Part shown: positions 1 through 64,000 of the stretch, one piece after another
Numbering within the stretch: the stretch's first letter is position 1
Layout of the letters: every line of letters starts with the position of its first letter
Source: Afipia sp. OHSU_II-C1
GTDB lineage: Bacteria; Pseudomonadota; Alphaproteobacteria; Rhizobiales; Xanthobacteraceae
Length of the DNA stretch: 64,000 bases
Reading direction: 5' to 3'
Assembly: GCF_000497575.1 (NCBI RefSeq)
Contig: NZ_APJI01000004.1
Coordinates: 248,001 to 312,000, forward strand
Notes under the pieces: generated by a model
What the model was told of the DNA's origin: nothing
Seen by the model: only the letters and a program-made list of their open reading frames with translations
Databases searched by the model: none
Made by a program: the position numbers and the translations under genes

Positions 1-86
1 AAGAGTCAATCAGCTTTCCCTAAACGAACGGGCGAGACCACTCAGAGCAAGGCGATTTCGGCTTAAGCCGGAATCCGTTTTGCAAA

Positions 87-126
87 GGTGATCACCATCG
101 ATCACCTATTTGAGAGGGTGATCGAT
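87..126. promoter_or_regulatory. Operator array before the AlpA-like gene
   Basis: A perfect palindrome, GGTGATCACC (87-96), lies directly beside an inverted repeat whose arms are ATCGATCACC (97-106) and GGTGATCGAT (117-126). That gives four GGTGATC half-sites in 40 bases. The last arm runs into the ribosome binding site (GAGAGGG, 112-118) and the ATG at 125. A protein bound here would block both the promoter region and translation start. Autoregulation by the AlpA-like protein, or control by a phage repressor outside the window, is inferred. Confidence 0.7.
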
Positions 127-346
127 GTCCGACATCAAGCAAGCTGAATCTCCATTCCTGCTTCCCGAAGAAGTAGACGCGATTTCGCGGTTGTCCGGTA
201 TCACGCGCTGGCGTCGTGAGAAATTAGGACTGTTTCCAAAGCGATTGAAACTATCAGCGCGCAAGATTGCCTACGACCGCGCCGCTGTCTTGGAATGGTC
301 CAAGGATCCGGAGGGATGGGCCGCACGCAATAGCGGAGCAGCGTGA
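125..346 (+). CDS. AlpA-like helix-turn-helix regulator
   Basis: A 73-residue protein with the layout of AlpA/MerR-like phage regulators and excisionases: a helix-turn-helix core (about residues 14-60, including SGITRWRREKLGLFP) followed by an AVLEW segment. AlpA proteins activate or repress genes in prophages and satellite elements. The ATG at 125 follows a GAGAGGG ribosome binding site and sits at the edge of an inverted-repeat operator. Its TGA overlaps the next ATG by one base, so it leads a translationally coupled run of three genes. Family assignment is from pattern recognition; the target genes are unknown. Confidence 0.7.
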   Translation: MSDIKQAESPFLLPEEVDAISRLSGITRWRREKLGLFPKRLKLSARKIAYDRAAVLEWSKDPEGWAARNSGAA

Positions 347-594
347 TGGCAACTGTCATTCCATTCCCCGTGTTCCGGAGGCAAGCCTTTATCGACCGAC
401 AGGCGCAACGCGCCGCTCAGTTGAACAGCGACGCCGGCGAAAGGTACATCGCTCATCAAATCGAAGTGCAAGCTGCTGCGATGCGTCGAAAAGGCATCGG
501 AGAAGATTTAATCACTCGCGAATCTAAGTGTCTGGAGGGGGCTATCAGAGCCTCGCTCTGGCGTTTGGTCATCACGCCAGGCGGTGCTGCATGA
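346..594 (+). CDS. DUF6074-like small protein
   Basis: An 82-residue protein. It begins with a hydrophobic VIPFP motif, then carries an Arg/Gln/Ala-rich helical middle (RRQAF, RQAQRAAQ) and ends LWRLVITPGGAA. This resembles the DUF6074 proteins common in rhizobial prophages and islands; no function is known to me. A GTG lies one codon upstream at 343, but the ATG at 346 overlaps the previous stop as TGATG, the spacing expected for coupled translation. The next gene overlaps its stop as ATGA. Confidence 0.65.
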   Translation: MATVIPFPVFRRQAFIDRQAQRAAQLNSDAGERYIAHQIEVQAAAMRRKGIGEDLITRESKCLEGAIRASLWRLVITPGGAA

Positions 595-1154
595 CCGTCG
601 ATTTCAAGCGCGATAATCGAGGGCGCGCTACCGGTGCTATCGCAGGAAAACGGATGCGCCGCGCCTTGGGTCTACCACAAGGCGTGGGATTCTGCGTCCC
701 AGTCCCACGTGACCTTCTAATCAGCCCCGCTTGGCTCGCAATGTCCGATCAATGCAGAAAGCTTATAGATGGCCTCATGGCGGAGCACGCTGATCATGGT
801 GGACTGGAAAATGGAAACCTAAAAGCTCCTTACGACATGCTCCAATCCCGTGGGATGCGCCGCGGAAAGATACTGGACGCCATCATCGAGGCTGAAGCGC
901 TCGGGATCGTGGATCCGACGCGCGGTGTACGCTCGTACGGATCACGCAAAGCTCCCTCGAAGTACCGACTGACATGGCTCGGAACCCCGGACGGCATGAC
1001 GCCCACAAACGAGTGGAAGGCAATCAAAACAGAGGAGGAGGCGCGGATTCGGATTTCTAATGCAGTCGAGCGATTGCGGAGGGAACGAGCGGACAAGGCA
1101 GCTGTTCGTGCTGAACACCTCGCCCGTCGTGCCGCCGATCGGAGGGCGGCATGA
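591..1154 (+). CDS. Hypothetical winged-helix-like phage protein
   Basis: A 187-residue basic protein. Residues about 35-125 alternate helices and short strands (LISPAWLAM, YDMLQSRGMRRGKILDAI) and end in a KYRLTWL strand, like the winged-helix modules of phage early or replication-associated proteins. The C-terminal 40 residues are a charged Arg/Ala/Glu helix. The open frame extends upstream to 528, but the ATG at 591 overlaps the previous stop as ATGA and is the better start. The position after an AlpA-like regulator fits an early function. The family is not securely recognised. Confidence 0.6.
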   Translation: MTVDFKRDNRGRATGAIAGKRMRRALGLPQGVGFCVPVPRDLLISPAWLAMSDQCRKLIDGLMAEHADHGGLENGNLKAPYDMLQSRGMRRGKILDAIIEAEALGIVDPTRGVRSYGSRKAPSKYRLTWLGTPDGMTPTNEWKAIKTEEEARIRISNAVERLRRERADKAAVRAEHLARRAADRRAA

Positions 1155-1773
1155 AGGAATTTTCCCAGTGTCGTTTTGCGCAATTTCCAGTGACGGTTTT
1201 GGAACTTCTTGGTTACAAAAGGGGAACTAGGAGAACCGCAGAAAAGCAGCAAGAACTGCCATTCTTGCCAAGTTACACATGCTGTAACTGCCTATTATAT
1301 CTTCCCTGTAGAGGGACATCCTGCGGATCAGCCAATGAGTCGGTTCGACTCATCTCACTCTGGTCGCGATACCCAGTCTGGCCCACTTCCCAACGTCGAT
1401 TTTGTCGGCCGAGCGTTCGTTGGATCATTTTCGGCTGTTCGCTCAACCCGCAAAAGGATTGGGTTGAAACCGTAGCAAGCAATTTCAATCGCTTAGGTAA
1501 AATTACGGGGTCTGCCGGCACAGAGCCGACAAGGTCCGCGCACGGTCCGGCTGCGCGGAAAGGCCTGCAGCGCAATGAGATCGCACATCACGCGCGTAGC
1601 GATCGACACAGTTCGAGCACGGCGCGGCACAGTGACCCCCGGGGGGCCATCGTTTCCGAAAGACCGAAGGGGTTCACACCGCTTGGGTCCGCATTCGCAC
1701 ATTTTTTTTGGGGCGGCCGAAAATTTTGGCCGAAAATCGCAAAATGACCGAAAAACCCCCGGGACCAATTTTG
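1155..1773. other. Stretch without a convincing gene
   Basis: About 620 bases between the early gene block and the Cys4 protein. Open frames exist (1151-1747 overlaps the upstream stop as ATGA; another spans 1209-1475), but their translations are rich in Cys, Ser, Arg and Trp and look non-coding. Visible structure: a perfect inverted repeat AGTTACA/TGTAACT (1271-1289) just before a TATTAT box (1293-1298), a TCAACCC/GGGTTGA dyad (1443-1467), a CCCCCGGGGGG run near 1636, eight T at 1702-1709, and a direct repeat GGCCGAAAAT (1715-1724, 1728-1737). It may hold the late promoter or be the scar of lost genes. Confidence 0.45.
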
Positions 1774-2217
1774 ATGGAAATCGAGAATTCCGGATTGGGT
1801 AAACCCAGAGCCGGCAATTGCAGAGTTTGCGGCGGGAACTTTGTGGCTCAAGGTACGCGCGGACCGGTGCCCACCACGTGCTCCAATGTATGCCGGCGTA
1901 CGATTGCACCGGTTTACCTTCCGCGCCTGTTTGCAAAGATTTGCGCCGAGTGCGGCGACCCGTTTGAAACGCCGCTCCGAAAAACTGTTTGCTGCGGGAC
2001 GACCTGTGGACATATCCGCGGTAAGCGTCGCGGCGACGAGGGCCGGAGGGCAAACGCGGACCGCCGCCGGAAGCGAACCTGTCCGCAGTGCTCCGCCACC
2101 TTCATCGCCCGCAATCCCAGCGGTGCCGAACGGCGCGCCGGCCACGTGCAAACGTTCTGCTCCCGCGGTTGTGCCAGCGCGGCCAGGCGCGCACCTGCGG
2201 GCGAGGGCGCCTCATGA
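1774..2217 (+). CDS. Protein with three Cys4 zinc-finger-like units
   Basis: A 147-residue basic protein built from three copies of a CxxC...CxxxC unit: Cys16/19/36/40, Cys57/60/73 or 74/78 and Cys103/106/129/133. Each has the spacing of a treble-clef or zinc-ribbon site, so three zinc ions could bind. Linkers are Arg/Lys-rich (for example residues 81-101), which suggests nucleic-acid binding. No nuclease motif is visible. The frame stays open upstream to a TTG at 1708 and an ATG at 1744; ATG 1774 was chosen because GGGA lies nine bases before it. The next gene overlaps its stop as ATGA. Function unknown. Confidence 0.6.
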   Translation: MEIENSGLGKPRAGNCRVCGGNFVAQGTRGPVPTTCSNVCRRTIAPVYLPRLFAKICAECGDPFETPLRKTVCCGTTCGHIRGKRRGDEGRRANADRRRKRTCPQCSATFIARNPSGAERRAGHVQTFCSRGCASAARRAPAGEGAS

Positions 2218-2633
2218 TCGCGGACGATCCCGTTGCCCGTATCGTTGCTGAGATAGCTGAGCTCTCCGCCGAAGAGCGCGCGCGATGTGTTGAGATCGTC
2301 AATGGGATCGGTGCCGAGCGAGAAAAATGGCGATGGCTGAAGCGGCGAGATACCACCATCCGCGAATATTGCGCGGAATGGCACTCGAACAAAAGCGCGC
2401 GCGGGGCGGCAAAGCATCTGGTGGAGGAGATCATCGCCTACGAGACAACGCGATGGCGCGTTGATCGATTTAAGGCAGGGGTCCCGTCAGATATTGCCGG
2501 TACCAGAACCGTAGTTCTGTTCGAGTTGATGAAGTTGGGCGGGGTACCCTCTGCCGAGCACATTCGGAAGCACATCCTTGTGGGGCATCATCATCGTTTG
2601 AATGCCCCAGCGAATCATCGATCCAGAGTCTGA
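2214..2633 (+). CDS. Hypothetical phage-region protein
   Basis: A 139-residue protein starting at an ATG that overlaps the previous stop (ATGA); the frame stays open upstream to 2088. The N-terminal 45 residues form an acidic helix rich in Ala and Glu (IAELSAEERAR). A basic central part follows (EKWRWLKRRDTTIREY), and the C-terminus has a His run (GHHHR). I do not recognise the family. The position just upstream of the head genes would suit a small packaging or regulatory factor, but no terminase motif is visible and that role is not claimed. Confidence 0.5.
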   Translation: MIADDPVARIVAEIAELSAEERARCVEIVNGIGAEREKWRWLKRRDTTIREYCAEWHSNKSARGAAKHLVEEIIAYETTRWRVDRFKAGVPSDIAGTRTVVLFELMKLGGVPSAEHIRKHILVGHHHRLNAPANHRSRV

Positions 2634-2697
2634 CCATCACGTAGGCCCGCCGTCGCGAGGCTGATCGGTAAAGGTCAACATCCATGGTGGTGACGTG

Positions 2698-3282
2698 ATG
2701 CTTGCAACCGCGACCAAGAATCAACCTGTCGCCGAATTCGAGAGCGCCAAAGCGCGCTGGCTCCCGGTGAAGGCGAAACTCGCCGCAATGGAAAGCTATC
2801 TTAAGGCCCTCCGCACTGTTGTTGCGTTTGAAGCCGCCTCCGATTTCGAAAGGAAAGGTCCTCGGCTCGCACACATGCGCGCTGCGATCGCAGCGGCTTT
2901 TCCGGATGGTCCGCCACGGCGCGGCTTGGCGGCTCTGATTGAAAAGGCGGAGGGCGAGCTCGAGGACTTTCATGCCGTCGTTGCCGATGAACGCGATCGG
3001 TTTCAAATAGCCGTACAAGCAGAGTCCACGAGAATAGGCGAGAGGCTGCAGCCGGCGCACCTTGCCGCCACCCAGGACATTGCCGCGGCGCTGGAAACAT
3101 TGACGCGCGCAATTGCCGCAGCGGACGCAATTCGCGCTGAGTTTGCCTCATCTGCACCTGAACCGACTTCCGCGCTACTGCCCGATGTCACCGCTGAGTT
3201 GCGACAATCCCGTCTAGATGTCTGGAATAGTTCAGCCGCGTCGTGGGCGCGGCGCCTGCGAGAAATGAGGATACTGCCGTGA
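2698..3282 (+). CDS. Hypothetical helical protein before capsid
   Basis: A 194-residue Ala/Glu/Arg-rich protein predicted to be almost entirely helical. Long amphipathic stretches run through residues 10-65 and 80-150. ATG 2698 was preferred over the GTG one codon upstream. The stop overlaps the capsid gene's GTG start as GTGA, so the two are translationally coupled. Composition and place immediately before an HK97 capsid gene are what one would expect of a scaffolding or head-assembly protein, but this is inference from position only. Confidence 0.55.
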   Translation: MLATATKNQPVAEFESAKARWLPVKAKLAAMESYLKALRTVVAFEAASDFERKGPRLAHMRAAIAAAFPDGPPRRGLAALIEKAEGELEDFHAVVADERDRFQIAVQAESTRIGERLQPAHLAATQDIAAALETLTRAIAAADAIRAEFASSAPEPTSALLPDVTAELRQSRLDVWNSSAASWARRLREMRILP

Positions 3283-4313
3283 ACTATCGCGAAGAATTTC
3301 CGTCACTGGGCCGTATGCTCGGCGCAACTGCGGCGTTCGCCCGCAACCTGGAGGATGGTCCTGACCGACGGTTAGCCATGCAAGCCGTCGCTGGGCTTGG
3401 CGGCGTAACCGGTGTCAGTGGCGGGTTTCTGATTCCCGTTGAGCACGCATCATCGATTTGGGAGCGTGTCGACGCTGTTGGACAGATCCTCAGGCGCTGC
3501 ACCAAGCAACCGGTATCAACGAAGCACGGTGACCTGAACATTCCGGCTGTTGATGAACGTTCGCGAGCTGACGGATCGCGCTTTGGCGGCTTGAACCTCG
3601 CCTGGCTCGATCAAGGCGAACCGTTCCCTCAGTCAAAGCCGTCCTTCGGACTGGTGAAGTTCCGCGCAAAAAAGCTCGGCGGCGTGATCAACGTCACCGA
3701 CGAATTGCTCGGAGACACAGTCGCGCTTGACGCGTGGTTCACTCGGGTCACATCCCGTGAGCTCGCTTTCGACGTCGAAGATTCCATCGTCGCCGGATCC
3801 GGGGTTGGCCAGCCGCTGGGCCTCTTGAACGCGCCCGCGCTGATTACCGTCGAGAAGGACGCTGCACAGGCCGCCGGCACGATCAGCTTCGACAATCTGA
3901 AGGCAATGGTAAAACGGCTTTGGCCCGGGTCATTTCCGACGGCATGTTGGCTCATGGGTAACGACGCCTTCGCTGAAATCCTTTCCATGTGGGAGACCGA
4001 CGGCTCAATCCTCAGCACGAACAGTGAGGGCGAGCGGACGCTATTGGATTTTCCAATCGTGCTGACCGAGGCAACATCGTCGTTAGGAGAGATCGGCGAT
4101 ATCATTCTGGCTGATCTCGCTGAGTACGTGGTGGTTGAGTGCGAGGCGGGGACTGGCATCCTTTCCAGTATCCACGTCCGTTTCGTGGCTGATGAAACCG
4201 CATTCCGAGTTGCGGCGCGGGTCGACGGGGCGCCAGCCTGGACATCTCCTGTCACAGTCAAAAACTCGGCGGAGACCGTCTCGCCTTTCGTAACGCTGGA
4301 GGCGCGAAACTGA
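3279..4313 (+). CDS. HK97-fold phage major capsid protein
   Basis: A 344-residue protein that would form the icosahedral head shell. Family signs are GGVTGVSGGFLIP near residues 37-50, the stretch WLDQGEPFPQSKPSFG with the following GGVINVTDELLGDT (P and E-loop region, about 110-150), and the end of the A domain, FRVAARVDG. The N-terminal scaffold-like delta domain is short (about 35 residues), so little would be cleaved. It starts at GTG 3279, overlapping the previous stop as GTGA; a longer frame opens at GTG 3243. It comes before, not after, the S49 protease, the reverse of the classical portal-protease-capsid order. Confidence 0.88.
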   Translation: MNYREEFPSLGRMLGATAAFARNLEDGPDRRLAMQAVAGLGGVTGVSGGFLIPVEHASSIWERVDAVGQILRRCTKQPVSTKHGDLNIPAVDERSRADGSRFGGLNLAWLDQGEPFPQSKPSFGLVKFRAKKLGGVINVTDELLGDTVALDAWFTRVTSRELAFDVEDSIVAGSGVGQPLGLLNAPALITVEKDAAQAAGTISFDNLKAMVKRLWPGSFPTACWLMGNDAFAEILSMWETDGSILSTNSEGERTLLDFPIVLTEATSSLGEIGDIILADLAEYVVVECEAGTGILSSIHVRFVADETAFRVAARVDGAPAWTSPVTVKNSAETVSPFVTLEARN

Positions 4314-5332
4314 TGTTTGAGCATCTCGCCATTGGGAAAGGGTCGGACTTCGACACCCTGCGCCGCGGCCTGCGGAAGCTGCATGGCGAGGTGGTGGCGT
4401 TTGACGGGCGGGAGTCACCGGAGCTCTTAAGCATCGTCATGCACCTTGCTCGTGGCAACGCGATCCCCGACGCCAGATTGGCGGCACTATCATCGGACTC
4501 ACAGCAGCCTCTAGCGTCCCATCGAACAAACATCGTTCCAGCCGCGCATGGCAAGGGGAAGGTAGCGGCCATTGTTTCAGTCAGAGGCACGGCTACGTAC
4601 GACCTTGAGATGTGGCCGTATATGTTTTCCACGCAAAAATTAGCAAGGACCGTTACCGAGTTGGCTAGCGACCCCTCGGTGAACGCTATCGTTTTAGATG
4701 TGAACACGCCAGGCGGCGCCGTCACGGGCACGAAAGAGGCTGCGGACGCCATTTACGCGGCACGATCGCGGAAAGGGATCGTTGCGATAGTAAATCCGCT
4801 TTGCGCTTCCGCCGGATATTGGCTGGCAAGTCAGTGTAGCGAAATCGTCGCTATTCCGTCCGCGGATATCGGAAGCGTTGGTGTGTTCTACCTGCATATC
4901 GATCAGTCGCAAATGTTGGCCGATATGGGACTTAAGCCAACCTTCATTTCGGCCGGCCCGTTCAAGACTGAGGCGAATCCGCTGGAGCCACTGAGCGCTG
5001 CCGCGAAGCAGTTTCTCCAGACCGATGTCGACAACATTTATGCCGACTTCGTCGGAGCCGTTGCGCGCGGACGAAATACAACCGCTAGCGTTGTCCGCTC
5101 TCAGTTCGGGGGCGGACGCTGTTTATCCAGTCGCGACGCGCTTGCAGCCAACATGATCGATCGAATTGAGACCGCAGATCGAGCACTGAATCAAATTCTG
5201 AACGGATCGTCGTCGCCTCGCCAGGCCACTATTGCCCGGCTCACGCGAGATCCCGCCGATCTCACGGACGAGCAGCGAAAGCGACAAGCGCGGGCCAGAC
5301 GGCTCCGGCTGGAGGAGTTGTCCTTGAGATGA
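4313..5332 (+). CDS. S49-family (SppA-like) phage head protease
   Basis: A 339-residue serine protease of the ClpP/crotonase fold, related to lambda gpC and SppA, which matures capsids by cleaving scaffold or portal. Residues 83-138 give the first beta-alpha units (IVLDVNTPGGAV, oxyanion loop). The likely nucleophile is Ser166 in CASAGYW, and the likely general base is Lys218 in GPFKTEANP. The DIGSVGVF strand lies at about 185-192. The last 50 residues are charged and may be a scaffold-like tail. The ATG overlaps the capsid stop as TGATG, and the next gene overlaps as ATGA. Confidence 0.85.
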   Translation: MFEHLAIGKGSDFDTLRRGLRKLHGEVVAFDGRESPELLSIVMHLARGNAIPDARLAALSSDSQQPLASHRTNIVPAAHGKGKVAAIVSVRGTATYDLEMWPYMFSTQKLARTVTELASDPSVNAIVLDVNTPGGAVTGTKEAADAIYAARSRKGIVAIVNPLCASAGYWLASQCSEIVAIPSADIGSVGVFYLHIDQSQMLADMGLKPTFISAGPFKTEANPLEPLSAAAKQFLQTDVDNIYADFVGAVARGRNTTASVVRSQFGGGRCLSSRDALAANMIDRIETADRALNQILNGSSSPRQATIARLTRDPADLTDEQRKRQARARRLRLEELSLR

Positions 5333-5700
5333 GTATCTCCGACCCAATTCTCGATGCATGTCGCCGAGCCGGTGAACGGTTCGGTAAGGTCGCGTTCAGG
5401 GATTTCGGCGCGGACGCGACGGAAGAGAATTTATTTGCCCTTGAACGTATCTTTATCCATGGCCCATCGGATCTCTTCATGGATTCGCTGGGCGCTTCAG
5501 ATGATCAGAGGTTGCTCGCCAAGATCATCTCAGGCCACGCGTTGCGCTCCCGTTATGAGAACCTGGTCCGGAGCGCCGCGGCTGCTCGCTTCAATAGCGG
5601 CTTCCCGAGGGACACCGGGAGGCCGCCTAGCCGGCGGTTGGTTGGCGGTCAGCCAGTCGCCGGCACTGAAATCAAGGGAGGCACCAATGACAGCTATTAA
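5329..5700 (+). CDS. Hypothetical phage protein
   Basis: A 123-residue protein, coupled to the protease gene by an ATGA overlap and overlapping the next start by 14 bases. The first 85 residues look folded and helical (DPILDACRRAGERFGKVAF, then DDQRLLAKIISGHALRSRYENLVRS is a helical continuation in two segments); the last 35 are Gly/Pro/Arg-rich and probably disordered. In a head-tail gene order this is where connector or completion proteins are usually encoded. I see no diagnostic motif, so the function is left open. Confidence 0.5.
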   Translation: MSISDPILDACRRAGERFGKVAFRDFGADATEENLFALERIFIHGPSDLFMDSLGASDDQRLLAKIISGHALRSRYENLVRSAAAARFNSGFPRDTGRPPSRRLVGGQPVAGTEIKGGTNDSY

Positions 5701-6325
5701 CATCATCAAACAAGCTGATCGCGTGCACATGATCACGGATGGGCTTACGTCAGACGGCTTCATCGTTAGCAAAGTAATTCCCTTGCCGCACCTTCGGACG
5801 GTTATCGCTTGCTCTGGGACAGTTGGTGCAGGCCTGATGATCGCTGCTGAGGCATGTCAAGCAGACAGCTACGATGAGGTAAAGCGCAACATCGGCCAGA
5901 TCATGCACCATTGCGAGGCAATGTATCCCAGGCAGATGATAACGCACACGCACCCTGACTACGAAATCTACGTTGCGGGCATATCTGAAACGTCGGGCTC
6001 TGATTTCTACTTCGCTGTGAATCACAAGCGGCGACGTGGTGTGCAACGGTACTCAGAAAATTCACCGGCCGGAGATGTCCTGCTACAGCCGTGCGATCCC
6101 GGAATTGCGGCAACAATCTTCCAAAGCTGGAAAGGGAAGTCACCGGCGTCGCTCGATCCCCTTGCGGAGGGCCCTACTATGATCGAATTCCAACGAAAGT
6201 TTCTAAACCACCAATTTCCTAATCAGATTGGTGGCCTTTGCCTGGTCACTACGGTAACGCGGGATAACATCGTTCAAACCGTTCCCAAGCGCTGGCCGCT
6301 TCATCAAGAGTGGGGTGCGGCATGA
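5687..6325 (+). CDS. Phage Ntn-hydrolase-like (proteasome-like) protein
   Basis: A 212-residue protein starting at ATG 5687 behind a strong AAGGGAGG site. After Met removal the N-terminus would be Thr1, followed by an Asp at position 17 (ITDG) and a Lys at position 28 (SKVIPLP), then a strand IACSGTVGAG. That Thr1/Asp17/Lys spacing and the order of elements match the active-site half of proteasome beta subunits, HslV and other Ntn hydrolases. The C-terminal half has no recognisable motif. Protease or self-processing activity is inferred only. It sits between head and tail genes and its stop overlaps the next start as ATGA. Confidence 0.5.
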   Translation: MTAINIIKQADRVHMITDGLTSDGFIVSKVIPLPHLRTVIACSGTVGAGLMIAAEACQADSYDEVKRNIGQIMHHCEAMYPRQMITHTHPDYEIYVAGISETSGSDFYFAVNHKRRRGVQRYSENSPAGDVLLQPCDPGIAATIFQSWKGKSPASLDPLAEGPTMIEFQRKFLNHQFPNQIGGLCLVTTVTRDNIVQTVPKRWPLHQEWGAA

Positions 6326-7260
6326 GGCGGCTCTCCAGGACCGAACTGCGCTCGGTTGCCCTAATTCGTTCGTCATTGATCCTTCCCGGCGGCGCCAGTT
6401 TAACGACTGAAAATGGCGACGTGTGGGAGTGCGAGAGTGACGCGAATGGCAACTGGCGCGTTGTATCGATTCAGAAGAACTCGGCACCAGGGCGAGGAAA
6501 GCTCACCGCCAATCGGACCTACTACGTACGAACAGACGGTAACGACACCAACGACGGTCTTGCTAACACCGCCGGTGGCGCGTTTCTTACGATCCAAAAG
6601 GCGATCAATGTCGTCTATGGAGCCTTGGACCTTGGCGGCTTCGATGTGGTGATTCAGGTTGGTGCTGGCACATACGGAGCGGGTGTATCGATCACGTCAG
6701 CCCAAGTCGGTGCCGGAAAAATCATCCTACGTGGCGACGTCACCACGCCGAGCAACGTCGTAATTGATGAGCCCGGCAACGCCGTGTACGCCAGCAATTA
6801 TGCAGCCTTCAGTATCGAAGGCTTCAAACTAAAGGCTGCTGTCGGCGGGGGGTTGACCGTTGAATTGGGCGCGCAATGCAATGTCACCGGAAAAATGGAC
6901 TTCGGTGCGTGCGGCTCCGCCCATGTGCAAGCGATGCAGGGTGGTACGATCACCAGCTTTGTCAACTACAGTATCACGGGATCTGCGCCTTCACATCTTT
7001 ACTCACTGATCGGCGGTCGCATCCGCTTCCAGATCGCAACGATCACGATCAGCGGCACACTAGCATTCGGATCTGGCTTCGCGAGAGCTGATGATCTTTC
7101 GCTTATCTATTCCAGCGCCAACACGTACTCTGGCGGCACCGTTACGGGTCCTCGATACTGGGTGACCACTAACTCCCAAATCTACACAGGGGGCGGCGGC
7201 GCAAATTACTTTCCAGGCAACGCAACAGGAACCGCTTCGAGCGGAGGATTATACTCATGA
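6322..7260 (+). CDS. Beta-helix tail spike or fibre-like protein
   Basis: A 312-residue protein. After a basic N-terminus of about 65 residues comes TYYVRTDGNDTNDG and then FLTIQKAIN, the hallmark opening of right-handed parallel beta-helix (pectate-lyase-like) domains in phage tail spikes. The rest is short strands rich in Gly, Thr, Val and Ala with few charges, ending in GGGG and SSGG turns. Such proteins bind or cleave surface polysaccharide. Start ATG 6322 overlaps the previous stop as ATGA, and its stop overlaps the tape measure start. A spike gene before the tape measure gene is an unusual place. Confidence 0.68.
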   Translation: MRRLSRTELRSVALIRSSLILPGGASLTTENGDVWECESDANGNWRVVSIQKNSAPGRGKLTANRTYYVRTDGNDTNDGLANTAGGAFLTIQKAINVVYGALDLGGFDVVIQVGAGTYGAGVSITSAQVGAGKIILRGDVTTPSNVVIDEPGNAVYASNYAAFSIEGFKLKAAVGGGLTVELGAQCNVTGKMDFGACGSAHVQAMQGGTITSFVNYSITGSAPSHLYSLIGGRIRFQIATITISGTLAFGSGFARADDLSLIYSSANTYSGGTVTGPRYWVTTNSQIYTGGGGANYFPGNATGTASSGGLYS

Positions 7261-10091
7261 CGGTAGCGCTCTCTTCGCTCCGTGTTAGCAGCGACTTTGA
7301 TGCCGCCGGCTATGTCCGCGGGGCCTCTCAGAAGGTCTCCGCGGACCAGCAGATGATTGCCGCCGATAAGGCGCGCAACGCTGCGCTTGCGCAGGCCGAT
7401 GCCGCGCTGGTCAAAGCCATTCCTGGAATGCAGGCCGTCAGCAAGGCGCTCCTCGAGGGCTACGGATCCGGCCAGAAGTTCGAGGCCACCATTCAAAAGA
7501 TCGGAAATGCCGTCGACCGCGGCATGGGGCTGGACCGGGCAGAGGCGCTTTTGACCGGCGCCTATCAGAAATTTGGGATGACGGCGGATGCGGCGAAGCT
7601 GGCCGAGCGGGGTTTCGTCTCGATCGCCTCAACAGTCGAAGGGCTAAACAGCCGTCTCGCCGCTCAGGCGGGATTCGTTGCCGATGTAGAACGGGCGACC
7701 CGCCAGCTTGTTCAAGCGCAGCAAGTCCAAGCCCGAATAAACGCTTCGTTTGGAATTGGCGCGAACGACAACAGCGCGGCGCGCGCGGCGGACATTCAGG
7801 CGCTGAGCGCATCCCTGGATGCCCTTCGGTCAAAGTATTCGCCGCTGTTTGCGGCGCAGCAGGGTTATCTCGGCTCGCTCAAGGAACTGAATTCGGTCGA
7901 AGCGCGGACCGCTCTGACAGCGAGCGAACGTGCCGCGGCGATTGCACGCCTCAAGACGTCCTTTGCGGAACAAGTCGTCAGCATGCGCGGGACAAGCGTT
8001 GCAACCGGGCTCGCCGCTTTTGAGATGCGCAATCTCGGCTACCAGGTCAACGACGTCGCGACGATGTTGGCCAGCGGCTCAAGCCCGTTTCAGATCATCG
8101 CGACGCAGGGCGGCCAAGTTTACCAGATCTTGTCTGGAGCCAACGGTGGCGTCACCGGAGCGCTCAAGTCGGTCGGAGCCAGCATCGCCTCGGTGATCAC
8201 TCCCGCTCGCCTTCTGGTGGGTGTCACCGGCGTGCTCGGTATTGCTGGATATGCGATGTATGAAAGCTGGAAGAAAAGCGAACTCCAGTTCGATGCCGTG
8301 GCTCGCCAGGCCAACGTGACGGTTCGCGAATTGCACGAGCTCGAGTCAGCGGCATCGTTTAAAGGCATCGAACAGCCGGCATTCTTCAATGCAATGAAAG
8401 CTTTCAGCGGCCAGGTCTATCAAGCCCAAAACAACGTGGGCGGATTGGCCGAGATGTTTCGCGCGAACGGCCTCAGCGCGAGATCATTTCAGGACTATTT
8501 GCTTCGCTCCGCGGATCTCATCAAGTCAATGCCGGGTGACCAAGCCAAGCTCAACCTCCTGCAGCAGATGGGTCTTCCGGCTTCAGAGGAGTGGGTGCGC
8601 TACTTGGGGCAGGGAAGTGATGGTCTCCGGGCTGCGATCGCAGAAGCCACGAAATTTGGCGCGGCGGCGGATGACAAAATGATCGCGAAGGCCCGTCAAT
8701 TTGATGAGGCCTGGAACAAGGCGACCAAGAACCTCTCGACTGGTCTGCGCTCTGCATTCGTTGACGCCTATGACTGGGCGTCCCGGCTGAGCGACTTTGG
8801 CACAAAGGGATTACTCGCGGTCGGTGTGAACGTCGGTCAGAATCTCATGAAAACCGGATACGGAGAAAAATTCGGCCCCGCTACCGACTTCAGCGAGTTC
8901 TATGACCGAACCGGAGCAGCTCGAGCCCGAGGTGAAGCCGGTGCTCCCAAGCCCGTAGATCCCGCTATCCTGAAGAACGCGCTCGGACTAGAGCAACAGC
9001 GCATAACACTGCTAGGCCAGGCCGCTACCATTCAGGAATCGGTACGGGCGAAGGAGATTCAGATCAACCTGGCTCGCCTCGCCGGCGTCAACATCACACG
9101 ACAACAGGAGGCCGCGCTAAAGGAAGCCGCTCGGTTCGAAGCAGAGTCGGCGAAGCTGCAGCGCGCTTCTCAATACGGCATCTATAATCCGGCGCGACAA
9201 TCGGCCAATGCCGGTCGCGAGATTCAAACGCTGATCGCGGACGGGACAATCCGGAACGCCGAGGACTATGCGGCTGCCTGGTCCGTGATCTCGAAGCGGT
9301 TGCGAGACGGCGCCGACGCCGCAGCCGTTGCCCGTTCGAACCTGCCAGGCCTGACGTCATTCGCACTCGAGGCTGGACGGCTCGACAAGCAATTCGATCA
9401 GTTCTCAGTCGGTGCAATGAATAATTTCACCACCTCGCTGACTGAAATAGCGAGCGGCGCAAAATCGGGCGGCGACGCCTTCCGCGATTTGAGCGCTACG
9501 GTCATCCGCTCTCTGGAGGAAATGGTCATCAAGATGATGATTGTCGCCCCGATCGCGAAGTCTCTGCAGGCCGCGCTAGGCGGCTTCGCTGGCGGCGGTT
9601 TCGATCTAGGCAGCCTGTTCGCCGGTGGCGGCCCAAGTATATCAACTGGCCTCGGCGCCGGCACAGGTGGCATGGCGTTCCCGACGTTTCACAGCGGGGG
9701 TATCGTCGGACTCGAGGGTGCCGCGCGCAACATGCATCCGGCTCATTGGAACGATGCGCCGCGGTTTCACACCGGCATTGGTCCGGGCGAGCGCCAAGCG
9801 ATCTTGCAGGACGGTGAAGGCGTGTTCACCGCGGGCCAGATGAAGGCCCTTGGCTTGATGGCCAACCGCGGTGGTACGCCCGTCTTCAATGTGGTCGTTA
9901 ATGCGCCACCCGGAATGTCGGTTGAGAAAAGTCCGCCTCGACAGAATGGGACTGGCGGCGCGACGATGGAAATCACGATTAAACGGATGGTGGAATCAAC
10001 TGTGTCGGGTGCTATCAGTTCTGGCGAAGGCCCGATCAACGAAGCTCTTCAAACGCGTTATGGATTGGATCCGACGCGAGGCATGACGTAG
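7257..10091 (+). CDS. Phage tail tape measure protein
   Basis: A 944-residue protein of the lambda gpH type that sets tail length and assists DNA passage. It has long Ala/Gln/Glu/Lys-rich helical stretches (about 1-250), a segment AFEMRNLGYQVNDVATMLASG (split here by convention as a 20-residue family signature), and a hydrophobic segment near 312-335 (ARLLVGVTGVLGIAGYAMY). A second helical part reaches about 700. The C-terminal region starts RDLSATVIRSLEEMVIKMMI, continues through a Gly-rich linker (AGGGF, GAGTGG) and ends in a beta-rich domain. A tail shaft of roughly 130-140 nm would follow from the usual 1.5 angstrom per residue. The protein implies a siphovirus-type tail, yet no tail tube gene is visible beside it. 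Confidence 0.9.
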   Translation: MTVALSSLRVSSDFDAAGYVRGASQKVSADQQMIAADKARNAALAQADAALVKAIPGMQAVSKALLEGYGSGQKFEATIQKIGNAVDRGMGLDRAEALLTGAYQKFGMTADAAKLAERGFVSIASTVEGLNSRLAAQAGFVADVERATRQLVQAQQVQARINASFGIGANDNSAARAADIQALSASLDALRSKYSPLFAAQQGYLGSLKELNSVEARTALTASERAAAIARLKTSFAEQVVSMRGTSVATGLAAFEMRNLGYQVNDVATMLASGSSPFQIIATQGGQVYQILSGANGGVTGALKSVGASIASVITPARLLVGVTGVLGIAGYAMYESWKKSELQFDAVARQANVTVRELHELESAASFKGIEQPAFFNAMKAFSGQVYQAQNNVGGLAEMFRANGLSARSFQDYLLRSADLIKSMPGDQAKLNLLQQMGLPASEEWVRYLGQGSDGLRAAIAEATKFGAAADDKMIAKARQFDEAWNKATKNLSTGLRSAFVDAYDWASRLSDFGTKGLLAVGVNVGQNLMKTGYGEKFGPATDFSEFYDRTGAARARGEAGAPKPVDPAILKNALGLEQQRITLLGQAATIQESVRAKEIQINLARLAGVNITRQQEAALKEAARFEAESAKLQRASQYGIYNPARQSANAGREIQTLIADGTIRNAEDYAAAWSVISKRLRDGADAAAVARSNLPGLTSFALEAGRLDKQFDQFSVGAMNNFTTSLTEIASGAKSGGDAFRDLSATVIRSLEEMVIKMMIVAPIAKSLQAALGGFAGGGFDLGSLFAGGGPSISTGLGAGTGGMAFPTFHSGGIVGLEGAARNMHPAHWNDAPRFHTGIGPGERQAILQDGEGVFTAGQMKALGLMANRGGTPVFNVVVNAPPGMSVEKSPPRQNGTGGATMEITIKRMVESTVSGAISSGEGPINEALQTRYGLDPTRGMT

Positions 10092-10093
10092 AG

Positions 10094-10684
10094 TCAGTGC
10101 CACTTGTTCTCATCACCCGAGTCGATTTCGAAGCTGCGTTTTTGCGCTTCCTTTAGCAATTGGTCCATTTCATCCTGTGGATGAGTTGCGGACATCCCGG
10201 CCTTGGCCGCAGCTAAGTCGACCAGATAACGCGCTTTGAGAGATAGCAATGCGAGATAGCTTAATATGCTCTGGTCGAGATCTTCGCGGTCTATGTATCC
10301 ACCTGCGTCCGTAACGTACGCTTCCGCACGATCTTTGGTCACTTCAAGCTTTATAGCTCGTTGAGATACCTCTGAACCTAGTTGAGCCGCAGCTGCCCTG
10401 ATCTTGGGGTCTAATGTCAGACCTCTCATCGGTTCATCTTTTCCGTCGTGGCCCTGCGAGCTGATGAAAGTCGAGAGATTACCTTTCTTCTCATCGCATT
10501 CATTTGCAAACTTCATCAAGAGTGGAATGAGTTCTGCGGCGGCAAGCTTCCGGTCGGTATCGGATTTAAACTTAAATTGTTTTCTGCTCTCAGCGCCACC
10601 CCAACGCGCAGAGAAGTAGGCCACAACAATTGTCAAGAAAAAACCAACGACTTGGCTTGCCGGAATTCCGTAGTCAACACTCAT
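10094..10684 (-). CDS. Hypothetical membrane-anchored protein
   Basis: A 196-residue protein with one N-terminal membrane segment (VVGFFLTIVVAYFSA, about 12-27) and a mostly helical, charged cytoplasmic part. Residues 45-65 carry a conserved-looking AAELIPLLMKFANEC helix. The start overlaps the stop of the ribbon-helix-helix gene by four bases, so the two form an operon opposite to the tail genes; its stop lies two bases from the end of the tape measure gene. Family unknown. In a prophage such a pair could be a lysogenic conversion or exclusion module, which is inference only. Confidence 0.55.
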   Translation of the reverse strand: MSVDYGIPASQVVGFFLTIVVAYFSARWGGAESRKQFKFKSDTDRKLAAAELIPLLMKFANECDEKKGNLSTFISSQGHDGKDEPMRGLTLDPKIRAAAAQLGSEVSQRAIKLEVTKDRAEAYVTDAGGYIDREDLDQSILSYLALLSLKARYLVDLAAAKAGMSATHPQDEMDQLLKEAQKRSFEIDSGDENKWH

Positions 10685-10878
10685 CGGGGCTTCGCTTTCA
10701 ATCCGATCTCAACCAGTCTGCGGATAGCTTCTGAGCGCGATATCTCGTGACGCTCTGCCCATGCATCGAGAGCGGCGAGCGTGCCCCGCTCAAAGCGCGC
10801 AGGGATGGTTTCGCCATACCTCACACCGGCCGGGCGCCCTCGAGATTTCTTGTGTACAGTTTTTAATTGTTTTGCCAT
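10681..10878 (-). CDS. Ribbon-helix-helix DNA-binding protein
   Basis: A 65-residue basic protein. A Lys/Arg-rich N-terminal arm (about 1-20) leads to the ribbon strand TIPARFERGT and two helices (LAALDAWAERH, SRSEAIRRLVEIGL), the classic CopG/Arc arrangement for a dimeric repressor. The ATG has no recognisable ribosome binding site; the bases before it are AT-rich, so the mRNA may be leaderless or a different promoter arrangement applies. The start codon lies inside an 8-bp inverted repeat (10863-10898), a candidate autoregulatory operator. It is coupled to the downstream membrane protein gene. Confidence 0.75.
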   Translation of the reverse strand: MAKQLKTVHKKSRGRPAGVRYGETIPARFERGTLAALDAWAERHEISRSEAIRRLVEIGLKAKPR

Positions 10879-10898
10879 GAATTAACGTGTACAATTAA
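10852..10898. promoter_or_regulatory. Candidate RHH operator
   Basis: Perfect arms TTAATTGT (10863-10870) and ACAATTAA (10891-10898) flank 20 bases centred on the start of the ribbon-helix-helix gene. A direct repeat GTGTACA (10852-10858 and 10887-10893), each holding the palindrome TGTACA, is interlaced with it, 35 bases apart. Both patterns suit binding by RHH dimers on successive helical turns. The region lies between divergent genes, so both could be controlled. Binding itself is inferred. Confidence 0.55.
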
Positions 10899-10901
10899 TT
10901 C

Positions 10902-10935
10902 GAGCCGAGGGGAAGCTGTAACTTCGCCTCGGCTC
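10902..10935 (+). promoter_or_regulatory. Leader stem-loop
   Basis: GAGCCGAGG (10902-10910) pairs with CCTCGGCTC (10927-10935). Below the loop CTGTAA are four more pairs (10912-10915 with 10922-10925) after a single G-G mismatch. There is no T tract, so this is not a typical terminator. It lies 25 bases before the ATG at 10961 and would be in the leader of that gene's mRNA, where it could affect stability or translation. Confidence 0.5.
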
Positions 10936-10960
10936 TAACTTCAACCACTGGAGATAACCC

Positions 10961-11332
10961 ATGGCTAAAGCTGCAAACAAACCTACCCTAACAAGTACCG
11001 TCAGCCAAGCGCGACCGAATCAAGAATCGCCGGTGATATCGGCGGAATTGAAGCGCGAAGCGATGAGGGCCTATTGCGAATGGCTATTCATGGAGCATCG
11101 GTTGCTCTGCAAAGAGCTTGAACCCGGTTACGAGCCTTCGGGTCGCTGGTCACCGGTGAACAGTGCGGCGACTCATTTCCACGCGCCATTGTTCGATGGC
11201 TATAAAGGCTGGGAGAAATCGCCGCCGTCGTCCCGCGCGCTCCCTATGATGGAAGCGCTGGGCATAGATGTACGAGGGCACCTCCGTCGCGAAAAACGTG
11301 CGCAGGCGGAATTTGATAAGAAGCGCGGTTAA
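10961..11332 (+). CDS. Hypothetical prophage protein
   Basis: A 123-residue protein divergent from the ribbon-helix-helix gene, with a good ribosome binding site (GGAG, 10950-10953) before ATG 10961. The first 30 residues are Ser/Thr/Pro-rich and probably flexible. The middle has aromatic and charged helices (AYCEWLFMEHRLLCKELEPGY) and the end is basic (RREKRAQAEFDKKRG). I do not recognise the family. It stands alone in its orientation, preceded by a stem-loop, and converges on the excisionase-like gene at 11370. Confidence 0.55.
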   Translation: MAKAANKPTLTSTVSQARPNQESPVISAELKREAMRAYCEWLFMEHRLLCKELEPGYEPSGRWSPVNSAATHFHAPLFDGYKGWEKSPPSSRALPMMEALGIDVRGHLRREKRAQAEFDKKRG

Positions 11333-11341
11333 GAAGAGTTG

Positions 11342-11376
11342 GCCGTCGCTACGCGACGTGGCGGCGGCTTTACTTT
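11342..11376. terminator. Weak terminator-like hairpin
   Basis: Between two convergent gene ends, GTCGC (11345-11349) pairs with GCGAC (11353-11357) around a TAC loop. Outer GCC/GGC pairs follow after a small bulge, and a CTTTTTG tract lies downstream near 11372-11377. The stem is imperfect and the T run is separated from it, so this is only a candidate. Confidence 0.3.
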
Positions 11377-11747
11377 TTGAAAACAGGGCCGGGCGGTTTT
11401 TTCGGTCGCCCGTGTTGTGCCTGGCGCGCAGCATCGGCCGCCGCCTTCCTTGCTACAAATCTGTCTCCAAGGCTTAGGCCTCGGTCACCTGCCGGCTCTT
11501 CAGCTTTCTCAGCCGGAGCTAAGCTGAAGAGGTGCGGATTTCTAAGTCTGCGCCACTGATCGATCGCATCTAGGTCGAAGTTTCCAGTATCCGGATCGGC
11601 GGCAGGAAACCCACGCTTGAGCAAGTTTGGCAGCAGTTCGTTGAAGCGGACTAGCGAAATATGAAGTCGGCGGGCTGCTTTCTCTGCAGGAATATCGCCT
11701 GGATCAACGCGAAATCGAATTTCGTGAGAGACAATCTTATTTGACAT
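11370..11747 (-). CDS. Excisionase-like helix-turn-helix protein
   Basis: A 125-residue protein. Residues about 20-70 (AARRLHISLVRFNELLPNLL, then GFPAADPDTGNFDLDAIDQW) follow the pattern of small DNA-binding proteins of the excisionase/AlpA/terminase-small-subunit fold. The DPDTGNFDLDAIDQW part is one I associate with proteins of rhizobial phage islands, often near integrases. The C-terminal third is Ala/Lys/Pro-rich and likely disordered. It overlaps the upstream gene by 11 bases. No integrase is found nearby, so an excision role is unproven. Confidence 0.5.
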   Translation of the reverse strand: MSNKIVSHEIRFRVDPGDIPAEKAARRLHISLVRFNELLPNLLKRGFPAADPDTGNFDLDAIDQWRRLRNPHLFSLAPAEKAEEPAGDRGLSLGDRFVARKAAADAARQAQHGRPKKPPGPVFKK

Positions 11748-11967
11748 AAGGTTCCGGGATAGGCGTCTTTGCTTCGATCGTATAGGTCTCGCGCAACTTG
11801 CGCGCGCGATTTAAAACTGCTTTGTCGCGGCGTTTATCCGCCAACTCTTTCTCGAGCTTTTCGAACAGGGGCACGTAAACTGGGCCGTCTTGTTCTATGA
11901 AGTATGCACGTAGGATGAGAGCCCGCTCCAACTCCCCTTCGGTGATGGGCATATGATCAGGTCTCAT
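11737..11967 (-). CDS. Small helical hypothetical protein
   Basis: A 76-residue charged, helical protein (LERALILRAYFIEQDGP, LFEKLEKELADKRRDKA). ATG 11967 is supported by a GAGGAG ribosome binding site a few bases upstream. The same frame has a second ATG at 11952. It overlaps the excisionase-like gene by 11 bases and belongs to the same minus-strand unit. No domain with a known function is recognised. Confidence 0.5.
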   Translation of the reverse strand: MRPDHMPITEGELERALILRAYFIEQDGPVYVPLFEKLEKELADKRRDKAVLNRARKLRETYTIEAKTPIPEPYVK

Positions 11968-11994
11968 TTACTCCTCGTTGCGCGGCAAATTTGA

Positions 11995-12606
11995 TCAAAG
12001 CTGAGGTGGTTTCAGGCCGACGATAACAGTGGCTCTATCGCTGGCAAGCCCGCCAAGTTGAAACTGAATATTCCCCGCGGTTAAGGCTTCGACCAAGGGA
12101 TCGAATCCAGCTCCGGGAGAGATGCGGAGTCCATATACGGGTGGCGCCATCATTCCCGTATCCTGAATAACGACATCTATCCCAGCAGCTTGAAAAGTTG
12201 AGATGAGGGAGGTGGCAAAGTCATTTGCCTCTCGATCGCCAAGTCTAACAACTTTCACACCAATTCGATTTCGTCCTCGTAAAGAATCGATGATTGCCTC
12301 CTTTTGAGATTGCTCAAGAGATCGCGAAGATAACTTGGCTTCCAATTCGCGGTGCGCAGTCCTTGCTTTTTCAAGCTCGATCGACAGTTTGAGATTCTGC
12401 TCCTTAAGACGCTCTTGGTCGATGTCGAGCTTCTTGTTGCTTTCGCGAAGTTGTTCGGTGGCGTGTTCGAGTGATGCGGTTTTTATCTCCGCGTCACGAC
12501 GAACCTTCTCGATGCTTTCCTCAGCGCTTCGATCAAAAAAATAAGCCGCTCCTAAGGTGGCAAGAGCAGCCACAGCAGCGCACGTCCATGCAAAAAGAGC
12601 TGTCAT
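11995..12606 (-). CDS. Membrane-anchored coiled-coil protein
   Basis: A 203-residue protein with three parts. An N-terminal membrane helix is at about 5-22 (AWTCAAVAALATLGAAYFF). A long coiled coil runs through about 25-110, rich in Glu, Lys, Leu and Gln. A globular C-terminal alpha/beta domain of about 90 residues opens VKVVRLGDREANDFATSL and ends VGLKPPQL. The ATG at 12606 follows GGGGA. The C-terminal domain looks like a sensor or partner-binding module, but I do not recognise it. The Rz-type lysis spanins share the membrane-plus-coil layout, yet the folded C-terminal domain argues against that. Confidence 0.55.
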   Translation of the reverse strand: MTALFAWTCAAVAALATLGAAYFFDRSAEESIEKVRRDAEIKTASLEHATEQLRESNKKLDIDQERLKEQNLKLSIELEKARTAHRELEAKLSSRSLEQSQKEAIIDSLRGRNRIGVKVVRLGDREANDFATSLISTFQAAGIDVVIQDTGMMAPPVYGLRISPGAGFDPLVEALTAGNIQFQLGGLASDRATVIVGLKPPQL

Positions 12607-12745
12607 CAAAATCCCCCGAGCCGACGTATCGTAACAAAAGTCTACGGGGGCCGTTAGGGGGAAGATCGGGTCCGGGCCGCCTGATCAAACTTCAGGGCGA
12701 TCTTAATCTCAGACCAATCATCGGCAGGTCGAGCGCGTCCGCACA

Positions 12746-13159
12746 TCAACGTTCTCCGGGATAGCCATGCGACGGCGGGTCGCTGGCTGAGATTTTGGTG
12801 GCGCGGAGTGCCACAAGGTGGCTTCGCTTGTATGGGTAGCCGCGGACCTTCGAGCAATCCTGGCACTTCATCCACCGCTCGAGTTCGTGGATAGGAGCGG
12901 TCTTTGGCCGGCGAACGATTGTCAGGTCGACGGTGCTGTGCGTCTCGCAGCCGAGGCACTTCACCTCGAGGTAGCGGTAGCCCGCGTTCAGGGCGTCACC
13001 GAGCGTCGGGGAGGGCTGCGCTGGTCCGTGATAGCCGAGCATTCGTAATGTCCAAGCCTCGCATGCCAGCCGATCGGCTTTTAGCCGCGCCTCCGCCGCG
13101 CGCTCGGCCGCTGCGCGGATACTGCTGCCAAACAGATATTCCCGGGACTTCGAACTCAT
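12746..13159 (-). CDS. Zinc-ribbon-like hypothetical protein
   Basis: A 137-residue protein. A helical N-terminal region (about 10-50) is followed by a compact Cys-containing segment: CLGC near residue 69 and CQDC near 100, about 28 residues apart, spaced like a zinc ribbon. Basic and aromatic residues follow (RGYPYKRSHLV). It looks like a nucleic-acid-binding accessory protein of rhizobial phage islands; its role is unknown. Its ATG overlaps the previous stop as TAATG, so it is co-translated with the 65-residue gene upstream. Confidence 0.55.
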   Translation of the reverse strand: MSSKSREYLFGSSIRAAAERAAEARLKADRLACEAWTLRMLGYHGPAQPSPTLGDALNAGYRYLEVKCLGCETHSTVDLTIVRRPKTAPIHELERWMKCQDCSKVRGYPYKRSHLVALRATKISASDPPSHGYPGER

Positions 13160-13356
13160 TACGGAGCACCAAGCAGCTTTCCAATCCGGGCCACCTCTGC
13201 CGGCGTTGGATCGTCCCGCACGATCAGGCTGGCGAGTTCGTGGGTGCGTTCGTCGGACAGAATTCTGGTCTGCTCAACGACGCGCTCAAAGCTGTCCACG
13301 GCTTTGTCGTCGCTGAAGCGCGATTTGGTCCGCCGGCAGAACGACAGGATGCTCAT
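13159..13356 (-). CDS. Small hypothetical protein
   Basis: A 65-residue protein with a basic start (SFCRRTKSRF) and two predicted helices (DKAVDSFERVVEQTR, TPAEVARIGKLLG). The frame has ATG codons at 13365 and 13356; neither has a strong ribosome binding site, and 13356 is preferred because the protein then starts MSILSFC. The stop overlaps the next start (TAATG). Not recognised. Confidence 0.4.
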   Translation of the reverse strand: MSILSFCRRTKSRFSDDKAVDSFERVVEQTRILSDERTHELASLIVRDDPTPAEVARIGKLLGAP

Positions 13357-13497
13357 GAGCAGCATTCAAGCGCAGGCGAGGGCGCAGGTAAATAGTCCTA
13401 GATGTGGTTGCGGAAGGTCGCTGATCGTACCGCAGGTCGCGGGATGGAACGTAGCAGGACGAACATCAACGCTAAGATTGAGCTTATGGAGAGGAAC

Positions 13498-13860
13498 ATG
13501 GCGCACAGGACTAGATCGCGCGGCCAGGCCGCGACTGCAGAACAACGAAGCGCAATGACGTTCGCGGCTATTCGTCCAAAATTCAGCTGGACCAATGAAG
13601 ACTGGTCCTTGGCATTTTTACCGCGTGTCCGTTTAGCGCTGTTGGCGCTAAACCATGACGACAAATCCCTCGAAAGATTCATGAGCGGGGTTGTTAAAGA
13701 GGGGATTGTTCCCGATATGCTCGATGGTTGGGTAGAGACCAAAGAACACCTTAGAGGTCTCGCGGAAATGCTCGATACCGCATTAACCCGATCCTTCATC
13801 GTGCTGGAACGGCTCGGCTACGATCCCGAGAACCCGCCTCCGGATTCGAAGATGCATTAG
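13498..13860 (+). CDS. Hypothetical helical protein
   Basis: A 120-residue protein beginning at ATG 13498, chosen because GGAGAGGA lies just upstream; the frame extends to 13402 without a better site. The N-terminus is Arg/Ala/Thr-rich, and the rest is helical with aromatic residues (FSWTNEDWSLAFLPRVRLALLAL) ending ERLGYDPENPPP. It is isolated in its orientation between two minus-strand units. No family recognised. Confidence 0.45.
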   Translation: MAHRTRSRGQAATAEQRSAMTFAAIRPKFSWTNEDWSLAFLPRVRLALLALNHDDKSLERFMSGVVKEGIVPDMLDGWVETKEHLRGLAEMLDTALTRSFIVLERLGYDPENPPPDSKMH

Positions 13861-13947
13861 GTCGGCTATCGAAGCTCAAGCTAAGACGGTCACGACCTCG
13901 CGCAGGAGCGTCGTGGAGGGAATACCGATCGCTTCAACCGTCGATCA

Positions 13948-14805
13948 TCACCAAGCAATGGCTGCTGATGATTGAGCGGATGGCAACTTCATCCACTTCG
14001 GCGCAATGAGAATTTCCTTTCCACTTCGTCGTTCTGCCGCGGCATAGCGCAAGCTAAAAGGTCTAATTGTCGCCCAGCCTTTGTAAATCTTTCGGATCTC
14101 GGGACAGTCGTCGTAGGTGAGTATCCATGCAGCATCCTTCATTCCGCGGAGTTGCTCGCCCAGTCCCTTGTGATACGTTTCGTCCAACGCATTTAGGTAC
14201 AGCGTCTTTCCTTTGACAAAATAGGGAGGATCGATGAAGCACATCACACTCGTTGGATCCTGTTTGCTGATAAATTCGACACCGTCGTCCCCCGAAACGT
14301 GAATTCTGTCACGATATTCGGCGACCTTTTGGCATCTCGCGATCAGATCATCCTTATTGAATCGAGCGTCTAGCAGCCAATCACCAGTTTGATTAACCCC
14401 ACCGATAGGACCGCCATTCATAATAATTCCAGATCGATTGCAACGATTGAGATAAAACGCTGAAAAACCCCGTTTCAATCGCGCCACGCGGCCGCGAGAT
14501 TTGTAAACTTCACGCTGGCGGCGCCACTCGGCCATGCTGATCCGCTTCGCCGATATCATTTCCGAGAATTGCTTAGACTGATTGGTTAGCGACCACCAAA
14601 AATCGTGGATCGCTGGATCCGCATCGTTGATGTGAACGGCGGGTGCTTCTTCCAGATATAACAACGAAAGGGATGCGCCAGCGCCGCCCGCAAAGGGTTC
14701 TGCGATAGCTAGATCACCGAGATCGTTTAGACGCCTTATTTGTTGTAGCAGCCCGGACATAGCGGATTTGCCTCCGGGATATCGAAGTGGACTCGCAATT
14801 TTCAT
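13948..14805 (-). CDS. D12-class N6-adenine DNA methyltransferase
   Basis: A 285-residue Dam-like methyltransferase that would transfer a methyl group from S-adenosylmethionine to adenine N6. Motif X is PLRYPGGK (6-13), motif I EPFAGGAGAS (36-45) and the catalytic motif IV DPPY (192-195), in the D12 (alpha) order. The stretch FYLNRCNRSGII matches the target-recognition side of this family. ATG 14805 overlaps the stop of the ParB-domain gene as ATGA; a longer frame opens at 14874. No restriction nuclease is evident, so it may be an orphan phage enzyme or half of a two-gene system with the ParB-like partner. Confidence 0.88.
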   Translation of the reverse strand: MKIASPLRYPGGKSAMSGLLQQIRRLNDLGDLAIAEPFAGGAGASLSLLYLEEAPAVHINDADPAIHDFWWSLTNQSKQFSEMISAKRISMAEWRRQREVYKSRGRVARLKRGFSAFYLNRCNRSGIIMNGGPIGGVNQTGDWLLDARFNKDDLIARCQKVAEYRDRIHVSGDDGVEFISKQDPTSVMCFIDPPYFVKGKTLYLNALDETYHKGLGEQLRGMKDAAWILTYDDCPEIRKIYKGWATIRPFSLRYAAAERRSGKEILIAPKWMKLPSAQSSAAIAW

Positions 14806-16250
14806 TTTTCGACTGCCTCGTCGTCCTCGAGCATAAGGCGGAACAGCGGTTCGGTGCGTAGCCAGAATTGCCAAATATCACGAGCGCCCGGTAGGTCCGT
14901 CTTTTGGTGGATAAATGCATGAAGTTCGCTCAAGCTGAAGGGAGCCGCCGCATCATACCTAATCGCTTTCTCGACTTTATTGCTGTCTGAGGCAGACAGC
15001 TTTGCTTTGGCGATTTTTGTTAGTGCAGGAACTAGCTGCTTCATCGTCGGAACGCCATATGGCAAGCGCCCTCTCGTTTCGAGCTGGGCTACAATTTTCG
15101 CAAGCTCGCCAGTTCTTTCGAGATAGTCGAGCGCGGATAGCTCGAAGAACACTCTTAGAAGAACGGCGCCAGCGTTTGGAAATTCATCGCGTTTGAGTTT
15201 TGTTAGTTCGCGACGAATATCAATTAGACGATCGTTGCGAACGCGCACCGCGAGATCACGGGGTAGAACAGTCTTAGTTTCTTGTTTCGATTTTTTTGGT
15301 GCTGAAGTAGTTGCCGCCTTCGCGGGCGACGCGATCGACCTGCCCTTGATGATGTCCGCGGGGACAAATGATCCCTTCTTCTTCGAAGGCCTGTCTTTTG
15401 AGTCCCATCCATCAAAGTACTTCTTTATATCGTCGCTATTATTCAGCGTTCTTGAAGATTCCTTGCCAAGAGCGACGTCGCTAACAAGTTTAGTGAATGC
15501 CTTTACAAATTCTGCCTTGTCCGTCGTTCCGCGCAATCCGTGATCGGGATCTTTTTCGATTTTTAAAGCATCTCTGCCAACGGTGGAGTCGACAACTCGG
15601 CCGAGTGTCGTGAATATCTTTGCTCTCGGGTTATCGAGCTTTGCCTTCACTTCCTCGGCAAGGGGCAATGAACGAGCGATGTCTGCAATCGCGCGTGTTT
15701 GCCGAGCGCTTTGAATGTCACTGAGCGAGAATCCTAGCTGATCGCGCAGTTCATCGTTGTCGTAGCCTTCTTCTAGCTTATCCAAAATGAAGCTGGCGCG
15801 ATTCTCGGCTTCCCAAGCAAGTACGGGCGTGCCGATATGGCGGCCGGCAATTTGTCGGTCGGTGGCCTTGCGGTTAGGAGCGATTGTAACGGGCACGCTT
15901 GATATCGATTGTTGATCGATGATTTTCCGCGACAGCCGCTCTAGCTGGCGGCTCTTCGCTCCCTCTATTAGCCCAGGTTCTTTGAGCGCTTTGAGAGCAG
16001 CCAGCCGTCGATTTCCTTCGACGACAACCAAGCGACCGTCTTCGTTGACGGCAAGCAGCGGTTCATTAGCAAAGAAACCTCTTGTTGCAATGCTTTCAGC
16101 AACTTCCAGCGCTTTGTCATGTTCGAAAAGGTATTGAATAATCTCACGTGGAGCGCGTGCAGTCGTCTCGCGTCCGAGACGTGGATTTTTTCGATCCAAG
16201 TGCAAGCTCGCGACACTTACGCGTCGCGTCGTCCATTCCGACCCAGCCAT
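14802..16250 (-). CDS. ParB N-terminal-domain protein
   Basis: A 482-residue protein. The ParB/sulfiredoxin-like domain spans about residues 10-115 and carries the signature VVVEGNRRLAALKAL (75-89), the GxRR box that binds CTP in ParB or serves nuclease/NTPase relatives. A helical middle follows (about 130-260), then a Lys/Ser/Pro-rich linker (about 285-335) and a C-terminal helical domain rich in Leu and Lys. There is no ParA gene, which argues against plasmid-style partitioning. The next gene, an adenine methyltransferase, is translationally coupled. The gene is clearly more A+T-rich than the chromosome, consistent with transfer. Defence or epigenetic roles are inference. Confidence 0.72.
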   Translation of the reverse strand: MAGSEWTTRRVSVASLHLDRKNPRLGRETTARAPREIIQYLFEHDKALEVAESIATRGFFANEPLLAVNEDGRLVVVEGNRRLAALKALKEPGLIEGAKSRQLERLSRKIIDQQSISSVPVTIAPNRKATDRQIAGRHIGTPVLAWEAENRASFILDKLEEGYDNDELRDQLGFSLSDIQSARQTRAIADIARSLPLAEEVKAKLDNPRAKIFTTLGRVVDSTVGRDALKIEKDPDHGLRGTTDKAEFVKAFTKLVSDVALGKESSRTLNNSDDIKKYFDGWDSKDRPSKKKGSFVPADIIKGRSIASPAKAATTSAPKKSKQETKTVLPRDLAVRVRNDRLIDIRRELTKLKRDEFPNAGAVLLRVFFELSALDYLERTGELAKIVAQLETRGRLPYGVPTMKQLVPALTKIAKAKLSASDSNKVEKAIRYDAAAPFSLSELHAFIHQKTDLPGARDIWQFWLRTEPLFRLMLEDDEAVEK

Positions 16251-16381
16251 TTCAAGATCTCCCCAGACCCAAGCGCATCCAACCGCAACCGGTGGTCGAG
16301 GGCAAGCCGTCGCGCCTCCTTTCCAGGACTATCAGGTCATGGCAGGGAGAATGGTGGGGATGAATAGTTTGGAAAAGTGAA

Positions 16382-16417
16382 CCGACAAGTGAATTCAATA
16401 TCTTGTCGGATGTTTTT
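16382..16417. terminator. Hairpin beside tRNA-Ser 3' end
   Basis: CCGACAAG (16382-16389) and CTTGTCGG (16402-16409) form a perfect 8-bp stem with a 12-base loop. Five T follow on the plus strand (16413-16417) and reach the tRNA's CCA. For the tRNA transcript, on the minus strand, the hairpin comes about eight bases after CCA but the following bases (TTCACTTTTCC) are a weak T tract. It may terminate the tRNA transcript or be part of the attachment region. Confidence 0.45.
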
Positions 16418-16506
16418 GGCGGAAGGGGTGGGATTCGAACCCACGGTGCCCTTGCAGGCACGCCGGTTTTCAAGACCGGTGCCTTAAACCACTCGGCCAC
16501 CCTTCC
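16417..16506 (-). tRNA. tRNA-Ser(UGA)
   Basis: Ninety bases including an encoded CCA. The acceptor stem GGAAGGG pairs with CCCTTCC and is followed by G and CCA. The anticodon stem CCGGT/ACCGG encloses CTTGAAA, so the anticodon is UGA. A long variable arm typical of serine tRNA lies between it and the GTTCGAATC T-loop. The 3' end faces the phage-derived region, the usual geometry when an element integrates into a tRNA 3' end. Confidence 0.95.
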
Positions 16507-16722
16507 GGTTCGCACCTCTTGAGGGAAGGCGCGAGCGATTGCAAGGGTTGTCCACGCGGGAGGGTTGCAAAGCCGGAAAATCAATCTCCGGTTTACCAAG
16601 CCGTGTGCCGGGCCGTTTCCGGTATGGAAGCAATGAGTTAAGGTAAGCGCTGTATGAGTGCCAGCCTCCGGCCTGCGGTGCCCGGTAGGCAAGCGGCCGC
16701 GAAAGATGCTATTTGGGGTTCT

Positions 16723-17667
16723 ATGGGGATTTGCGTCAGGGAATCGGGCGGGGCAGCCGTGCGCATCGCGGCAGCGGGAGCCTTGTGTCTGCTGGTCGCC
16801 AATTGCGCCTCGTCAAACAAGCTCTCCAGCCGTGTCGATCCGAAATACGGCGTTTCCAGCAGCCCTCGGGTGGTGGATTTCGGCGATCCGGTCCCAAGGG
16901 GCGGAGGTACCTATCGCGTCGGCAAGCCGTACGTTGTCGCCGGCAGGACCTACGTTCCGGAAGAAAATCCGAATTATCGCGCTGAGGGCATGGCCTCTTG
17001 GTACGGCGATGCCTTCCACGGCCGTCTGACGGCCAATGGCGAGGTGTTCGACATGACCTCGCTCACCGCGGCCCATCCTACCATGCCGCTGCCGAGCTAT
17101 GCGCGCGTGACTAATCTGGCCAACGGCAAATCGGTGGTCGTGCGCGTCAATGATCGCGGGCCATACCATGGCAACCGGCTGATCGACGTCTCAAATACCG
17201 CTGCCAAGCTGCTTGAGTTCCGCGAAAACGGCATCGGCCGGGTGAGGGTGGAGTATGTCGGCCGCGCTCCTCTCGAAGGTTCGGACGATCGCCAACTGAT
17301 GGCCACGCTGCGGACCGGCGAGCCTGCACCTGCACCATCGACCGTTCGTATCGCGTCGGCCCGTGCCTTCATTCCGGATATGACCCCTTCGCCCTCGCGC
17401 GGAGTGGCCCGTGGTGATGTCCCGCTGCCCGCCGGGCGTCCCTATACGCTGGGCCATACCCAGGAAGATTTTGCTGCGGCGGGTTCGTCGGAGGTCTCTG
17501 CCTCGCGTGCTGCGCGCTCTGGCGGACGCCGCTTCGAACGCAGCGCTCCCGCTGAGGTCGAGGAAGCTGCCGAGGAAGCCCCGGCAACGACAAGGCCGGT
17601 TGCGGCCTATGCTCCGGCATCCCGAGATAACAGCCCTAACCTGATGTCGGGTCGCGGGCTTTACTGA
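16723..17667 (+). CDS. rlpA: RlpA-family septal lipoprotein
   Basis: A 314-residue lipoprotein of the RlpA lytic transglycosylase family, which cleaves peptide-free glycan at septa. From ATG 16723 the N-terminus gives a lipoprotein signal with lipobox LVANC (Cys at residue 28). The double-psi beta-barrel domain starts at GMASWYGDAFHGRLTANGE and contains the catalytic-type VRVNDRGPYHGNRLIDVS segment (its Asp and the His/Glu in the first part are the family's key residues). The C-terminal 110 residues are Ala/Pro/Glu-rich and lack a SPOR domain. The frame extends to ATG 16654, but then the signal would be unusually long. Confidence 0.88.
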   Translation: MGICVRESGGAAVRIAAAGALCLLVANCASSNKLSSRVDPKYGVSSSPRVVDFGDPVPRGGGTYRVGKPYVVAGRTYVPEENPNYRAEGMASWYGDAFHGRLTANGEVFDMTSLTAAHPTMPLPSYARVTNLANGKSVVVRVNDRGPYHGNRLIDVSNTAAKLLEFRENGIGRVRVEYVGRAPLEGSDDRQLMATLRTGEPAPAPSTVRIASARAFIPDMTPSPSRGVARGDVPLPAGRPYTLGHTQEDFAAAGSSEVSASRAARSGGRRFERSAPAEVEEAAEEAPATTRPVAAYAPASRDNSPNLMSGRGLY

Positions 17668-17684
17668 GCCCGGATCCCGAGCGA

Positions 17685-18623
17685 TCAGCTTCGCACGCCA
17701 TTTAGGAACTCAACCAGCGCCGCGTTCACCTCGTCGGGGCGCTCCTGTTGAATCCAGTGGCCCGCGCCTTCGATGATCAGCTTGCGCCTCAGATTGGGCA
17801 GCACGCGTTCCATTTCTGTGACGCGCTTTCCGCCGAGAATGCCGGTGACGACGGAATCGTTGGCGCCCGCGATGAAGATCGATGGCTGATGGATTTTCGC
17901 GCCCTGCCACGGAGCGGTCAGCTCCCAGTTCCGGTCGATGTTGCGATACCAGTTCAGGCCGCCGCGAAACCCGGTCCGACGGTAAGTTTCGACGACATGC
18001 GCATGGTCCTGCTCGCTGACCCATGCCGGCAGGGGGCGTGGAATAGTCAGGTCGCCCAGAAAACCTTGCCCGTCCTTCAGAAACAGCGAGCCGTCGACAC
18101 CGAAGGTCACCGCGCGCATCGTGAAATCGACATCGCGCTCGAACTCGGCCTCAGCGTCACCCGGCTTCTGGAAATACTGCCAGTAGAAGTTGGTGACGCC
18201 ACTTTTCGCCAGCGTCTCCAGTGGCCGCTCGCGCCCCCTGAATGGCGGGGCGACGCTCAATCCGCCGACGGCTGTGAAGACGTCGGGCCTGAACAGGGCT
18301 GCATGCCAGGCGATGGGGGCGCCCCAGTCATGGCCAATGATAATCGCCTTGGTTTCGCCGAGGGCCGCCACCAGCGCGACCATGTCGCCGACCATGTCGA
18401 AAATGGAATAGGCGTCGATGTTCAGGGGGGCAGACGTACGCCCGAAACCGCGCATGTCTGGCGCGACCGCATGGAAGCCGGCAGCCGCAATGGCGGGGAG
18501 TTGATGCCTCCAGGAATGGGAGAGTTCGGGCCATCCATGGCACAGCAGGACCAGCGGGCCGGAGCCCTGTTCTGTCACAAAAATCTCAATGCCGTTGGCT
18601 GAGATCATTTGCGATGACGACAT
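17685..18623 (-). CDS. Epoxide hydrolase-like alpha/beta hydrolase
   Basis: A 312-residue soluble alpha/beta hydrolase of the epoxide hydrolase branch. It has the oxyanion motif HGWPE, the nucleophile Asp in GHDWGAP (about residue 99), a cap domain with candidate Tyr proton donors (NFYWQYF, NWYRN), the acid Asp in GANDSV and the base His in GAGHWIQ. Together these form the Asp-Asp-His triad with lid tyrosines that opens epoxides. The substrate cannot be told from sequence. It converges with rlpA, with 17 bases between the stops, and diverges from the carboxypeptidase gene. Confidence 0.85.
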   Translation of the reverse strand: MSSSQMISANGIEIFVTEQGSGPLVLLCHGWPELSHSWRHQLPAIAAAGFHAVAPDMRGFGRTSAPLNIDAYSIFDMVGDMVALVAALGETKAIIIGHDWGAPIAWHAALFRPDVFTAVGGLSVAPPFRGRERPLETLAKSGVTNFYWQYFQKPGDAEAEFERDVDFTMRAVTFGVDGSLFLKDGQGFLGDLTIPRPLPAWVSEQDHAHVVETYRRTGFRGGLNWYRNIDRNWELTAPWQGAKIHQPSIFIAGANDSVVTGILGGKRVTEMERVLPNLRRKLIIEGAGHWIQQERPDEVNAALVEFLNGVRS

Positions 18624-18735
18624 GGATTTCCGCCTCTTTTCAACATTTTGAAGGCGACCGGGACACCGAAGCGGCCCGCCGCACGTTGTTTGGTATCAGC
18701 CCAACTGTTACAAGGCGATCCTCAGGAATCTCAAC

Positions 18736-19986
18736 ATGGCAGCCATTCTCAGAGCATCCCGGACTCACGGGCGTCGACATGGGCGGTTCTGGCCGCTTGT
18801 CGCCGTTCTGCTGACGGCCGGTCTGGCGCTTGGCGGCGGGGTCCACGCGGCCAACAACAGCGTGCAGGGGGCCAAAAAGGACGAGGGGTACGAGATCGAT
18901 GCGCCGACCGCGATCCTGATCGAGGCGAAGTCCGGCAGCATCCTGTTCGAGAAAAACCCCGACGAACTCCGCGCGCCCTCCAGCATGATGAAGCTGATGA
19001 CGGCGGAGGTTGTTTTCAACGCGCTGAAGAAGGGCGACATCAAGCCCACCGATGAGTACCGGATCAGCGAATATGCCTGGCGAAAGGGCGGAGCGCCGTC
19101 CGGCGGTTCGACCATGTTCGCGGCAATCAACAGCAAGGTCAGCGTCGACGATCTTCTGCGCGGTGCGCTGATCCAGAGCGGCAACGATTCCTGCATTGCG
19201 CTGGCGGAAGGCGTGGCGGGCAGCGAGCGCGACTTCGTTGCGATGATGACCAAACGCGCGCGCGAACTCGGCCTGACAAAATCGACGTTCGGAAATTCCA
19301 ACGGCCTGCCGGATCCCGGCAACAAGATGACCGTGCGCGAACTGGGCATGCTGGCCCGGCACATCATCCTGACCTATCCGGACAACTACAAGCTGTTCGG
19401 CGAGCGCGAATTCACCTGGAACAAGATCCGGCAGCAGAACCGTAATCCGCTGCTGACGATGCTCGAAGGCGCCGACGGACTGAAGACCGGTTACACCAAG
19501 GAGGGCGGCTTCGGCATGGTCGGCTCGGCGGTGCAGAACGGCATGCGGCTGATCGTGGTGGTCAACGGACTTGAAGATGCCGATGATCGTGCAGCCGAGG
19601 CCAAGAAGCTGCTCGAATGGGGGTTCCGTAATTTCGAGGCGCGGACGCTGTTCGCCAAGGATCAGACGGTCGGCTATGCAAAGGTGTTCGGCGGCAGCGC
19701 GCGTTCCGTCAAACTGGCAAGCCCGGAGCCCATCAAGGTCATGGTGCAGAGGAACGGCAACGACAAGTTGCTTGCTCGAATTGTTTACACAGGGCCGGTG
19801 CGCGCACCGATCCTGCCGGGTCAACGGATTGGGACGCTCAAGGTCTGGCGCGGCAGCAACATTGCACTGGAATGTCCGTTGGTCGCGGCGGAAGCGATCG
19901 AGACAGGTTCGACAACCCGCCGCGCGTTCGACGGCGCCAGCGAACTCGTCATTGGCCTGTTCCGCGCCGGCGCGGAGAAGCTTTGA
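18736..19986 (+). CDS. dacA: D-alanyl-D-alanine carboxypeptidase (S11)
   Basis: A 416-residue low-molecular-weight penicillin-binding protein that trims the terminal D-Ala of peptidoglycan stem peptides in the periplasm. It has a signal peptide (about 1-39, ending VHAA) and active-site motifs Ser83-M-M-Lys86, Ser148-Gly-Asn150 and Lys250-Thr-Gly252. A PBP5-type C-terminal beta domain (about 300-390) and an amphipathic end (ELVIGLFRAGAEKL) could dock on the inner membrane. ATG 18736 follows AGGAA. tmk begins two bases after the stop, so the gene heads the tmk-holB-metG cluster. Confidence 0.93.
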   Translation: MAAILRASRTHGRRHGRFWPLVAVLLTAGLALGGGVHAANNSVQGAKKDEGYEIDAPTAILIEAKSGSILFEKNPDELRAPSSMMKLMTAEVVFNALKKGDIKPTDEYRISEYAWRKGGAPSGGSTMFAAINSKVSVDDLLRGALIQSGNDSCIALAEGVAGSERDFVAMMTKRARELGLTKSTFGNSNGLPDPGNKMTVRELGMLARHIILTYPDNYKLFGEREFTWNKIRQQNRNPLLTMLEGADGLKTGYTKEGGFGMVGSAVQNGMRLIVVVNGLEDADDRAAEAKKLLEWGFRNFEARTLFAKDQTVGYAKVFGGSARSVKLASPEPIKVMVQRNGNDKLLARIVYTGPVRAPILPGQRIGTLKVWRGSNIALECPLVAAEAIETGSTTRRAFDGASELVIGLFRAGAEKL

Positions 19987-19987
19987 C

Positions 19988-20680
19988 ATGAGTGACGCTG
20001 TCAAACCGAGACAGCCGCCGCGCGGCCGCTTCATCACTTTTGAGGGCGGAGAAGGTTCCGGTAAATCGACGCAAATCCAGTTGCTGGCGGATCGTCTCAA
20101 CGCAGCCAAACTGCGGACGATCACAACGCGCGAACCTGGCGGGTCGCCCGGCGCGGAAATCGTACGCCACCTGTTGCTTTCGGGAATGGCCAAGGCATTC
20201 GGTCCCGAGACGGAGTCCTTGCTGTTTGCTGCCGCGCGCGACGATCATGTCAGTCAGGTAATTGAGCCGGCGCTTGCGCAGGGACTCTGGGTGGTGTGCG
20301 ACCGGTTCACGGATTCGACACGCGTCTATCAGGGCGAATTGGGCAAGGTCGATCCGACACTGATCCGGGCGATGGAGCGTGTCACCATCGGAAACCTCAA
20401 GCCCGATCTCACGATCATTCTGGACGTTCCTGTTGCAGTCGGGATGGAGCGCGCGCTCAAACGGCGAGGGACCGCTGTACCAGATCGTTTCGAAGGCGAG
20501 GGCGTGAGCTTCCATGAGAAGCTGCGAGAAGCCTATCGCAAGATAGCCGAAAGCGATCCGCAGCGCTGCGCGCTGGTTGACGCAGATGCCGACCCCAAGA
20601 CTGTCGCGGAGCGGGTCTGGAAAGCGCTGCGCGATCACCTGTTCTCCGTAGCGACCGTTCGCGAGACCACAAAGGCATGA
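19988..20680 (+). CDS. tmk: Thymidylate kinase
   Basis: A 230-residue kinase that phosphorylates dTMP to dTDP. The P-loop is EGGEGSGKST (19-28), the dTMP-binding DR lies in VCDRFTDSTRVYQGE, and the lid carries RRGTAVPDRFE. Length and order are normal for the family. The ATG lies just after the carboxypeptidase stop; a longer open frame upstream overlaps that gene and is not used. The stop overlaps holB as ATGA, so the two are translationally coupled. Confidence 0.95.
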   Translation: MSDAVKPRQPPRGRFITFEGGEGSGKSTQIQLLADRLNAAKLRTITTREPGGSPGAEIVRHLLLSGMAKAFGPETESLLFAAARDDHVSQVIEPALAQGLWVVCDRFTDSTRVYQGELGKVDPTLIRAMERVTIGNLKPDLTIILDVPVAVGMERALKRRGTAVPDRFEGEGVSFHEKLREAYRKIAESDPQRCALVDADADPKTVAERVWKALRDHLFSVATVRETTKA

Positions 20681-21726
20681 GTGCTCGCACGGCTGAATCC
20701 GAGACATCAATTCCGGCGCCGCGCGAAACGACGGCGCTGTTCGGTCATCGCGATGCCGAGCAGACATTACTGACGGCCTATCGCAGCGGTCGCATTCCTC
20801 ATGCGTGGCTGATCGGCGGTGCGCAGGGCATCGGCAAGGCGACCATGGCCTATCGCATGGCGCGGTTCGTGCTCGCACATTCCGATTCCTCCGCACGATC
20901 CGTGCAGGATGCGGATAGTCTGTACGTTGATCAGGATCATCCGGTGGCACGCCAGGTCGCGAACGCCAGTCACGGCGGGTTGCTGACGCTGGAGCGCACA
21001 GCGAACGAGAAGGGCACGATGCGAACCGTCATCACGGTTGACGAGTCGCGCGAAACCATTGGATTCTTCGGCTCGACCGCAGCTTCTGTCGGTGGCTGGC
21101 GTGTCTGTGTGGTCGACACCGTCGACGAACTCAACGCCAATGCCTCCAATGCGCTGCTCAAGATTCTTGAAGAACCGCCAGCGAGGTCGCTGTTTCTTCT
21201 CATTAGTCACGCTCCTGCGCGTGTGCTCGCCACCATCCAGTCCCGTTGCCGGAAACTCCCATTGCGGCCTCTGGCGACGCAGGATGTGATTCAAGCAGCA
21301 GCTGAGGCCGCCGGATTAACCCGCGGCGATACCGCACTCGCCGAGGCAGCAGACGCAGCTGAGGGGAGCGTAGCACGCGCGCTTACGTTGCTTGGCGGGC
21401 AATCGCTCGGGCTGCACCAGCGCACGCTCGAATTGCTGAATCGCCTGCCGCAGCTCGATCAGCGCGCGCTTCATGCTCTCGGTGATGCGTTGCCGCTGAA
21501 TGATCGCGTCGGACTGAAAGCTTTCGTCGACACCATTGACCGTTGGCTCACAGGGCATCTGCATGCCCCCGATGCAGGCGCAAATCTGCCCCGCCTTGCA
21601 CGGCTTGCCGAGGTATGGGAAAAGATCAACAGTGCCGCGCGCGACACAGAAAGCTTCAATCTGGAACGGAAGCCGCTGGTTTTCTCAGTGTTCGGTATGC
21701 TCTCAGAAGCCACCGCAACTCGCTGA
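20677..21726 (+). CDS. holB: DNA polymerase III subunit delta'
   Basis: A 349-residue clamp-loader subunit of the AAA+ fold, a stator in the gamma complex. It has a Walker-A-like GGAQGIGKAT (about 47-56), a Walker B strand VCVVDTVDELN, the sensor/arginine region SRCRKLPLRPL, and an all-helical C-terminal domain. The zinc-binding Cys cluster of E. coli delta' is not evident, as is common in alphaproteobacteria. It overlaps tmk by four bases, and metG follows after about 80 bases. Confidence 0.92.
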   Translation: MSARTAESETSIPAPRETTALFGHRDAEQTLLTAYRSGRIPHAWLIGGAQGIGKATMAYRMARFVLAHSDSSARSVQDADSLYVDQDHPVARQVANASHGGLLTLERTANEKGTMRTVITVDESRETIGFFGSTAASVGGWRVCVVDTVDELNANASNALLKILEEPPARSLFLLISHAPARVLATIQSRCRKLPLRPLATQDVIQAAAEAAGLTRGDTALAEAADAAEGSVARALTLLGGQSLGLHQRTLELLNRLPQLDQRALHALGDALPLNDRVGLKAFVDTIDRWLTGHLHAPDAGANLPRLARLAEVWEKINSAARDTESFNLERKPLVFSVFGMLSEATATR

Positions 21727-21809
21727 CCGGGCCAGCCCAGCGGTCTCGCAGACCACATCACGAATGAGTGCGCGCACGTCAGCGCTGTTTTGAATTTCAA
21801 GGAAGCCTA

Positions 21810-23750
21810 ATGGCCAAAGCCAGGAAGACCGCCGTTAAGAAGAAAAAGAAAGCAGCCAAAAAGGCCGTCAAGTCGGCACGCAAGGCTGCGGCCCGGAGCG
21901 CATCTGCTTCGTCGAAGAAAGGACGCAAGGCGGTTGCGAAAAAGACGGCCAGGAAACCCGGAAAGAAAGTTGCCAAGAAAACGGCAAAGAAGGCTGCGAC
22001 CAAGCGCGCTGGCAAGAAGGCCGTTGGCAAGAAGAGCGGCTCGAAGGAGAGCGCTGTCAGGAAATCCGCGGTAAAGAAACCTGCCACCAAACCGACCGTT
22101 GTGAAGACCGCGCCGGACGTCAAGCCGGTGACAAAAAAGGCGCCGCCGAAGCCGGCCAAGGCCAAGGTGGCTGCCGTGCCGCAGAGTGTTGCAAGCGCGC
22201 GCGCGAAGAACTCGTTCTACATTACGACTGCGATCGCTTATCCCAACGGCGCGCCGCATATCGGCCACGCCTATGAGGCGATCGCGACCGATGCGCTGGC
22301 GCGATTCCAGCGTCTCGACGGCAAGGACGTGTTCTTCCTGACCGGCACCGACGAGCATGGCCAGAAGATGATCCAGACGGCGCAGAAGGAAAACATGACG
22401 CCCCTGGATCTGGCGACACGAAACGCCGCGCGTTTCAAGGAGATGGACCAGCGCCTGAATATCTCGTTCGATCGCTTCATACGCACGTCCGAGAAGCAGC
22501 ACCATGAGTCGACACAGGAAATCTGGAAGCGGATGGTCGCGAACGGCGACATCTATCTCGACAGCTACGCCGGCTGGTATTCCGTGCGCGACGAAGCTTA
22601 TTACGCCGAGGACGAAACCGTTGTCGGCGAGGATAACGTGCGGCGAGGGCCGCAGGGGACACCTGTCGAGTGGGTCGAGGAAAAGAGCTATTTCTTCGAG
22701 CTATCGGCCTATCAGGACAAGCTGCTGGCGCTGTACGAAAGTCAGCCGGACTTCATCGGGCCGGACTCGCGCAAGAACGAAATCATCAGCTTCGTTAAAA
22801 GCGGTCTGAAAGACTTGTCGATCTCGCGCACCACGTTCGACTGGGGCGTGAAGGTGCCGGGTGACGAAAAACACGTGATGTATGTCTGGGTCGACGCACT
22901 GACCAACTACATCACCGGCGTTGGCTTCCCGGACGAGGGCGACAAGAACTGGAAGTACTGGCCGGCGGACGTGCACATCATCGGCAAGGACATCATCCGT
23001 TTTCATGCGGTTTACTGGCCGGCGTTCCTGATGTCGGCGGGCATCCCGGTGCAGAAGCGTGTGTTCGCGCACGGCTTCCTATTCAACCGCGGCGAGAAGA
23101 TGTCGAAGTCTGTCGGCAACGTGGTCGATCCGTTCAGCCTCGCCGATGCCTATGGCGTTGATCAGCTTCGCTACTTCTTCCTGCGGGAGGTGCCGTTCGG
23201 TCAGGACGGCAACTACAATCATGAAGCCATCGTGGCGCGCACCAATGCCGATCTCGCTAACGACTTCGGCAACCTGGCGCAGCGCTCACTGTCGATGATC
23301 GCCAAGCAGCATCAGGGCGTGCTGCCGGACCCCGGCGAGTTCAGTGACAACGACAAGGCTATCCTTGCAATGGCGGACGGCATGCTCGAGCAGGCACGTA
23401 CCGCCATGGCCACGCAACAGATTCATCAGGCGCTCAACGCGATCTGGGCCGTGGTGGCGGAGGCCAACCGCTATTTCGCGGGTGAGGCGCCGTGGGCGCT
23501 GGCCAAAACCGATCCAGCGCGCCAGAAGACGGTTCTGTATGTTACCGCTGAAGTCGTCCGTCAGATTGCGATCCTTGCGCAGCCGGCTATGCCGGATGCT
23601 TGTGCCAAGCTGCTCGACATTCTCGGAATTGCGCCGGACGCGCGCGATTTCGCCGCGCTCAGTAACCGGATAAAAGGTGGCTCGCAATTGCCGCCGCCTG
23701 CGCCGGTTTTCCCGCGTTATGTCGAACCAAAAGACGCCGCGGTGAGTTAA
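21810..23750 (+). CDS. metG: Methionyl-tRNA synthetase with H1-like N-terminal tail
   Basis: A 646-residue class I synthetase charging tRNA-Met. The HIGH motif is at 150-153 and KMSKS at 430-434; the anticodon-binding helical domain follows, and there is no C-terminal dimerisation domain. Residues 1-133 are an extension made almost only of Lys, Ala, Arg, Ser and Val with KKAAKK-type repeats, like a histone H1 tail, giving very high positive charge. ATG 21810 follows AAGGAAG; the frame also opens at 21768. The catalytic part begins [14 protein letters not shown]. The extension may bind tRNA or other nucleic acid; that is inferred. Confidence 0.95.
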
Positions 23751-23755
23751 GCCAG

Positions 23756-24550
23756 ATGCTTGTCGACAGTCACTGCCATCTCGACTTTCCGGACTTTGCG
23801 GACGATCTCGATGCGATCGTCAAGCGCGCTGAGGCCGCAGGCGTTGGCCGTATTGTCACCATCTCCACGCGGGTGCGGAAGGTCGATGGATTATTGAGCA
23901 TCACAGCGCGGTTTCCGAATGTCTATTGCTCCGTAGGCACCCATCCGCACAACGCGGATGAAGAGGACGGCATCACCCCTGACGAACTGATAGCGCTCAC
24001 AAGGCATCCAAAGGTGGTGGCGCTGGGCGAAGCGGGGCTCGACAATTTCTACAAGGATGGATCGCCTGAAGCGCAGGAGCGGGGCTTTCGTGCTCACATC
24101 GCGGCGGCGCGCGCGACCGGATTGCCGCTGGTGATCCACACTCGCGAGGCCGATGAGGCCTGCGGCCGCATCCTTGAGGATGAAATCGCGAAGGGGCCGT
24201 TCAAAGCCGTGCTGCATTGTTACACAGGCGGACGCGAACTTGCGATGAAGGCTATCGGGCTTGGGTTGTCGATTTCCTTCACCGGAATCCTGACGTTCAA
24301 GAACTCGCAAGCGATCCGTGACATCGCTGCCGAACTGCCCGCGGACCGCATCATGGTGGAAACCGATGCGCCATACCTCGCGCCGGGGAAATTCCGCGGC
24401 AAGCGCAATGAGCCGTCCTTTGTCACGGAGACTGCAAGGGTGCTGGCGGAAACACGCGGCGTTTCACTCGACGAGATCGCGCAGCAAACCACGGAAAATT
24501 TCTTCCGGCTGTTCGATAAAGTGCCGCGCCCGGACGCAAAAGCTGCATGA
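23756..24550 (+). CDS. tatD: TatD-family deoxyribonuclease
   Basis: A 264-residue metal-dependent hydrolase of the amidohydrolase fold. Metal ligands are His6 and His8 in DSHCHLD, Glu in ALGEAGLD, His in VIHTREAD, His in LHCYTGG and Asp in VETDAPYLAP. TatD enzymes are 3'-5' exonucleases linked to DNA repair and turnover. The start is five bases after metG, and the stop overlaps the next gene as ATGA, so metG, tatD and the MBL gene form one unit. Confidence 0.93.
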   Translation: MLVDSHCHLDFPDFADDLDAIVKRAEAAGVGRIVTISTRVRKVDGLLSITARFPNVYCSVGTHPHNADEEDGITPDELIALTRHPKVVALGEAGLDNFYKDGSPEAQERGFRAHIAAARATGLPLVIHTREADEACGRILEDEIAKGPFKAVLHCYTGGRELAMKAIGLGLSISFTGILTFKNSQAIRDIAAELPADRIMVETDAPYLAPGKFRGKRNEPSFVTETARVLAETRGVSLDEIAQQTTENFFRLFDKVPRPDAKAA

Positions 24551-25347
24551 CGGTGATACTGACAATCCTCGGCTCCGGATCGTCCGCCGGCGTGCCGCGC
24601 CCCGCGCTTGGTTGGGGCGCATGTGACCCGAACAATCCGAAGAACCGCCGCCGCCGTTGTTCGCTGCTGGCCGAAAAGGGTGGCGCCAACGGCCTGACGC
24701 GCGTCCTGATCGATACCTCGCCGGATCTGCGCGAGCAGTTGATCGATGCCAACGTGGATCATCTCGAAGCGACGTTCCTGACCCACGAACATGCCGACCA
24801 GACCCACGGCATCGACGACCTGCGTTCCGTCGTCCTGCATCAGCGCAAGCGGATTCCTGTCTACCTGAACAAATCCACGGCCAAGGATATCCTGACGCGC
24901 TTTGCCTATTGCTTCGAGCAGGCGCCCGGCAGTGACTATCCGGCGATCCTCGAAAAGCGATCAATCGAGGCCGGTGAAACCGAGCGAGTCGAGGGGAAGG
25001 GCGGCTCCCTCGCCCTGACCGCGTTCCTGGTTCAGCACGGCAACATACCGGCGCTCGGTTACCGCATCGGCAATGCCGCCTATACGCCTGATCTCCACGA
25101 CATTCCGCCGGAGAGCTTTCCCGCGCTGGAGAACCTCGATCTGTGGATCATCGATGCCCTGCGCTATGCGCCGCATCCGAGCCATCTCAGTCTCGACGAC
25201 GCGCTGTCGTGGATTGCGAAATTCAAGCCGCGCCGCGCGGTTCTGACCAACCTGCATTCGGATCTGGACTACGACGTGCTGCAAGCCAAATTGCCGCCGG
25301 GTATCGAGGCGGGCTACGACGGCATGCGTCTGGCGATCGAGGCCTGA
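24547..25347 (+). CDS. MBL-fold phosphodiesterase (PhnP-like)
   Basis: A 266-residue metallo-beta-lactamase-fold protein. It starts with the strand-turn ILGSGSSAGVPRP and an insertion containing CDPNNPKNRRRRCS, as in PhnP (phosphoribosyl cyclic phosphodiesterase). Metal ligands are in THEHADQTHG, with further His residues in VQHGNIPALGYR and RYAPHPSH and the last in LTNLHSD. No phn genes are nearby; in many bacteria this gene follows tatD, and its substrate is not established. It converges with the acyl-CoA synthetase gene three bases away. Confidence 0.85.
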   Translation: MTVILTILGSGSSAGVPRPALGWGACDPNNPKNRRRRCSLLAEKGGANGLTRVLIDTSPDLREQLIDANVDHLEATFLTHEHADQTHGIDDLRSVVLHQRKRIPVYLNKSTAKDILTRFAYCFEQAPGSDYPAILEKRSIEAGETERVEGKGGSLALTAFLVQHGNIPALGYRIGNAAYTPDLHDIPPESFPALENLDLWIIDALRYAPHPSHLSLDDALSWIAKFKPRRAVLTNLHSDLDYDVLQAKLPPGIEAGYDGMRLAIEA

Positions 25348-25350
25348 GGT

Positions 25351-27000
25351 TCAGGCGGAAATCGCCTTCGCAGAATTGGCCTGATCGCGCAGCGCGAATT
25401 TCTGGATCTTGCCGGTCGACGTCTTCGGGATCGCGCCGAACACCACTGACTTCGGTGATTTAAATCCCGGCAATATGCCCTTGCAGTAGCTCAGGATTTC
25501 CGCCTCGGTTGCGCTGGCGCCTTCCTTGAGTTCGACGAAAGCGCAGGGCACCTCACCCCATTTCGGGTCCGGCTTGGCGACCACGGCCGCGAACAGCACG
25601 GCCGGATGCTTGTACAGGACGTCCTCGACCTCGACCGACGAGATGTTTTCACCGCCCGAGATGATGATGTCCTTGGAGCGGTCCTTGATGATGACGTAGC
25701 CGTCCTTGTCGAGCACGCCGAGGTCGCCCGTATGAAACCAGCCGCCCTCGAAGGCTTCCCTGGTCGCCTTCTCGTTCTTCAGGTAGCCCTTCATGACGAT
25801 GTTGCCACGGAACATGACCTCGCCGATGGTTTCGCCATCGCGCGGCACCTCGCGCATCGTTTCCGGATCGAGCACCGTGACGGCTTCCTGGAGCGGATAG
25901 GGCACGCCCTGCCGGCGCTTCAGCTGGGCGCGCTGGTCTGCCGGAAGCTCGTCCCAGCCGGGTTGTTCGGCGCAAACGGAGGCGGGGCCGTAGACCTCTG
26001 TGAGGCCGTAGACATGGGTCAGCTTGATGCCGATGCTCTCGGCGCCCTCAAGCACGGCTACCGGCGGCGCCGCGCCCGCAATCAGTCCCACGACGGGCTT
26101 CGCCGACTTGCCCTTGGGAGCATCCGGCGCATTGATCAGCGTGTTGTAGACGATTGGCGCGCCGCACATGTGGGTCACGCCGTGAGCCTTGATCAGCTCG
26201 AAAATCTTGGCCGGATCGACCTTGCGCAGGCAGACATTGACACCGGCCGACGCTGCGATGGTCCACGGGAAGCACCAGCCGTTGCAGTGAAACATCGGCA
26301 GCGTCCAGAGATAGATCGGATGCGTACCGAGATTGCCCGCGAGGATGTTGCTGACGGCGTTGAGATAGGCGCCCCGATAATGCGTGACGACGCCCTTAGG
26401 ATTGCCCGTGGTGCCGGACGTGTAGCCGAGCGCGATGGCGTCCCATTCGTCGTCCGGCGTCAGCCACGCGAACTCCGGGTCACCGGACGCGACCGCCGCC
26501 TCATACTCGAGTTCGCCAATGCGCTTGCCGCCGGTAAACGCCGTGTCGTCGACATCGATCACCAGCGGCTTTGGACCCTTCATTAGACCAAGCGCATCTG
26601 AAATCACGCCGGTGAACTCGGGATCGACCAGAATGACCTTTGCGCCGCCATGGTCGAGCTGGAATGCGATCGAGGCCGCATCGAGCCGGATATTGAGTGC
26701 GTTGAGGACGCCACCGGCCATGGGCACGGCGAAATGGACCTCATTCATCGCCGGAATGTTCGGCAGCATGGCCGCGACGGTGTCACCACGCCGTATACCG
26801 CGCTGAGCCAGAAACGAAGCAAAGCGCTTGCAGCGCTCATAGGTCTGCGCCCAGGTAAATCTGAGGCCTTCATAGACCGCGCTGGTGTGATTTGGATACA
26901 CGCTGGCGCTGCGGGCCAGGAAACTCAGCGGCGACAAAGGGACATAGTTGGCGGCGGTTTTGTCCAGACCGGTGCTGTATTGGCCCTGATCGCTGCTCAT
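25351..27000 (-). CDS. Acyl-CoA synthetase
   Basis: A 549-residue AMP-forming ligase that activates a carboxylic acid to its acyl-CoA. It has the AMP-binding P-loop YTSGTTGNPKG (near 194-204), the adenine motif GLTEVYGP, the core GWFHTGDLGVLD, and the C-terminal PKTSTGKIQK with the catalytic Lys. Length and cytosolic character match the medium-chain or long-chain branch (FadD/AlkK-like). Nothing in the sequence fixes the chain length. The ATG at 27000 has GGAGTC upstream. About 350 bases of regulatory DNA precede it. Confidence 0.88.
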   Translation of the reverse strand: MSSDQGQYSTGLDKTAANYVPLSPLSFLARSASVYPNHTSAVYEGLRFTWAQTYERCKRFASFLAQRGIRRGDTVAAMLPNIPAMNEVHFAVPMAGGVLNALNIRLDAASIAFQLDHGGAKVILVDPEFTGVISDALGLMKGPKPLVIDVDDTAFTGGKRIGELEYEAAVASGDPEFAWLTPDDEWDAIALGYTSGTTGNPKGVVTHYRGAYLNAVSNILAGNLGTHPIYLWTLPMFHCNGWCFPWTIAASAGVNVCLRKVDPAKIFELIKAHGVTHMCGAPIVYNTLINAPDAPKGKSAKPVVGLIAGAAPPVAVLEGAESIGIKLTHVYGLTEVYGPASVCAEQPGWDELPADQRAQLKRRQGVPYPLQEAVTVLDPETMREVPRDGETIGEVMFRGNIVMKGYLKNEKATREAFEGGWFHTGDLGVLDKDGYVIIKDRSKDIIISGGENISSVEVEDVLYKHPAVLFAAVVAKPDPKWGEVPCAFVELKEGASATEAEILSYCKGILPGFKSPKSVVFGAIPKTSTGKIQKFALRDQANSAKAISA

Positions 27001-27355
27001 GTCCCTGACTCCTTAATTTGTCCGACGCGGTGAGCACCAACGGCGTCTGCCGGTCAGACACGTGCATCGTTCTACAATGACAGTTCACGCGGTCAATCAT
27101 CTGGCCGATGTCTAACGCGGATGAACCTCACGGGCCTGCCTGACGCCAGGCGAAGAGGCCGGGACAGCCGCATGCACCGGAGAGGAATGCCTGGCCGTTA
27201 CGCGAAGTTTTTCAGATGTAACCCGACATACCTTGACCATTTTATCGAATATTTGATCGATCATACTGGAATTGCTGATATATAATATATTCCATAATAT
27301 ACCTTATGCGAATCGGAGGTGTGGCCTTTGATCTATGGCGCTCCAGACCGCCCGG
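27001..27355. other. Intergenic region with AT-rich island
   Basis: 355 bases between the acyl-CoA synthetase start and the glucosidase end. The part at 27220-27305 is strikingly AT-rich for this chromosome, with TATAAT at 27281-27286, several ATAT runs and a perfect palindrome TGATCGATCA (27254-27263). It probably holds the synthetase promoter and a regulator site. No gene or terminator is convincing. Confidence 0.5.
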
Positions 27356-28948
27356 TTATCCTAGCAGTCCTACGACAAGCCCCTCTGAGGCCCGGAGAGC
27401 CAATCTTTTGGGTATGGCCTCGCCTTGGCGATCCATAAACGTCGACAGCAGAATTTGCCCGTGCAGACCAGCCGCATCGAATTCTGCAGACACACACCCG
27501 AAGTTCAGCGCAACGAGAGACCGCTGATCCTGATGCTCGCGCTCGAACACCAATAGCGCCTCAGCGATACTCACGAGCTTGTATGTACCGAGCGCAAGCT
27601 CGGGCCGTTCGCTGCGTAACCTGATCAGCGCCCGATACAGGCTGAGCATGGATCCGGTATCATGGCGCTCAATGGCAACGTTGTCAGCGCCAAAATTCCG
27701 GTCCAACGGCAGCCAAGGCGCGGCAGTGCTAAAGCCGGCATATAGCGTCGAATCCCATTGCATGGGCGTACGACAACCGTCGCGGCCGACTCCGAGGCCG
27801 GGTACATTTTTCTCCCAGGGATCCCTCACCTGATCCGGCCGGATTTCGACCTGCGGCATGCCGATCTCGTCGCCGTAGTACAGCGTAGGCGTCCCGCGGA
27901 GCGTCAGCAGCAGCATTGCCGCGATGCGCGCCTGATCGCCGCCCACGCGGCTGGCGATGCGCTGGCGGTCGTGATTGCCAAGTACCCAGTTCGGCCATGC
28001 ACCTGCCGGCAGTGCGGCTTCGTAGTCGCCGACGAGTTTGGCAATGGTGCGCGCATTCCACGGCGTCGAGATCAGCGCGAAGTTGAACGGCAGATGCGCA
28101 CCAGCCAGATCACGGCCATAGTAGGTTACGAGCTTGTCCAGTGGCAGATAGATTTCGCCGATCAGAACCCGGTCGTCGAACTCGTCGATGACCCTGCGCA
28201 TCTCAGCCACGATCTCGTGGACTTCGGGCCTGTCGGCCGAATACAGCGGGATCAGCTGCTGATAAGGCTGCTGCCCCGAAATGAAGTCTGGGTTTGGCGG
28301 ATTATCACGCAGCAGATCATCCTTGATCAGATGCCACATCACATCGACGCGAAATCCGTCGACGCCACGCCGCAGCCAGAAGCGCATGACGTCATGCATC
28401 GCACGGCGGACGTCGTGATTGCGCCAGTTCAGATCGGGCTGGCTACGCAGGAACGCGTGATAATAATACTGTCCGGTATCCGCATCGAATTCCCATGTGC
28501 TGCCGCCGAATTCGGAAAGCCAGTTGTTGGGTGGGCCGCCCTCACCCTTGGGGTCGCGCCAGATGTACCAGTCGCGTTTCGCGTTGGCTCTCGAACTGCG
28601 GCTTTCAATGAACCAAGGATGCCGGTCGGAAGTATGGTTGGGCACAAGATCGAGAACGATCTTCAGTCCAAGATCATGCGCGGCCACAACCAGTGCATCG
28701 AAATCGTTGAGAGAGCCGAACACCGGATCGATCCCGGTATAGTCTGCGATATCGTAGCCGAAGTCTTCCATCGGCGACGGAAAGATCGGCGACAGCCACA
28801 GCGCGTCGACGCCCAGTTCACGCAAGTAAGGCAGCCGCTCGATAACGCCGCGGAGATCGCCCACGCCATCGCCGTTCGAGTCCTGAAACGAGCGCGGATA
28901 GATCTGATAGAGGATTCCAAACCTCCACCAGGCGAAGTTTTCATGCAT
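27356..28948 (-). CDS. GH13 alpha-glucosidase
   Basis: A 530-residue glycoside hydrolase of family 13 (maltase or oligo-1,6-glucosidase group), hydrolysing alpha-glucosidic bonds of short glucans. The barrel starts IYQIYPRSFQDSNGDGVGDL. Conserved region I is LVPNHTSD, the nucleophile is Asp202 (GFRVDVMWH), the acid/base Glu265 (LIGEIY), and the stabilising Asp327 with His326 (LGNHDRQR). The C-terminal beta domain follows. There is no signal peptide, so it acts in the cytoplasm. No sugar transporter is adjacent. Confidence 0.9.
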   Translation of the reverse strand: MHENFAWWRFGILYQIYPRSFQDSNGDGVGDLRGVIERLPYLRELGVDALWLSPIFPSPMEDFGYDIADYTGIDPVFGSLNDFDALVVAAHDLGLKIVLDLVPNHTSDRHPWFIESRSSRANAKRDWYIWRDPKGEGGPPNNWLSEFGGSTWEFDADTGQYYYHAFLRSQPDLNWRNHDVRRAMHDVMRFWLRRGVDGFRVDVMWHLIKDDLLRDNPPNPDFISGQQPYQQLIPLYSADRPEVHEIVAEMRRVIDEFDDRVLIGEIYLPLDKLVTYYGRDLAGAHLPFNFALISTPWNARTIAKLVGDYEAALPAGAWPNWVLGNHDRQRIASRVGGDQARIAAMLLLTLRGTPTLYYGDEIGMPQVEIRPDQVRDPWEKNVPGLGVGRDGCRTPMQWDSTLYAGFSTAAPWLPLDRNFGADNVAIERHDTGSMLSLYRALIRLRSERPELALGTYKLVSIAEALLVFEREHQDQRSLVALNFGCVSAEFDAAGLHGQILLSTFMDRQGEAIPKRLALRASEGLVVGLLG

Positions 28949-29149
28949 AGGTCACGCCGAAGGGGTCGATGTTCAAGGCTATCTGCAATCTCCACATAGT
29001 CTCAAGGGAAAGTGGCTGGCAACATCGCTTGAACCCGACTCACCTAATGCCGATAATTCAGTTGAGGAATCGCGTGATGGGGTCGGCGTGACATAAAACT
29101 CTCACATTGAGATTCGCTTGCCACTGAGGCGCTCGAGTAGAAGTACAGG

Positions 29150-29716
29150 ATGTCACAGCGGCAACCACGCAGAGCAGTACAGTTCACCCCGGATACGCGG
29201 CGCTGGACTGTCATGGTAATCGTCCTGATCGGCTCGCTCGGCGTTTACGCCGTCGAACGCTGGATGCGGGCACCGGACGCCCCGGTCTCGGGCAATGCAT
29301 TCGTGGCCGATGGCGACACCCTGACGATCGCCGGCACGCGGATTCGTCTCATTGACATCGATGCCCCTGAACTGGATCAGACCTGCACCGATGCTCAGGG
29401 ACGCGACTGGCCATGCGGACGGCAGTCATCTGCCCAACTGCGCAGCCGTATCCGCGGCCACAATCTCACTTGTCAGCCGAAATCGATCGACAAGTTTGGG
29501 CGCACGCTGGCGACCTGCACCCTGCCCGACGGCACCGACATCAACGGCTGGATGGTCCAGCAAGGCTGGGCTGTCACATCAGGATTTGCGAACGTTTACA
29601 GCGCCCAACAGGATGCTGCGAAATCCGCCAGGCGCGGATTGTGGGCCGGGACATTCACACCGCCGCGCGAATGGCGGCACCAGCATCCGCGCACGGATGA
29701 TCATCACAAGGAGTAG
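29150..29716 (+). CDS. Thermonuclease-family (SNase-like) nuclease
   Basis: A 188-residue protein with a membrane anchor or uncleaved signal (about 21-36, VMVIVLIGSLGVYAVE) and a staphylococcal-nuclease-like domain. It has the metal and catalytic part DGDTLTIAGTRIRLIDIDAPE, with Asp, Arg and Glu in the expected places, a second conserved Arg in GRTLATC, and the C-terminal helix AKSARRGLWAG. Two Cys pairs (CTDAQ/CG and CQP/CTL) suggest a periplasmic fold with disulfides. ATG 29150 follows AGGA. DNA or RNA cleavage is likely but not shown. Confidence 0.85.
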   Translation: MSQRQPRRAVQFTPDTRRWTVMVIVLIGSLGVYAVERWMRAPDAPVSGNAFVADGDTLTIAGTRIRLIDIDAPELDQTCTDAQGRDWPCGRQSSAQLRSRIRGHNLTCQPKSIDKFGRTLATCTLPDGTDINGWMVQQGWAVTSGFANVYSAQQDAAKSARRGLWAGTFTPPREWRHQHPRTDDHHKE

Positions 29717-29731
29717 CGAAGTCCCTGCGTC

Positions 29732-29983
29732 TCAGCTCGCTTTCGCCAAGCACGGCTGCTCCCGCAAATGCCGCTCGGTCGAAGCCGGATACTTCCGCAA
29801 CATCGCTGCCGGTCTGACAGGCCGCGGGACGAAGTTGCCGCCGCAGTTCGGGCATGCGCCGCCGAATACGGTATCAGCGCAGGTTTTGCAGAACGTGCAT
29901 TCGAATGTGCAGATCACTGCCTCACTGCTCTCCGGCGGCAGGTCCTTGTCGCAGCATTCGCAATTCGGCTTGAGTTTCATCAT
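29732..29983 (-). CDS. DUF1272-family small zinc protein
   Basis: An 83-residue protein with six cysteines in CxxC pairs: CECC near the start (PNCECCDKDLPP), then CTFECTFCKTC and CPNCGG. This is the pattern of the DUF1272 domain, thought to bind zinc. The C-terminus is Pro/Arg-rich (FVPRPVRPAAM). Start 29983 (or 29980) follows GGGAG; a longer frame opens at 30040. It converges with the nuclease gene. Function unknown. Confidence 0.8.
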   Translation of the reverse strand: MMKLKPNCECCDKDLPPESSEAVICTFECTFCKTCADTVFGGACPNCGGNFVPRPVRPAAMLRKYPASTERHLREQPCLAKAS

Positions 29984-30119
29984 ATGACGTCTCCCGGTGC
30001 GCGGCCCGTCGAGCCTATTCGGCTGCTGGATCTGGTGCAAGGCAGCCGAGCGGCAGCGGCTGCTTGCGCCCTATCGGCTTTTCATCTTACCTGCGACGAG
30101 AAAATGTGAGGAAGCCCAA

Positions 30120-30953
30120 ATGTCGAATGTCGAAAGAGTACAGGACGCCCGCGCAGCCGAGCCGGAAGTGCTCTATGCGGTCGACGGCAACATCGCCACG
30201 ATTACGCTGAATCGCCCGGAGAGGTTGAATACGATCTCTCGCCCGATGCTGGCGCAGCTCGGCCAACTGCTCCTGCAAGCTGACAACGATCCCGAGGTGC
30301 GTGCCGTCATTCTCACGGCGACCGGGCGCGCCTTCTGCGCCGGACTGGATGTGGGCAGTGCATCGAGCGGCACTGGCATCGGCTCGCAGAGTGACGCCGA
30401 CGGCGCGCGTACAACGCTTGACCTCAAGACCGCGCCTCCAACGATCCTTTTCAATATGGAGAAGCCGACGATCTGCGCGCTCAATGGCGCTGCGGCCGGT
30501 TACGGCATGGACACTGCGCTGGGTTGCGATATCCGCATCATGGCCGAGAGCGCAAAGTTCGCTGCCGCGTTCGTCAAGCGTGGCATCGTGCCGGAGTCAG
30601 GCGGGACATGGTTTCTGCCGCGCATGCTGGGCTGGGCCAAGGCCGCAGAGATCATCTTCACCGGCCGCACGCTCTCGGCGAAGGAAAGCCTTGAGATGGG
30701 TTTGACCAATCACGTCGTCCCGGACGCCGAACTGATGCCGCGCGCTCGCGCCCTCGCCGCCGAGATCGCCGCCAATGCGCCGCTCGCGGTTCAATCGGCC
30801 AAGCGCATGATGCGTGTCGGCCTCTCGGAAAACTTCAACGATCATGTCCATCACGTCTTCCTGCAACTGCTGCCCCTGATGCGCACTCAGGATTTCCGTG
30901 AGGGTCTGGCCTCCTTTCTCGAAAAGCGGCCAGCCGACTTCAAGGGACGCTGA
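30120..30953 (+). CDS. Enoyl-CoA hydratase/isomerase
   Basis: A 277-residue crotonase-fold enzyme. Oxyanion-hole residues lie in GRAFCAGLDV and NGAAAGYGMDTALGCD, and the catalytic-type Glu is in GIVPESGGTWFLPR. A second Glu corresponding to the standard hydratase pair is not obvious in the GMDTALGCD segment, so an isomerase or a hydratase with a shifted residue is possible. ATG 30120 follows AGGAAG; a longer frame opens at 29997. It could act with the acyl-CoA synthetase of this window, but they are not in one operon. Confidence 0.87.
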   Translation: MSNVERVQDARAAEPEVLYAVDGNIATITLNRPERLNTISRPMLAQLGQLLLQADNDPEVRAVILTATGRAFCAGLDVGSASSGTGIGSQSDADGARTTLDLKTAPPTILFNMEKPTICALNGAAAGYGMDTALGCDIRIMAESAKFAAAFVKRGIVPESGGTWFLPRMLGWAKAAEIIFTGRTLSAKESLEMGLTNHVVPDAELMPRARALAAEIAANAPLAVQSAKRMMRVGLSENFNDHVHHVFLQLLPLMRTQDFREGLASFLEKRPADFKGR

Positions 30954-30955
30954 AG

Positions 30956-31513
30956 CTACGTCACGCCCAATCGCTGGTCCCTGTCGCGCAGCCAGCGGAT
31001 CGCAGGCAGCGTCAGCAGCACCATCACGGCTTTGCCGACGATCTGGCCTGCGAGAAACTGAAGGCTGCCGAAAGCGAGCCACAGAAAGAGCAGCGAGTCC
31101 GCAACAAGTCCGACAAGGCTGCTCGCCGCTACGGCGAGCACAAGCCCGCGCTTTTGCAGCGGTGTGTAGACTGCGAAATCCGCAAGTTCCGACAGGAGAA
31201 ACGCGACTGCCGATGCGACCACCAGCGGCGCCGGTGCGAACGCCGCAGAGAGCACTGTCCCTGCTCCAATCGCCGCCAATCCATAAGTCACGCCGAGCCG
31301 CCTCTGCACAAGATCGCGCAGCACCAGCGCAAGACCCGCCATCAGCACACCGCTTGGCGCCATCAAGCCGGGTGCCACTGGAATAAGACATGGCCCGTCC
31401 GGCGGGCACAGCGTGCCGACGTGCTGGATCAACCAATTGGCGACCGGAATGCAGGCGATATAGGCCGATAGAAATATCAGGCCTTCCGTGCGAAACCGTT
31501 GCGCAAGCGTCAT
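30956..31513 (-). CDS. VUT-family queuosine precursor transporter
   Basis: A 185-residue membrane protein with about five to six hydrophobic segments (LIFLSAYIACIPVANWLI, VVASAVAFLLSELADFAVY, LVLAVAASSLVGLVADSLLF). It belongs to the YhhQ/VUT group, importers of queuosine precursors such as preQ0. The conserved FLLSELADFAVYTPLQ stretch is typical. It overlaps the stop of queC as TGATG, so biosynthesis and salvage of the same tRNA modification are co-translated. Its stop is two bases from the end of the enoyl-CoA hydratase gene. Confidence 0.82.
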   Translation of the reverse strand: MTLAQRFRTEGLIFLSAYIACIPVANWLIQHVGTLCPPDGPCLIPVAPGLMAPSGVLMAGLALVLRDLVQRRLGVTYGLAAIGAGTVLSAAFAPAPLVVASAVAFLLSELADFAVYTPLQKRGLVLAVAASSLVGLVADSLLFLWLAFGSLQFLAGQIVGKAVMVLLTLPAIRWLRDRDQRLGVT

Positions 31514-32238
31514 CACGTTTCGGTCTTGGCTTTCGCGGCGTATGTCGTCCAGCCTTTGGCGCGCAGGCTGCATGCCGGGCACTCGCCGCAGCCGTAACCC
31601 CAGTCGTGCCGTGCGCCGCGCTCACCGAGGTAACAGGTGTGGGAGTGTTCAACGATCAGATCGACCAATCCCCGGCCGCCGAGTTCTTCCGCCAGCGCCC
31701 ATGTGTCACCCTTGTCGCGCCACATCAGCGGTGTGTGCAATTCGAATGGACGCGCCATCCCGAGATTGAGCGCCACATTGAGCGCCTTGATGGTCTCGTC
31801 CCGGCAATCGGGATAGCCGGAGAAATCCGTTTCGCACATGCCGCCTACGATGTGGGTGATGCCCCGTCGATAGGCCAGCGCAGCGGCAAAAGTGAGAAAC
31901 ACCAGATTGCGGCCCGGCACGAACGTATTGGGCAGGCCACCCTCACCCATTGCGATTGCCGTGTCGCGCGTCAGTGCGGTTTCGGAAATGTCGCCGAGGG
32001 TCGGAATGTCCAGTGTATGACTTTCGCCGAGTCTGGCCGCCCACTCGGGCCGAAGCCTCATCATCCCGTCGATCAGCTTTGCACGGCTTTCAAGCTCAAC
32101 GGCATGCCGCTGGCCATACGAAAATCCGATGGTCTCCACGCGCTCAAAGCGAGTCAATGCCCACGCGAGGCAGGTGGCGGAATCCTGCCCGCCGGAGAAA
32201 AGCACAAGAGCTGCGTTGTTTTGGCCTAATTCCGTCAT
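31513..32238 (-). CDS. queC: 7-cyano-7-deazaguanine synthase
   Basis: A 241-residue enzyme of queuosine synthesis converting 7-carboxy-7-deazaguanine to preQ0 with ATP and ammonia. The PP-loop is [12 protein letters not shown] near the N-terminus. The zinc site is formed by the Cys residues in TCYLGERG and [16 protein letters not shown] 32238 was chosen for its match to the family start; a longer frame opens at 32373 but would add 45 residues with no similarity. Coupled to the queuosine transporter downstream. Confidence 0.95.
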
Positions 32239-32332
32239 GGCACTGCACTTAGCACCCGAACACCGCGCCGCCAATTGTCTCGGGGCCGTCGTTACGGCAT
32301 AGAGGGGAAGCTCCTCATGCCCATGGTGCGCC

Positions 32333-33148
32333 ATGCCTCCTTCCCATGACATCTCCAAACTCCTCGACATCATGGCGGCGCTGCGTACGCCGAAAACCGG
32401 GTGTCCGTGGGATCTGGAACAGACCTTTGCGACGATTGCCCCCTACACCATCGAGGAGGCCTATGAGGTTGCCGAGGCGATTTCCCGTGACGACCTTGAT
32501 GACCTGAAGGAAGAACTCGGCGATCTGTTGCTTCAGGTTGTGTTTCATTCACGGATGGCCGAGGAGAAAGGCGCCTTCGCGTTCGGCGATGTGGTGAACG
32601 CCATCACGACCAAGATGATCCGGCGGCATCCGCATGTATTCGGGGAGAAAGCCGGGCGTATGACACCCGAAGAGGTGAAGGGTCTGTGGCACAGCATCAA
32701 GGCCGAGGAAAAAGCCGAACGCGCGACTTTGCGCGGGGAAGTTCCTGACGCAAAGCCCGGCCTGCTGGAGAAGGTGAAAAAGAGCCAGCCCGCTCTCGCT
32801 CGCGCGATGGACTTGCAACGCACCGCTTCGACCGTCGGCTTCGACTGGAACGACCCACGTGCGGTACTCGCCAAAATTCGCGAGGAAGCCGATGAAATCG
32901 AGGCCGCGCTGGATAGCCGCGACCAGGCGCATATTGCCGAGGAGACCGGCGATCTTCTGTTCGCTGTGGTCAACCTGGCGCGCCATGCCGATGCCGATCC
33001 GGAGATGGCCTTGCGCGCGACCAACGCGAAATTCGAGCGGCGCTTTGCCTATATCGAGCGAACGCTCGCATCGCGCGGTTCATCGCTCGAAGAGGCGACG
33101 CTGGCGGAGATGGACGCGTTGTGGAACGAAGCCAAGACTGAAAAATAA
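32333..33148 (+). CDS. mazG: Nucleoside triphosphate pyrophosphohydrolase MazG
   Basis: A 271-residue protein with two MazG domains in tandem, hydrolysing NTPs and dNTPs to the monophosphate. Domain one has [23 protein letters not shown] and the metal-binding EELGDLLLQ. Domain two has EEADEIEAA and [12 protein letters not shown]. Length and layout are as in E. coli MazG; no toxin-antitoxin partner is present. It converges with hflX, stops four bases apart. Confidence 0.94.
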
Positions 33149-33152
33149 CGTC

Positions 33153-34529
33153 TCAGTGCGTGCTGGGTACCGCGCCAAACTTGGCAATGGTGATGTCACG
33201 CTTGGTCTCATCGACGCGCACAGTCATGGCAAAGCGGCCATTCTCCATGTGCTTGTCGAGCACCTCCGCATTCCGGTGCAGCCAGCTGATGCCGGCGCCA
33301 TCGGATGCATCGATGAACAGATCGAGCGTCACGCGCGTCGCAGCCAGGCGATCCTCGATGGCCGCAAGCAGGGCGTCGATGCCCTCCCCGGTCTCGGCCG
33401 ACACCGGAAAGCACGGCCGCTCGGGCGGACGCCGCGCGGCAATGTTCATAAGGTTGTCGCGGCCTTCCTCATCGAAGTGGTCGATCTTGTTCCAGACCTC
33501 CACGATGCGCTGACCGCTGCCCGGGTCGATTCCGAGCTGTCTCAATACGCCTTCGACATCATGCTGCTGGGCCTCGGCATCTTCATGCGAGATGTCGCGC
33601 ACATGCAGGATGACATCAGCCTCGATGACTTCCTCGAGCGTGGCGCGGAACGCCGCCACCAGCATGGTCGGCAAGTCCGAGATGAACCCGACGGTATCCG
33701 ACAGCATGGCCTTGCCGCCGTGCGGTAGTGTCAGCGCACGCAAGGTCGGATCGAGTGTTGCGAACAGCATGTCAGCCGCTTGAACGTCGGCGCGGGTCAG
33801 CCGGTTGAACAGCGTGGATTTTCCGGCGTTGGTGTAGCCGACCAGTGCAACGACGCGGTACGGGACACGCTGACGCCCCGCGCGGTGCAGCCGGCGTGTT
33901 GCCTGGACCTTCTTGAGTTCTGCTTCGATGCGGGAGATGCGATCGCCGATCATGCGCCGGTCCGCCTCGATCTGGGTTTCGCCGGGGCCGCCCATGAATC
34001 CGAAACCGCCGCGCTGGCGTTCGAGATGGGTCCATGACCGGACGAGACGGCTGCGCTGATAATTCAGATGCGCGAGTTCGACCTGCAGCGTGCCTTCCCG
34101 GGTCTTCGCGCGGCGGCCAAAGATTTCCAGAATGAGGCCGGTGCGGTCGAGCACCTTCGCGTTCCATTCCTTTTCGAGGTTGCGTTGCTGGACCGGCGAG
34201 AGCGCACAATCCATCACGACCAGATCGACCTCATTGGCCTTGATCAGGCCGATCATCTCCTCGACCTTGCCTTTGCCGAGATAGGTCGCCGGCCGGATTT
34301 CGCTCAGCGGCGCCAGGATCGCTTCCGCCACGGTGAGATCGATGGCGCGCGCCAGCCCCGCGGCTTCTTCAAGCCGCGCCTCCGGATTGCGTATTCCATG
34401 AGCTACCGCCGTCGCGTCGGGGTCGCCCCGCCGCACGCGCTTGTAAGGACCGATGACCAGCACCCGTCCTGTATCGCCCCGCGCCGCCCTTGGCCGGTCG
34501 GCGCCCCCGTCGAAGTCTCGGGGTTCCAA
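33153..34529 (-). CDS. hflX: GTPase HflX
   Basis: A 458-residue ribosome-associated GTPase that splits stalled or hibernating 70S ribosomes. An N-terminal HflX domain (with YLGKGKVEEM) leads to the glycine-rich GFMGGPGETQIEADRR, the G1 motif GYTNAGKSTLF, G3 DTVGF and G4 NKID. It begins with TTG at 34529, with no in-frame ATG near enough to match the family start. hfq lies 12 bases upstream, the usual hfq-hflX pair. Confidence 0.94.
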   Translation of the reverse strand: MEPRDFDGGADRPRAARGDTGRVLVIGPYKRVRRGDPDATAVAHGIRNPEARLEEAAGLARAIDLTVAEAILAPLSEIRPATYLGKGKVEEMIGLIKANEVDLVVMDCALSPVQQRNLEKEWNAKVLDRTGLILEIFGRRAKTREGTLQVELAHLNYQRSRLVRSWTHLERQRGGFGFMGGPGETQIEADRRMIGDRISRIEAELKKVQATRRLHRAGRQRVPYRVVALVGYTNAGKSTLFNRLTRADVQAADMLFATLDPTLRALTLPHGGKAMLSDTVGFISDLPTMLVAAFRATLEEVIEADVILHVRDISHEDAEAQQHDVEGVLRQLGIDPGSGQRIVEVWNKIDHFDEEGRDNLMNIAARRPPERPCFPVSAETGEGIDALLAAIEDRLAATRVTLDLFIDASDGAGISWLHRNAEVLDKHMENGRFAMTVRVDETKRDITIAKFGAVPSTH

Positions 34530-34541
34530 ACTAGTTCAATC

Positions 34542-34790
34542 TCAAGCTGGCGCGTCCTCGCCGCCTTCGAACAACTGGATCGGAGCGCCCGGCATGATCG
34601 TCGAGATCGCATGCTTGTAGACAAGCTGCGAGTGACCATCGCGCCGAAGCAGCAGACAGAAATTGTCGAACCAGGTGACAATGCCCTGCAGCTTCACTCC
34701 ATTGACCAGAAAGATCGTCAGTGGCGTTTTGGTTTTGCGAACGTGATTGAGAAACGTGTCTTGTAGGTTTTGTGCGCGGTCTGCCGCCAT
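34542..34790 (-). CDS. hfq: RNA chaperone Hfq
   Basis: An 82-residue Sm-fold RNA chaperone that pairs small RNAs with mRNAs. It has the Sm1 part [23 protein letters not shown] and the Sm2 part [10 protein letters not shown], whose KH is the uridine-binding signature of Hfq. The start at 34790 ([11 protein letters not shown]) matches the family; the frame extends five codons further. The C-terminal tail is short, as usual in alphaproteobacteria. It lies downstream of the ntr genes and before hflX. Confidence 0.97.
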
Positions 34791-34960
34791 TTTCTTATCC
34801 CGCATTCTTGTTTTTGGGCCCGACCTGCCCTCTTCGGGGCGTGGTCTGGCTGCCGGCGTCCCTGAGATCCCCCTCCGGGTGCTGCAGCGCGATTAAAGGA
34901 CACGCCCGGTTGTTAGGCAAGGCCGCGGTACCGGGCTAAGCCGCCAAAGGGCCGAAAATC

Positions 34961-35818
34961 TTACGAAAATGCTGAATATCGGTGGAATTCTTCCCGCAAT
35001 CGCATGGAAATCGAGCCCGGCTTGCCATCCCCGATGTTCCGGCCGTCGATCCTGACCACCGGCATGACGATCTGGCTGGATGCGGTGACGAACGCCTCGG
35101 CGGCCTCATAAGCCTCCGCAGGGGTAAATGGGCGCTCCTCAAGCTTGATCTGGAGCGCTGCCAGCACCTCGGTCAGCACCGCCCGCGTGATGCCGGCGAG
35201 AATGCCGCTCTCGGCCGACCGGGTCACGACCCTGCCATCTCTCGTCACGATCCATGCGTTGCTCGATGACCCTTCAGTGACATGGCCATCGCCGTCGACG
35301 TACCATGCCTCGTAGGCGTTGTTCTCACGTGCCTGCTGCTTCGCCAGCACGTTGGGCAACAGGGAAACGGACTTGATGTCGACGCGCGGCCAGCGATTTT
35401 CGGGAACGGTGATGACGCCGATCCCCTTTGCTGCGGTCTCCTGATTTTTCTGGAAGTTGAGACTGCGCGCCGTAACCACCACAGCCGGCTTGACAGGCTT
35501 GACCGGAAACGCGTGATCGCGCCGGGCCACGCCGCGAGTCACTTGCAGGTAAACGATCCCGTACGTCACGCGATTGCGTCGCACGGTCTCCTGAATCACG
35601 ATCTCAAGCGCGGCCAGCGGCATCGGCATATCGATGCGCAATTCGCGGAGCGAGCGCTGCAAGCGCGTCAGGTGGCGTGGCATGTCGACGACCTTGCCGC
35701 CCCTGATCTCGCAGACTTCGTAGACGCCATCGGAAAACTGATAGCCGCGGTCCTCGATATTCACATTGGCGTCCCGCATGTCGCGGTACTGGCCGTTCAC
35801 ATAGGCAATGCGGGACAT
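34961..35818 (-). CDS. dat: D-amino-acid aminotransferase
   Basis: A 285-residue PLP enzyme of the class IV (branched-chain/D-amino acid) fold. The start MSRIAYVNGQY matches family members; a frame extends to 35929. The Lys of VDIKSVSLLPNVLAKQ binds PLP, and the Glu of VTEGSSSNAWIV stabilises its ring nitrogen. It would interconvert D-alanine or D-glutamate and 2-oxo acids for peptidoglycan. It begins five bases after the ntrX stop, an association typical of this group of bacteria. Confidence 0.88.
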   Translation of the reverse strand: MSRIAYVNGQYRDMRDANVNIEDRGYQFSDGVYEVCEIRGGKVVDMPRHLTRLQRSLRELRIDMPMPLAALEIVIQETVRRNRVTYGIVYLQVTRGVARRDHAFPVKPVKPAVVVTARSLNFQKNQETAAKGIGVITVPENRWPRVDIKSVSLLPNVLAKQQARENNAYEAWYVDGDGHVTEGSSSNAWIVTRDGRVVTRSAESGILAGITRAVLTEVLAALQIKLEERPFTPAEAYEAAEAFVTASSQIVMPVVRIDGRNIGDGKPGSISMRLREEFHRYSAFS

Positions 35819-35822
35819 GAAC

Positions 35823-37193
35823 TTAACCGACCCCCAGTGCCTTGAGCTTGCGATGCAGCGCCGAACGCTCCATTCCCACAAACTCGGCTGTGCGCGAAAT
35901 GTTGCCCGAGAACCGGCTGATCTGCGCAATCAGATAGTCGCGCTCAAATACTTCGCGGGCCTCCCGCAGCGGCAGGCCCATGATGTGCTCGCCGTTGTTG
36001 CCTGTGGGCATGGCCGGGATCATCGAGCCGACGTCCTGAGGCAGCATGTCGGCGGTAATCGCAGCATCAGGGTCACCACCCGCCAAGATCATCACGCGCT
36101 CGACGTTGTTACGCAATTGCCGGACATTGCCCGGCCAGACGTGCGATTGCAGCACCGCCATGGCATCCTCCCCGATCCGCCGTTTCGGCAGTCCGGTCGC
36201 GGATGAAATCTGGTCCATGAAGTATTCAACGAGGTCGGGAATATCCTCCCGGCGCTCTGACAATGGCGGGATACGGATCGGAACAACCGACAAGCGATGG
36301 TAGAGATCTTCCCGGAATTTCCCCTCTGCGATCTCGGCCTCAAGATTGCGCGCGGTCGAGGACACGATGCGAACGTCCACGCTCACCTTCGTGGTACCGC
36401 CTGCCCGCTGGAACGTCTGATCGACCAGCACCCGCAAGATCCTGTTCTGTGTTTCGCGCGGCATGTCGGCGATCTCGTCGATGAACAACGTGCCGCCGTG
36501 AGCCTCTTCGAGTGCACCGGGCTTGCGGCCGGTCTCGCCGTCGGACAGTTCAATCCCGAACAATTCGACTTCCATCCGTTCCGGCGTAATCGCCGCCGCA
36601 TTGATGACAACGAATGGCCCGTCGGCACGGCTGGACATCGCATGGAGCGTGCGGGCGGCAAGCTCCTTGCCGCCGCCGGATGGTCCAACGATCATGATAC
36701 GGCTGTTGGCCTTGGCCGCACGGTCGATGGTCTGCCGCAACTGGTTCATGCAGGGTGAACGGCCGATCAGCGTACCGGACGACGGCGCATGCTGCTTGAG
36801 TTCGCGCACCTCGCGCTTGAGGCGCGACGTTTCCAGTGCACGGTTTGCGACCAGAATCAGCCGGTCCGCCTTAAAGGGTTTCTCAATGAAATCGTAAGCG
36901 CCACGCTTGATCGCCGCGACCGCCGTTTCGATGTTGCCGTGGCCGGAGATCATTACGACCGGCACTTCGGGATGGTTCAGCTTGATCTGTTCGAGCAACT
37001 GCAGGCCATCCAGCTTGCTGCCCTGAAGCCAGATGTCGAGGAAGATGAGGTTTGGCCGGCGGCTCGAAATTTCCGCCAGTGCGGAGTCGCTGTCACGCGC
37101 GGTCCGCGTCTTGAAACCCTCGTCGTCGAGAATGCCCGCGACAAGATCCCGAATATCAGCTTCGTCATCGACGATCAAAATATCATTCGCCAT
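35823..37193 (-). CDS. ntrX: Nitrogen response regulator NtrX
   Basis: A 456-residue response regulator: receiver domain (1-120, phosphoacceptor Asp in LIFLDIW, Lys in FIEKPF), AAA+ domain and a Fis-type helix-turn-helix (ISRTAEFVGMERSALHRKL). The Walker A is GPSGGGKE. The loop that usually reads GAFTGA is replaced by FGIELSDGETGRKPGAL, so contact with sigma-54 is not expected; alphaproteobacterial NtrX is known for this. It partners with NtrY upstream, 17 bases away. The Walker B LFIDEIADMP and WPGNVRQL motifs are intact. Confidence 0.95.
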   Translation of the reverse strand: MANDILIVDDEADIRDLVAGILDDEGFKTRTARDSDSALAEISSRRPNLIFLDIWLQGSKLDGLQLLEQIKLNHPEVPVVMISGHGNIETAVAAIKRGAYDFIEKPFKADRLILVANRALETSRLKREVRELKQHAPSSGTLIGRSPCMNQLRQTIDRAAKANSRIMIVGPSGGGKELAARTLHAMSSRADGPFVVINAAAITPERMEVELFGIELSDGETGRKPGALEEAHGGTLFIDEIADMPRETQNRILRVLVDQTFQRAGGTTKVSVDVRIVSSTARNLEAEIAEGKFREDLYHRLSVVPIRIPPLSERREDIPDLVEYFMDQISSATGLPKRRIGEDAMAVLQSHVWPGNVRQLRNNVERVMILAGGDPDAAITADMLPQDVGSMIPAMPTGNNGEHIMGLPLREAREVFERDYLIAQISRFSGNISRTAEFVGMERSALHRKLKALGVG

Positions 37194-37210
37194 GAATCAC
37201 GCCCGCTCTA

Positions 37211-39481
37211 TCAATCGCCGGTTACGGCTTCGGTTTTTGCTTCGTGTTTTTCCTCGGCCGCGGCGTCCTTCGCCTGGCCGAAGACAGAAAATCTCATCCG
37301 CACCCACGCGCCCCGTGCTCCGTGGCGAAGGATGGATGCGTCATTCAGTTCGATGCGTCCGCCGTGATCTTCGAGGACGCGGCCAACGATCGCGAGACCA
37401 AGGCCGGTACCCTTTTCGCGGGTGGTCACATACGGCTCAAGCAGCCGCGCGCGGCTTTCTTTGGGCAGCCCGATTCCGTTGTCCACAATATCGATCACGA
37501 TATCGTCGTTTTCACGCGCGGCGATGACATCGATGTGTCCGCGCTCGATCTCTGCCGGAGGAACCGCGCTGATGGCTTCCGTGGCGTTCTTGATGATGTT
37601 AGTCAGTCCCTGCGAGATCAGGCGCCGGTCGAATTTCGCCTGCATCGGCTCCTGCTTGATGTCGACATCGATATCGATATCGGGATAGCCGACGCGCATC
37701 AGGAACACCGTCTGACGAACCGTATCTGCGACATCCTCGCCCTCTATCACGGGCTTCGGCATGCGCGCGAACTTCGAGAACTCATCCACCATCCTGCGGA
37801 TATCATCGACCTGGCGGATAATCGTGTCCGTGCACTGGTCGAAGATCGGCCGATCCTCGGTTATAACCTTGCCGAACTTGCGGCGAATGCGCTCCGCCGA
37901 TAGCTGGATCGGGGTCAGCGGGTTCTTGATCTCATGTGCGATGCGTCGGGCGACGTCGGCCCACGCGGATGTCCGCTGCGCGGTCACCAGTTCAGTAATA
38001 TCGTCGAGGGTGATGATGTAGCTCTCGTTCGATTGTCCAGTCTGTTCTGAACTGACCCGCACCGACAGGTTGCGTTCGACGTTGTCGCGGCTGATCTCGA
38101 TCTGCCCCTGCAGCAACCTTTGCGCGCTGCTGCGGGCCGTCGTCATCAACTCATTAAGTTCCGGAACAATCTCGGATAGTGGCTTGCTCAAAACCTCCGA
38201 TTCCGAATGACCGATCAGCTTTTCCGCCGAGCGATTCAGAACGGCGATCTTGCCGGCGCCATCGACACCGATAATGCCGGCGCTCGCTGATGAAAGAACC
38301 GCCTCGATAAACCGGCGGCGGCTGTCGATAAGACCGCTCGCATTCACAAGATCGTCGCGCTGCGTGCGCAATTCCTGCGTCATCTTGTTGAATGTCTCGC
38401 CGAGATTGGCGAGATCGCCCTCGGACTTGATCACGGGGACCTGAACATGCAGATCGCCTGTGGACACGAGATTGGCCGCGCTCATCAAACGGCGGATCGG
38501 CGCGACAAGCCAGTTGGCGAAATTAAGCCCGATCAGCACCGATGACATGAGCACGGTGAGCGCGATCACCGTGAACATCAGCGCGAAGGCGACCTGAATT
38601 CCCAGTCGCCGCGACTCGAGTTCGGCGTATTCCTTCACGCTCGCCTGGGTCTGCTGCAACTGCGCGACGACGCGCGGATCGAGAATGCGGGCCACGTAAA
38701 GGAACGTATCCTGAAACGCGCGCAAACGAATCACCGCGGCGACGTAGTTCTGTTCGATAAAGACACCGATCTGGGGTTCATCCTCGGTGACGTTCTTCAG
38801 AAAATCCCCTGCGGGAGTCTGAAAATCCTGCCGGATTCCGGTGGCAGCCGTCTCAAGGATGTTCCGATCCTTGTCGATGATCATGGCGCCAGGCAGATTG
38901 CGCGAGGTCGCACTCGACGTCAGCACGTTGCGGAAGGTCTGCCGGTCCTGATCGAACAATGGCCGTGCACGCGCGATGTCGTTCGACATCCCGATGATGT
39001 CCCCGCGAATGAGCTGCGCGTGTTCATAGACATAGGCGTTGGCAACGATCAGCGAATTTTCGATCACCGCGCGGGTGCGGACGGAAAACAGCCGATCCAG
39101 TCCGCGATCGATGGTGACATTCGCCACGATCGACACCAGCACCGCCGGCAAAACCGCGATCACTGAAAACAGGCTGACAATCTGGACGTGCAGGCGCGCA
39201 GCAGCGCGGCCACGGCGGCGGGCCTGAACCACCTGCCAGACCTCGCGGGCGATAATCGCCAGCAGCAGCAGGATGGTCGCGCCGTTGATCAGGAGGAAAG
39301 TAATAACGACGCTATGGACGGGTGCGATCGGCGTTAATCCGGTCAGCACCACGAACGTCAGGAACGCAGACAGCAGCGAAATGCCAACGGCGAACGGCGC
39401 CAATAGCCGATGCCATGGCCGGCCGGAAGGCTCGGCAACCGACGGGTCGAGGGTTTGGGCCGACGCCTCTGCTGCGCTCAT
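37211..39481 (-). CDS. ntrY: Nitrogen sensor histidine kinase NtrY
   Basis: A 756-residue membrane histidine kinase. Two hydrophobic segments lie near the N-terminus (about 30-80) and a third at about 100-120; an extracytoplasmic sensor region runs to about 295, where another membrane helix precedes a HAMP domain (PIRRLMSAANLVSTGDL). A PAS domain follows (about 390-490). The H-box is [21 protein letters not shown]1 and G2 boxes are NIIKNATEA, DNGIGLP and KGTGLGLAIV. It responds to nitrogen and possibly redox state together with NtrX. Confidence 0.94.
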   Translation of the reverse strand: MSAAEASAQTLDPSVAEPSGRPWHRLLAPFAVGISLLSAFLTFVVLTGLTPIAPVHSVVITFLLINGATILLLLAIIAREVWQVVQARRRGRAAARLHVQIVSLFSVIAVLPAVLVSIVANVTIDRGLDRLFSVRTRAVIENSLIVANAYVYEHAQLIRGDIIGMSNDIARARPLFDQDRQTFRNVLTSSATSRNLPGAMIIDKDRNILETAATGIRQDFQTPAGDFLKNVTEDEPQIGVFIEQNYVAAVIRLRAFQDTFLYVARILDPRVVAQLQQTQASVKEYAELESRRLGIQVAFALMFTVIALTVLMSSVLIGLNFANWLVAPIRRLMSAANLVSTGDLHVQVPVIKSEGDLANLGETFNKMTQELRTQRDDLVNASGLIDSRRRFIEAVLSSASAGIIGVDGAGKIAVLNRSAEKLIGHSESEVLSKPLSEIVPELNELMTTARSSAQRLLQGQIEISRDNVERNLSVRVSSEQTGQSNESYIITLDDITELVTAQRTSAWADVARRIAHEIKNPLTPIQLSAERIRRKFGKVITEDRPIFDQCTDTIIRQVDDIRRMVDEFSKFARMPKPVIEGEDVADTVRQTVFLMRVGYPDIDIDVDIKQEPMQAKFDRRLISQGLTNIIKNATEAISAVPPAEIERGHIDVIAARENDDIVIDIVDNGIGLPKESRARLLEPYVTTREKGTGLGLAIVGRVLEDHGGRIELNDASILRHGARGAWVRMRFSVFGQAKDAAAEEKHEAKTEAVTGD

Positions 39482-39742
39482 GCGGGATCGTGTCAGGCCA
39501 ATTTTGCCAGGTGCGAGGCGGATGCCCCGACCAGTGATGCATTCATATCACAATGTTGCTGAATTGCGACATTTCCTAGGCGCATGTCCGTGACGAATTG
39601 CGCCTTCAACGGCTTCTAAGCGAGCCGGGACACCCGAAAATCCGGCCCCGTCACCGGAATGCCACTGCGCAGAGCCTGAAACAGGGGACTAGCCCCTTCG
39701 CCGGTCTGCCCTAATCCGCTTCCGCTGCAGCCGAAAACAAGC
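39482..39742. promoter_or_regulatory. Gap between ntrC and ntrY
   Basis: 261 bases separate the end of ntrC from the start of ntrY, while the other genes of this locus overlap or lie a few bases apart. A separate promoter for ntrYX is likely here. I see no strong sigma-70 or sigma-54 site or terminator by eye. Confidence 0.4.
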
Positions 39743-41185
39743 CTAGCCGCCGCTCCGGTAGACCTGAATGTCGAGATCCCGAATCTTCTTGCGCAGGGTA
39801 TTCCGGTTCAGCCCGAGGAGATCGGCTGCCCTGATCTGGTTGCCGCGATTGGCCGCCAGCGCCGCCGTCAGCAGCGGAACTTCGATCTCCTTCAGGATGC
39901 GGTGATAAAGCCCTGGTGGCGGCAGACCGTTCGGGAACCCGGCGAAATGTGATGCGAGATACATCTCCACCGCCCCTCCGAGGTTGTCCACGCTTTGCGG
40001 CATGCTGCCGCCAGACACCACGGCAGGCGGCGCCAGTTCGCCTTCGATCACTGAACCGGTGATGACGTCCTGCGGGTAAAGCGCCGCAAGGCGGCGCGCG
40101 AGGTTCTCAAGCTCGCGTACGTTGCCCGGCCAGCGATGCTGCTTGAGCCGTTCAAGCGCCTGTGCATCGAGCTTCTTCGGTGGCAAGCCGTCCTTTTCCG
40201 CCAGCGCAAAGAAGTGCCTGATCAGGTCAGGCAAATCCTCAATCCGCTCGCGCAGCGGCGGCAGGCGCAGCGGGACCACGTTAAGGCGGAAGAACAGGTC
40301 TTCACGGAACAGACCCTGCTGAATGAGAATGCGGAGGTCCTTGTTGCTGGCCGCCACGATCCGCACGTCGGTCTTGATCGGTGTGCGCCCGCCGACCGTT
40401 GTGTATTCGCCCTGCTGCAAGACACGCAGCAAGCGGGTCTGCGCCTCCATCGGCATATCGCCGATTTCGTCGAGGAACAGCGTGCCACCTTCGGCCTGCT
40501 CGAACCGGCCGGTCGCGCGGGCATTCGCGCCGGTGAACGCGCCACGCTCGTGCCCGAACAGTTCGGACTCGATCAAATCGCGCGGAATAGCCGCCATGTT
40601 CACCGCAACGAACGGGCCGTTGCGGCGCTTGCCGTAGTCATGCAGCGCTCGCGCGACCAGTTCCTTGCCGGTGCCGGATTCGCCGGAGATCATGACGGTC
40701 AGATCGGTCTGCATCAGGCGCGCGAGCACGCGGTAGATTTCCTGCATCGCAGGCGAGCGGCCGACCAGCGGAATGGAGTCGAACTCGCCCTCGTCCTTGA
40801 CTGTCGCCGGACGCTCCTTCGGCTCGGACAGGGCGCGGCCGACGATCGCAATCAATTCCTTGAGATCGAACGGCTTCGGCAGATATTCGTAAGCGCCGCG
40901 CTCCGATGCCCTGATCGCGGTCATGAAAGTGTTCTGCGCACTCATGACGATGACAGGCAGATTCGGACGCATCTTCTTGATCCGCGGCAACAGGTCGAAC
41001 GCATTCTCATCCGGCATCACAACGTCGGTGATGACGAGATCGCCCTCGCCCTGGCTCACCCAACGCCAGAGCGTGGCGGCATTGCCCGTCAGCCGCACCT
41101 CATATCCGGCGCGGGACAGTGCCTGATTAAGCACGGTACGGATGGCGGTGTCGTCGTCAGCGACTAGTATGCTACCTGCGGGCAT
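39743..41185 (-). CDS. ntrC: Nitrogen regulation protein NtrC
   Basis: A 480-residue sigma-54 activator. The receiver (1-120) has the phosphoacceptor Asp in [10 protein letters not shown]; the AAA+ domain has Walker A GESGTGKE, the intact sigma-54 loop GAFTGA and Walker [11 protein letters not shown]; the Fis-type DNA-binding end is [21 protein letters not shown] 41185 follows GAGGAA. It activates glnA, amtB/glnK and similar genes under nitrogen limitation and sits six bases after ntrB. Confidence 0.96.
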
Positions 41186-41191
41186 TGTTAC

Positions 41192-42379
41192 TTATTCCTC
41201 ATCTGCGGTCTGTGAGGCATGCGAGAGCGTTCCCGGGCGCCCATCGCTATTGCTGTGGATGTGATTGTTGTTTTTGGTTGCGTTGAACATCGGCAGCAGC
41301 ACGCGGAAAACCGTTTTCCGCGGCTGGGATTCACATTCGATAATGCCGCCATGATCGTTCACGATCTTGGCGACAAGCGCGAGACCAAGACCGCTGCCGG
41401 TCGGCTTGGTGGTCACGAACGGATCGAACAGATTCGGCAGTAAATCGTCCGGGACCCCTGGCCCGTTGTCTTTCACACAGAATTCCAGCGGCAGCGAAAC
41501 GCGTGATTTTTTGCCGGGCACCGAGAGGCGCACACCCGGCCGGAATGCCGTGGTCAACTGAATTTCGCCGTCTGTCCCGAGATCCGCGACGGCCTCGGCC
41601 GCGTTCTTCACGAGATTCAGGAACACCTGAATAAGCTGATCCTGGTTGGCCAGCACAGGCGGCAACGAAGGGTCGTACTCTTCGATGAACTTGATGTTAC
41701 GGGCGAAGCCGGACTGGGCCAGCCGCTTCACATGGTCGAATACCGAATGGATATTCACCGGTCCGCGCGCCACAGGGCGTTCGTCGCCAAACACTTCCAT
41801 ACGATCGACAAGCGTCACGATGCGATCCGCCTCGTCGCAGATCAGACGTGTCAGCGTGCGGTCTTCCGGCGATGCGGCCTGCTCCAGTAACTGTGCGGCG
41901 CCGCGAATGCCCGACAGCGGATTTTTGATTTCATGCGCCAGCATTGCAGCCAGCGCGATCACCGAGCGGGCGGCACTGCGATGAGTTAGTTGACGATCCA
42001 TCTTGTCGGCGATGGTGCGTTCCTGAAGCATCACCACGATATGACCGGGATGCTCGCTGAGCGGAGCGACATGAAGATCGACCTGGCGGTCGCCTCCGAT
42101 ACGCGGCGTGCCGAGATCGACCTTGTATTCGTTCACAGCCGATCCGGTACGGCGTACCTGATCGATAAGCGCAAGCAGCGGGCTGCCGAACGGCACCAAT
42201 TCGCGCAGCATCTGCCGCTGCAAGTGTGGAATCGAGGTCTCAAAAAACGATTCCGCTGCAATGTTCGCGTCGAGGATCTTGCCGTCCGGAGCCACAAGCA
42301 TCACCGGATTGGGCAGCGCGTTCAGAATTGCATCGCTATTGGCGAGCTGTGGAACGCGTTTTTCAGCGGCATTGCTCAT
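41192..42379 (-). CDS. ntrB: Nitrogen sensor histidine kinase NtrB
   Basis: A 395-residue soluble kinase/phosphatase acting on NtrC and controlled by PII. A PAS domain (about 15-120) precedes the H-box [19 protein letters not shown] and the N (NLVKNAAEA), G1 (KDNGPGVP) and G2 ([10 protein letters not shown]) boxes. There is no membrane segment. The ATG overlaps the dusB stop as ATGA. Confidence 0.95.
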
Positions 42380-43410
42380 GCGGCGGCGCTCCAGGAGAAT
42401 TCGCCAAAGGCATCGTGAAGCGAGCGGCGAACATGCGCCGGATCTGTCGCCGTCAGGATCGTCTGGCGCCAGCGCTTGAGAGCATCCGCAGATGCGGCAC
42501 TGCCTTTTGCCGCGACATCAAGAGCCCAGCCCAGATGCTTGCGCGCATGACGTGAGCCGACACGGGCGCCGTAGTGCTCGACGACCTGATTGTAGAGCTT
42601 GCAAACATGCTCGAGTTGCTCGCTGAGATGTGGCTCGGACTCCGGTGATCCGCCATCGAGACGGCGTGCAATCTGTCCCGGCAGCCAAGGCTGTCCTTGC
42701 GCACCCCGCCCGATCATCACGGCATCTGCCCCCGATGCCTCAAGCGCAAGCGCGGCCTGCTCGAACGACGTAATGTCGCCGTTCACGACAACCGGTACGG
42801 TCACTGCGTCCTTGACCGGCCGCACGGCGGCCCAGTCGGCGCTTCCCTTGTAGAACTGGCAGCGGGTCCGGCCATGAACGGTGATCATCTTGACGCCCGC
42901 CGCTTCGGCGCGGCGCGCCAGCTCCGGAGCATTGAGCGACTTGTCATCCCAGCCCAGCCGCATCTTCAACGTCACCGGCACGGAGACGGCAGACACGGTG
43001 GCGTCGATGAGGCGGAGCGCATGATCGAGGTCGCGCATCAGTGCAGAGCCAGACTGACCGCCGGTGACATGACGCGCGGGGCAGCCCATGTTGATATCGA
43101 TAATATCGGCGCCGGCAGCTTCTGCGATCCTCGCGCCTTCGGTCATCCAGCGCGTTTCGCAGCCGGCGAGCTGAACGACGTGCGGGCCGATACCGGCGGC
43201 CTCACAGCGCAGGACCGACATCGGGCGGCCTCGGGCAAGGTCATCGCTGGCGGTCATTTCCGAGACGACAAGCCCGGCTCCCAGCTCAGCGGCGATACGG
43301 CGGAACGGCGCATCGGTCACGCCGGACATCGGTGCCAGAAGGACGCGATTTGCGACTTCAACATCGCCAATGGTCAGCGCTGCCTGACGTTCCGGAGCCA
43401 TACCGATCAC
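42376..43410 (-). CDS. dusB: tRNA-dihydrouridine synthase DusB (NifR3)
   Basis: A 344-residue FMN enzyme reducing uridine in the tRNA D-loop. It has [16 protein letters not shown] at the start, the active-site Cys in [29 protein letters not shown], and the FMN phosphate site [12 protein letters not shown]. Historically called nifR3 because it precedes ntrBC in Rhodobacter, Azospirillum and rhizobia, as here. It begins at 43410 (a second ATG is at 43401) and is the first gene of the ntr locus. Confidence 0.94.
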
Positions 43411-43658
43411 TGTAATTCTCGTTTTTCGCCAAACCCCGCCTCATTGCGGAGAATGCATAGCTTAATTTCTAAGCATATCGAAGCCATGCCTACACTTTAG
43501 CCAATTCCGGGCGGCTTGCAAGTGCGGCGCAACAATTCTTCCAAATTCCTCACAGGGTTGCGGAATCGTGCTGTTCCCTGCCCGAATATGGTAAGTGCAG
43601 CACCCAAACCTGCCAACCATCGGCTCAGCCACCCTGCTCGGACGGTCGTCAAATAATC

Positions 43659-44864
43659 ATGCCAACCCAAAAACGGACTGCCGCCATTATCGTTGCTGCC
43701 GGTCGCGGACTTCGCGCCGGGACCGGAGGCCCTAAGCAATACCGATCCATCGGCGGCAAAACCGTCCTTTCGAGGGCGATGGAGCCGTTTTGTACCCATC
43801 CGGGCGTGTTTGCCGTCCAGCCGGTCCGCAACCCGGACGATGCCGATATTTTCGACCAGGCGGTTAGCCACCTCAAATATCAGACGCCCGTGAATGGCGG
43901 CGCCACAAGGCAGGCGTCCGTGCGCGCGGGGCTCGAAGCGCTGGCCAGCGAAGCACCAGACATCGTGCTCATTCACGACGCTGCGCGCGCGTTCGTCACC
44001 GACAAGGTGATCTCGCGCGCCATCGATGCGGCGCTGATCACCGGCGCAGCAATTCCCGTCGTGCCGGTGACCGACACCATCAAGGTCGTCGATGCAACCG
44101 GCGCCATCCAGGCGACACCGGATCGTGCAAATCTTCGAATCGCGCAAACGCCGCAGGCGTTTCGCTTCGACACCATTCTCGAAGCCCATCGCCGCGCGGC
44201 GCGCGAGGGCCGCGACGATTTCACAGACGACGCGGCGATCGCGGAATGGGCGGGATTGACCGTCGCAACCTTTGAAGGCGATGCTGCCAACATGAAACTG
44301 ACCACACCGGAAGACTTTGCACGCGAGGAGGCGCGCCTCGGCGCCATGCTGGGCGACATCCGCACCGGCACCGGCTACGACGTGCATGCGCTGACCGACG
44401 GCGATCACCTGATGCTGTGCGGCGTGCGCGTGCCGTTCAATCGCGGTTTCCTTGCTCATTCCGATGGCGATGTCGGATTGCATGCGATTGTCGATGCCAT
44501 CCTCGGCGCATTGGCCGATGGCGACATCGGCTCACACTTCCCGCCGAGCGATCCGAAGTGGAAGGGCGCAGCGTCCGATCAATTCCTGAAACACGCGGTC
44601 GGTCTGGTGCATCAGCGCGGCGGCCGTATCGCAAACCTCGAAGTGACCATGATCTGCGAAGCGCCGAAGATCGGCCCGCTGCGCGAAGCGATGCGCGCGA
44701 AGATTGCCGAGATTACCGGACTGCCGCAGTCACGCGTGGCTGTAAAGGCGACAACCAGCGAACGTCTCGGCTTCACCGGACGTCAGGAGGGTATCGCGGC
44801 GACGGCAGCCGCAACTATCCGCCTGCCCTGGGACGAATCCCTGAGCGCCGGGCCATCCGCATGA
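43659..44864 (+). CDS. ispDF: Bifunctional IspD/IspF isoprenoid enzyme
   Basis: A 401-residue fusion of two non-mevalonate pathway enzymes. The IspD part (about 1-230) adds CMP to methylerythritol phosphate and has [19 protein letters not shown]. The IspF part (about 235-400) cyclises the product two steps later and has [10 protein letters not shown] and [18 protein letters not shown], with the metal-binding Asp and His. The fusion is standard in alphaproteobacteria. It is divergent from dusB across 248 bases and coupled to the next gene by ATGA. Confidence 0.96.
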
Positions 44865-45490
44865 GCGCCAGTGTCATCCGCGCCCTTTCCCGCTCGCTGC
44901 TGGATCTGTGCCGGATGCGCAAGCTGACCATTGCGACCGCCGAGTCCTGCACGGGTGGTCTCGTCGCTGCGGCACTCACCGAAATTCCCGGCTCTTCCGA
45001 TGTGGTCGATCGCGGTTTCATCACCTATTCCAACGAAGCCAAGCACGCGATGCTCGGCGTCGAGACCTCGACGCTGGAAACATTCGGCGCAGTCAGCAAG
45101 GAAACCGCAACCGCAATGGCGTTCGGCGCGCTGGAACACGCCGAAGTCGATCTGGCGGTTTCGATCACCGGCATCGCCGGACCGGGCGGCGCGACGCCGG
45201 GCAAGCCTGTTGGGCTCGTGCATCTGGCAGTCGCCGCGCGCGACGGCCGCATCGCTCACAAGGAATGCCGCTTCGGCGCGGTCGGCCGCAGCAACGTTCG
45301 TGAACAGTCGGTGGTGGAAGCGCTGAAGATGCTGACGGAGATGGCGCGCGGGCCGCAGCCGCCGCTCAAGAAGCGGCCACGCGCGGCGGCCCATAGACCG
45401 CATCCGCGCGTTTCTCGAACGCCGCGGCGAAGCGCTGGAAAGCGGCGTCGAACATCGCGCCCATCAGCACCGCGAGCATCCGACTCTTGA
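44861..45490 (+). CDS. CinA-family amidohydrolase with extended tail
   Basis: A 209-residue protein. Residues 1-165 form the CinA C-terminal (PncC) domain, which deamidates nicotinamide mononucleotide: [31 protein letters not shown] and the Lys/Ser/Tyr of [12 protein letters not shown]. The last 45 residues are extremely rich in Arg, Pro, Ser and Lys, and all of them are encoded opposite the 3' end of the coq10 gene (45366-45490). Family members usually stop at about 165 residues, so this tail is an extension made by read-through into antisense sequence. The start overlaps ispDF as ATGA. Confidence 0.85.
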
Positions 45491-45836
45491 ACTCATAGGC
45501 GATGAAGAAGCCGACATCGCAGGCGTTTTCCGACTTCGCCTCGAAGGTCCAGCGGTTCTCAAGCTTGCTGAACGGACCCTGCAAGTATTCGACAAGGATT
45601 TTCAGGTTAGGCCTGTCCAGCGTGACGCGACTGGTGAAGGTCTCGCGCACGACCTGAAACGACACGGTCATGTCGGCAACGACGACTTCAGTTCCGTCCG
45701 GCTTTTGCGTGCGCTGGCGCACCTTCAGCGCCTGGCACATCGGCACGAACTCGGGATAGCGTTCGACATCGGCGACGAGGTCGAACATCTTCTCTGCGCT
45801 GTGACGCACGCGGCGCTTGTTGGAAAACTGCGGCAT
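45366..45836 (-). CDS. Coq10/RatA-type START-domain protein
   Basis: A 156-residue protein of the polyketide cyclase/START fold (RRVRHSAEKMFDLVADVERYPEFVPMC, then beta strands and the long C-terminal helix [25 protein letters not shown]). In mitochondria and alphaproteobacteria this family supports ubiquinone function (Coq10); the E. coli name RatA (ribosome toxin) is misleading here. It lies six bases after lipA in an operon. Its 3' end overlaps the opposite-strand CinA gene by 125 bases. Confidence 0.88.
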   Translation of the reverse strand: MPQFSNKRRVRHSAEKMFDLVADVERYPEFVPMCQALKVRQRTQKPDGTEVVVADMTVSFQVVRETFTSRVTLDRPNLKILVEYLQGPFSKLENRWTFEAKSENACDVGFFIAYEFKSRMLAVLMGAMFDAAFQRFAAAFEKRADAVYGPPRVAAS

Positions 45837-45842
45837 AGGGAG

Positions 45843-46802
45843 TTAGCGGTTGGCCGCGTCGCGCGCCGCCTGCAGCTTGGCGAAATCCTCACCGGCGTGA
45901 TGCGACGAGCGCGTCAGCGGGCTCGCCGACACCATCAGGAAGCCCTTGGTATAGGCGACCTTCTCGTAGCCGCCGAATTCGTCTGGCGTCACATAGCGCA
46001 TCACCGCATGATGCTTGAGGCTCGGCTGCAGGTACTGCCCGATGGTGAGGAAATCGACATCCGCCGAGCGCAAGTCGTCCATCACCTGCAGTACTTCATG
46101 ACGTTCCTCACCAAGACCAACCATGATGCCGGATTTGGTGAAGATGGTCGGGTCCATTTCCTTGACCCGTTGCAGCAGCCGGATGGAATGGAAATAACGC
46201 GCGCCGGGCCGCACCGTCAGATACCGCGACGGCACGGTTTCCAGGTTGTGGTTGAACACGTCGGGCTTGGCTGCGACCACCTGCTCCAGCGCCCCCTCTT
46301 TACGCAGAAAATCCGGGGTGAGGATTTCAATAGTCGTCGTCGGGCAACTGGCGCGAATGGCGCGGATGGTTTTCGCAAAATGATCCGCACCGCCGTCGGC
46401 GAGATCGTCGCGGTCTACTGAGGTGATGACCACATGATGCAGGCCGAGCTTCTGCACGGCGAGCGCGACATGCTCCGGCTCGGACGCGTCGAGCGCGTTG
46501 GGTAGGCCAGTCTTGACGTTGCAGAAGGCGCAGGCGCGGGTGCAGGTGTCACCCATGATCATGAAGGTGGCGTGCTTCTTGTCCCAGCACTCACCGATGT
46601 TCGGGCAGCCCGCTTCCTCGCAAACCGTGACGAGACCGTTTTCCTTGACGATGTTGCGGGTATTGGCATAGCCGCGCGAGTTCGGCGCACGCACGCGAAT
46701 CCAGTCGGGCTTCGCCGGCGACTTGGCGTCGGGCCGGTTGACCTTCTCCGGATGACGTGGGCGCACCTGATTTGGCGACACCGTATCGATCAAAGTGACC
46801 AT
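45843..46802 (-). CDS. lipA: Lipoyl synthase
   Basis: A 319-residue radical-SAM enzyme inserting two sulfurs into octanoylated E2 subunits. The auxiliary cluster uses [12 protein letters not shown], the radical-SAM cluster uses CTRACAFC, and the C-terminal [10 protein letters not shown] provides the serine ligand of the auxiliary cluster. Length is normal. Upstream are 140 bases shared with the divergent glycosylase gene; coq10 follows. Confidence 0.96.
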
Positions 46803-46941
46803 GAAAAGTCCGCGATTTCCCTAGACTTACCTAAGCCCGCCAATGTCTTGGCGCAAGCCGTCCGCATCGTGCTACCTTGGAATGACTATCACGTTTCCAA
46901 CCGGTCCTGCATGGCCCTGCACGCCTATCCCCTGCCCATAA

Positions 46942-47538
46942 ATGGCTGAACTCCAGTCCCAAGCCCCTGCCGGACGGCTGCTGACGCGCAAGTTCTTTGC
47001 GCGCAGCGTCCATGATGTGGCGCCTGACCTGATCGGCGCGACGCTGCTGGTGGATGGCGTCGGTGGCATCATCGTCGAGGTCGAGGCCTATCATCACACC
47101 GAGCCGGCAGCGCATTCGTTCAACGGACCAACCCCGCGCAACATGGTGATGTTCGGCCCTCCGGGATTTCTCTACGTCTATCGCTCCTACGGCATTCACT
47201 GGTGCATGAACTTCGTTTGCGAGAAGGAAGGCTCCGCCAGTGCTGTGCTGATCCGTGCGATCGAGCCGACCCACGGCATCCCGGCGATGCGACGCCGCCG
47301 CGGATTGCACGACGAACGAACACTGTGTTCGGGGCCGGGCAAGCTTTGCGAGGCGATGGCTGTGACCGGCAAGCACAACGGCCTCGCCCTCGATACGCCG
47401 CCGATTGCGATTTACGCACGCACGCGCAAACCGCAGATCGTCAGCGGCCTTCGCATCGGCATCACCAAGGCGGTGGAGCTGCCGTGGCGCTACGGACTGA
47501 AGGGCTCGAAATTCATGAGCAAGCCGTTTCCGGCATAA
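46942..47538 (+). CDS. mpg: 3-methyladenine DNA glycosylase (AAG/MPG type)
   Basis: A 198-residue base-excision repair enzyme of the mammalian AAG family, flipping out alkylated or deaminated purines. Signature parts are [35 protein letters not shown], with the catalytic Glu (VEVEAYH), and [19 protein letters not shown], with the intercalating Tyr. The ATG at 46942 starts MAELQSQ. It is divergent from lipA. Confidence 0.92.
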
Positions 47539-47768
47539 GGCGAAACAGTGACGAACTTCGCTGCAAAAGGAGGAATAGTGACGTAGCGGCGGCGCTTCGA
47601 GATTTTGGCTGTTTGCCTCGCGGCAACATGGCGATCGACAGCTCGTGCACGTGTCATGCGTCGCCTGCATAACCAGAAAAGCGTGACAGCTTCACCAAAG
47701 AGCATCCATCAAAACGCAGGCAGCCGAGCCATGCGCTCCTGGCTGGACTCAAATTCACCAGCAGCCGT

Positions 47769-48938
47769 TCAGGCCCGGCGTGTCGAGAAGTCGGTTCTCA
47801 GCGTGAAGAAAATGAGCGGCAACATCCACACCGCGATCGGGACAAACGCAAACGCAGCATTCCCGGTGATATCCCACACGACGCCGCCGAGAACCGAGAT
47901 CGTCATCGCAAGGCCATAGCCCATCGTGAAGATCCCCGCCGACATTCGCGGCACATCGTCCGGCGCAACCAGCAGTGCGGGCAATGCGAGCACGAGAGTC
48001 AGTGTGATGGCGCAGGCAAAGCCGACCATCGCCGCCGATCCGATTACGCTCCACGCTTGACCGGACACCAGAATGCCGAAGATGCCGGCAATCCCGATTG
48101 CAGCGGCAGAGAGCAACGGCCACTTTTTCCGTTCCCAGCGGCTTGCCATCACCAGCAGAATGAATGATGCGGGCAACTGGCCGACGTTAAGCGCGGTAAG
48201 CGCCGGGCCGATCAGTTCGGTGCGGTCCGTGTGCAGAAGGTATCCGGGAAGGAAGGCGTTGGTGCAGAAGTAAAGCTGGTTCGGCCCGCTCATGATGAGG
48301 CCCAGCTTCCAGAGCAACGGATCGCGCCAGTCAGGCATCCACAGACGATGACGAGCGACCGGGGCATCCTTGCCGCCGGGCTGAAACAGAAAGATGATGA
48401 GCGCAATCGCCACAAGCGGGATCGACCAGAGCACCAGGCTCGCGCGCCAGCTTCCTGCCAGCAGCGGCACGATAAAAGCCGCGAGCATCACCGGGAAGAT
48501 TTCTCCGCACAGAAGGCCGTTGGTGTAGACCGCCGTGGCAAAGCCGATGCGGTCCGGCACCCACTGGCGCACCGTGGGCGGCAGCGAGGGCTGCATCACC
48601 GCGATCCCCGCCGCCATGATCACGGTGGTGATGTAGAGCAGCCAGGAGTCGGCCGCGAAGCCGCGCAGCGCCGAACCCGCAGCCGCAACCAGAAGCCCGA
48701 TGATGAGCGCGGGCACGGCACCCACGCGCGCGATCAGCAGCGAGCCGGGTACGGCGACCAGCGCGAACAGGAAAACCGGAATCGCATTCAGGATTCCGAC
48801 CTCGGTGCCGGACAGCTTCAGATCCAGAATGATGAGCGCCAGCACCGGCGGTACGGCAAGCAGCGTCAGCCGCAGGCCGTTTCCCGCGAGCCAGAGAAGC
48901 AGGAGCGCGTTGAACGAGGATGACCGCTGCAGGGTCAT
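47769..48938 (-). CDS. MFS transporter
   Basis: A 389-residue membrane protein with about 12 predicted helices, split by a cytoplasmic loop around residues 195-210 ([13 protein letters not shown]). It resembles the CynX/NimT branch of the major facilitator family, which moves cyanate, nitroimidazoles and related small compounds. No substrate residues are diagnostic. The start overlaps the valS stop by four bases (ATGA), so it is translated with valS, an unusual partner. Confidence 0.82.
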
Positions 48939-51796
48939 TCCGCGCCCTTGAGACGCTCCAAAGCTTCGAGGATTTTCGCCTTGCGGCTTTCGGCTTCCTC
49001 GCGCTTTTCGCGCTGTTCTTCGATGACTTCTTCCGGTGCGTTGGCGACGAACTTCTCGTTGCCGAGCTTGGCGTCGACACGCTTGATGTCGGCATCGGCC
49101 TTGGCCAGTTCCTTGTCGAGGCGCACCTTCTCGGCCGCAAGATCGATCACGCCCTTGAGCGGAATCGCAGCCACCTCGCCGCGCACCAGCAACTGCACGG
49201 AACCGTCCGGCACGCGATCGGCAAACGAAATCTCGCCGAGACGCGCAAGGCGCTTCATCACATCGCTCCAGCGCTCCGCACGTGACTTGATGTCGGCGGA
49301 CGAACCGACCAGCACCAGCGGAAACAGCGTCGCGGGCGGAATGTTCATTTCCGCGCGCATCGAGCGGATTGCCGAGATGAGCTCGATCAGCCAGCCGATT
49401 TCGGATTCAGCCGCAGGATCGCTGAACGGCTCAAGCTCCGGCGCTGGCAGGACGACGATGGGCATCGCCAGCGGATCGGCGGAGATTGCCGGTTCAATGA
49501 TCGGCGCGGCCGGGGCTCTCAGCGGCCACTCGGCGAGGGCAAGGAGTCCGTCACGCTTGGCTGTGACGCCCCAAAGCTCCTCGGTGAGGAACGGCATGAA
49601 CGGATGCAGCAGCTTGAGGATCTCGTCGCGCGCCCAGGCGATGCTGGCCTGCGTCTCCACCTTGGCCGGTGAGTCCGGACCCATCAGCACAGGCTTGGCG
49701 AGTTCCAGGTACCAGTCGCAATAGATGTTCCAGACGAAGCGGTACATGATGCCCGCCGCGTCGTTGAAGCGATAGGCCTGAATGGCTTCGGTGACGTCGT
49801 GCGTGGCGCGCGCGGTCTCGTGCGCGATCCAGCGGTTGAGCGTCTCCTTCGCCTTCGCCGGATCGAAACCGTCGGCCAGCGCGCAGCCGTTCATTTCGGC
49901 GAAGCGCGAGGCGTTCCACAGCTTGGTCGCGAAGTTGCGGTAACCTTCGACACGCTGGGTCGAGAGCTTGATGTCGCGGCCCTGCGCCGCCATCGCCGCC
50001 AGTGTGAAGCGCAGCGCGTCGGCGCCGTAATCGTCGATCAGATGCAGCGGATCAATGACGTTGCCCTTCGACTTCGACATCTTGGCGCCCTTCTCGTCGC
50101 GGACGAGCGCGTGGATGTAGACGGTCGGGAACGGCACGTCCTTCATGAAGTGCAGGCCCATCATCATCATCCGGGCGACCCAGAAGAAGATGATGTCGAA
50201 GCCCGTCACGAGAACATTCGTCGGATAGTAACGCTTCACGTCGACATCGGTGTCGGGCCAGCCGAGCGTCGAGAACGGCCACAGCGCCGACGAGAACCAG
50301 GTGTCGAGCACGTCTTCGTCGCGGGTGATGAAGCCTTCGCGCTTCGCCGGATCGAGCGCCATGTCATGGCCCTGCTCCGCCGTGATGACTTCCTGCTCCA
50401 CGTAATAGCCGAGCGCCTTGCCGACCGCTTCATCCTCGGTCTCGGCGACGAACACCTTGCCGTCCGGTCCGTACCACGCGGGAATCTGATGACCCCACCA
50501 GAGCTGGCGCGAGATGCACCACGGCTGGATGTTCTCCATCCACTCGAAGTAAGTCTTCTCCCAGTTCTTCGGCACGAACGCGGTCTCGCCGCTGCGCACC
50601 GCTGCAATCGCAGGCGCGGCCAGCGTCTTGGCGTCGACATACCACTGGTCGGTCAGATACGGCTCGATGACCACGCCGGAGCGGTCGCCGTGCGGCACCA
50701 TGTGGGTGTTGGGTTCGATCTTCTCAAGGAAGCCCGCCTCTTCCAGCTTCGCGACGATCAGCTTGCGCGCGGCGAAGCGATCCTTGCCGTGCAGCTCTTC
50801 GGCGAAGATCAATGCGGCTTCAGGCAAGCCGCGCAGATAGTCCTCGTTGGCGGACAGCGACATACGCGCTTCCTGATCGAGCACGCTGATCGACGGAAGA
50901 TTGTGACGGCGGCCGACCTCGAAGTCGTTGAAGTCGTGGGCCGGGGTGATCTTCACCGCGCCCGAACCCTTCTCCGGGTCGGAGTAATCGTCGGCGACGA
51001 TCGGAATCAGCCGTCCCACCAGCGGCAGCACGACCTTCTTGCCGACAACGCTCCTATAGCGGTCGTCCTCGGGATTCACGGCGACAGCCGTGTCGCCCAG
51101 CATGGTTTCGGGCCGCGTGGTCGCGACCACGATGAAGGTGGACGGGTCCTCGGGATTGAACTCCTTGCCTTCGAGCGGATAGCGCAGATGCCAGAGGCTG
51201 CCCTTGACCTCGATCTGCTGCACTTCGAGATCGGAAATCGCGGTCAGCAGCTTCGGGTCCCAGTTGACCAGCCGCTTGTCCTTGTAGATCAGGCCCTGCG
51301 CGTAGAGTTCGACGAACACCTTCGCGACCGCGCGGGACAGTCCTTCGTCCATCGTGAAGCGTTCGCGCGACCAGTCGCACGACGCGCCGAGGCGCTTGAG
51401 CTGATTGACGATGGTGCCGCCGGACTCGGCCTTCCACTGCCAGACGCGCTCAAGAAACTTCGCGCGCCCCATGTCGCGGCGGCCCGGCTCCTGCCGCTCC
51501 ATCAACTGCCGCTCGACAACCATCTGCGTGGCGATACCCGCGTGGTCCGTTCCCGGCTGCCACAACACGTCGCGGCCGCGCATGCGCTCGAACCGGCACA
51601 GGATGTCCTGCAGCGTGTTGTTGAGCGCGTGACCCATATGCAGCGAGCCGGTGACGTTCGGCGGCGGAATGACGATCGTGAACGGCTCGGCGTCCTTGCG
51701 CTCCGGCCGTCCGGCCTTGAACGCGCCAGCGTCTTCCCACGCACGGGCGATACGGTCTTCAATCTCGGCGGGCTGGTAGTTTTTCTCGATCATCAC
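48935..51796 (-). CDS. valS: Valyl-tRNA synthetase
   Basis: A 953-residue class I synthetase. HIGH is present as HMGH in [16 protein letters not shown], and the KMSKS motif lies in [15 protein letters not shown]. The editing domain is between about 200 and 400, the anticodon-binding domain follows the class I core, and the C-terminal coiled coil ([18 protein letters not shown] onward) binds the tRNA. Start 51796 or 51793. The MFS gene follows with a 4-base overlap. Confidence 0.97.
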
Positions 51797-51835
51797 ACTG
51801 CAATCAAAAGGAGTGGATCAGGGCTGGAACATTGC

Positions 51836-51927
51836 CGTCATTGCGAGCGAAGCGAAGCAATCCAGACAGGATTGCGCTGGGCAAAGGAAGCTGGATTGCT
51901 TCGTCGCTGGCGCTCCTCGCAATGACG
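51836..51927. repeat. Intergenic palindromic repeat
   Basis: A 92-base imperfect palindrome. The left arm begins CGTCATTGCGAGCGAAGCG and runs through GAAGCAATCCAG; the right arm begins CTGGATTGCTTCGTCGCTG and ends CTCCTCGCAATGACG. The loop is about 25 bases. I associate this CGTCATTGCGAG family with dispersed repeats in Bradyrhizobium and Rhodopseudomonas intergenic DNA. It lies before valS and would fold as RNA in either direction. Only one copy is seen in this window. Confidence 0.8.
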
Positions 51928-52028
51928 AAATCGCGGTCCAATCCGACTTCATCGCGCCCTAGAAAGCCCCCGGCGCGGCTCAAGTCAACCACTCGGAATA
52001 TGGAGGATTTAGGCCTAAATCGCCGAAA

Positions 52029-52817
52029 TCACCGGCCGCGGGAGACCCGTTCGATCTCGGCCTTGACGATCCGCTCCACCAGGTTCGGCAGGTTGTCGTC
52101 GAGCCAGGATTTCAGCATCGGACGGAGCATCTCCTTGACGAGATCCTCAAGGGTCCGGGCGTTGTTGCTGAGCACCGTATTCGCCAGCGTGTTGAACGCG
52201 GATTCCACCGCCGAGACCGTCGAACCCGACAGGATCTGCTGCGTCGGCATCTCACGCTGCTTCGGCATCTCGCGCTGTGGCGGCGCCCGTTCGGTGAACG
52301 TGGGCGCTTCCATCGCCGGAGCGCGTTGAGGTGAAGCTTGAACCATTGGCGACTCGGTGAACTCCAGATCGTCCTCGGGTTCGATCTTGTTGAATGTCGG
52401 CGGCGGCTCGGGCACCGCCATCTGCTCGGTCAATTCGAATACGTCGGCGTCTTCCTCCGGCTCCGCAGCTTTCGCCGGGGACGCAGGCGCATCGAAGCTC
52501 GCCATCATCGCGTCGATTTCGGCCTGGCTGTTCTTTGCCGCGGGTGCCGGTGCGGGCGCAGGAGCAGGCACCGGTCTGGCGGGAGCGAGCTTGGACGGCG
52601 GAATGCCGGTCATCACGGGCCGCGCAGGCGCAGGCCGCGACATCTCCGCTTTGGGAACTTCGGTTTTCGGCGGCGCTGCCGGGGCAGGAGCAGACGCGGC
52701 TGGCGCTGCCGCAGCAGCTCCCGCCGCAGGCTTGGCCTCGTCATCGGAGATGATGCGCCTGATCGACGCGAGAATCTCCTCCATCGAGGGCTCCTGCGCC
52801 TTTGCCGGTTGCGTCAT
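52029..52817 (-). CDS. popZ: Polar organising protein PopZ (DUF2497)
   Basis: A 262-residue pole-organising protein forming condensates that anchor ParB-parS and other factors. The N-terminal helix is EPSMEEILASIRRIISDDE. A long Pro/Ala-rich and then acidic disordered linker spans about 30-180. The conserved C-terminal helices contain LEDLVKEMLRPMLKSWLDDN and LPNLVERIVKAEIERVSR. ATG 52817 gives MTQPAKAQEP; a frame extends to 52874. The valS-popZ-tolC-pcm order is typical of the group. Confidence 0.9.
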   Translation of the reverse strand: MTQPAKAQEPSMEEILASIRRIISDDEAKPAAGAAAAAPAASAPAPAAPPKTEVPKAEMSRPAPARPVMTGIPPSKLAPARPVPAPAPAPAPAAKNSQAEIDAMMASFDAPASPAKAAEPEEDADVFELTEQMAVPEPPPTFNKIEPEDDLEFTESPMVQASPQRAPAMEAPTFTERAPPQREMPKQREMPTQQILSGSTVSAVESAFNTLANTVLSNNARTLEDLVKEMLRPMLKSWLDDNLPNLVERIVKAEIERVSRGR

Positions 52818-53067
52818 CTTGGACTCCACCCCATCGGCTGCAAGGTCAAATCGAGGGACCTGCCATAGCCGCACACCACCGTCACGAATCGTTTCGCGAT
52901 CCTTCAGAACGGTATGTCATGGCAACAATTGATTGCAAGCAACGGGCGAAAAACTCGGCCGGTTGATCACAGCGCTAATGAGAGAAGGTTAACCGGCGAT
53001 CCGGCGAACTGATTTCGACATTCGCGCCGGGCCCGGATGTGGGGCACGGCGCGAATACCAATTCAAG
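52818..53067. promoter_or_regulatory. Gap between popZ and tolC
   Basis: 250 bases that must hold the popZ promoter, since popZ is transcribed away from it on the minus strand. No clear terminator for the tolC transcript is visible. I saw no conserved site. Confidence 0.3.
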
Positions 53068-54480
53068 TTAGCGGCCGTCGGGCGTGCGTACGCCGAACCA
53101 GCTGTCGCGAACCTGGTGATAGTGGACGCTCGGATCGTAGACGTTGGTGGCGAGCTTCAAGACGCTCGGCGACAGACGTCCGATCGAGTTCAGCACACTG
53201 TAAGACGCAACGACGCGGTCATGCTGCGCCGTCACGAGCGCGACGCGCGCGTTGACCAGCGCCTGCTGTGCGTTGAGGACGTCGAGCGTGGTGCGCTGCC
53301 CGACCCTCGCCTCTTCGCGGACGCCGTTCAGCGCGATTTCAGACGCCGTGACCTGCGACTGAGCCGACTGCACCTGCGCCTTGCCGGCGACGAGCTGGCC
53401 CCATGCCTGCGCGACGGTGGCGCGGGTCTGGTCGCGAACCTGTTCGAGGTTCAGACGCTGCTGGGCGAGCGTTTCCTTCGACTGGCGGATCAGCGAGTAT
53501 TCCGCGCCACCCTGATAGACGGGCACGGTCAACTGCGCGACGGCGGATGCGCCGAACGCCTTGTAGGTCGCCATCGTGCTTTCATAGGACTGCTGCACGC
53601 TGCCCTGAAGGGTCACGGTCGGGAACAGCGCGCCTTCGCTGACCTTCACCTGAAGGAAGCTGACGTCGATGCCGTACATCGCGGCGGTGACGTTCGGATT
53701 CTCGAGAAGGCTGAGATCGACCGCACCCGCCAGCGTAGGCGGCAGAAAACGATCGACAGGCGATCCGGCTGCAAGGTTTGAAGGCTCGTTGCCGATGATG
53801 CGGCGGAAGTTCGCGCGCGTCGTCGTCAGGTTGGATTCTGCGGTCAGCAACTGGGTGCGGCCCGCAGCGAGCTGCGCTTCGGACTGAGCGACGTCGGTGC
53901 GCGTCACTTCGCCGACATTGAAACGGTCGCGAGTCTGTTTGAGAGTCTGCTCGAGCACGCGGACGTTGCTCTTCTGCACTTCGACGATGGCCGAGTCGCG
54001 CAGGTAGTCCATGTAGACCGTCGCAGCCGAGAACAGCACGGTCTGTTCGAGCACGCGCAGGCCTTCACGCGCCGCCGACACCTGACTTTCGGCCGCACGG
54101 GTGCGATTGCCGGTCTGGCCGCCGTTGTACAGCGTCTGGCTGATGGTCGCGCCGACCGAGCGCGGCGCATTGACGCCGCGAAGTCCGATTTCGCTGAGCC
54201 GGCCGCTGACCTGGGTGTTGGTCTGCGTTTCGGTGTACTGGGTACCGGCGCTGGCGGTTACGGCAACGCGCGGACGATATCCGGAAAGCGCCTGTGGGAC
54301 GCTTTCGTCGGTGGCGCGCACCGAGGCGCGCTGCGCATTCAATTGCGGGTTGTTCTGGTAGGCACGAACCAGTGCGGCCTCGATTGTGTCAGCCATAACC
54401 GGGACAGTCATGACCGGGCACAACAGGAGGGTCGCCAGAGCGACACCCGCACTGAGTTTCTTCCGATATCTAGCTTGCAT
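53068..54480 (-). CDS. tolC: TolC-family outer membrane exporter
   Basis: A 470-residue outer-membrane channel with a signal peptide (about 1-31, ending VMADT). It has two repeats of the TolC fold: IEAALVRAYQNNPQLNAQRASV early on and LTVPVYQGGAEYSLIRQSKETLAQQRL later. The long Ala/Gln/Glu-rich coiled helices and TDVAQSEAQLAAGRTQLLTAE segments match. It serves type I secretion or RND efflux with separate pump partners. ATG 54480 is chosen for its signal peptide; a frame opens at 54783. Confidence 0.93.
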   Translation of the reverse strand: MQARYRKKLSAGVALATLLLCPVMTVPVMADTIEAALVRAYQNNPQLNAQRASVRATDESVPQALSGYRPRVAVTASAGTQYTETQTNTQVSGRLSEIGLRGVNAPRSVGATISQTLYNGGQTGNRTRAAESQVSAAREGLRVLEQTVLFSAATVYMDYLRDSAIVEVQKSNVRVLEQTLKQTRDRFNVGEVTRTDVAQSEAQLAAGRTQLLTAESNLTTTRANFRRIIGNEPSNLAAGSPVDRFLPPTLAGAVDLSLLENPNVTAAMYGIDVSFLQVKVSEGALFPTVTLQGSVQQSYESTMATYKAFGASAVAQLTVPVYQGGAEYSLIRQSKETLAQQRLNLEQVRDQTRATVAQAWGQLVAGKAQVQSAQSQVTASEIALNGVREEARVGQRTTLDVLNAQQALVNARVALVTAQHDRVVASYSVLNSIGRLSPSVLKLATNVYDPSVHYHQVRDSWFGVRTPDGR

Positions 54481-54673
54481 TACGTCTATCCCCAAACCGG
54501 CTCTACACTCGCCATCAGGGCGCGCGAAAACCGGGTCTCTGAGTCGCCTGTGCCCGTTCCGCGTAAGTCTATGCATCGCCAAGCCGGGGTGAAACCCTTT
54601 CGGCCCGGCCGCCGCCGAAACAGTTCGGCTGGGACATTGTAGCCACACTTGCGGATTTTGAAGGAACGTAGTC

Positions 54674-55339
54674 CTAGAAAACGAACGCCGGGCGGCGCTC
54701 CAGGCCCGGCAAAACCGGTGCTGAGGCATCAAAAAGCACGCGGCTGCCGAAATCGGCCGGTGACCGGGCAACCAATGTGGCACGCGGCGGCTGGCTGGTA
54801 GCGAACACCCCGACGAGCCGCCCGCCCATCTTCAACTGCTCATACAGCCCGTGCGGCTCGAGTTCCGTCGCCCCGTCCATGACGATGACATCGTACGGCG
54901 CATGAGCCTTGTCGCCGTCGGCCGGTTCGCCCGTGCTGACTGTCACATTGGAGAGGCCGATATCCGCCAGCTTTCTCGCCGCTCCGGCCGCCAGTGCCGA
55001 ATCAGGCTCAGTGGCAAACACCTGCCCCGCAAGATGAGCCACGACAGCCGCCGAATAGCCGGTGGCGCAGCCGACCACGAGGACACGGTCGGTTTCGGTG
55101 ATCGCTGCGGCCTGAAGCATTTTCGCGAGCACCGCCGGCTTGATCAGGCAGCGCTTCGGCTGACCGTCCGCCGCGACATCGATGTCGAGATCCAGATAGG
55201 CGATGAGGCGCTTGCTCTCCGGCACGAAATTCTCGCGCGGCACGGCCAGCATCGCATCGATGATCCTAAGATCGGTCACATCGCTTGGCCGCACCTGACA
55301 GTCGACCATGTTCTGCCGAGAGGCCGTGAAATCAGTCAT
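54674..55339 (-). CDS. pcm: Protein-L-isoaspartate O-methyltransferase family
   Basis: A 221-residue Rossmann-fold methyltransferase. It opens with MVDCQVRPSDVTDLRIIDAM and PRENFVP, and motif I is VLVVGCATGYSAAVVAHLAG. It belongs to the shorter alphaproteobacterial branch of Pcm relatives adjacent to tolC; isoaspartate repair by this branch is not certain. tolC follows about 190 bases downstream. Confidence 0.85.
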   Translation of the reverse strand: MTDFTASRQNMVDCQVRPSDVTDLRIIDAMLAVPRENFVPESKRLIAYLDLDIDVAADGQPKRCLIKPAVLAKMLQAAAITETDRVLVVGCATGYSAAVVAHLAGQVFATEPDSALAAGAARKLADIGLSNVTVSTGEPADGDKAHAPYDVIVMDGATELEPHGLYEQLKMGGRLVGVFATSQPPRATLVARSPADFGSRVLFDASAPVLPGLERRPAFVF

Positions 55340-55526
55340 GGGATAACCTCAAGACAGGGACACCGAATGGATCGCAGGTCCATCGATCCCGCGCCAGCAT
55401 GGCACATATTTGCTGCAAGGCCGCATACGATGCAAGCCTGCCCGGTGCAAGTCTGCTAAGGCCAATCCTGTCTATGGTATGAGACCGTCAATTGTAACGA
55501 TACTTGATGCGATTTATGCGGGGCCC

Positions 55527-56186
55527 ATGACAAACAGAGTGACAAGACACCCTCTCCGCTCCGGGCTGTACCTGCCGCTGGCCGCTCTGCTGATTTTTGC
55601 GAGCATGGTCCCGGCACATGCGCAGACCGCTGCCACGACGCCGATAACCGCGGATCAGCAGGCGCCCAAGCGCAAGAAGATGCTCGAGCGCGCAGCCGCC
55701 GTCCTCAAGGCGCTCGGCAATGCGTCCGCAAAGCCCGGCCAGAAGCTCCCGGCGCTGGCGGATTACTACGCCGCCAAGGCTGATCTCGCGTCGATCGACT
55801 CCACAGCTCCGGAAGCCCCGCGCGCGAAGAAGCTGCTGGCGGCGATGCAGAAGAACGAGCGCGATTATGTCCGCAAGCACGGCGCAACCAACGTCAGCGA
55901 CCGGCTCGATTCGTTGTTGGGGAATGTCGATGGCCGCAAGCAGTTCGCAGTCACGACCGGCAAGCAGATGTTGCGCCGGGGACTTGCGATGGACATCAGC
56001 ACATCCGGCGATCACGAGACGGTGCTGAACTACAAGTATTTCAAGATGGACCGGCCGACGGTCCTTAACCTTGCAAGATCAGGGAATATCTTCAACAAGG
56101 CGCGCGATCTCGGATTTCGCTCGGTGATCTTCACCAACGGACGCCTGACCTGGACCTACGACGTGGCAGCCAACACATTCAAATGA
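55527..56186 (+). CDS. Secreted hypothetical protein
   Basis: A 219-residue protein with a signal peptide (about 1-33, ending PAHAQ). The mature part starts with a Lys-rich helix (APKRKKMLERAAAVLKAL), has a helical Ala/Lys-rich middle, and ends in a beta-rich part (TVLNLARSGNIFNKARDLGF, RSVIFTNGRLTWTYD). I do not recognise the family. Start 55527 gives a clean signal; a frame opens at 55410. Its stop overlaps the next ATG as ATGA. Confidence 0.65.
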   Translation: MTNRVTRHPLRSGLYLPLAALLIFASMVPAHAQTAATTPITADQQAPKRKKMLERAAAVLKALGNASAKPGQKLPALADYYAAKADLASIDSTAPEAPRAKKLLAAMQKNERDYVRKHGATNVSDRLDSLLGNVDGRKQFAVTTGKQMLRRGLAMDISTSGDHETVLNYKYFKMDRPTVLNLARSGNIFNKARDLGFRSVIFTNGRLTWTYDVAANTFK

Positions 56187-56446
56187 AGCAGGATCGAACA
56201 ACGCCAGCGGGCAAATCCGCACCCGGTTCCGAGCAGGGAGAGCTGTCTGCGAGCAGGCTGTCGACCATGCGGCGGCAGATGGACGAGTTCGACGATCTGC
56301 CGGCCGAAGTGCGCGCGGCCCTGATGTCCGCGAACGAGCCGAGCGACCAGATGATCGATGTGCTCTGCGCCATGAACCGGGGCGGATTTCCCGTCGCCGA
56401 TATGATGAAGGTGATCGCGGCCAGCAACGCCAAAAGCGGCGGCTGA
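56183..56446 (+). CDS. Small hypothetical protein
   Basis: An 87-residue protein, coupled to the secreted protein by an ATGA overlap. The first 28 residues are Ser/Gly/Pro-rich; the rest is helical with an acidic middle (MDEFDDLPAEVRAALMSAN) and a hydrophobic end (VADMMKVIAASNAK). No family recognised. Confidence 0.55.
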   Translation: MKQDRTTPAGKSAPGSEQGELSASRLSTMRRQMDEFDDLPAEVRAALMSANEPSDQMIDVLCAMNRGGFPVADMMKVIAASNAKSGG

Positions 56447-56571
56447 AGCTTCCGCAGCACCGAATTCACCATCGGACGCGGATTCGGTGGCCAAATGGCC
56501 GCAATGGACCTGTTCCCGCACGGGACGGATTGCATAAGCGCCTGTGCCCTTGTAACTAGTCCGGCCTGTGA

Positions 56572-56645
56572 GGCCACGTGGCGGAGTGGTTACGCAACGG
56601 TCTGCAAAACCGTGTACACCAGTTCAATTCTGGTCGTGGCCTCCA
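56572..56645 (+). tRNA. tRNA-Cys(GCA)
   Basis: A 74-base gene. Acceptor stem GGCCACG pairs with CGTGGCC, followed by T and an encoded CCA. The anticodon stem ACGGT/ACCGT encloses CTGCAAA, giving anticodon GCA. The T-arm contains GTTCAATTC. Confidence 0.95.
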
Positions 56646-56697
56646 ATACTCTCTTAATCGACCCGTCTGACCGCTGTCATTTTTCAGCGATTGGGCT

Positions 56698-56725
56698 TTG
56701 CAAGACTCGGGGCCTTTGTTATATG
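56698..56725 (+). promoter_or_regulatory. Possible promoter of tRNA-Asn
   Basis: TTGCAA (56698-56703) and TATATG (56720-56725), 16 bases apart, lie just before tRNA-Asn. The GGGGCC (56709-56714)/GGCCCC (56727-56732) dyad overlaps the second hexamer. The match to the standard sigma-70 pattern is fair only. Confidence 0.35.
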
Positions 56726-56751
56726 CGGCCCCATTGCTGCTTCAGCAGTAT

Positions 56752-56826
56752 TCCTCGGTAGCTCAGCGGTAGAGCATTCGACTGTTAATCGAATGGTCGC
56801 TGGTTCGAATCCAGCCCGGGGAGCCA
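56752..56826 (+). tRNA. tRNA-Asn(GUU)
   Basis: A 75-base gene. Acceptor stem TCCTCGG pairs with CCGGGGA (one G-T pair), followed by G and an encoded CCA. The anticodon loop CTGTTAA gives GUU. The D-arm GCTCAGCGGTAGAGC and T-arm GGTTCGAATCC are normal. Confidence 0.95.
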
Positions 56827-56947
56827 ATCAAATCAATCACTTACCAGCCTACCCGCCTCGCGCAGCTTGCGCGGGATGACCCGCGTATATAGCTCAGCCC
56901 TGTGACGGGCCGCGGGGCGCTCCCGGAATGGAACAGGCAGGTTGAAG

Positions 56948-57244
56948 GTGAGCGCAGAAGCAAGGGCCGAACTCGACCGTCATTTCGACTGGATCGCATC
57001 ACGGCTCCCCGAAAAAGGCGCCCGCTTTGTGCGCTGGGTGCGCGAGCCGTCGTCGCGGTGGGTGCGCATCCCGCTCGCCCTGCTGCTGGTCCTTGGCGGC
57101 ATTTTCGGCTTCCTCCCTATTCTGGGCCTCTGGATGCTGCCGCTTGGCCTGTTGCTGATCGCTCAGGATGTGCCGTTCCTTCAGTTGCCGCTCGCCAACG
57201 CGCTCGGCTGGATCGAGCGGAAGTGGATGGGCCGGAAGGCGTGA
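56948..57244 (+). CDS. Small membrane protein
   Basis: A 98-residue protein with a charged N-terminus (EARAELDRHFDWIASRL) and one or two hydrophobic segments (about 44-75, PLALLLVLGGIFGFLPILGL and WMLPLGLLLIAQD), ending in a basic tail WIERKWMGRKA. GTG 56948 is used; TTG 56942 is possible. Proteins like this are sometimes labelled tryptophan-synthase-beta-like without good reason. Function unknown. Confidence 0.55.
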   Translation: MSAEARAELDRHFDWIASRLPEKGARFVRWVREPSSRWVRIPLALLLVLGGIFGFLPILGLWMLPLGLLLIAQDVPFLQLPLANALGWIERKWMGRKA

Positions 57245-57269
57245 CAGCGCGCGTCGTGGAAAGCCGCGA

Positions 57270-57431
57270 ATGAGCACACCCCTCGACATCATTGTTCCGG
57301 TTCTGATGGGCGCTGCGCTGCTGTGGTGGATCGGCCGCGGCATGGGCGGACGGTCGATGCTGATCGCGACCGCAGTGACCTTGGCAGTGATCGTGGGCGT
57401 GCTGCTGATCCAGAACGCGGGATGGCGCTGA
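57270..57431 (+). CDS. Small two-helix membrane protein
   Basis: A 53-residue protein starting at ATG 57270, with two hydrophobic stretches (IIVPVLMGAALLWWIG, LIATAVTLAVIVGVLLI) joined by a glycine-rich turn RGMGGRSM. It lies 25 bases after the preceding membrane protein in the same direction and may be co-transcribed. Not recognised. Confidence 0.5.
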   Translation: MSTPLDIIVPVLMGAALLWWIGRGMGGRSMLIATAVTLAVIVGVLLIQNAGWR

Positions 57432-57521
57432 GCCGCCCCCGCCCGATTATGACAAAAATGTCGCAACTGCCCGGCCTTGTAATCCGTAAGGGTTTCCAGT
57501 CTTGCCCCCGAAACCTTCGTT

Positions 57522-57544
57522 GGTAACAATCCTCAAATGTTACC
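57522..57544. promoter_or_regulatory. Inverted repeat before porin
   Basis: Perfect arms GGTAACA (57522-57528) and TGTTACC (57538-57544) with a nine-base spacer, ending 16 bases before the porin start used here (57561). The position fits an operator or an mRNA stem-loop around the ribosome binding region. The ATG at 57537 lies inside the repeat, which argues against it as the start. Confidence 0.5.
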
Positions 57545-57560
57545 GCTGGGGGCCGAGTCG

Positions 57561-59096
57561 ATGGAAATCTCTGGTAAGGCCGGACAATCCGGAAAAACTG
57601 CATCCGTCATCGGAACGTTTTTCCTCGGCGCTGCGGCCAGCCTCGCAACGGTGGCGAGCGCATCGGCAGCGGACCTTCCGGTCAAGGCCAAGGCCGTTCA
57701 GTACGTCAAGATCTGTTCATTGTATGGGGTCGGCTATTACTACATCCCCGGCACCGATACCTGCATCAAGCTCAGCGGCTACATGCGGGCCGACTGGAGC
57801 ATCAACGGCGGCAACTACAACAAGCCCGGCTGGGATCAGACGAGCGCCGAAGGCACCAAGTCACGCGACCGCGACTACTTCGTGACCCGCGTGCGCACCG
57901 AATTTCAGATCGATACCCGCACCCAGACCGAATACGGCGTGGTGCGCACCTACATGAATCCGCGCTTCCAGTTCGATTCAGGCGCTCTGCCGGAAACCGG
58001 CGTGCTGACGCTGGACTACGGCTTCATTCAGTTCGCCGGCTTCACCTTCGGCAAGGCCGTGTCGATTTTCCAGACACCGTGGGGCGCCACCGGCGGCAAC
58101 ACGCTGACGTCGTTCATGCTGGGCGGCTACGACAACGTTAATGGCATCACGCAGGTGGCCTACACCTGGCAGTTCGGTAACGGCGTGTCGGCCTCGGTCG
58201 CGGTCGAAGACAACCGCGTCATCAATCGCGCGCAACTGCTCAATGCCAGCCTGACGCAGCCGGCGACCAGCGCATTCAACGGCGCCTTCACCAATTCCTA
58301 CGGCGGGAATGTCACGCCTGATTTCGTCGGCAACATCCGGGTCGAGCAGACCGCTTTCACCGCGCAGCTCTCGGGCGGCGTGCATAACATCCGCGCCAAC
58401 TACTATGCCGGCCCAGGAGGGATCACCCCGGTCGAACCGAACGGACATCCAAGCGATGCATGGGGCTTTGCCGTGCTCGGCGGCCTGCAACTGAAGAACC
58501 TGCCGACTGGCCCCGGCGACAAGTTTTCGCTCGATGCATCCTATGTGAATGGAGCCTCCAAGTATCTGATCGGCGGCGTGACAGGAACCGCTTTCGATGC
58601 GTTTGGCGGCGGCACGCCCACCTTCGCGGGCAGCTATCAGACCATGGCGGTGCTGTCGTTGACGGACGGCGTCTACACCACGGGCAGCAAGATCGAGAAG
58701 ACTTCGGGATGGGGTGTCCGGGCCGCTTTCGTGCACAACTGGTCGCCAACATGGGAGACCGGAATCGTCGGCACCTATTCCCGCATCGAATACAATACGA
58801 ACGGCGCGGCGGCATTCTGTGCCGCGTTCACGGCTCTGTCGCCCAAACTGAACGGTTATTCCTGTAATCCGAACTTCAGCATCTGGCAGGTCGGCCAGCG
58901 CACGGCATGGACTCCGGTCAAAAACCTGACCTTCTCGGCCGAAGTACTCTACTCCTATCTCGATCAGTCGCATACCGGCTCACAGGCCTTGACCAATCCT
59001 GGCCAGTTGACTGGCACCTTCAAGCCGACCGGTGTCTATGACTTCAAGGATCAGGGTGTCTGGTCCGGTCTGCTCGGCGTCCGCCGCACGTTCTGA
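57561..59096 (+). CDS. Alphaproteobacterial porin
   Basis: A 511-residue outer-membrane protein of the Omp2/porin_2 family, forming a trimeric beta-barrel. From ATG 57561 the signal peptide ends ATVASASA before ADLPVKAKAVQYVKICSLYG, the standard opening of Bradyrhizobium and Rhodopseudomonas porins. Paired Cys near the N-terminus (KICSLYG, DTCIKL) match the family. The protein ends GVWSGLLGVRRTF with the C-terminal Phe needed for BAM recognition. An inverted repeat precedes and a terminator follows it. Confidence 0.92.
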   Translation: MEISGKAGQSGKTASVIGTFFLGAAASLATVASASAADLPVKAKAVQYVKICSLYGVGYYYIPGTDTCIKLSGYMRADWSINGGNYNKPGWDQTSAEGTKSRDRDYFVTRVRTEFQIDTRTQTEYGVVRTYMNPRFQFDSGALPETGVLTLDYGFIQFAGFTFGKAVSIFQTPWGATGGNTLTSFMLGGYDNVNGITQVAYTWQFGNGVSASVAVEDNRVINRAQLLNASLTQPATSAFNGAFTNSYGGNVTPDFVGNIRVEQTAFTAQLSGGVHNIRANYYAGPGGITPVEPNGHPSDAWGFAVLGGLQLKNLPTGPGDKFSLDASYVNGASKYLIGGVTGTAFDAFGGGTPTFAGSYQTMAVLSLTDGVYTTGSKIEKTSGWGVRAAFVHNWSPTWETGIVGTYSRIEYNTNGAAAFCAAFTALSPKLNGYSCNPNFSIWQVGQRTAWTPVKNLTFSAEVLYSYLDQSHTGSQALTNPGQLTGTFKPTGVYDFKDQGVWSGLLGVRRTF

Positions 59097-59114
59097 CCGG
59101 TGGCCGCATTCAGA

Positions 59115-59143
59115 AAACGCCGTCGCTTACGGCGGCGTTTTTT
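59115..59143 (+). terminator. Rho-independent terminator of the porin gene
   Basis: AAACGCCGTC (59115-59124) pairs with GGCGGCGTTT (59131-59140) with one wobble pair, around the loop GCTTAC, followed by more T (59141-59143). It lies 19 bases after the porin stop and touches the stop of the convergent DTW gene, so it may serve both. Confidence 0.85.
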
Positions 59144-59897
59144 ATGACTGCAACGATTTCTTGCCGCGACGATTTTCCGGGCGCCGGTAATCGCGTTTCT
59201 TCGGCTTCGGCGCCAGTTCGGGCATCGATGACTGCACGGCACGATACTGTGTCAGCATCCGCTGGAACGTCGCATTGAGTTCGGTTTCGATCTCGGCGCG
59301 TCCTTCCAGCCTGCTGAGAACCATTCCCGCGGCCTCGATGGTCGAGAGGCCGTCGCGCCGCGGCTCCTTGCGCAGCTTGCCGTAGAGCGACGGCTGCGCC
59401 GGCCCGAGAATGATGCGCCGGCATTTCAGCATCCACGCATTGCGCCACCACAGCGCCTTGGCCTGACTCCATGTGCCGTCGAGCAGCACGACGCCCTCGA
59501 TGTCTTTCAGAATCTGGCGCTGATGGTCCTCGATCTCGCCCTTGCGGTCGATCGCAACGACATCCCGATCGGTTGCAAGGTCTGCGACCTTCGCCGACCC
59601 GAGATAGAGGATGGCCCAGTCCTGCGGATCGACGGAGCGGCCCAAAGCCTTCGACAGGCTAGGCCAGGACAATCCGATCTTGTGGGTGACCTTCTCGAAA
59701 TGTTGCGCGGTCAGCCGCGCGGTGCCGAGCGCCCTGTCCTGCTCCTGCGGATGCTGCAAGATCAGCAGTTCGATCCGGTTGCGGATCGGCTTGACGCTGT
59801 CGCAGATGCACAGCGGCAACGGCTTGCCGCAGCGGGTGCACTCTTCGATCTCTTCGGGCGCATCGGCGGCCGGACCGGCTTTGGGAGCTTTTGACAT
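59142..59897 (-). CDS. DTW-domain tRNA-uridine aminocarboxypropyltransferase
   Basis: A 251-residue DTW-domain protein, the family (TapT/TuaA) that makes acp3U in tRNA from S-adenosylmethionine. An N-terminal zinc site CTRCGKPLPLCIC is followed by LLDGTWSQAKALWW, with the DTW-type motif, and by LSTIEAAGMVL. The C-terminus is Lys/Arg-rich. It converges with the porin gene; its stop lies in the terminator. Confidence 0.87.
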   Translation of the reverse strand: MSKAPKAGPAADAPEEIEECTRCGKPLPLCICDSVKPIRNRIELLILQHPQEQDRALGTARLTAQHFEKVTHKIGLSWPSLSKALGRSVDPQDWAILYLGSAKVADLATDRDVVAIDRKGEIEDHQRQILKDIEGVVLLDGTWSQAKALWWRNAWMLKCRRIILGPAQPSLYGKLRKEPRRDGLSTIEAAGMVLSRLEGRAEIETELNATFQRMLTQYRAVQSSMPELAPKPKKRDYRRPENRRGKKSLQS

Positions 59898-59965
59898 GGG
59901 TCCGGCTATACGCTGCGCACCCTATCACGGCAACCTGTCAAACCCGAACCGAAGGGACAATTCCG

Positions 59966-61897
59966 TCAGGCCGCCTTGCGAGGCTGTGGCGATCCGCGGC
60001 GGCGCAGCCATCCGCCCAGCAAACGCCGCTTGCCGTCGCGCGGGATCAGGTCGATGTCGCTGACGAGCTTCGCACCGCCCTTGCGGCGTTCGAGCGTGAT
60101 TTTCCGGCTGTGAAACTCTTCCAGTTCGGTGCGATGGGCGACGCTGATGATCGTGGCATCCTTCAGTTCGTCGTGAAGCAGCTTCATGAGGTTGTCCTGT
60201 CCGGTGTCATCCAGCGCGGATGTCGCCTCATCGAGAACGATGATGTCCGGCCGGTGCAGAAGGAGCCGCGCGAACGCCAGCCGCTGCTTTTCGCCGCCCG
60301 ACAATGTCTGATCCCACGGAGCATCCTCTTCGATCTTCTCCTTCAGATGCGCGAGTCCGACCTTCTCCAGCGTCTCGGCCATCTGCTCGACCGTCCAGTC
60401 CTCGGCAGCTCCGGGATAGGCAATCGCGCGCCGCAGCGTCCCCGTCGGGACATACGGTTTCTGCGGCAGCATGAAAATTCGCCGATCCGGATGGAAGTCG
60501 ACGCTGCCGCCGCCCCACGGCCACAGCCCGGCGATGGCGCGCACCAGCGTGCTCTTGCCGGAGCCGGATTCACCGGCAACAAGGACACGTTCGCCGGGCT
60601 CAATCACCACCTCGGACTCTCCGACAACGGCAGTCCCGTCATTCAGCGTCACCGACAGTTCGTTCAGGCGCACCATGGCGTCGTCCTTTGTCTCTCCGCG
60701 CTCGATGCGGTTGACCCCCTCGCCGGTCTCGGCACGCTCAAGGCCGTCGAGCGACATCATCAGCGATGCAATGCGCCGCGCACCGGCATTCCATTCGGCA
60801 AGGCGCGGATAATTGTCCACCAGCCAGCCGAAAGCCGCCTGCACGATGGTGAAAGCCGAAGCCGCCTGCATCACCTGTCCCAGCGACATGCTCCCTTCGA
60901 GAAATTTCGGGGCGCAGAGCAGGATCGGTATAACCGGTGCGATCAGGCTCGATCCCTGCGACACAACGGTCGTACGCATGTGCTGACCGCACAGCTTCGC
61001 CCATTGCCGCAAAACATTTCCGAACGACTTGTCTATTCCTGAGCGTTCTTCCTCCTCGCCGCCGAGCAGCGCGATGCTTTCGCCATTCTCGCGCACGCGG
61101 GTCAGGGCATAACGGTATTCCGCCTCCGCCTGGTTCTTGCCCTCGGACACCGACACGAAGTTCCGGCCGATGATGACCATCGAGCCGCTGGCAATGGCCG
61201 CATACACAACGGCCGCAATGACAAGGAAACCCGGAATGGTGACGGTGCTGCCGCCGATCGACAGTGTCAGCGCGCCGCCGATGGTCCACAGCACGACAAT
61301 GAACGTTGTCGCCGAGAGAAACGCCTGCGTGACACCGGCCGCAAAATCGACGGGCGCATCGGTCGCGACCCGCAGATCCTCGGCGATCCGGTATTCGGGA
61401 TTCTGGTGATCTCCGTCGACCAGATTGAGCTGATAGTAGCGGCCGTTGGTCAGCCATCGCGACACCACGGCATTTGTCAGCCACGCGCGCCAGCGCCGCT
61501 GGATGTTCATGCGGGCGAAGACCTGTACGACCCCAAGACCAACGCTGCCGATCGCGAGCGGAAAGAATATTCCGGTCAGATAGAAAACCTTGGCGGCATC
61601 CTTCTTCTCGATGGCGTCGAAGATCGACCTGTTCCAGACGTTGATGCCGTACTGAAACGTGATTTGCAGGACGATCAAAGCGAGTAGCCCGATGCTCAAA
61701 ACCCATGCCAAGCGGCCGCCGCCGCGGCCCCAGAAGCCCCGGGCGCTGATCCAGAAACGGGTCAGCAGGTAATCGCGTTTGAGCTGTTCGAGTTCCTCAG
61801 GAGAGAGCCCGGGTTCGGGCTCAACCATTTCGGGCGGGGGCGCTTCCACCGGTTCACCGGTCTCTGCGACAACTTCTTGAATCGGCGGTCTATTCAT
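59966..61897 (-). CDS. BacA/BclA-like ABC transporter
   Basis: A 643-residue fused permease/ATPase of the YddA/SbmA-related group. An acidic, Pro-rich N-terminus (about 1-40) precedes about six membrane segments and the large central domain. The ATPase has Walker A GESGSGKST, signature LSGGEKQRL, and Walker B IIVLDEATSALD. Relatives include BclA of Bradyrhizobium, which imports nodule Cys-rich peptides, and the vitamin B12/peptide transporters. The start MNRPPIQ at 61897 is used; a frame extends to 61912. Substrate unknown; antimicrobial peptides are a plausible guess. Confidence 0.83.
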   Translation of the reverse strand: MNRPPIQEVVAETGEPVEAPPPEMVEPEPGLSPEELEQLKRDYLLTRFWISARGFWGRGGGRLAWVLSIGLLALIVLQITFQYGINVWNRSIFDAIEKKDAAKVFYLTGIFFPLAIGSVGLGVVQVFARMNIQRRWRAWLTNAVVSRWLTNGRYYQLNLVDGDHQNPEYRIAEDLRVATDAPVDFAAGVTQAFLSATTFIVVLWTIGGALTLSIGGSTVTIPGFLVIAAVVYAAIASGSMVIIGRNFVSVSEGKNQAEAEYRYALTRVRENGESIALLGGEEEERSGIDKSFGNVLRQWAKLCGQHMRTTVVSQGSSLIAPVIPILLCAPKFLEGSMSLGQVMQAASAFTIVQAAFGWLVDNYPRLAEWNAGARRIASLMMSLDGLERAETGEGVNRIERGETKDDAMVRLNELSVTLNDGTAVVGESEVVIEPGERVLVAGESGSGKSTLVRAIAGLWPWGGGSVDFHPDRRIFMLPQKPYVPTGTLRRAIAYPGAAEDWTVEQMAETLEKVGLAHLKEKIEEDAPWDQTLSGGEKQRLAFARLLLHRPDIIVLDEATSALDDTGQDNLMKLLHDELKDATIISVAHRTELEEFHSRKITLERRKGGAKLVSDIDLIPRDGKRRLLGGWLRRRGSPQPRKAA

Positions 61898-61956
61898 ACC
61901 GGCACAACGCAAGCGGAACCGGGAAGTTCCACCGCAAAGTACAGCGCCGCAAGGTG

Positions 61957-64000
61957 CTATTCGGCAGGCGAGGCTTGCGGTTGGGGCCGCGGCGTTTCCC
62001 GTCCGCGCAGCCTGTCGATCAGCAGATAGATCACCGGTGTGGTGTAGAGCGTCAGGATCTGGGACACGATCAGGCCGCCGATGATGGTGATACCGAGCGG
62101 CCTGCGCAGCTCCGTCCCCGGCCCGGTCGCGATCACCAGCGGGACCGCGGCGAGCAGCGCCGCCATCGTGGTCATGATGATCGGCCTGAACCGCGCGATG
62201 CTCGCCTCGAAGATCGCCTCCTCCGACGACAGACCGCGCTGCCGTTCGCCTTCAAGAGCGAAGTCGACAATCATGATGCCGTTCTTCTTCACGATGCCGA
62301 TCAGCAAAATGATTCCGATAAAGGCGATCACCGTGAGCGGCGTGTTGGTGATCTGCAACGCGAGCAGCGCGCCAAGTCCCGCCGGCGGCAGTGTCGAGAT
62401 GATTGTCAGCGGATGGGCAAGGCTCTCGTACAGCACGCCCAGAACGATGTAGACGGCGATCAGCGCACCGAGGATGAGCAGCGGCTGGCGGTTCGCGGTC
62501 TTCTGGCTGTCGGCGGCGTTGCCGGCAAACTCGCCGCGAATGCCCTCCGGCATATGCAGTTCCTCGACCGCGCGCAGGATGTTGTCGGTCGCGGTTTGCA
62601 GCGGGACGCCATCGGGGACGTTGAACGAGATCGTGTTCGATGGGAACGACGCCTGATGATAGACGGACAGCGGTGAGAGGCCGCGCTCCATCTTGACGAC
62701 CGCCGAGAGCGGCACCTGCGCGTCGCCCGCCCCTGCGACATAGATTTTCTCGAGCGCGGTCGGATCGCCCTGCAATCGCGGATCGACCTCCAGAATGATC
62801 TTGTACTGGTTACGCTGGGTATAGATGGTCGATATCTGCCGCTGCGAGAATGCGTTGTTCAGGGCGTTGTCGATGTCCTGAACCTGCACGCCGAGGCTGG
62901 CGGCCGTCTTGCGGTCGATCGACAGGTTCAGCGCCAGACCGGCGGCGTCGCGGTCGCTGGAAATATCGGTGATCCCTTCGACGGTCTCCAATCTCTTGGC
63001 CACGATCGGAGCCCATTTCGACAGCAGATCGAGATCCGAACTGATCAGCGTGTACTGGTAGTTGGAGTCGCTCTGGCGTCCGCCCGCGCGCAGGTCCTGC
63101 GCCGCGAACATGAACAGGCGGATGCCCGGCACGGCACTGAGATTCCGCCGGAGACGGTCGATCACCTGCGTGGTCGTCAGACCGCCACGCTGGTCGAGAT
63201 CCTTCAGGCTGATGAACATGCGGCCCGTGTTGGAGCCTCCGCCCGGCCCGCCACTGCCGCCGAGGCTCGAACCGACACCCGCGACGGCGGGATCGGCCAT
63301 CACAATGTCCGCAATCCGCTGCTGGAGACCGAGCATGGCCTGGAACGAGACATCGGGCGATGCACGCGTCGCCCCGATCACGAGGCCGCTGTCGTCGGTC
63401 GGGAAATAGCCCTTCGGCGTCTTGATGTAGAGCGTCACCGTCACTGCGATGGTCGCGACGAACACCAGCAGGGTGAGGATTGGAAAGCGCAATACGACGT
63501 GCAGCGTCCGCTCGTAAAATCTTATAATGCGCGACAGGCTGCCTTCGACCAGCCGGTCGAACCAGGTCGCGTCCGGCGAAACCGGCGTCTTGATGTAGTG
63601 CGCGCAGATCATCGGCGTCACGGTCAGCGACACCACCATCGACACCAGAATGGCGAAGGTCAGCGTCAGCGAAAATTCGCGGAACAGCCGCCCGATGATG
63701 CCTTCCATGAAGATCAGCGGCGTGAACGCCGCCACCAGCGAAATGCTGATCGACAGCACCGTGAAGCCGATCTGCTTCGCTCCCAACAGCGCCGCCTGAT
63801 AGGGCTTCATGCCCTCCTCGAGATTGCGGTACATGTTCTCGATCATGACGATGGCATCGTCGACCACGAAGCCGACCGAGACCGCCAGCGCCATCAGCGA
63901 CAGGTTGTTGATCGAAAAGCCCGCGACCCACATCAGGGCGCAGGTCCCCGCCAGCGCCAGCGGCACGGAAATGCCCGCCGCAATGGTCGGCGTCATCCGC
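61957..64000 (-). CDS. RND multidrug efflux permease (partial)
   Basis: The C-terminal 680 or so residues of an AcrB/MdtC-type inner-membrane pump; the start lies beyond the window edge at 64000. It has the GFVVDDAIVMIENMYRNLEEG segment with the proton-relay Asp pair of transmembrane helix 4, RLFREFSLTLTFAI, and the repeated structure ILLIGIVKKNGIMIVDFALEGERQRGLS near the C-terminus. Full-length pumps have about 1030-1040 residues. It ends with a Pro-rich tail (PRPQPQASPAE). A membrane-fusion partner would be expected to the right. Confidence 0.92.
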   Translation of the reverse strand, partial: RMTPTIAAGISVPLALAGTCALMWVAGFSINNLSLMALAVSVGFVVDDAIVMIENMYRNLEEGMKPYQAALLGAKQIGFTVLSISISLVAAFTPLIFMEGIIGRLFREFSLTLTFAILVSMVVSLTVTPMICAHYIKTPVSPDATWFDRLVEGSLSRIIRFYERTLHVVLRFPILTLLVFVATIAVTVTLYIKTPKGYFPTDDSGLVIGATRASPDVSFQAMLGLQQRIADIVMADPAVAGVGSSLGGSGGPGGGSNTGRMFISLKDLDQRGGLTTTQVIDRLRRNLSAVPGIRLFMFAAQDLRAGGRQSDSNYQYTLISSDLDLLSKWAPIVAKRLETVEGITDISSDRDAAGLALNLSIDRKTAASLGVQVQDIDNALNNAFSQRQISTIYTQRNQYKIILEVDPRLQGDPTALEKIYVAGAGDAQVPLSAVVKMERGLSPLSVYHQASFPSNTISFNVPDGVPLQTATDNILRAVEELHMPEGIRGEFAGNAADSQKTANRQPLLILGALIAVYIVLGVLYESLAHPLTIISTLPPAGLGALLALQITNTPLTVIAFIGIILLIGIVKKNGIMIVDFALEGERQRGLSSEEAIFEASIARFRPIIMTTMAALLAAVPLVIATGPGTELRRPLGITIIGGLIVSQILTLYTTPVIYLLIDRLRGRETPRPQPQASPAE

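Follow-up and report, generated by a model that had tools for sequence, protein, structure and literature searches.

An integrated phage satellite of 17,865 bp very probably occupies a tRNA-Ser gene in Afipia sp. OHSU_II-C1. It would depend on a helper phage and be PICI-like and most likely intact, not the remnant of a prophage. The window analysed here is a 64,000-nt stretch of this genome (NZ_APJI01000004.1, 248,001-312,000); coordinates left of it carry the prefix L002. A first-pass annotation had left open whether the genes at the left end of the window were a remnant, a gene-transfer or tail-assembly island or a satellite depending on a helper, and the evidence favours the last of these.

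The element is bounded by a 14-bp direct repeat of the tRNA-Ser 3′ end, and its integration there was probably mediated by a tyrosine recombinase. The right end at 16416, as first annotated, proved to lie one base before the attachment repeat. On the left, where the annotation had suspected that the missing genes might lie, we looked for packaging, portal, tail and integrase genes and found an integrase alone, which lies 0.1 kb within attL; farther left, past attL, comes host DNA common to six of the ten same-genus genomes fetched. The integrase does belong to the element, contrary to the initial statement that there was none. In the same-genus comparison the shared left flank stopped <70 bp from attL, and the insert is absent in genome G624 because just 393 bp separate this flank from the tRNA there. 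An ordinary prophage is ruled out by this left flank, which consists of the integrase followed by DNA common to same-genus genomes. Attachment repeats, an integrase, a size below that of a phage and an incomplete set of virion genes, all present here, are general marks of phage satellites. The features are as follows.

L002:18552-18565, left of the window: attL, second copy of the 14-bp repeat
L002:18679-19992, ending 8 bases left of the window: integrase (PHROG integrase, 1.2e-32)
125-346, plus strand: AlpA-type regulator, preceded by the integrase (PF05930, 4.3e-5, above the cut-off)
343-594, plus strand: DUF6074 protein (PF19551, 1.4e-14)
528-1154, plus strand: protein with no family found in Pfam or PHROGs
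1641-1757, plus strand: putative cos-like packaging site, core ACCGCTTGGGTCCGCATTCGCAC at 1678-1700
1744-2217, plus strand: cysteine-rich protein starting MTEKP, no Pfam family above the cut-off
2695-3282, plus strand: 195-aa protein, overlapping the capsid start
3243-4313, plus strand: HK97-type major capsid protein (PF05065, 1.2e-39)
4313-5332, plus strand: S49 head maturation protease (PF01343, 4.8e-30)
5329-5700, plus strand: small ORF, no Pfam family
5687-6325, plus strand: Ntn-hydrolase-like protein, a resemblance by inspection alone, no Pfam family
6310-7260, plus strand: tail-fibre-like protein (34-45% to six phage records, 44% to the G630 element)
7257-10091, plus strand: tape measure protein, 944 aa (PF06791, 2e-23; PF09718, 1.6e-5; 48% to the G630 element)
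10681-10878, minus strand: phage-repressor-like small protein (phrog_4738, 2.5e-6)
13948-14874, minus strand: PD-Lambda-5 B, D12 DNA methyltransferase (PADLOC, 2.9e-95; PF02086, 6.8e-9)
14802-16250, minus strand: PD-Lambda-5 A, ParB-like (PADLOC, 1.3e-51)
16417-16430, no strand: attR, the 14-bp direct repeat TGGCGGAAGGGGTG within the tRNA-Ser 3′ end
16417-16506, minus strand: tRNA-Ser(tga), the integration target

The capsid, protease and tape measure genes had been described as one tightly coupled run, and Pfam confirmed all three; they share one orientation, neighbouring frames abut or overlap, and the reading frames of the element are intact. The capsid protein is a short form without the N-terminal delta domain (its TIGR01554 match begins at profile position 85), and the protease is without the C-terminal extension seen in phage homologues. 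The "beta-helix" gene of the annotation is a real phage-related gene at 6310-7260, and four of its six matching phage records are annotated as tail or tail-fibre proteins; the fold itself was the annotator's reading. A short tape measure was rejected as a satellite hallmark, as the full phages G072 and G123 have tape measures of 842-846 aa. The 195-aa protein, which we guess to be a scaffold, is 33% identical to its counterpart in a Tardiphaga element, and neither it nor the Ntn-like protein had a match in phage records (IMG/VR). Relatives of the Ntn-like protein were found in the Tardiphaga, G630, G619 and G129b elements. Two other origins of the 195-aa protein were not supported, namely a relocated scaffold domain of phage S49 proteases (hhalign probability 0.1) and kinship with a look-alike in G145b (0.4).

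At the left end, the integrase followed by alpA is the opening typical of Gram-negative PICIs. No family match identified 528-1154 as a pri-rep replication gene; near the equivalent place two relatives have HTH_36 matches, the G630 element above the cut-off and the Tardiphaga element below it. The cysteine-rich protein at 1744-2217 occupies the place of the phages' small-terminase-like gene and, by reading, begins with the same residues, MTEKP, so that it may be the counterpart of that gene. At the other end, the PD-Lambda-5 pair adjoining attR is anti-phage defence cargo.

No large terminase or portal was found among all seven ORFs of at least 300 aa in 1-16416 when these were searched against Pfam and PHROGs profiles, which bears out the annotation on this point. 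About 20 chosen ORFs were searched in the libraries, many overlapping antisense ORFs being left out; among them connectors, tail tube and holin were not recognised, small genes being less safely excluded. Nor was a tail tube, baseplate or lysis gene recognised in the element, and among the families matched there was no tail assembly chaperone, a class whose small divergent members could escape. Three weak PHROGs matches were discounted: a "portal" match to the S49 gene (2.9e-6), which covered a short stretch (596-671) of a 1362-position profile and was far inferior to the S49 match, "terminase" on 5354-6325 (0.0086) and "spanin" on 11995-12609 (0.0068). cfPICIs by definition encode their own capsid and protease, terminase, portal and connectors; the element has its own major capsid protein and protease, whereas the terminase and portal (in the seven long ORFs, Pfam and PHROGs) and the connectors were not found. 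In gene-transfer agents, genes for terminase, portal, capsid and tail stand side by side in the chromosome; the first two were not found in the element.

The site at 1641-1757 is 81% identical over 117 bp to a site that adjoins the terminase genes in the G733 prophage and is, on this sequence likeness, a candidate cos-like packaging site. A model built from three phages only, in two of which Pfam confirmed both large terminase and portal, was run against 45 other loci totalling 1.48 Mb. It matched the window (3.7e-20) and the G630 element (7.9e-9), and also G294 (3.7e-7) and G764 (5.3e-7), two phages not used to build it, in both of which the site lies upstream of the large terminase. The match in the Tardiphaga element was weak (0.017), and no site was found by this model in G145b, G619, G618, G150, G050 or G129b. 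Matches in G351 (0.14, upstream of its terminase), G457 (0.21) and G730 (0.34) and on the minus strand of the window (0.16) were not credited. A 16-base core was present in three of the four elements and had a single occurrence in the host genome, against none for the reversed control. The 23-base version occurred at 3 places in 391 family genomes; this pattern was derived from sequences including its three matches, and the informative part is its absence elsewhere. Gram-negative PICIs have a cos site like that of their helper phage; the site found here resembles that of the G733-type family, which is a candidate helper only.

A search for the same cassette in related genomes, which the first-pass annotation had proposed, revealed in Tardiphaga an element that occupies the same tRNA and carries a similar incomplete gene set, a capsid 46-47% identical and its own att variant, TGGCGGAAAGGGTG, at both ends. 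Of two contig scans for relatives, the first returned none and the second Tardiphaga only. The G630 element carries a ClpP protease, capsid and tape measure and G145b an S78-capsid fusion, with no terminase or portal detected in either; the Pfam searches behind these statements covered six proteins for G145b (the fusion, the integrase, an HTH protein and three more) and ten each, a subset of ORFs, for G630 and Tardiphaga. The sizes of the Afipia, Tardiphaga, G630 and G145b elements, as listed, are 17,865, 17,039, 17,039 and 15,293 bp. The tape measure appears to be optional, because none was seen in the Tardiphaga element or G145b. Codon positions 1 and 2 were more conserved than position 3 in all five satellite-satellite gene pairs, a bias that could come from phage ancestors.

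Capsid relatives at E 1e-30 were patchily distributed, occurring in 16 of 391 family genomes; G716, G719, G747 and G769 among these 16, together with G145:C47 and one G730 place, were left out of the locus comparison. Local models were run on 40 loci (14 + 31, 5 shared), of which 21 had terminase, portal and capsid, 2 portal and capsid, 2 a split terminase, 6 a capsid without terminase or portal (4 bounded elements and 2 cut loci) and 9 a tape measure alone (3 at contig ends), the terminase and portal models having been built partly from phages in which they then match. In G050 and G129b these models missed the split terminases and a DUF4055 protein, all of which were seen by reading and checked with Pfam, and for this reason the absence of terminase and portal in G619, G618 and G150 is weakly based.

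Of the full phages compared, those closest to the element belong to one siphophage family (G733, IMGVR_UViG_2926965794_000002 and IMGVR_UViG_3300049570_000052). Its two IMG/VR records gave the best capsid matches (47-48%), and the best S49 protease matches were also in the family; the N-terminus of the tape measure is 60% identical to it. The phages share the cos-like site with the element and, in contrast to it, have terminase and portal (Pfam); they also have a second capsid paralogue, one of the two being with and the other without the delta domain. Tail and lysozyme-like genes were also recognised in G733 by reading. The host genome showed no helper prophage: it holds no second capsid relative, its sole portal match belongs to a separate cluster, GTA-like by reading, and TerL_nuclease, the terminase family searched, gave no match, a weak test because the same family misses the GTA-like terminase. 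Candidate helpers lie in other genomes.

These results suggest how the satellite may work. Infection by, or induction of, a G733-family siphophage would lead to excision and replication of the element; at 1641-1757 the terminase of the helper would cleave the element's DNA for packaging, as predicted from the similarity of the sites. The satellite would contribute the shell protein and S49 protease for a small head around the helper portal, as well as tape measure and fibre, and the genes present and absent suggest that portal, terminase, connectors and tail tube would come from the helper. Satellite coat, protease, tape measure and fibre would thus make up part of each particle, and the PD-Lambda-5 pair would be cargo. 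We tentatively propose, with something near an even chance of being right, that such "shell-and-ruler" satellites form an undescribed class in Hyphomicrobiales that brings its own coat, coat protease and, in part, tape measure and fibre in place of the helper's, relies on the helper for portal, packaging motor and tail tube, and addresses it via a copied cos site; the partial kit would have come together repeatedly, with protease types of three unrelated kinds.

A less probable reading is that the element is a satellite whose capsid homologue builds no shell alone and, like Ccm of SaPIbov5, acts on or joins the helper capsid protein, forcing a smaller head. The lack of the delta domain in the window and Tardiphaga capsids is consistent with this, as is the candidate helper family's own paralogue without that domain, but the element carries its own maturation protease and the capsids of relatives are paired with ClpP or fused to S78, a combination suggestive of a complete set for shell building. 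That the element is instead a defective prophage, which lost terminase, portal and most of its tail and was kept for its defence genes, is unlikely. Its capsid, protease and tape measure are indeed homologous to those of a full phage family and the host shows no helper prophage; however, the frames are intact, the cos-like site is retained, and two diverged elements with similar partial gene sets share the tRNA, the int-alpA opening and a capsid-S49 order reversed relative to the full phages compared. Moreover, those phages showed no 195-aa gene, and the Ntn-like gene had one weak match (2.6e-6) in G195, at a locus also holding phage genes. Structural genes without packaging genes could also indicate a domesticated element whose capsid and tail parts have been co-opted by the host for a particle resembling a tail or a GTA. 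We consider this highly improbable given the element's own integrase, clean att sites and patchy distribution and given that no tail tube, baseplate or lysis gene was recognised; a gene-transfer agent is disfavoured because the host carries its GTA-like cluster elsewhere.

The helper-dependent satellite that we favour has partial counterparts. EcCICFT073, a Gram-negative PICI, is described as having int with alpA, an attachment site and a helper-like cos site, and as lacking capsid morphogenesis genes (PMC6092414). The element likewise combines int-alpA and a specific att site with a putative cos site, here resembling that of a candidate helper family, but adds capsid, protease, tape measure and fibre. 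SaPIbov5, a cos SaPI with Ccm, has a cos site like its helper's and encodes a homologue of HK97-type capsid proteins (PMC5052747), much as the element has a cos-like site and a capsid gene of this type; the likeness to Ccm is one of description, not of sequence, and the element differs in its maturation protease, tape measure and fibre and in having relatives in Hyphomicrobiales. According to a 2026 paper, the PLE of Vibrio cholerae encodes a tape measure that enters chimeric tails, and its virions contain the helper capsid protein (PMC12987554). The legend to Extended Data Fig. 10 of that paper also notes putative tape measure genes in a sample of cfPICIs. PLE resembles the element in its satellite-encoded tape measure, which in PLE goes together with a tail assembly chaperone; none was recognised among the families matched in the element. 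By that paper's account, no satellite besides PLE had previously been reported to encode a tape measure (PMC12987554). The Afipia element would extend the pattern to another bacterial order. In most descriptions satellites either borrow the particle of their helper or, in the case of cfPICIs, make the head in full. The Afipia element would stand in between, with its own head shell, protease and tail ruler and with motor and portal from elsewhere, and this division of labour is directly testable because the element comes with candidates for both the helper family and the packaging site.

The window covers positions 248001-312000 of host contig C4 (G000). The run of phage genes that opens it ends on its right at a tRNA gene, and a defence pair lies next to that end:

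window 16417-16506: tRNA-Ser(tga), right end of the phage-gene run
window 13948-16250: defence genes PD-Lambda-5 A and B, adjoining attR

The 14-base 3′ end of the tRNA gene is repeated 1.4 kb left of the window at L002:18552-18565 (L002 covers the DNA on that side); 0.1 kb inside this left copy begins the gene of a 437-aa tyrosine integrase. The two copies, with the integrase just inside, thus delimit an element of 17,865 bp. In six of the 10 same-genus genomes fetched (G624, G640, G025, G610, G188 and G065), the left flank reaches to at most 70 bp from attL. The flank-to-tRNA distance is just 393 bp in G624, indicating that the insert is absent there; the spacers in the other five are 1.4-13.8 kb, and a related integrase is found in G188 and G025. 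A tRNA-Ser-like sequence also lies some 3 kb to the left of the window's first base, at L002:about 16960-17040, where ARAGORN makes no call; at the matching place in G188, G065 and G640 it calls an odd tRNA (tRNA-Pro or unassigned).

The first-pass annotation had claimed capsid, S49 protease and tape measure genes without a terminase or portal, and both statements were borne out: searches with Pfam and PHROGs found neither terminase nor portal among all seven ORFs of at least 300 aa that the element has within the window. The claimed lack of connector, tail-tube and lysis genes held in that none was recognised in the element, although small divergent genes are less safely ruled out.

Among the full phages compared, the best relatives were a G733 prophage and two IMG/VR records, L041 and L042; for G733 and L042, Pfam confirmed that both a portal and a large terminase are encoded. 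These phages carry S49 and two capsids, of which the long one has a delta domain and the short one lacks it; the window capsid belongs with the short ones. The two HK97 capsid paralogues of this siphophage family adjoin in L041, L042 and G733 (contig C4, about 74-78 kb). The phage tape measures found were 1277 aa long on L041's contig and 1450 aa long in G733. This family is a candidate helper.

Window 1641-1757 matches G733 DNA at 81% over 117 bp, compared with 66-73% for coding DNA between the element and the three phages. The G733 counterpart is the start of a small-terminase-like gene, named by position, directly before the large terminase; similarly placed matches occur on the L041 (82.5% over 80 bp) and L042 (74% over 111 bp) contigs. 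A site model built from the three phages alone and scanned against 45 other loci (1.48 Mb) scored the window site at 3.7e-20, G630 at 7.9e-9 and Tardiphaga weakly at 0.017, and matched two phages outside the model, each upstream of its terminase. It found no site in the small elements of G145 (contig 58), G619, G618, G150, G050 and G129b. The host genome contains a single copy of the 16-base core, against 0 for the reversed control. Of 391 family genomes, three carry a 23-base form, namely those of the window, Tardiphaga and G733; because it was derived from these three, its specificity, not its presence, is informative.

The host genome yielded no match to TerL_nuclease (PF20441), the one terminase family searched, and no second relative of the window capsid at E 0.001. 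Its single Phage_portal (PF04860) match lies in a cluster that by inspection resembles gene-transfer-agent genes.

Capsid relatives at E 1e-30 were present in 16 of the 391 genomes, 12 of which were fetched. Tardiphaga robiniae LMG 26467 (G026, Hyphomicrobiales) carries, at the same tRNA-Ser, an element of 17,039 bp that is flanked by a variant of the 14-bp repeat and ordered int, alpA, HTH protein, a homologue of the 195-aa protein whose gene overlaps the window capsid start, capsid, S49, a protein resembling N-terminal-nucleophile hydrolases (Ntn-like) and an OLD/AriA-like ATPase, which is cargo; no tape measure was seen in it. G630, of the window's genus, has a tRNA-Ser element bounded by 39-bp repeats, whose integrase differs and whose protease is of ClpP type; it further encodes an HK97 capsid, Ntn-like and fibre-like proteins, and a tape measure sharing 48% identity with that of the window. 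This element also measures 17,039 bp between att repeats despite differing from the Tardiphaga element in most genes, which is probably coincidence. The 15,293-bp element on G145 contig 58 is delimited by 49-bp repeats and encodes an integrase, an HTH_17 protein, a fusion of an S78 protease with a capsid, and a STAND-type ATPase. Neither terminase nor portal was detected in the window's element or in these three; across the four, three protease families are thus paired with a capsid in one partial kit.

Other small elements combine a tape measure with differing gene subsets. Local models found a tape measure and no capsid, terminase or portal in G619, G618 and G150; such models can miss divergent terminases, as they missed the split terminases in the tape-measure elements of G050 (split in two frames) and G129b (which also has a DUF4055 protein). 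Split large terminases lie in small integrated elements of two genera (L139:13808-15357 and L144:5693-7137), the N-terminal frame matching PF03237 and the adjacent downstream frame lacking a Pfam match. Two Methylobacterium-group plasmids, p3META1 (L172, 24.9 kb) and pAMS5c (L173, 20.5 kb), bear a tape measure gene; their incomplete gene tables name no head or packaging genes, and they are perhaps plasmid-form satellites.

Related features are described for other satellites. The cos SaPIs pair a cos site resembling the helper's with Ccm, a capsid homologue that small heads require but that cannot form them alone (PMC5052747). Gram-negative PICIs carry int, alpA and phage-like cos sites (PMC6092414). 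PLE-encoded tape measures enter chimeric tails, and putative tape measure genes are present in some cfPICIs (PMC12987554). Among titles and abstract openings, a scope outside most subscription papers and preprints, no description of this gene combination was found.

We propose that, after excision, a helper terminase would recognise and cleave the cos-like site at window 1641-1757, and element DNA would be packaged via the helper's portal. The head would be assembled using the satellite capsid and protease, possibly with altered size, and the tail would be altered by the satellite's own fibre and tape measure, perhaps by substitution. Independent support for a satellite, which would depend on a helper, comes from the att sites, from relatives that have diverged, and from a packaging-type site in common with the phages. 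The element is most likely a PICI-like satellite, probably packaged by cos, and its partial virion kit is unusual.
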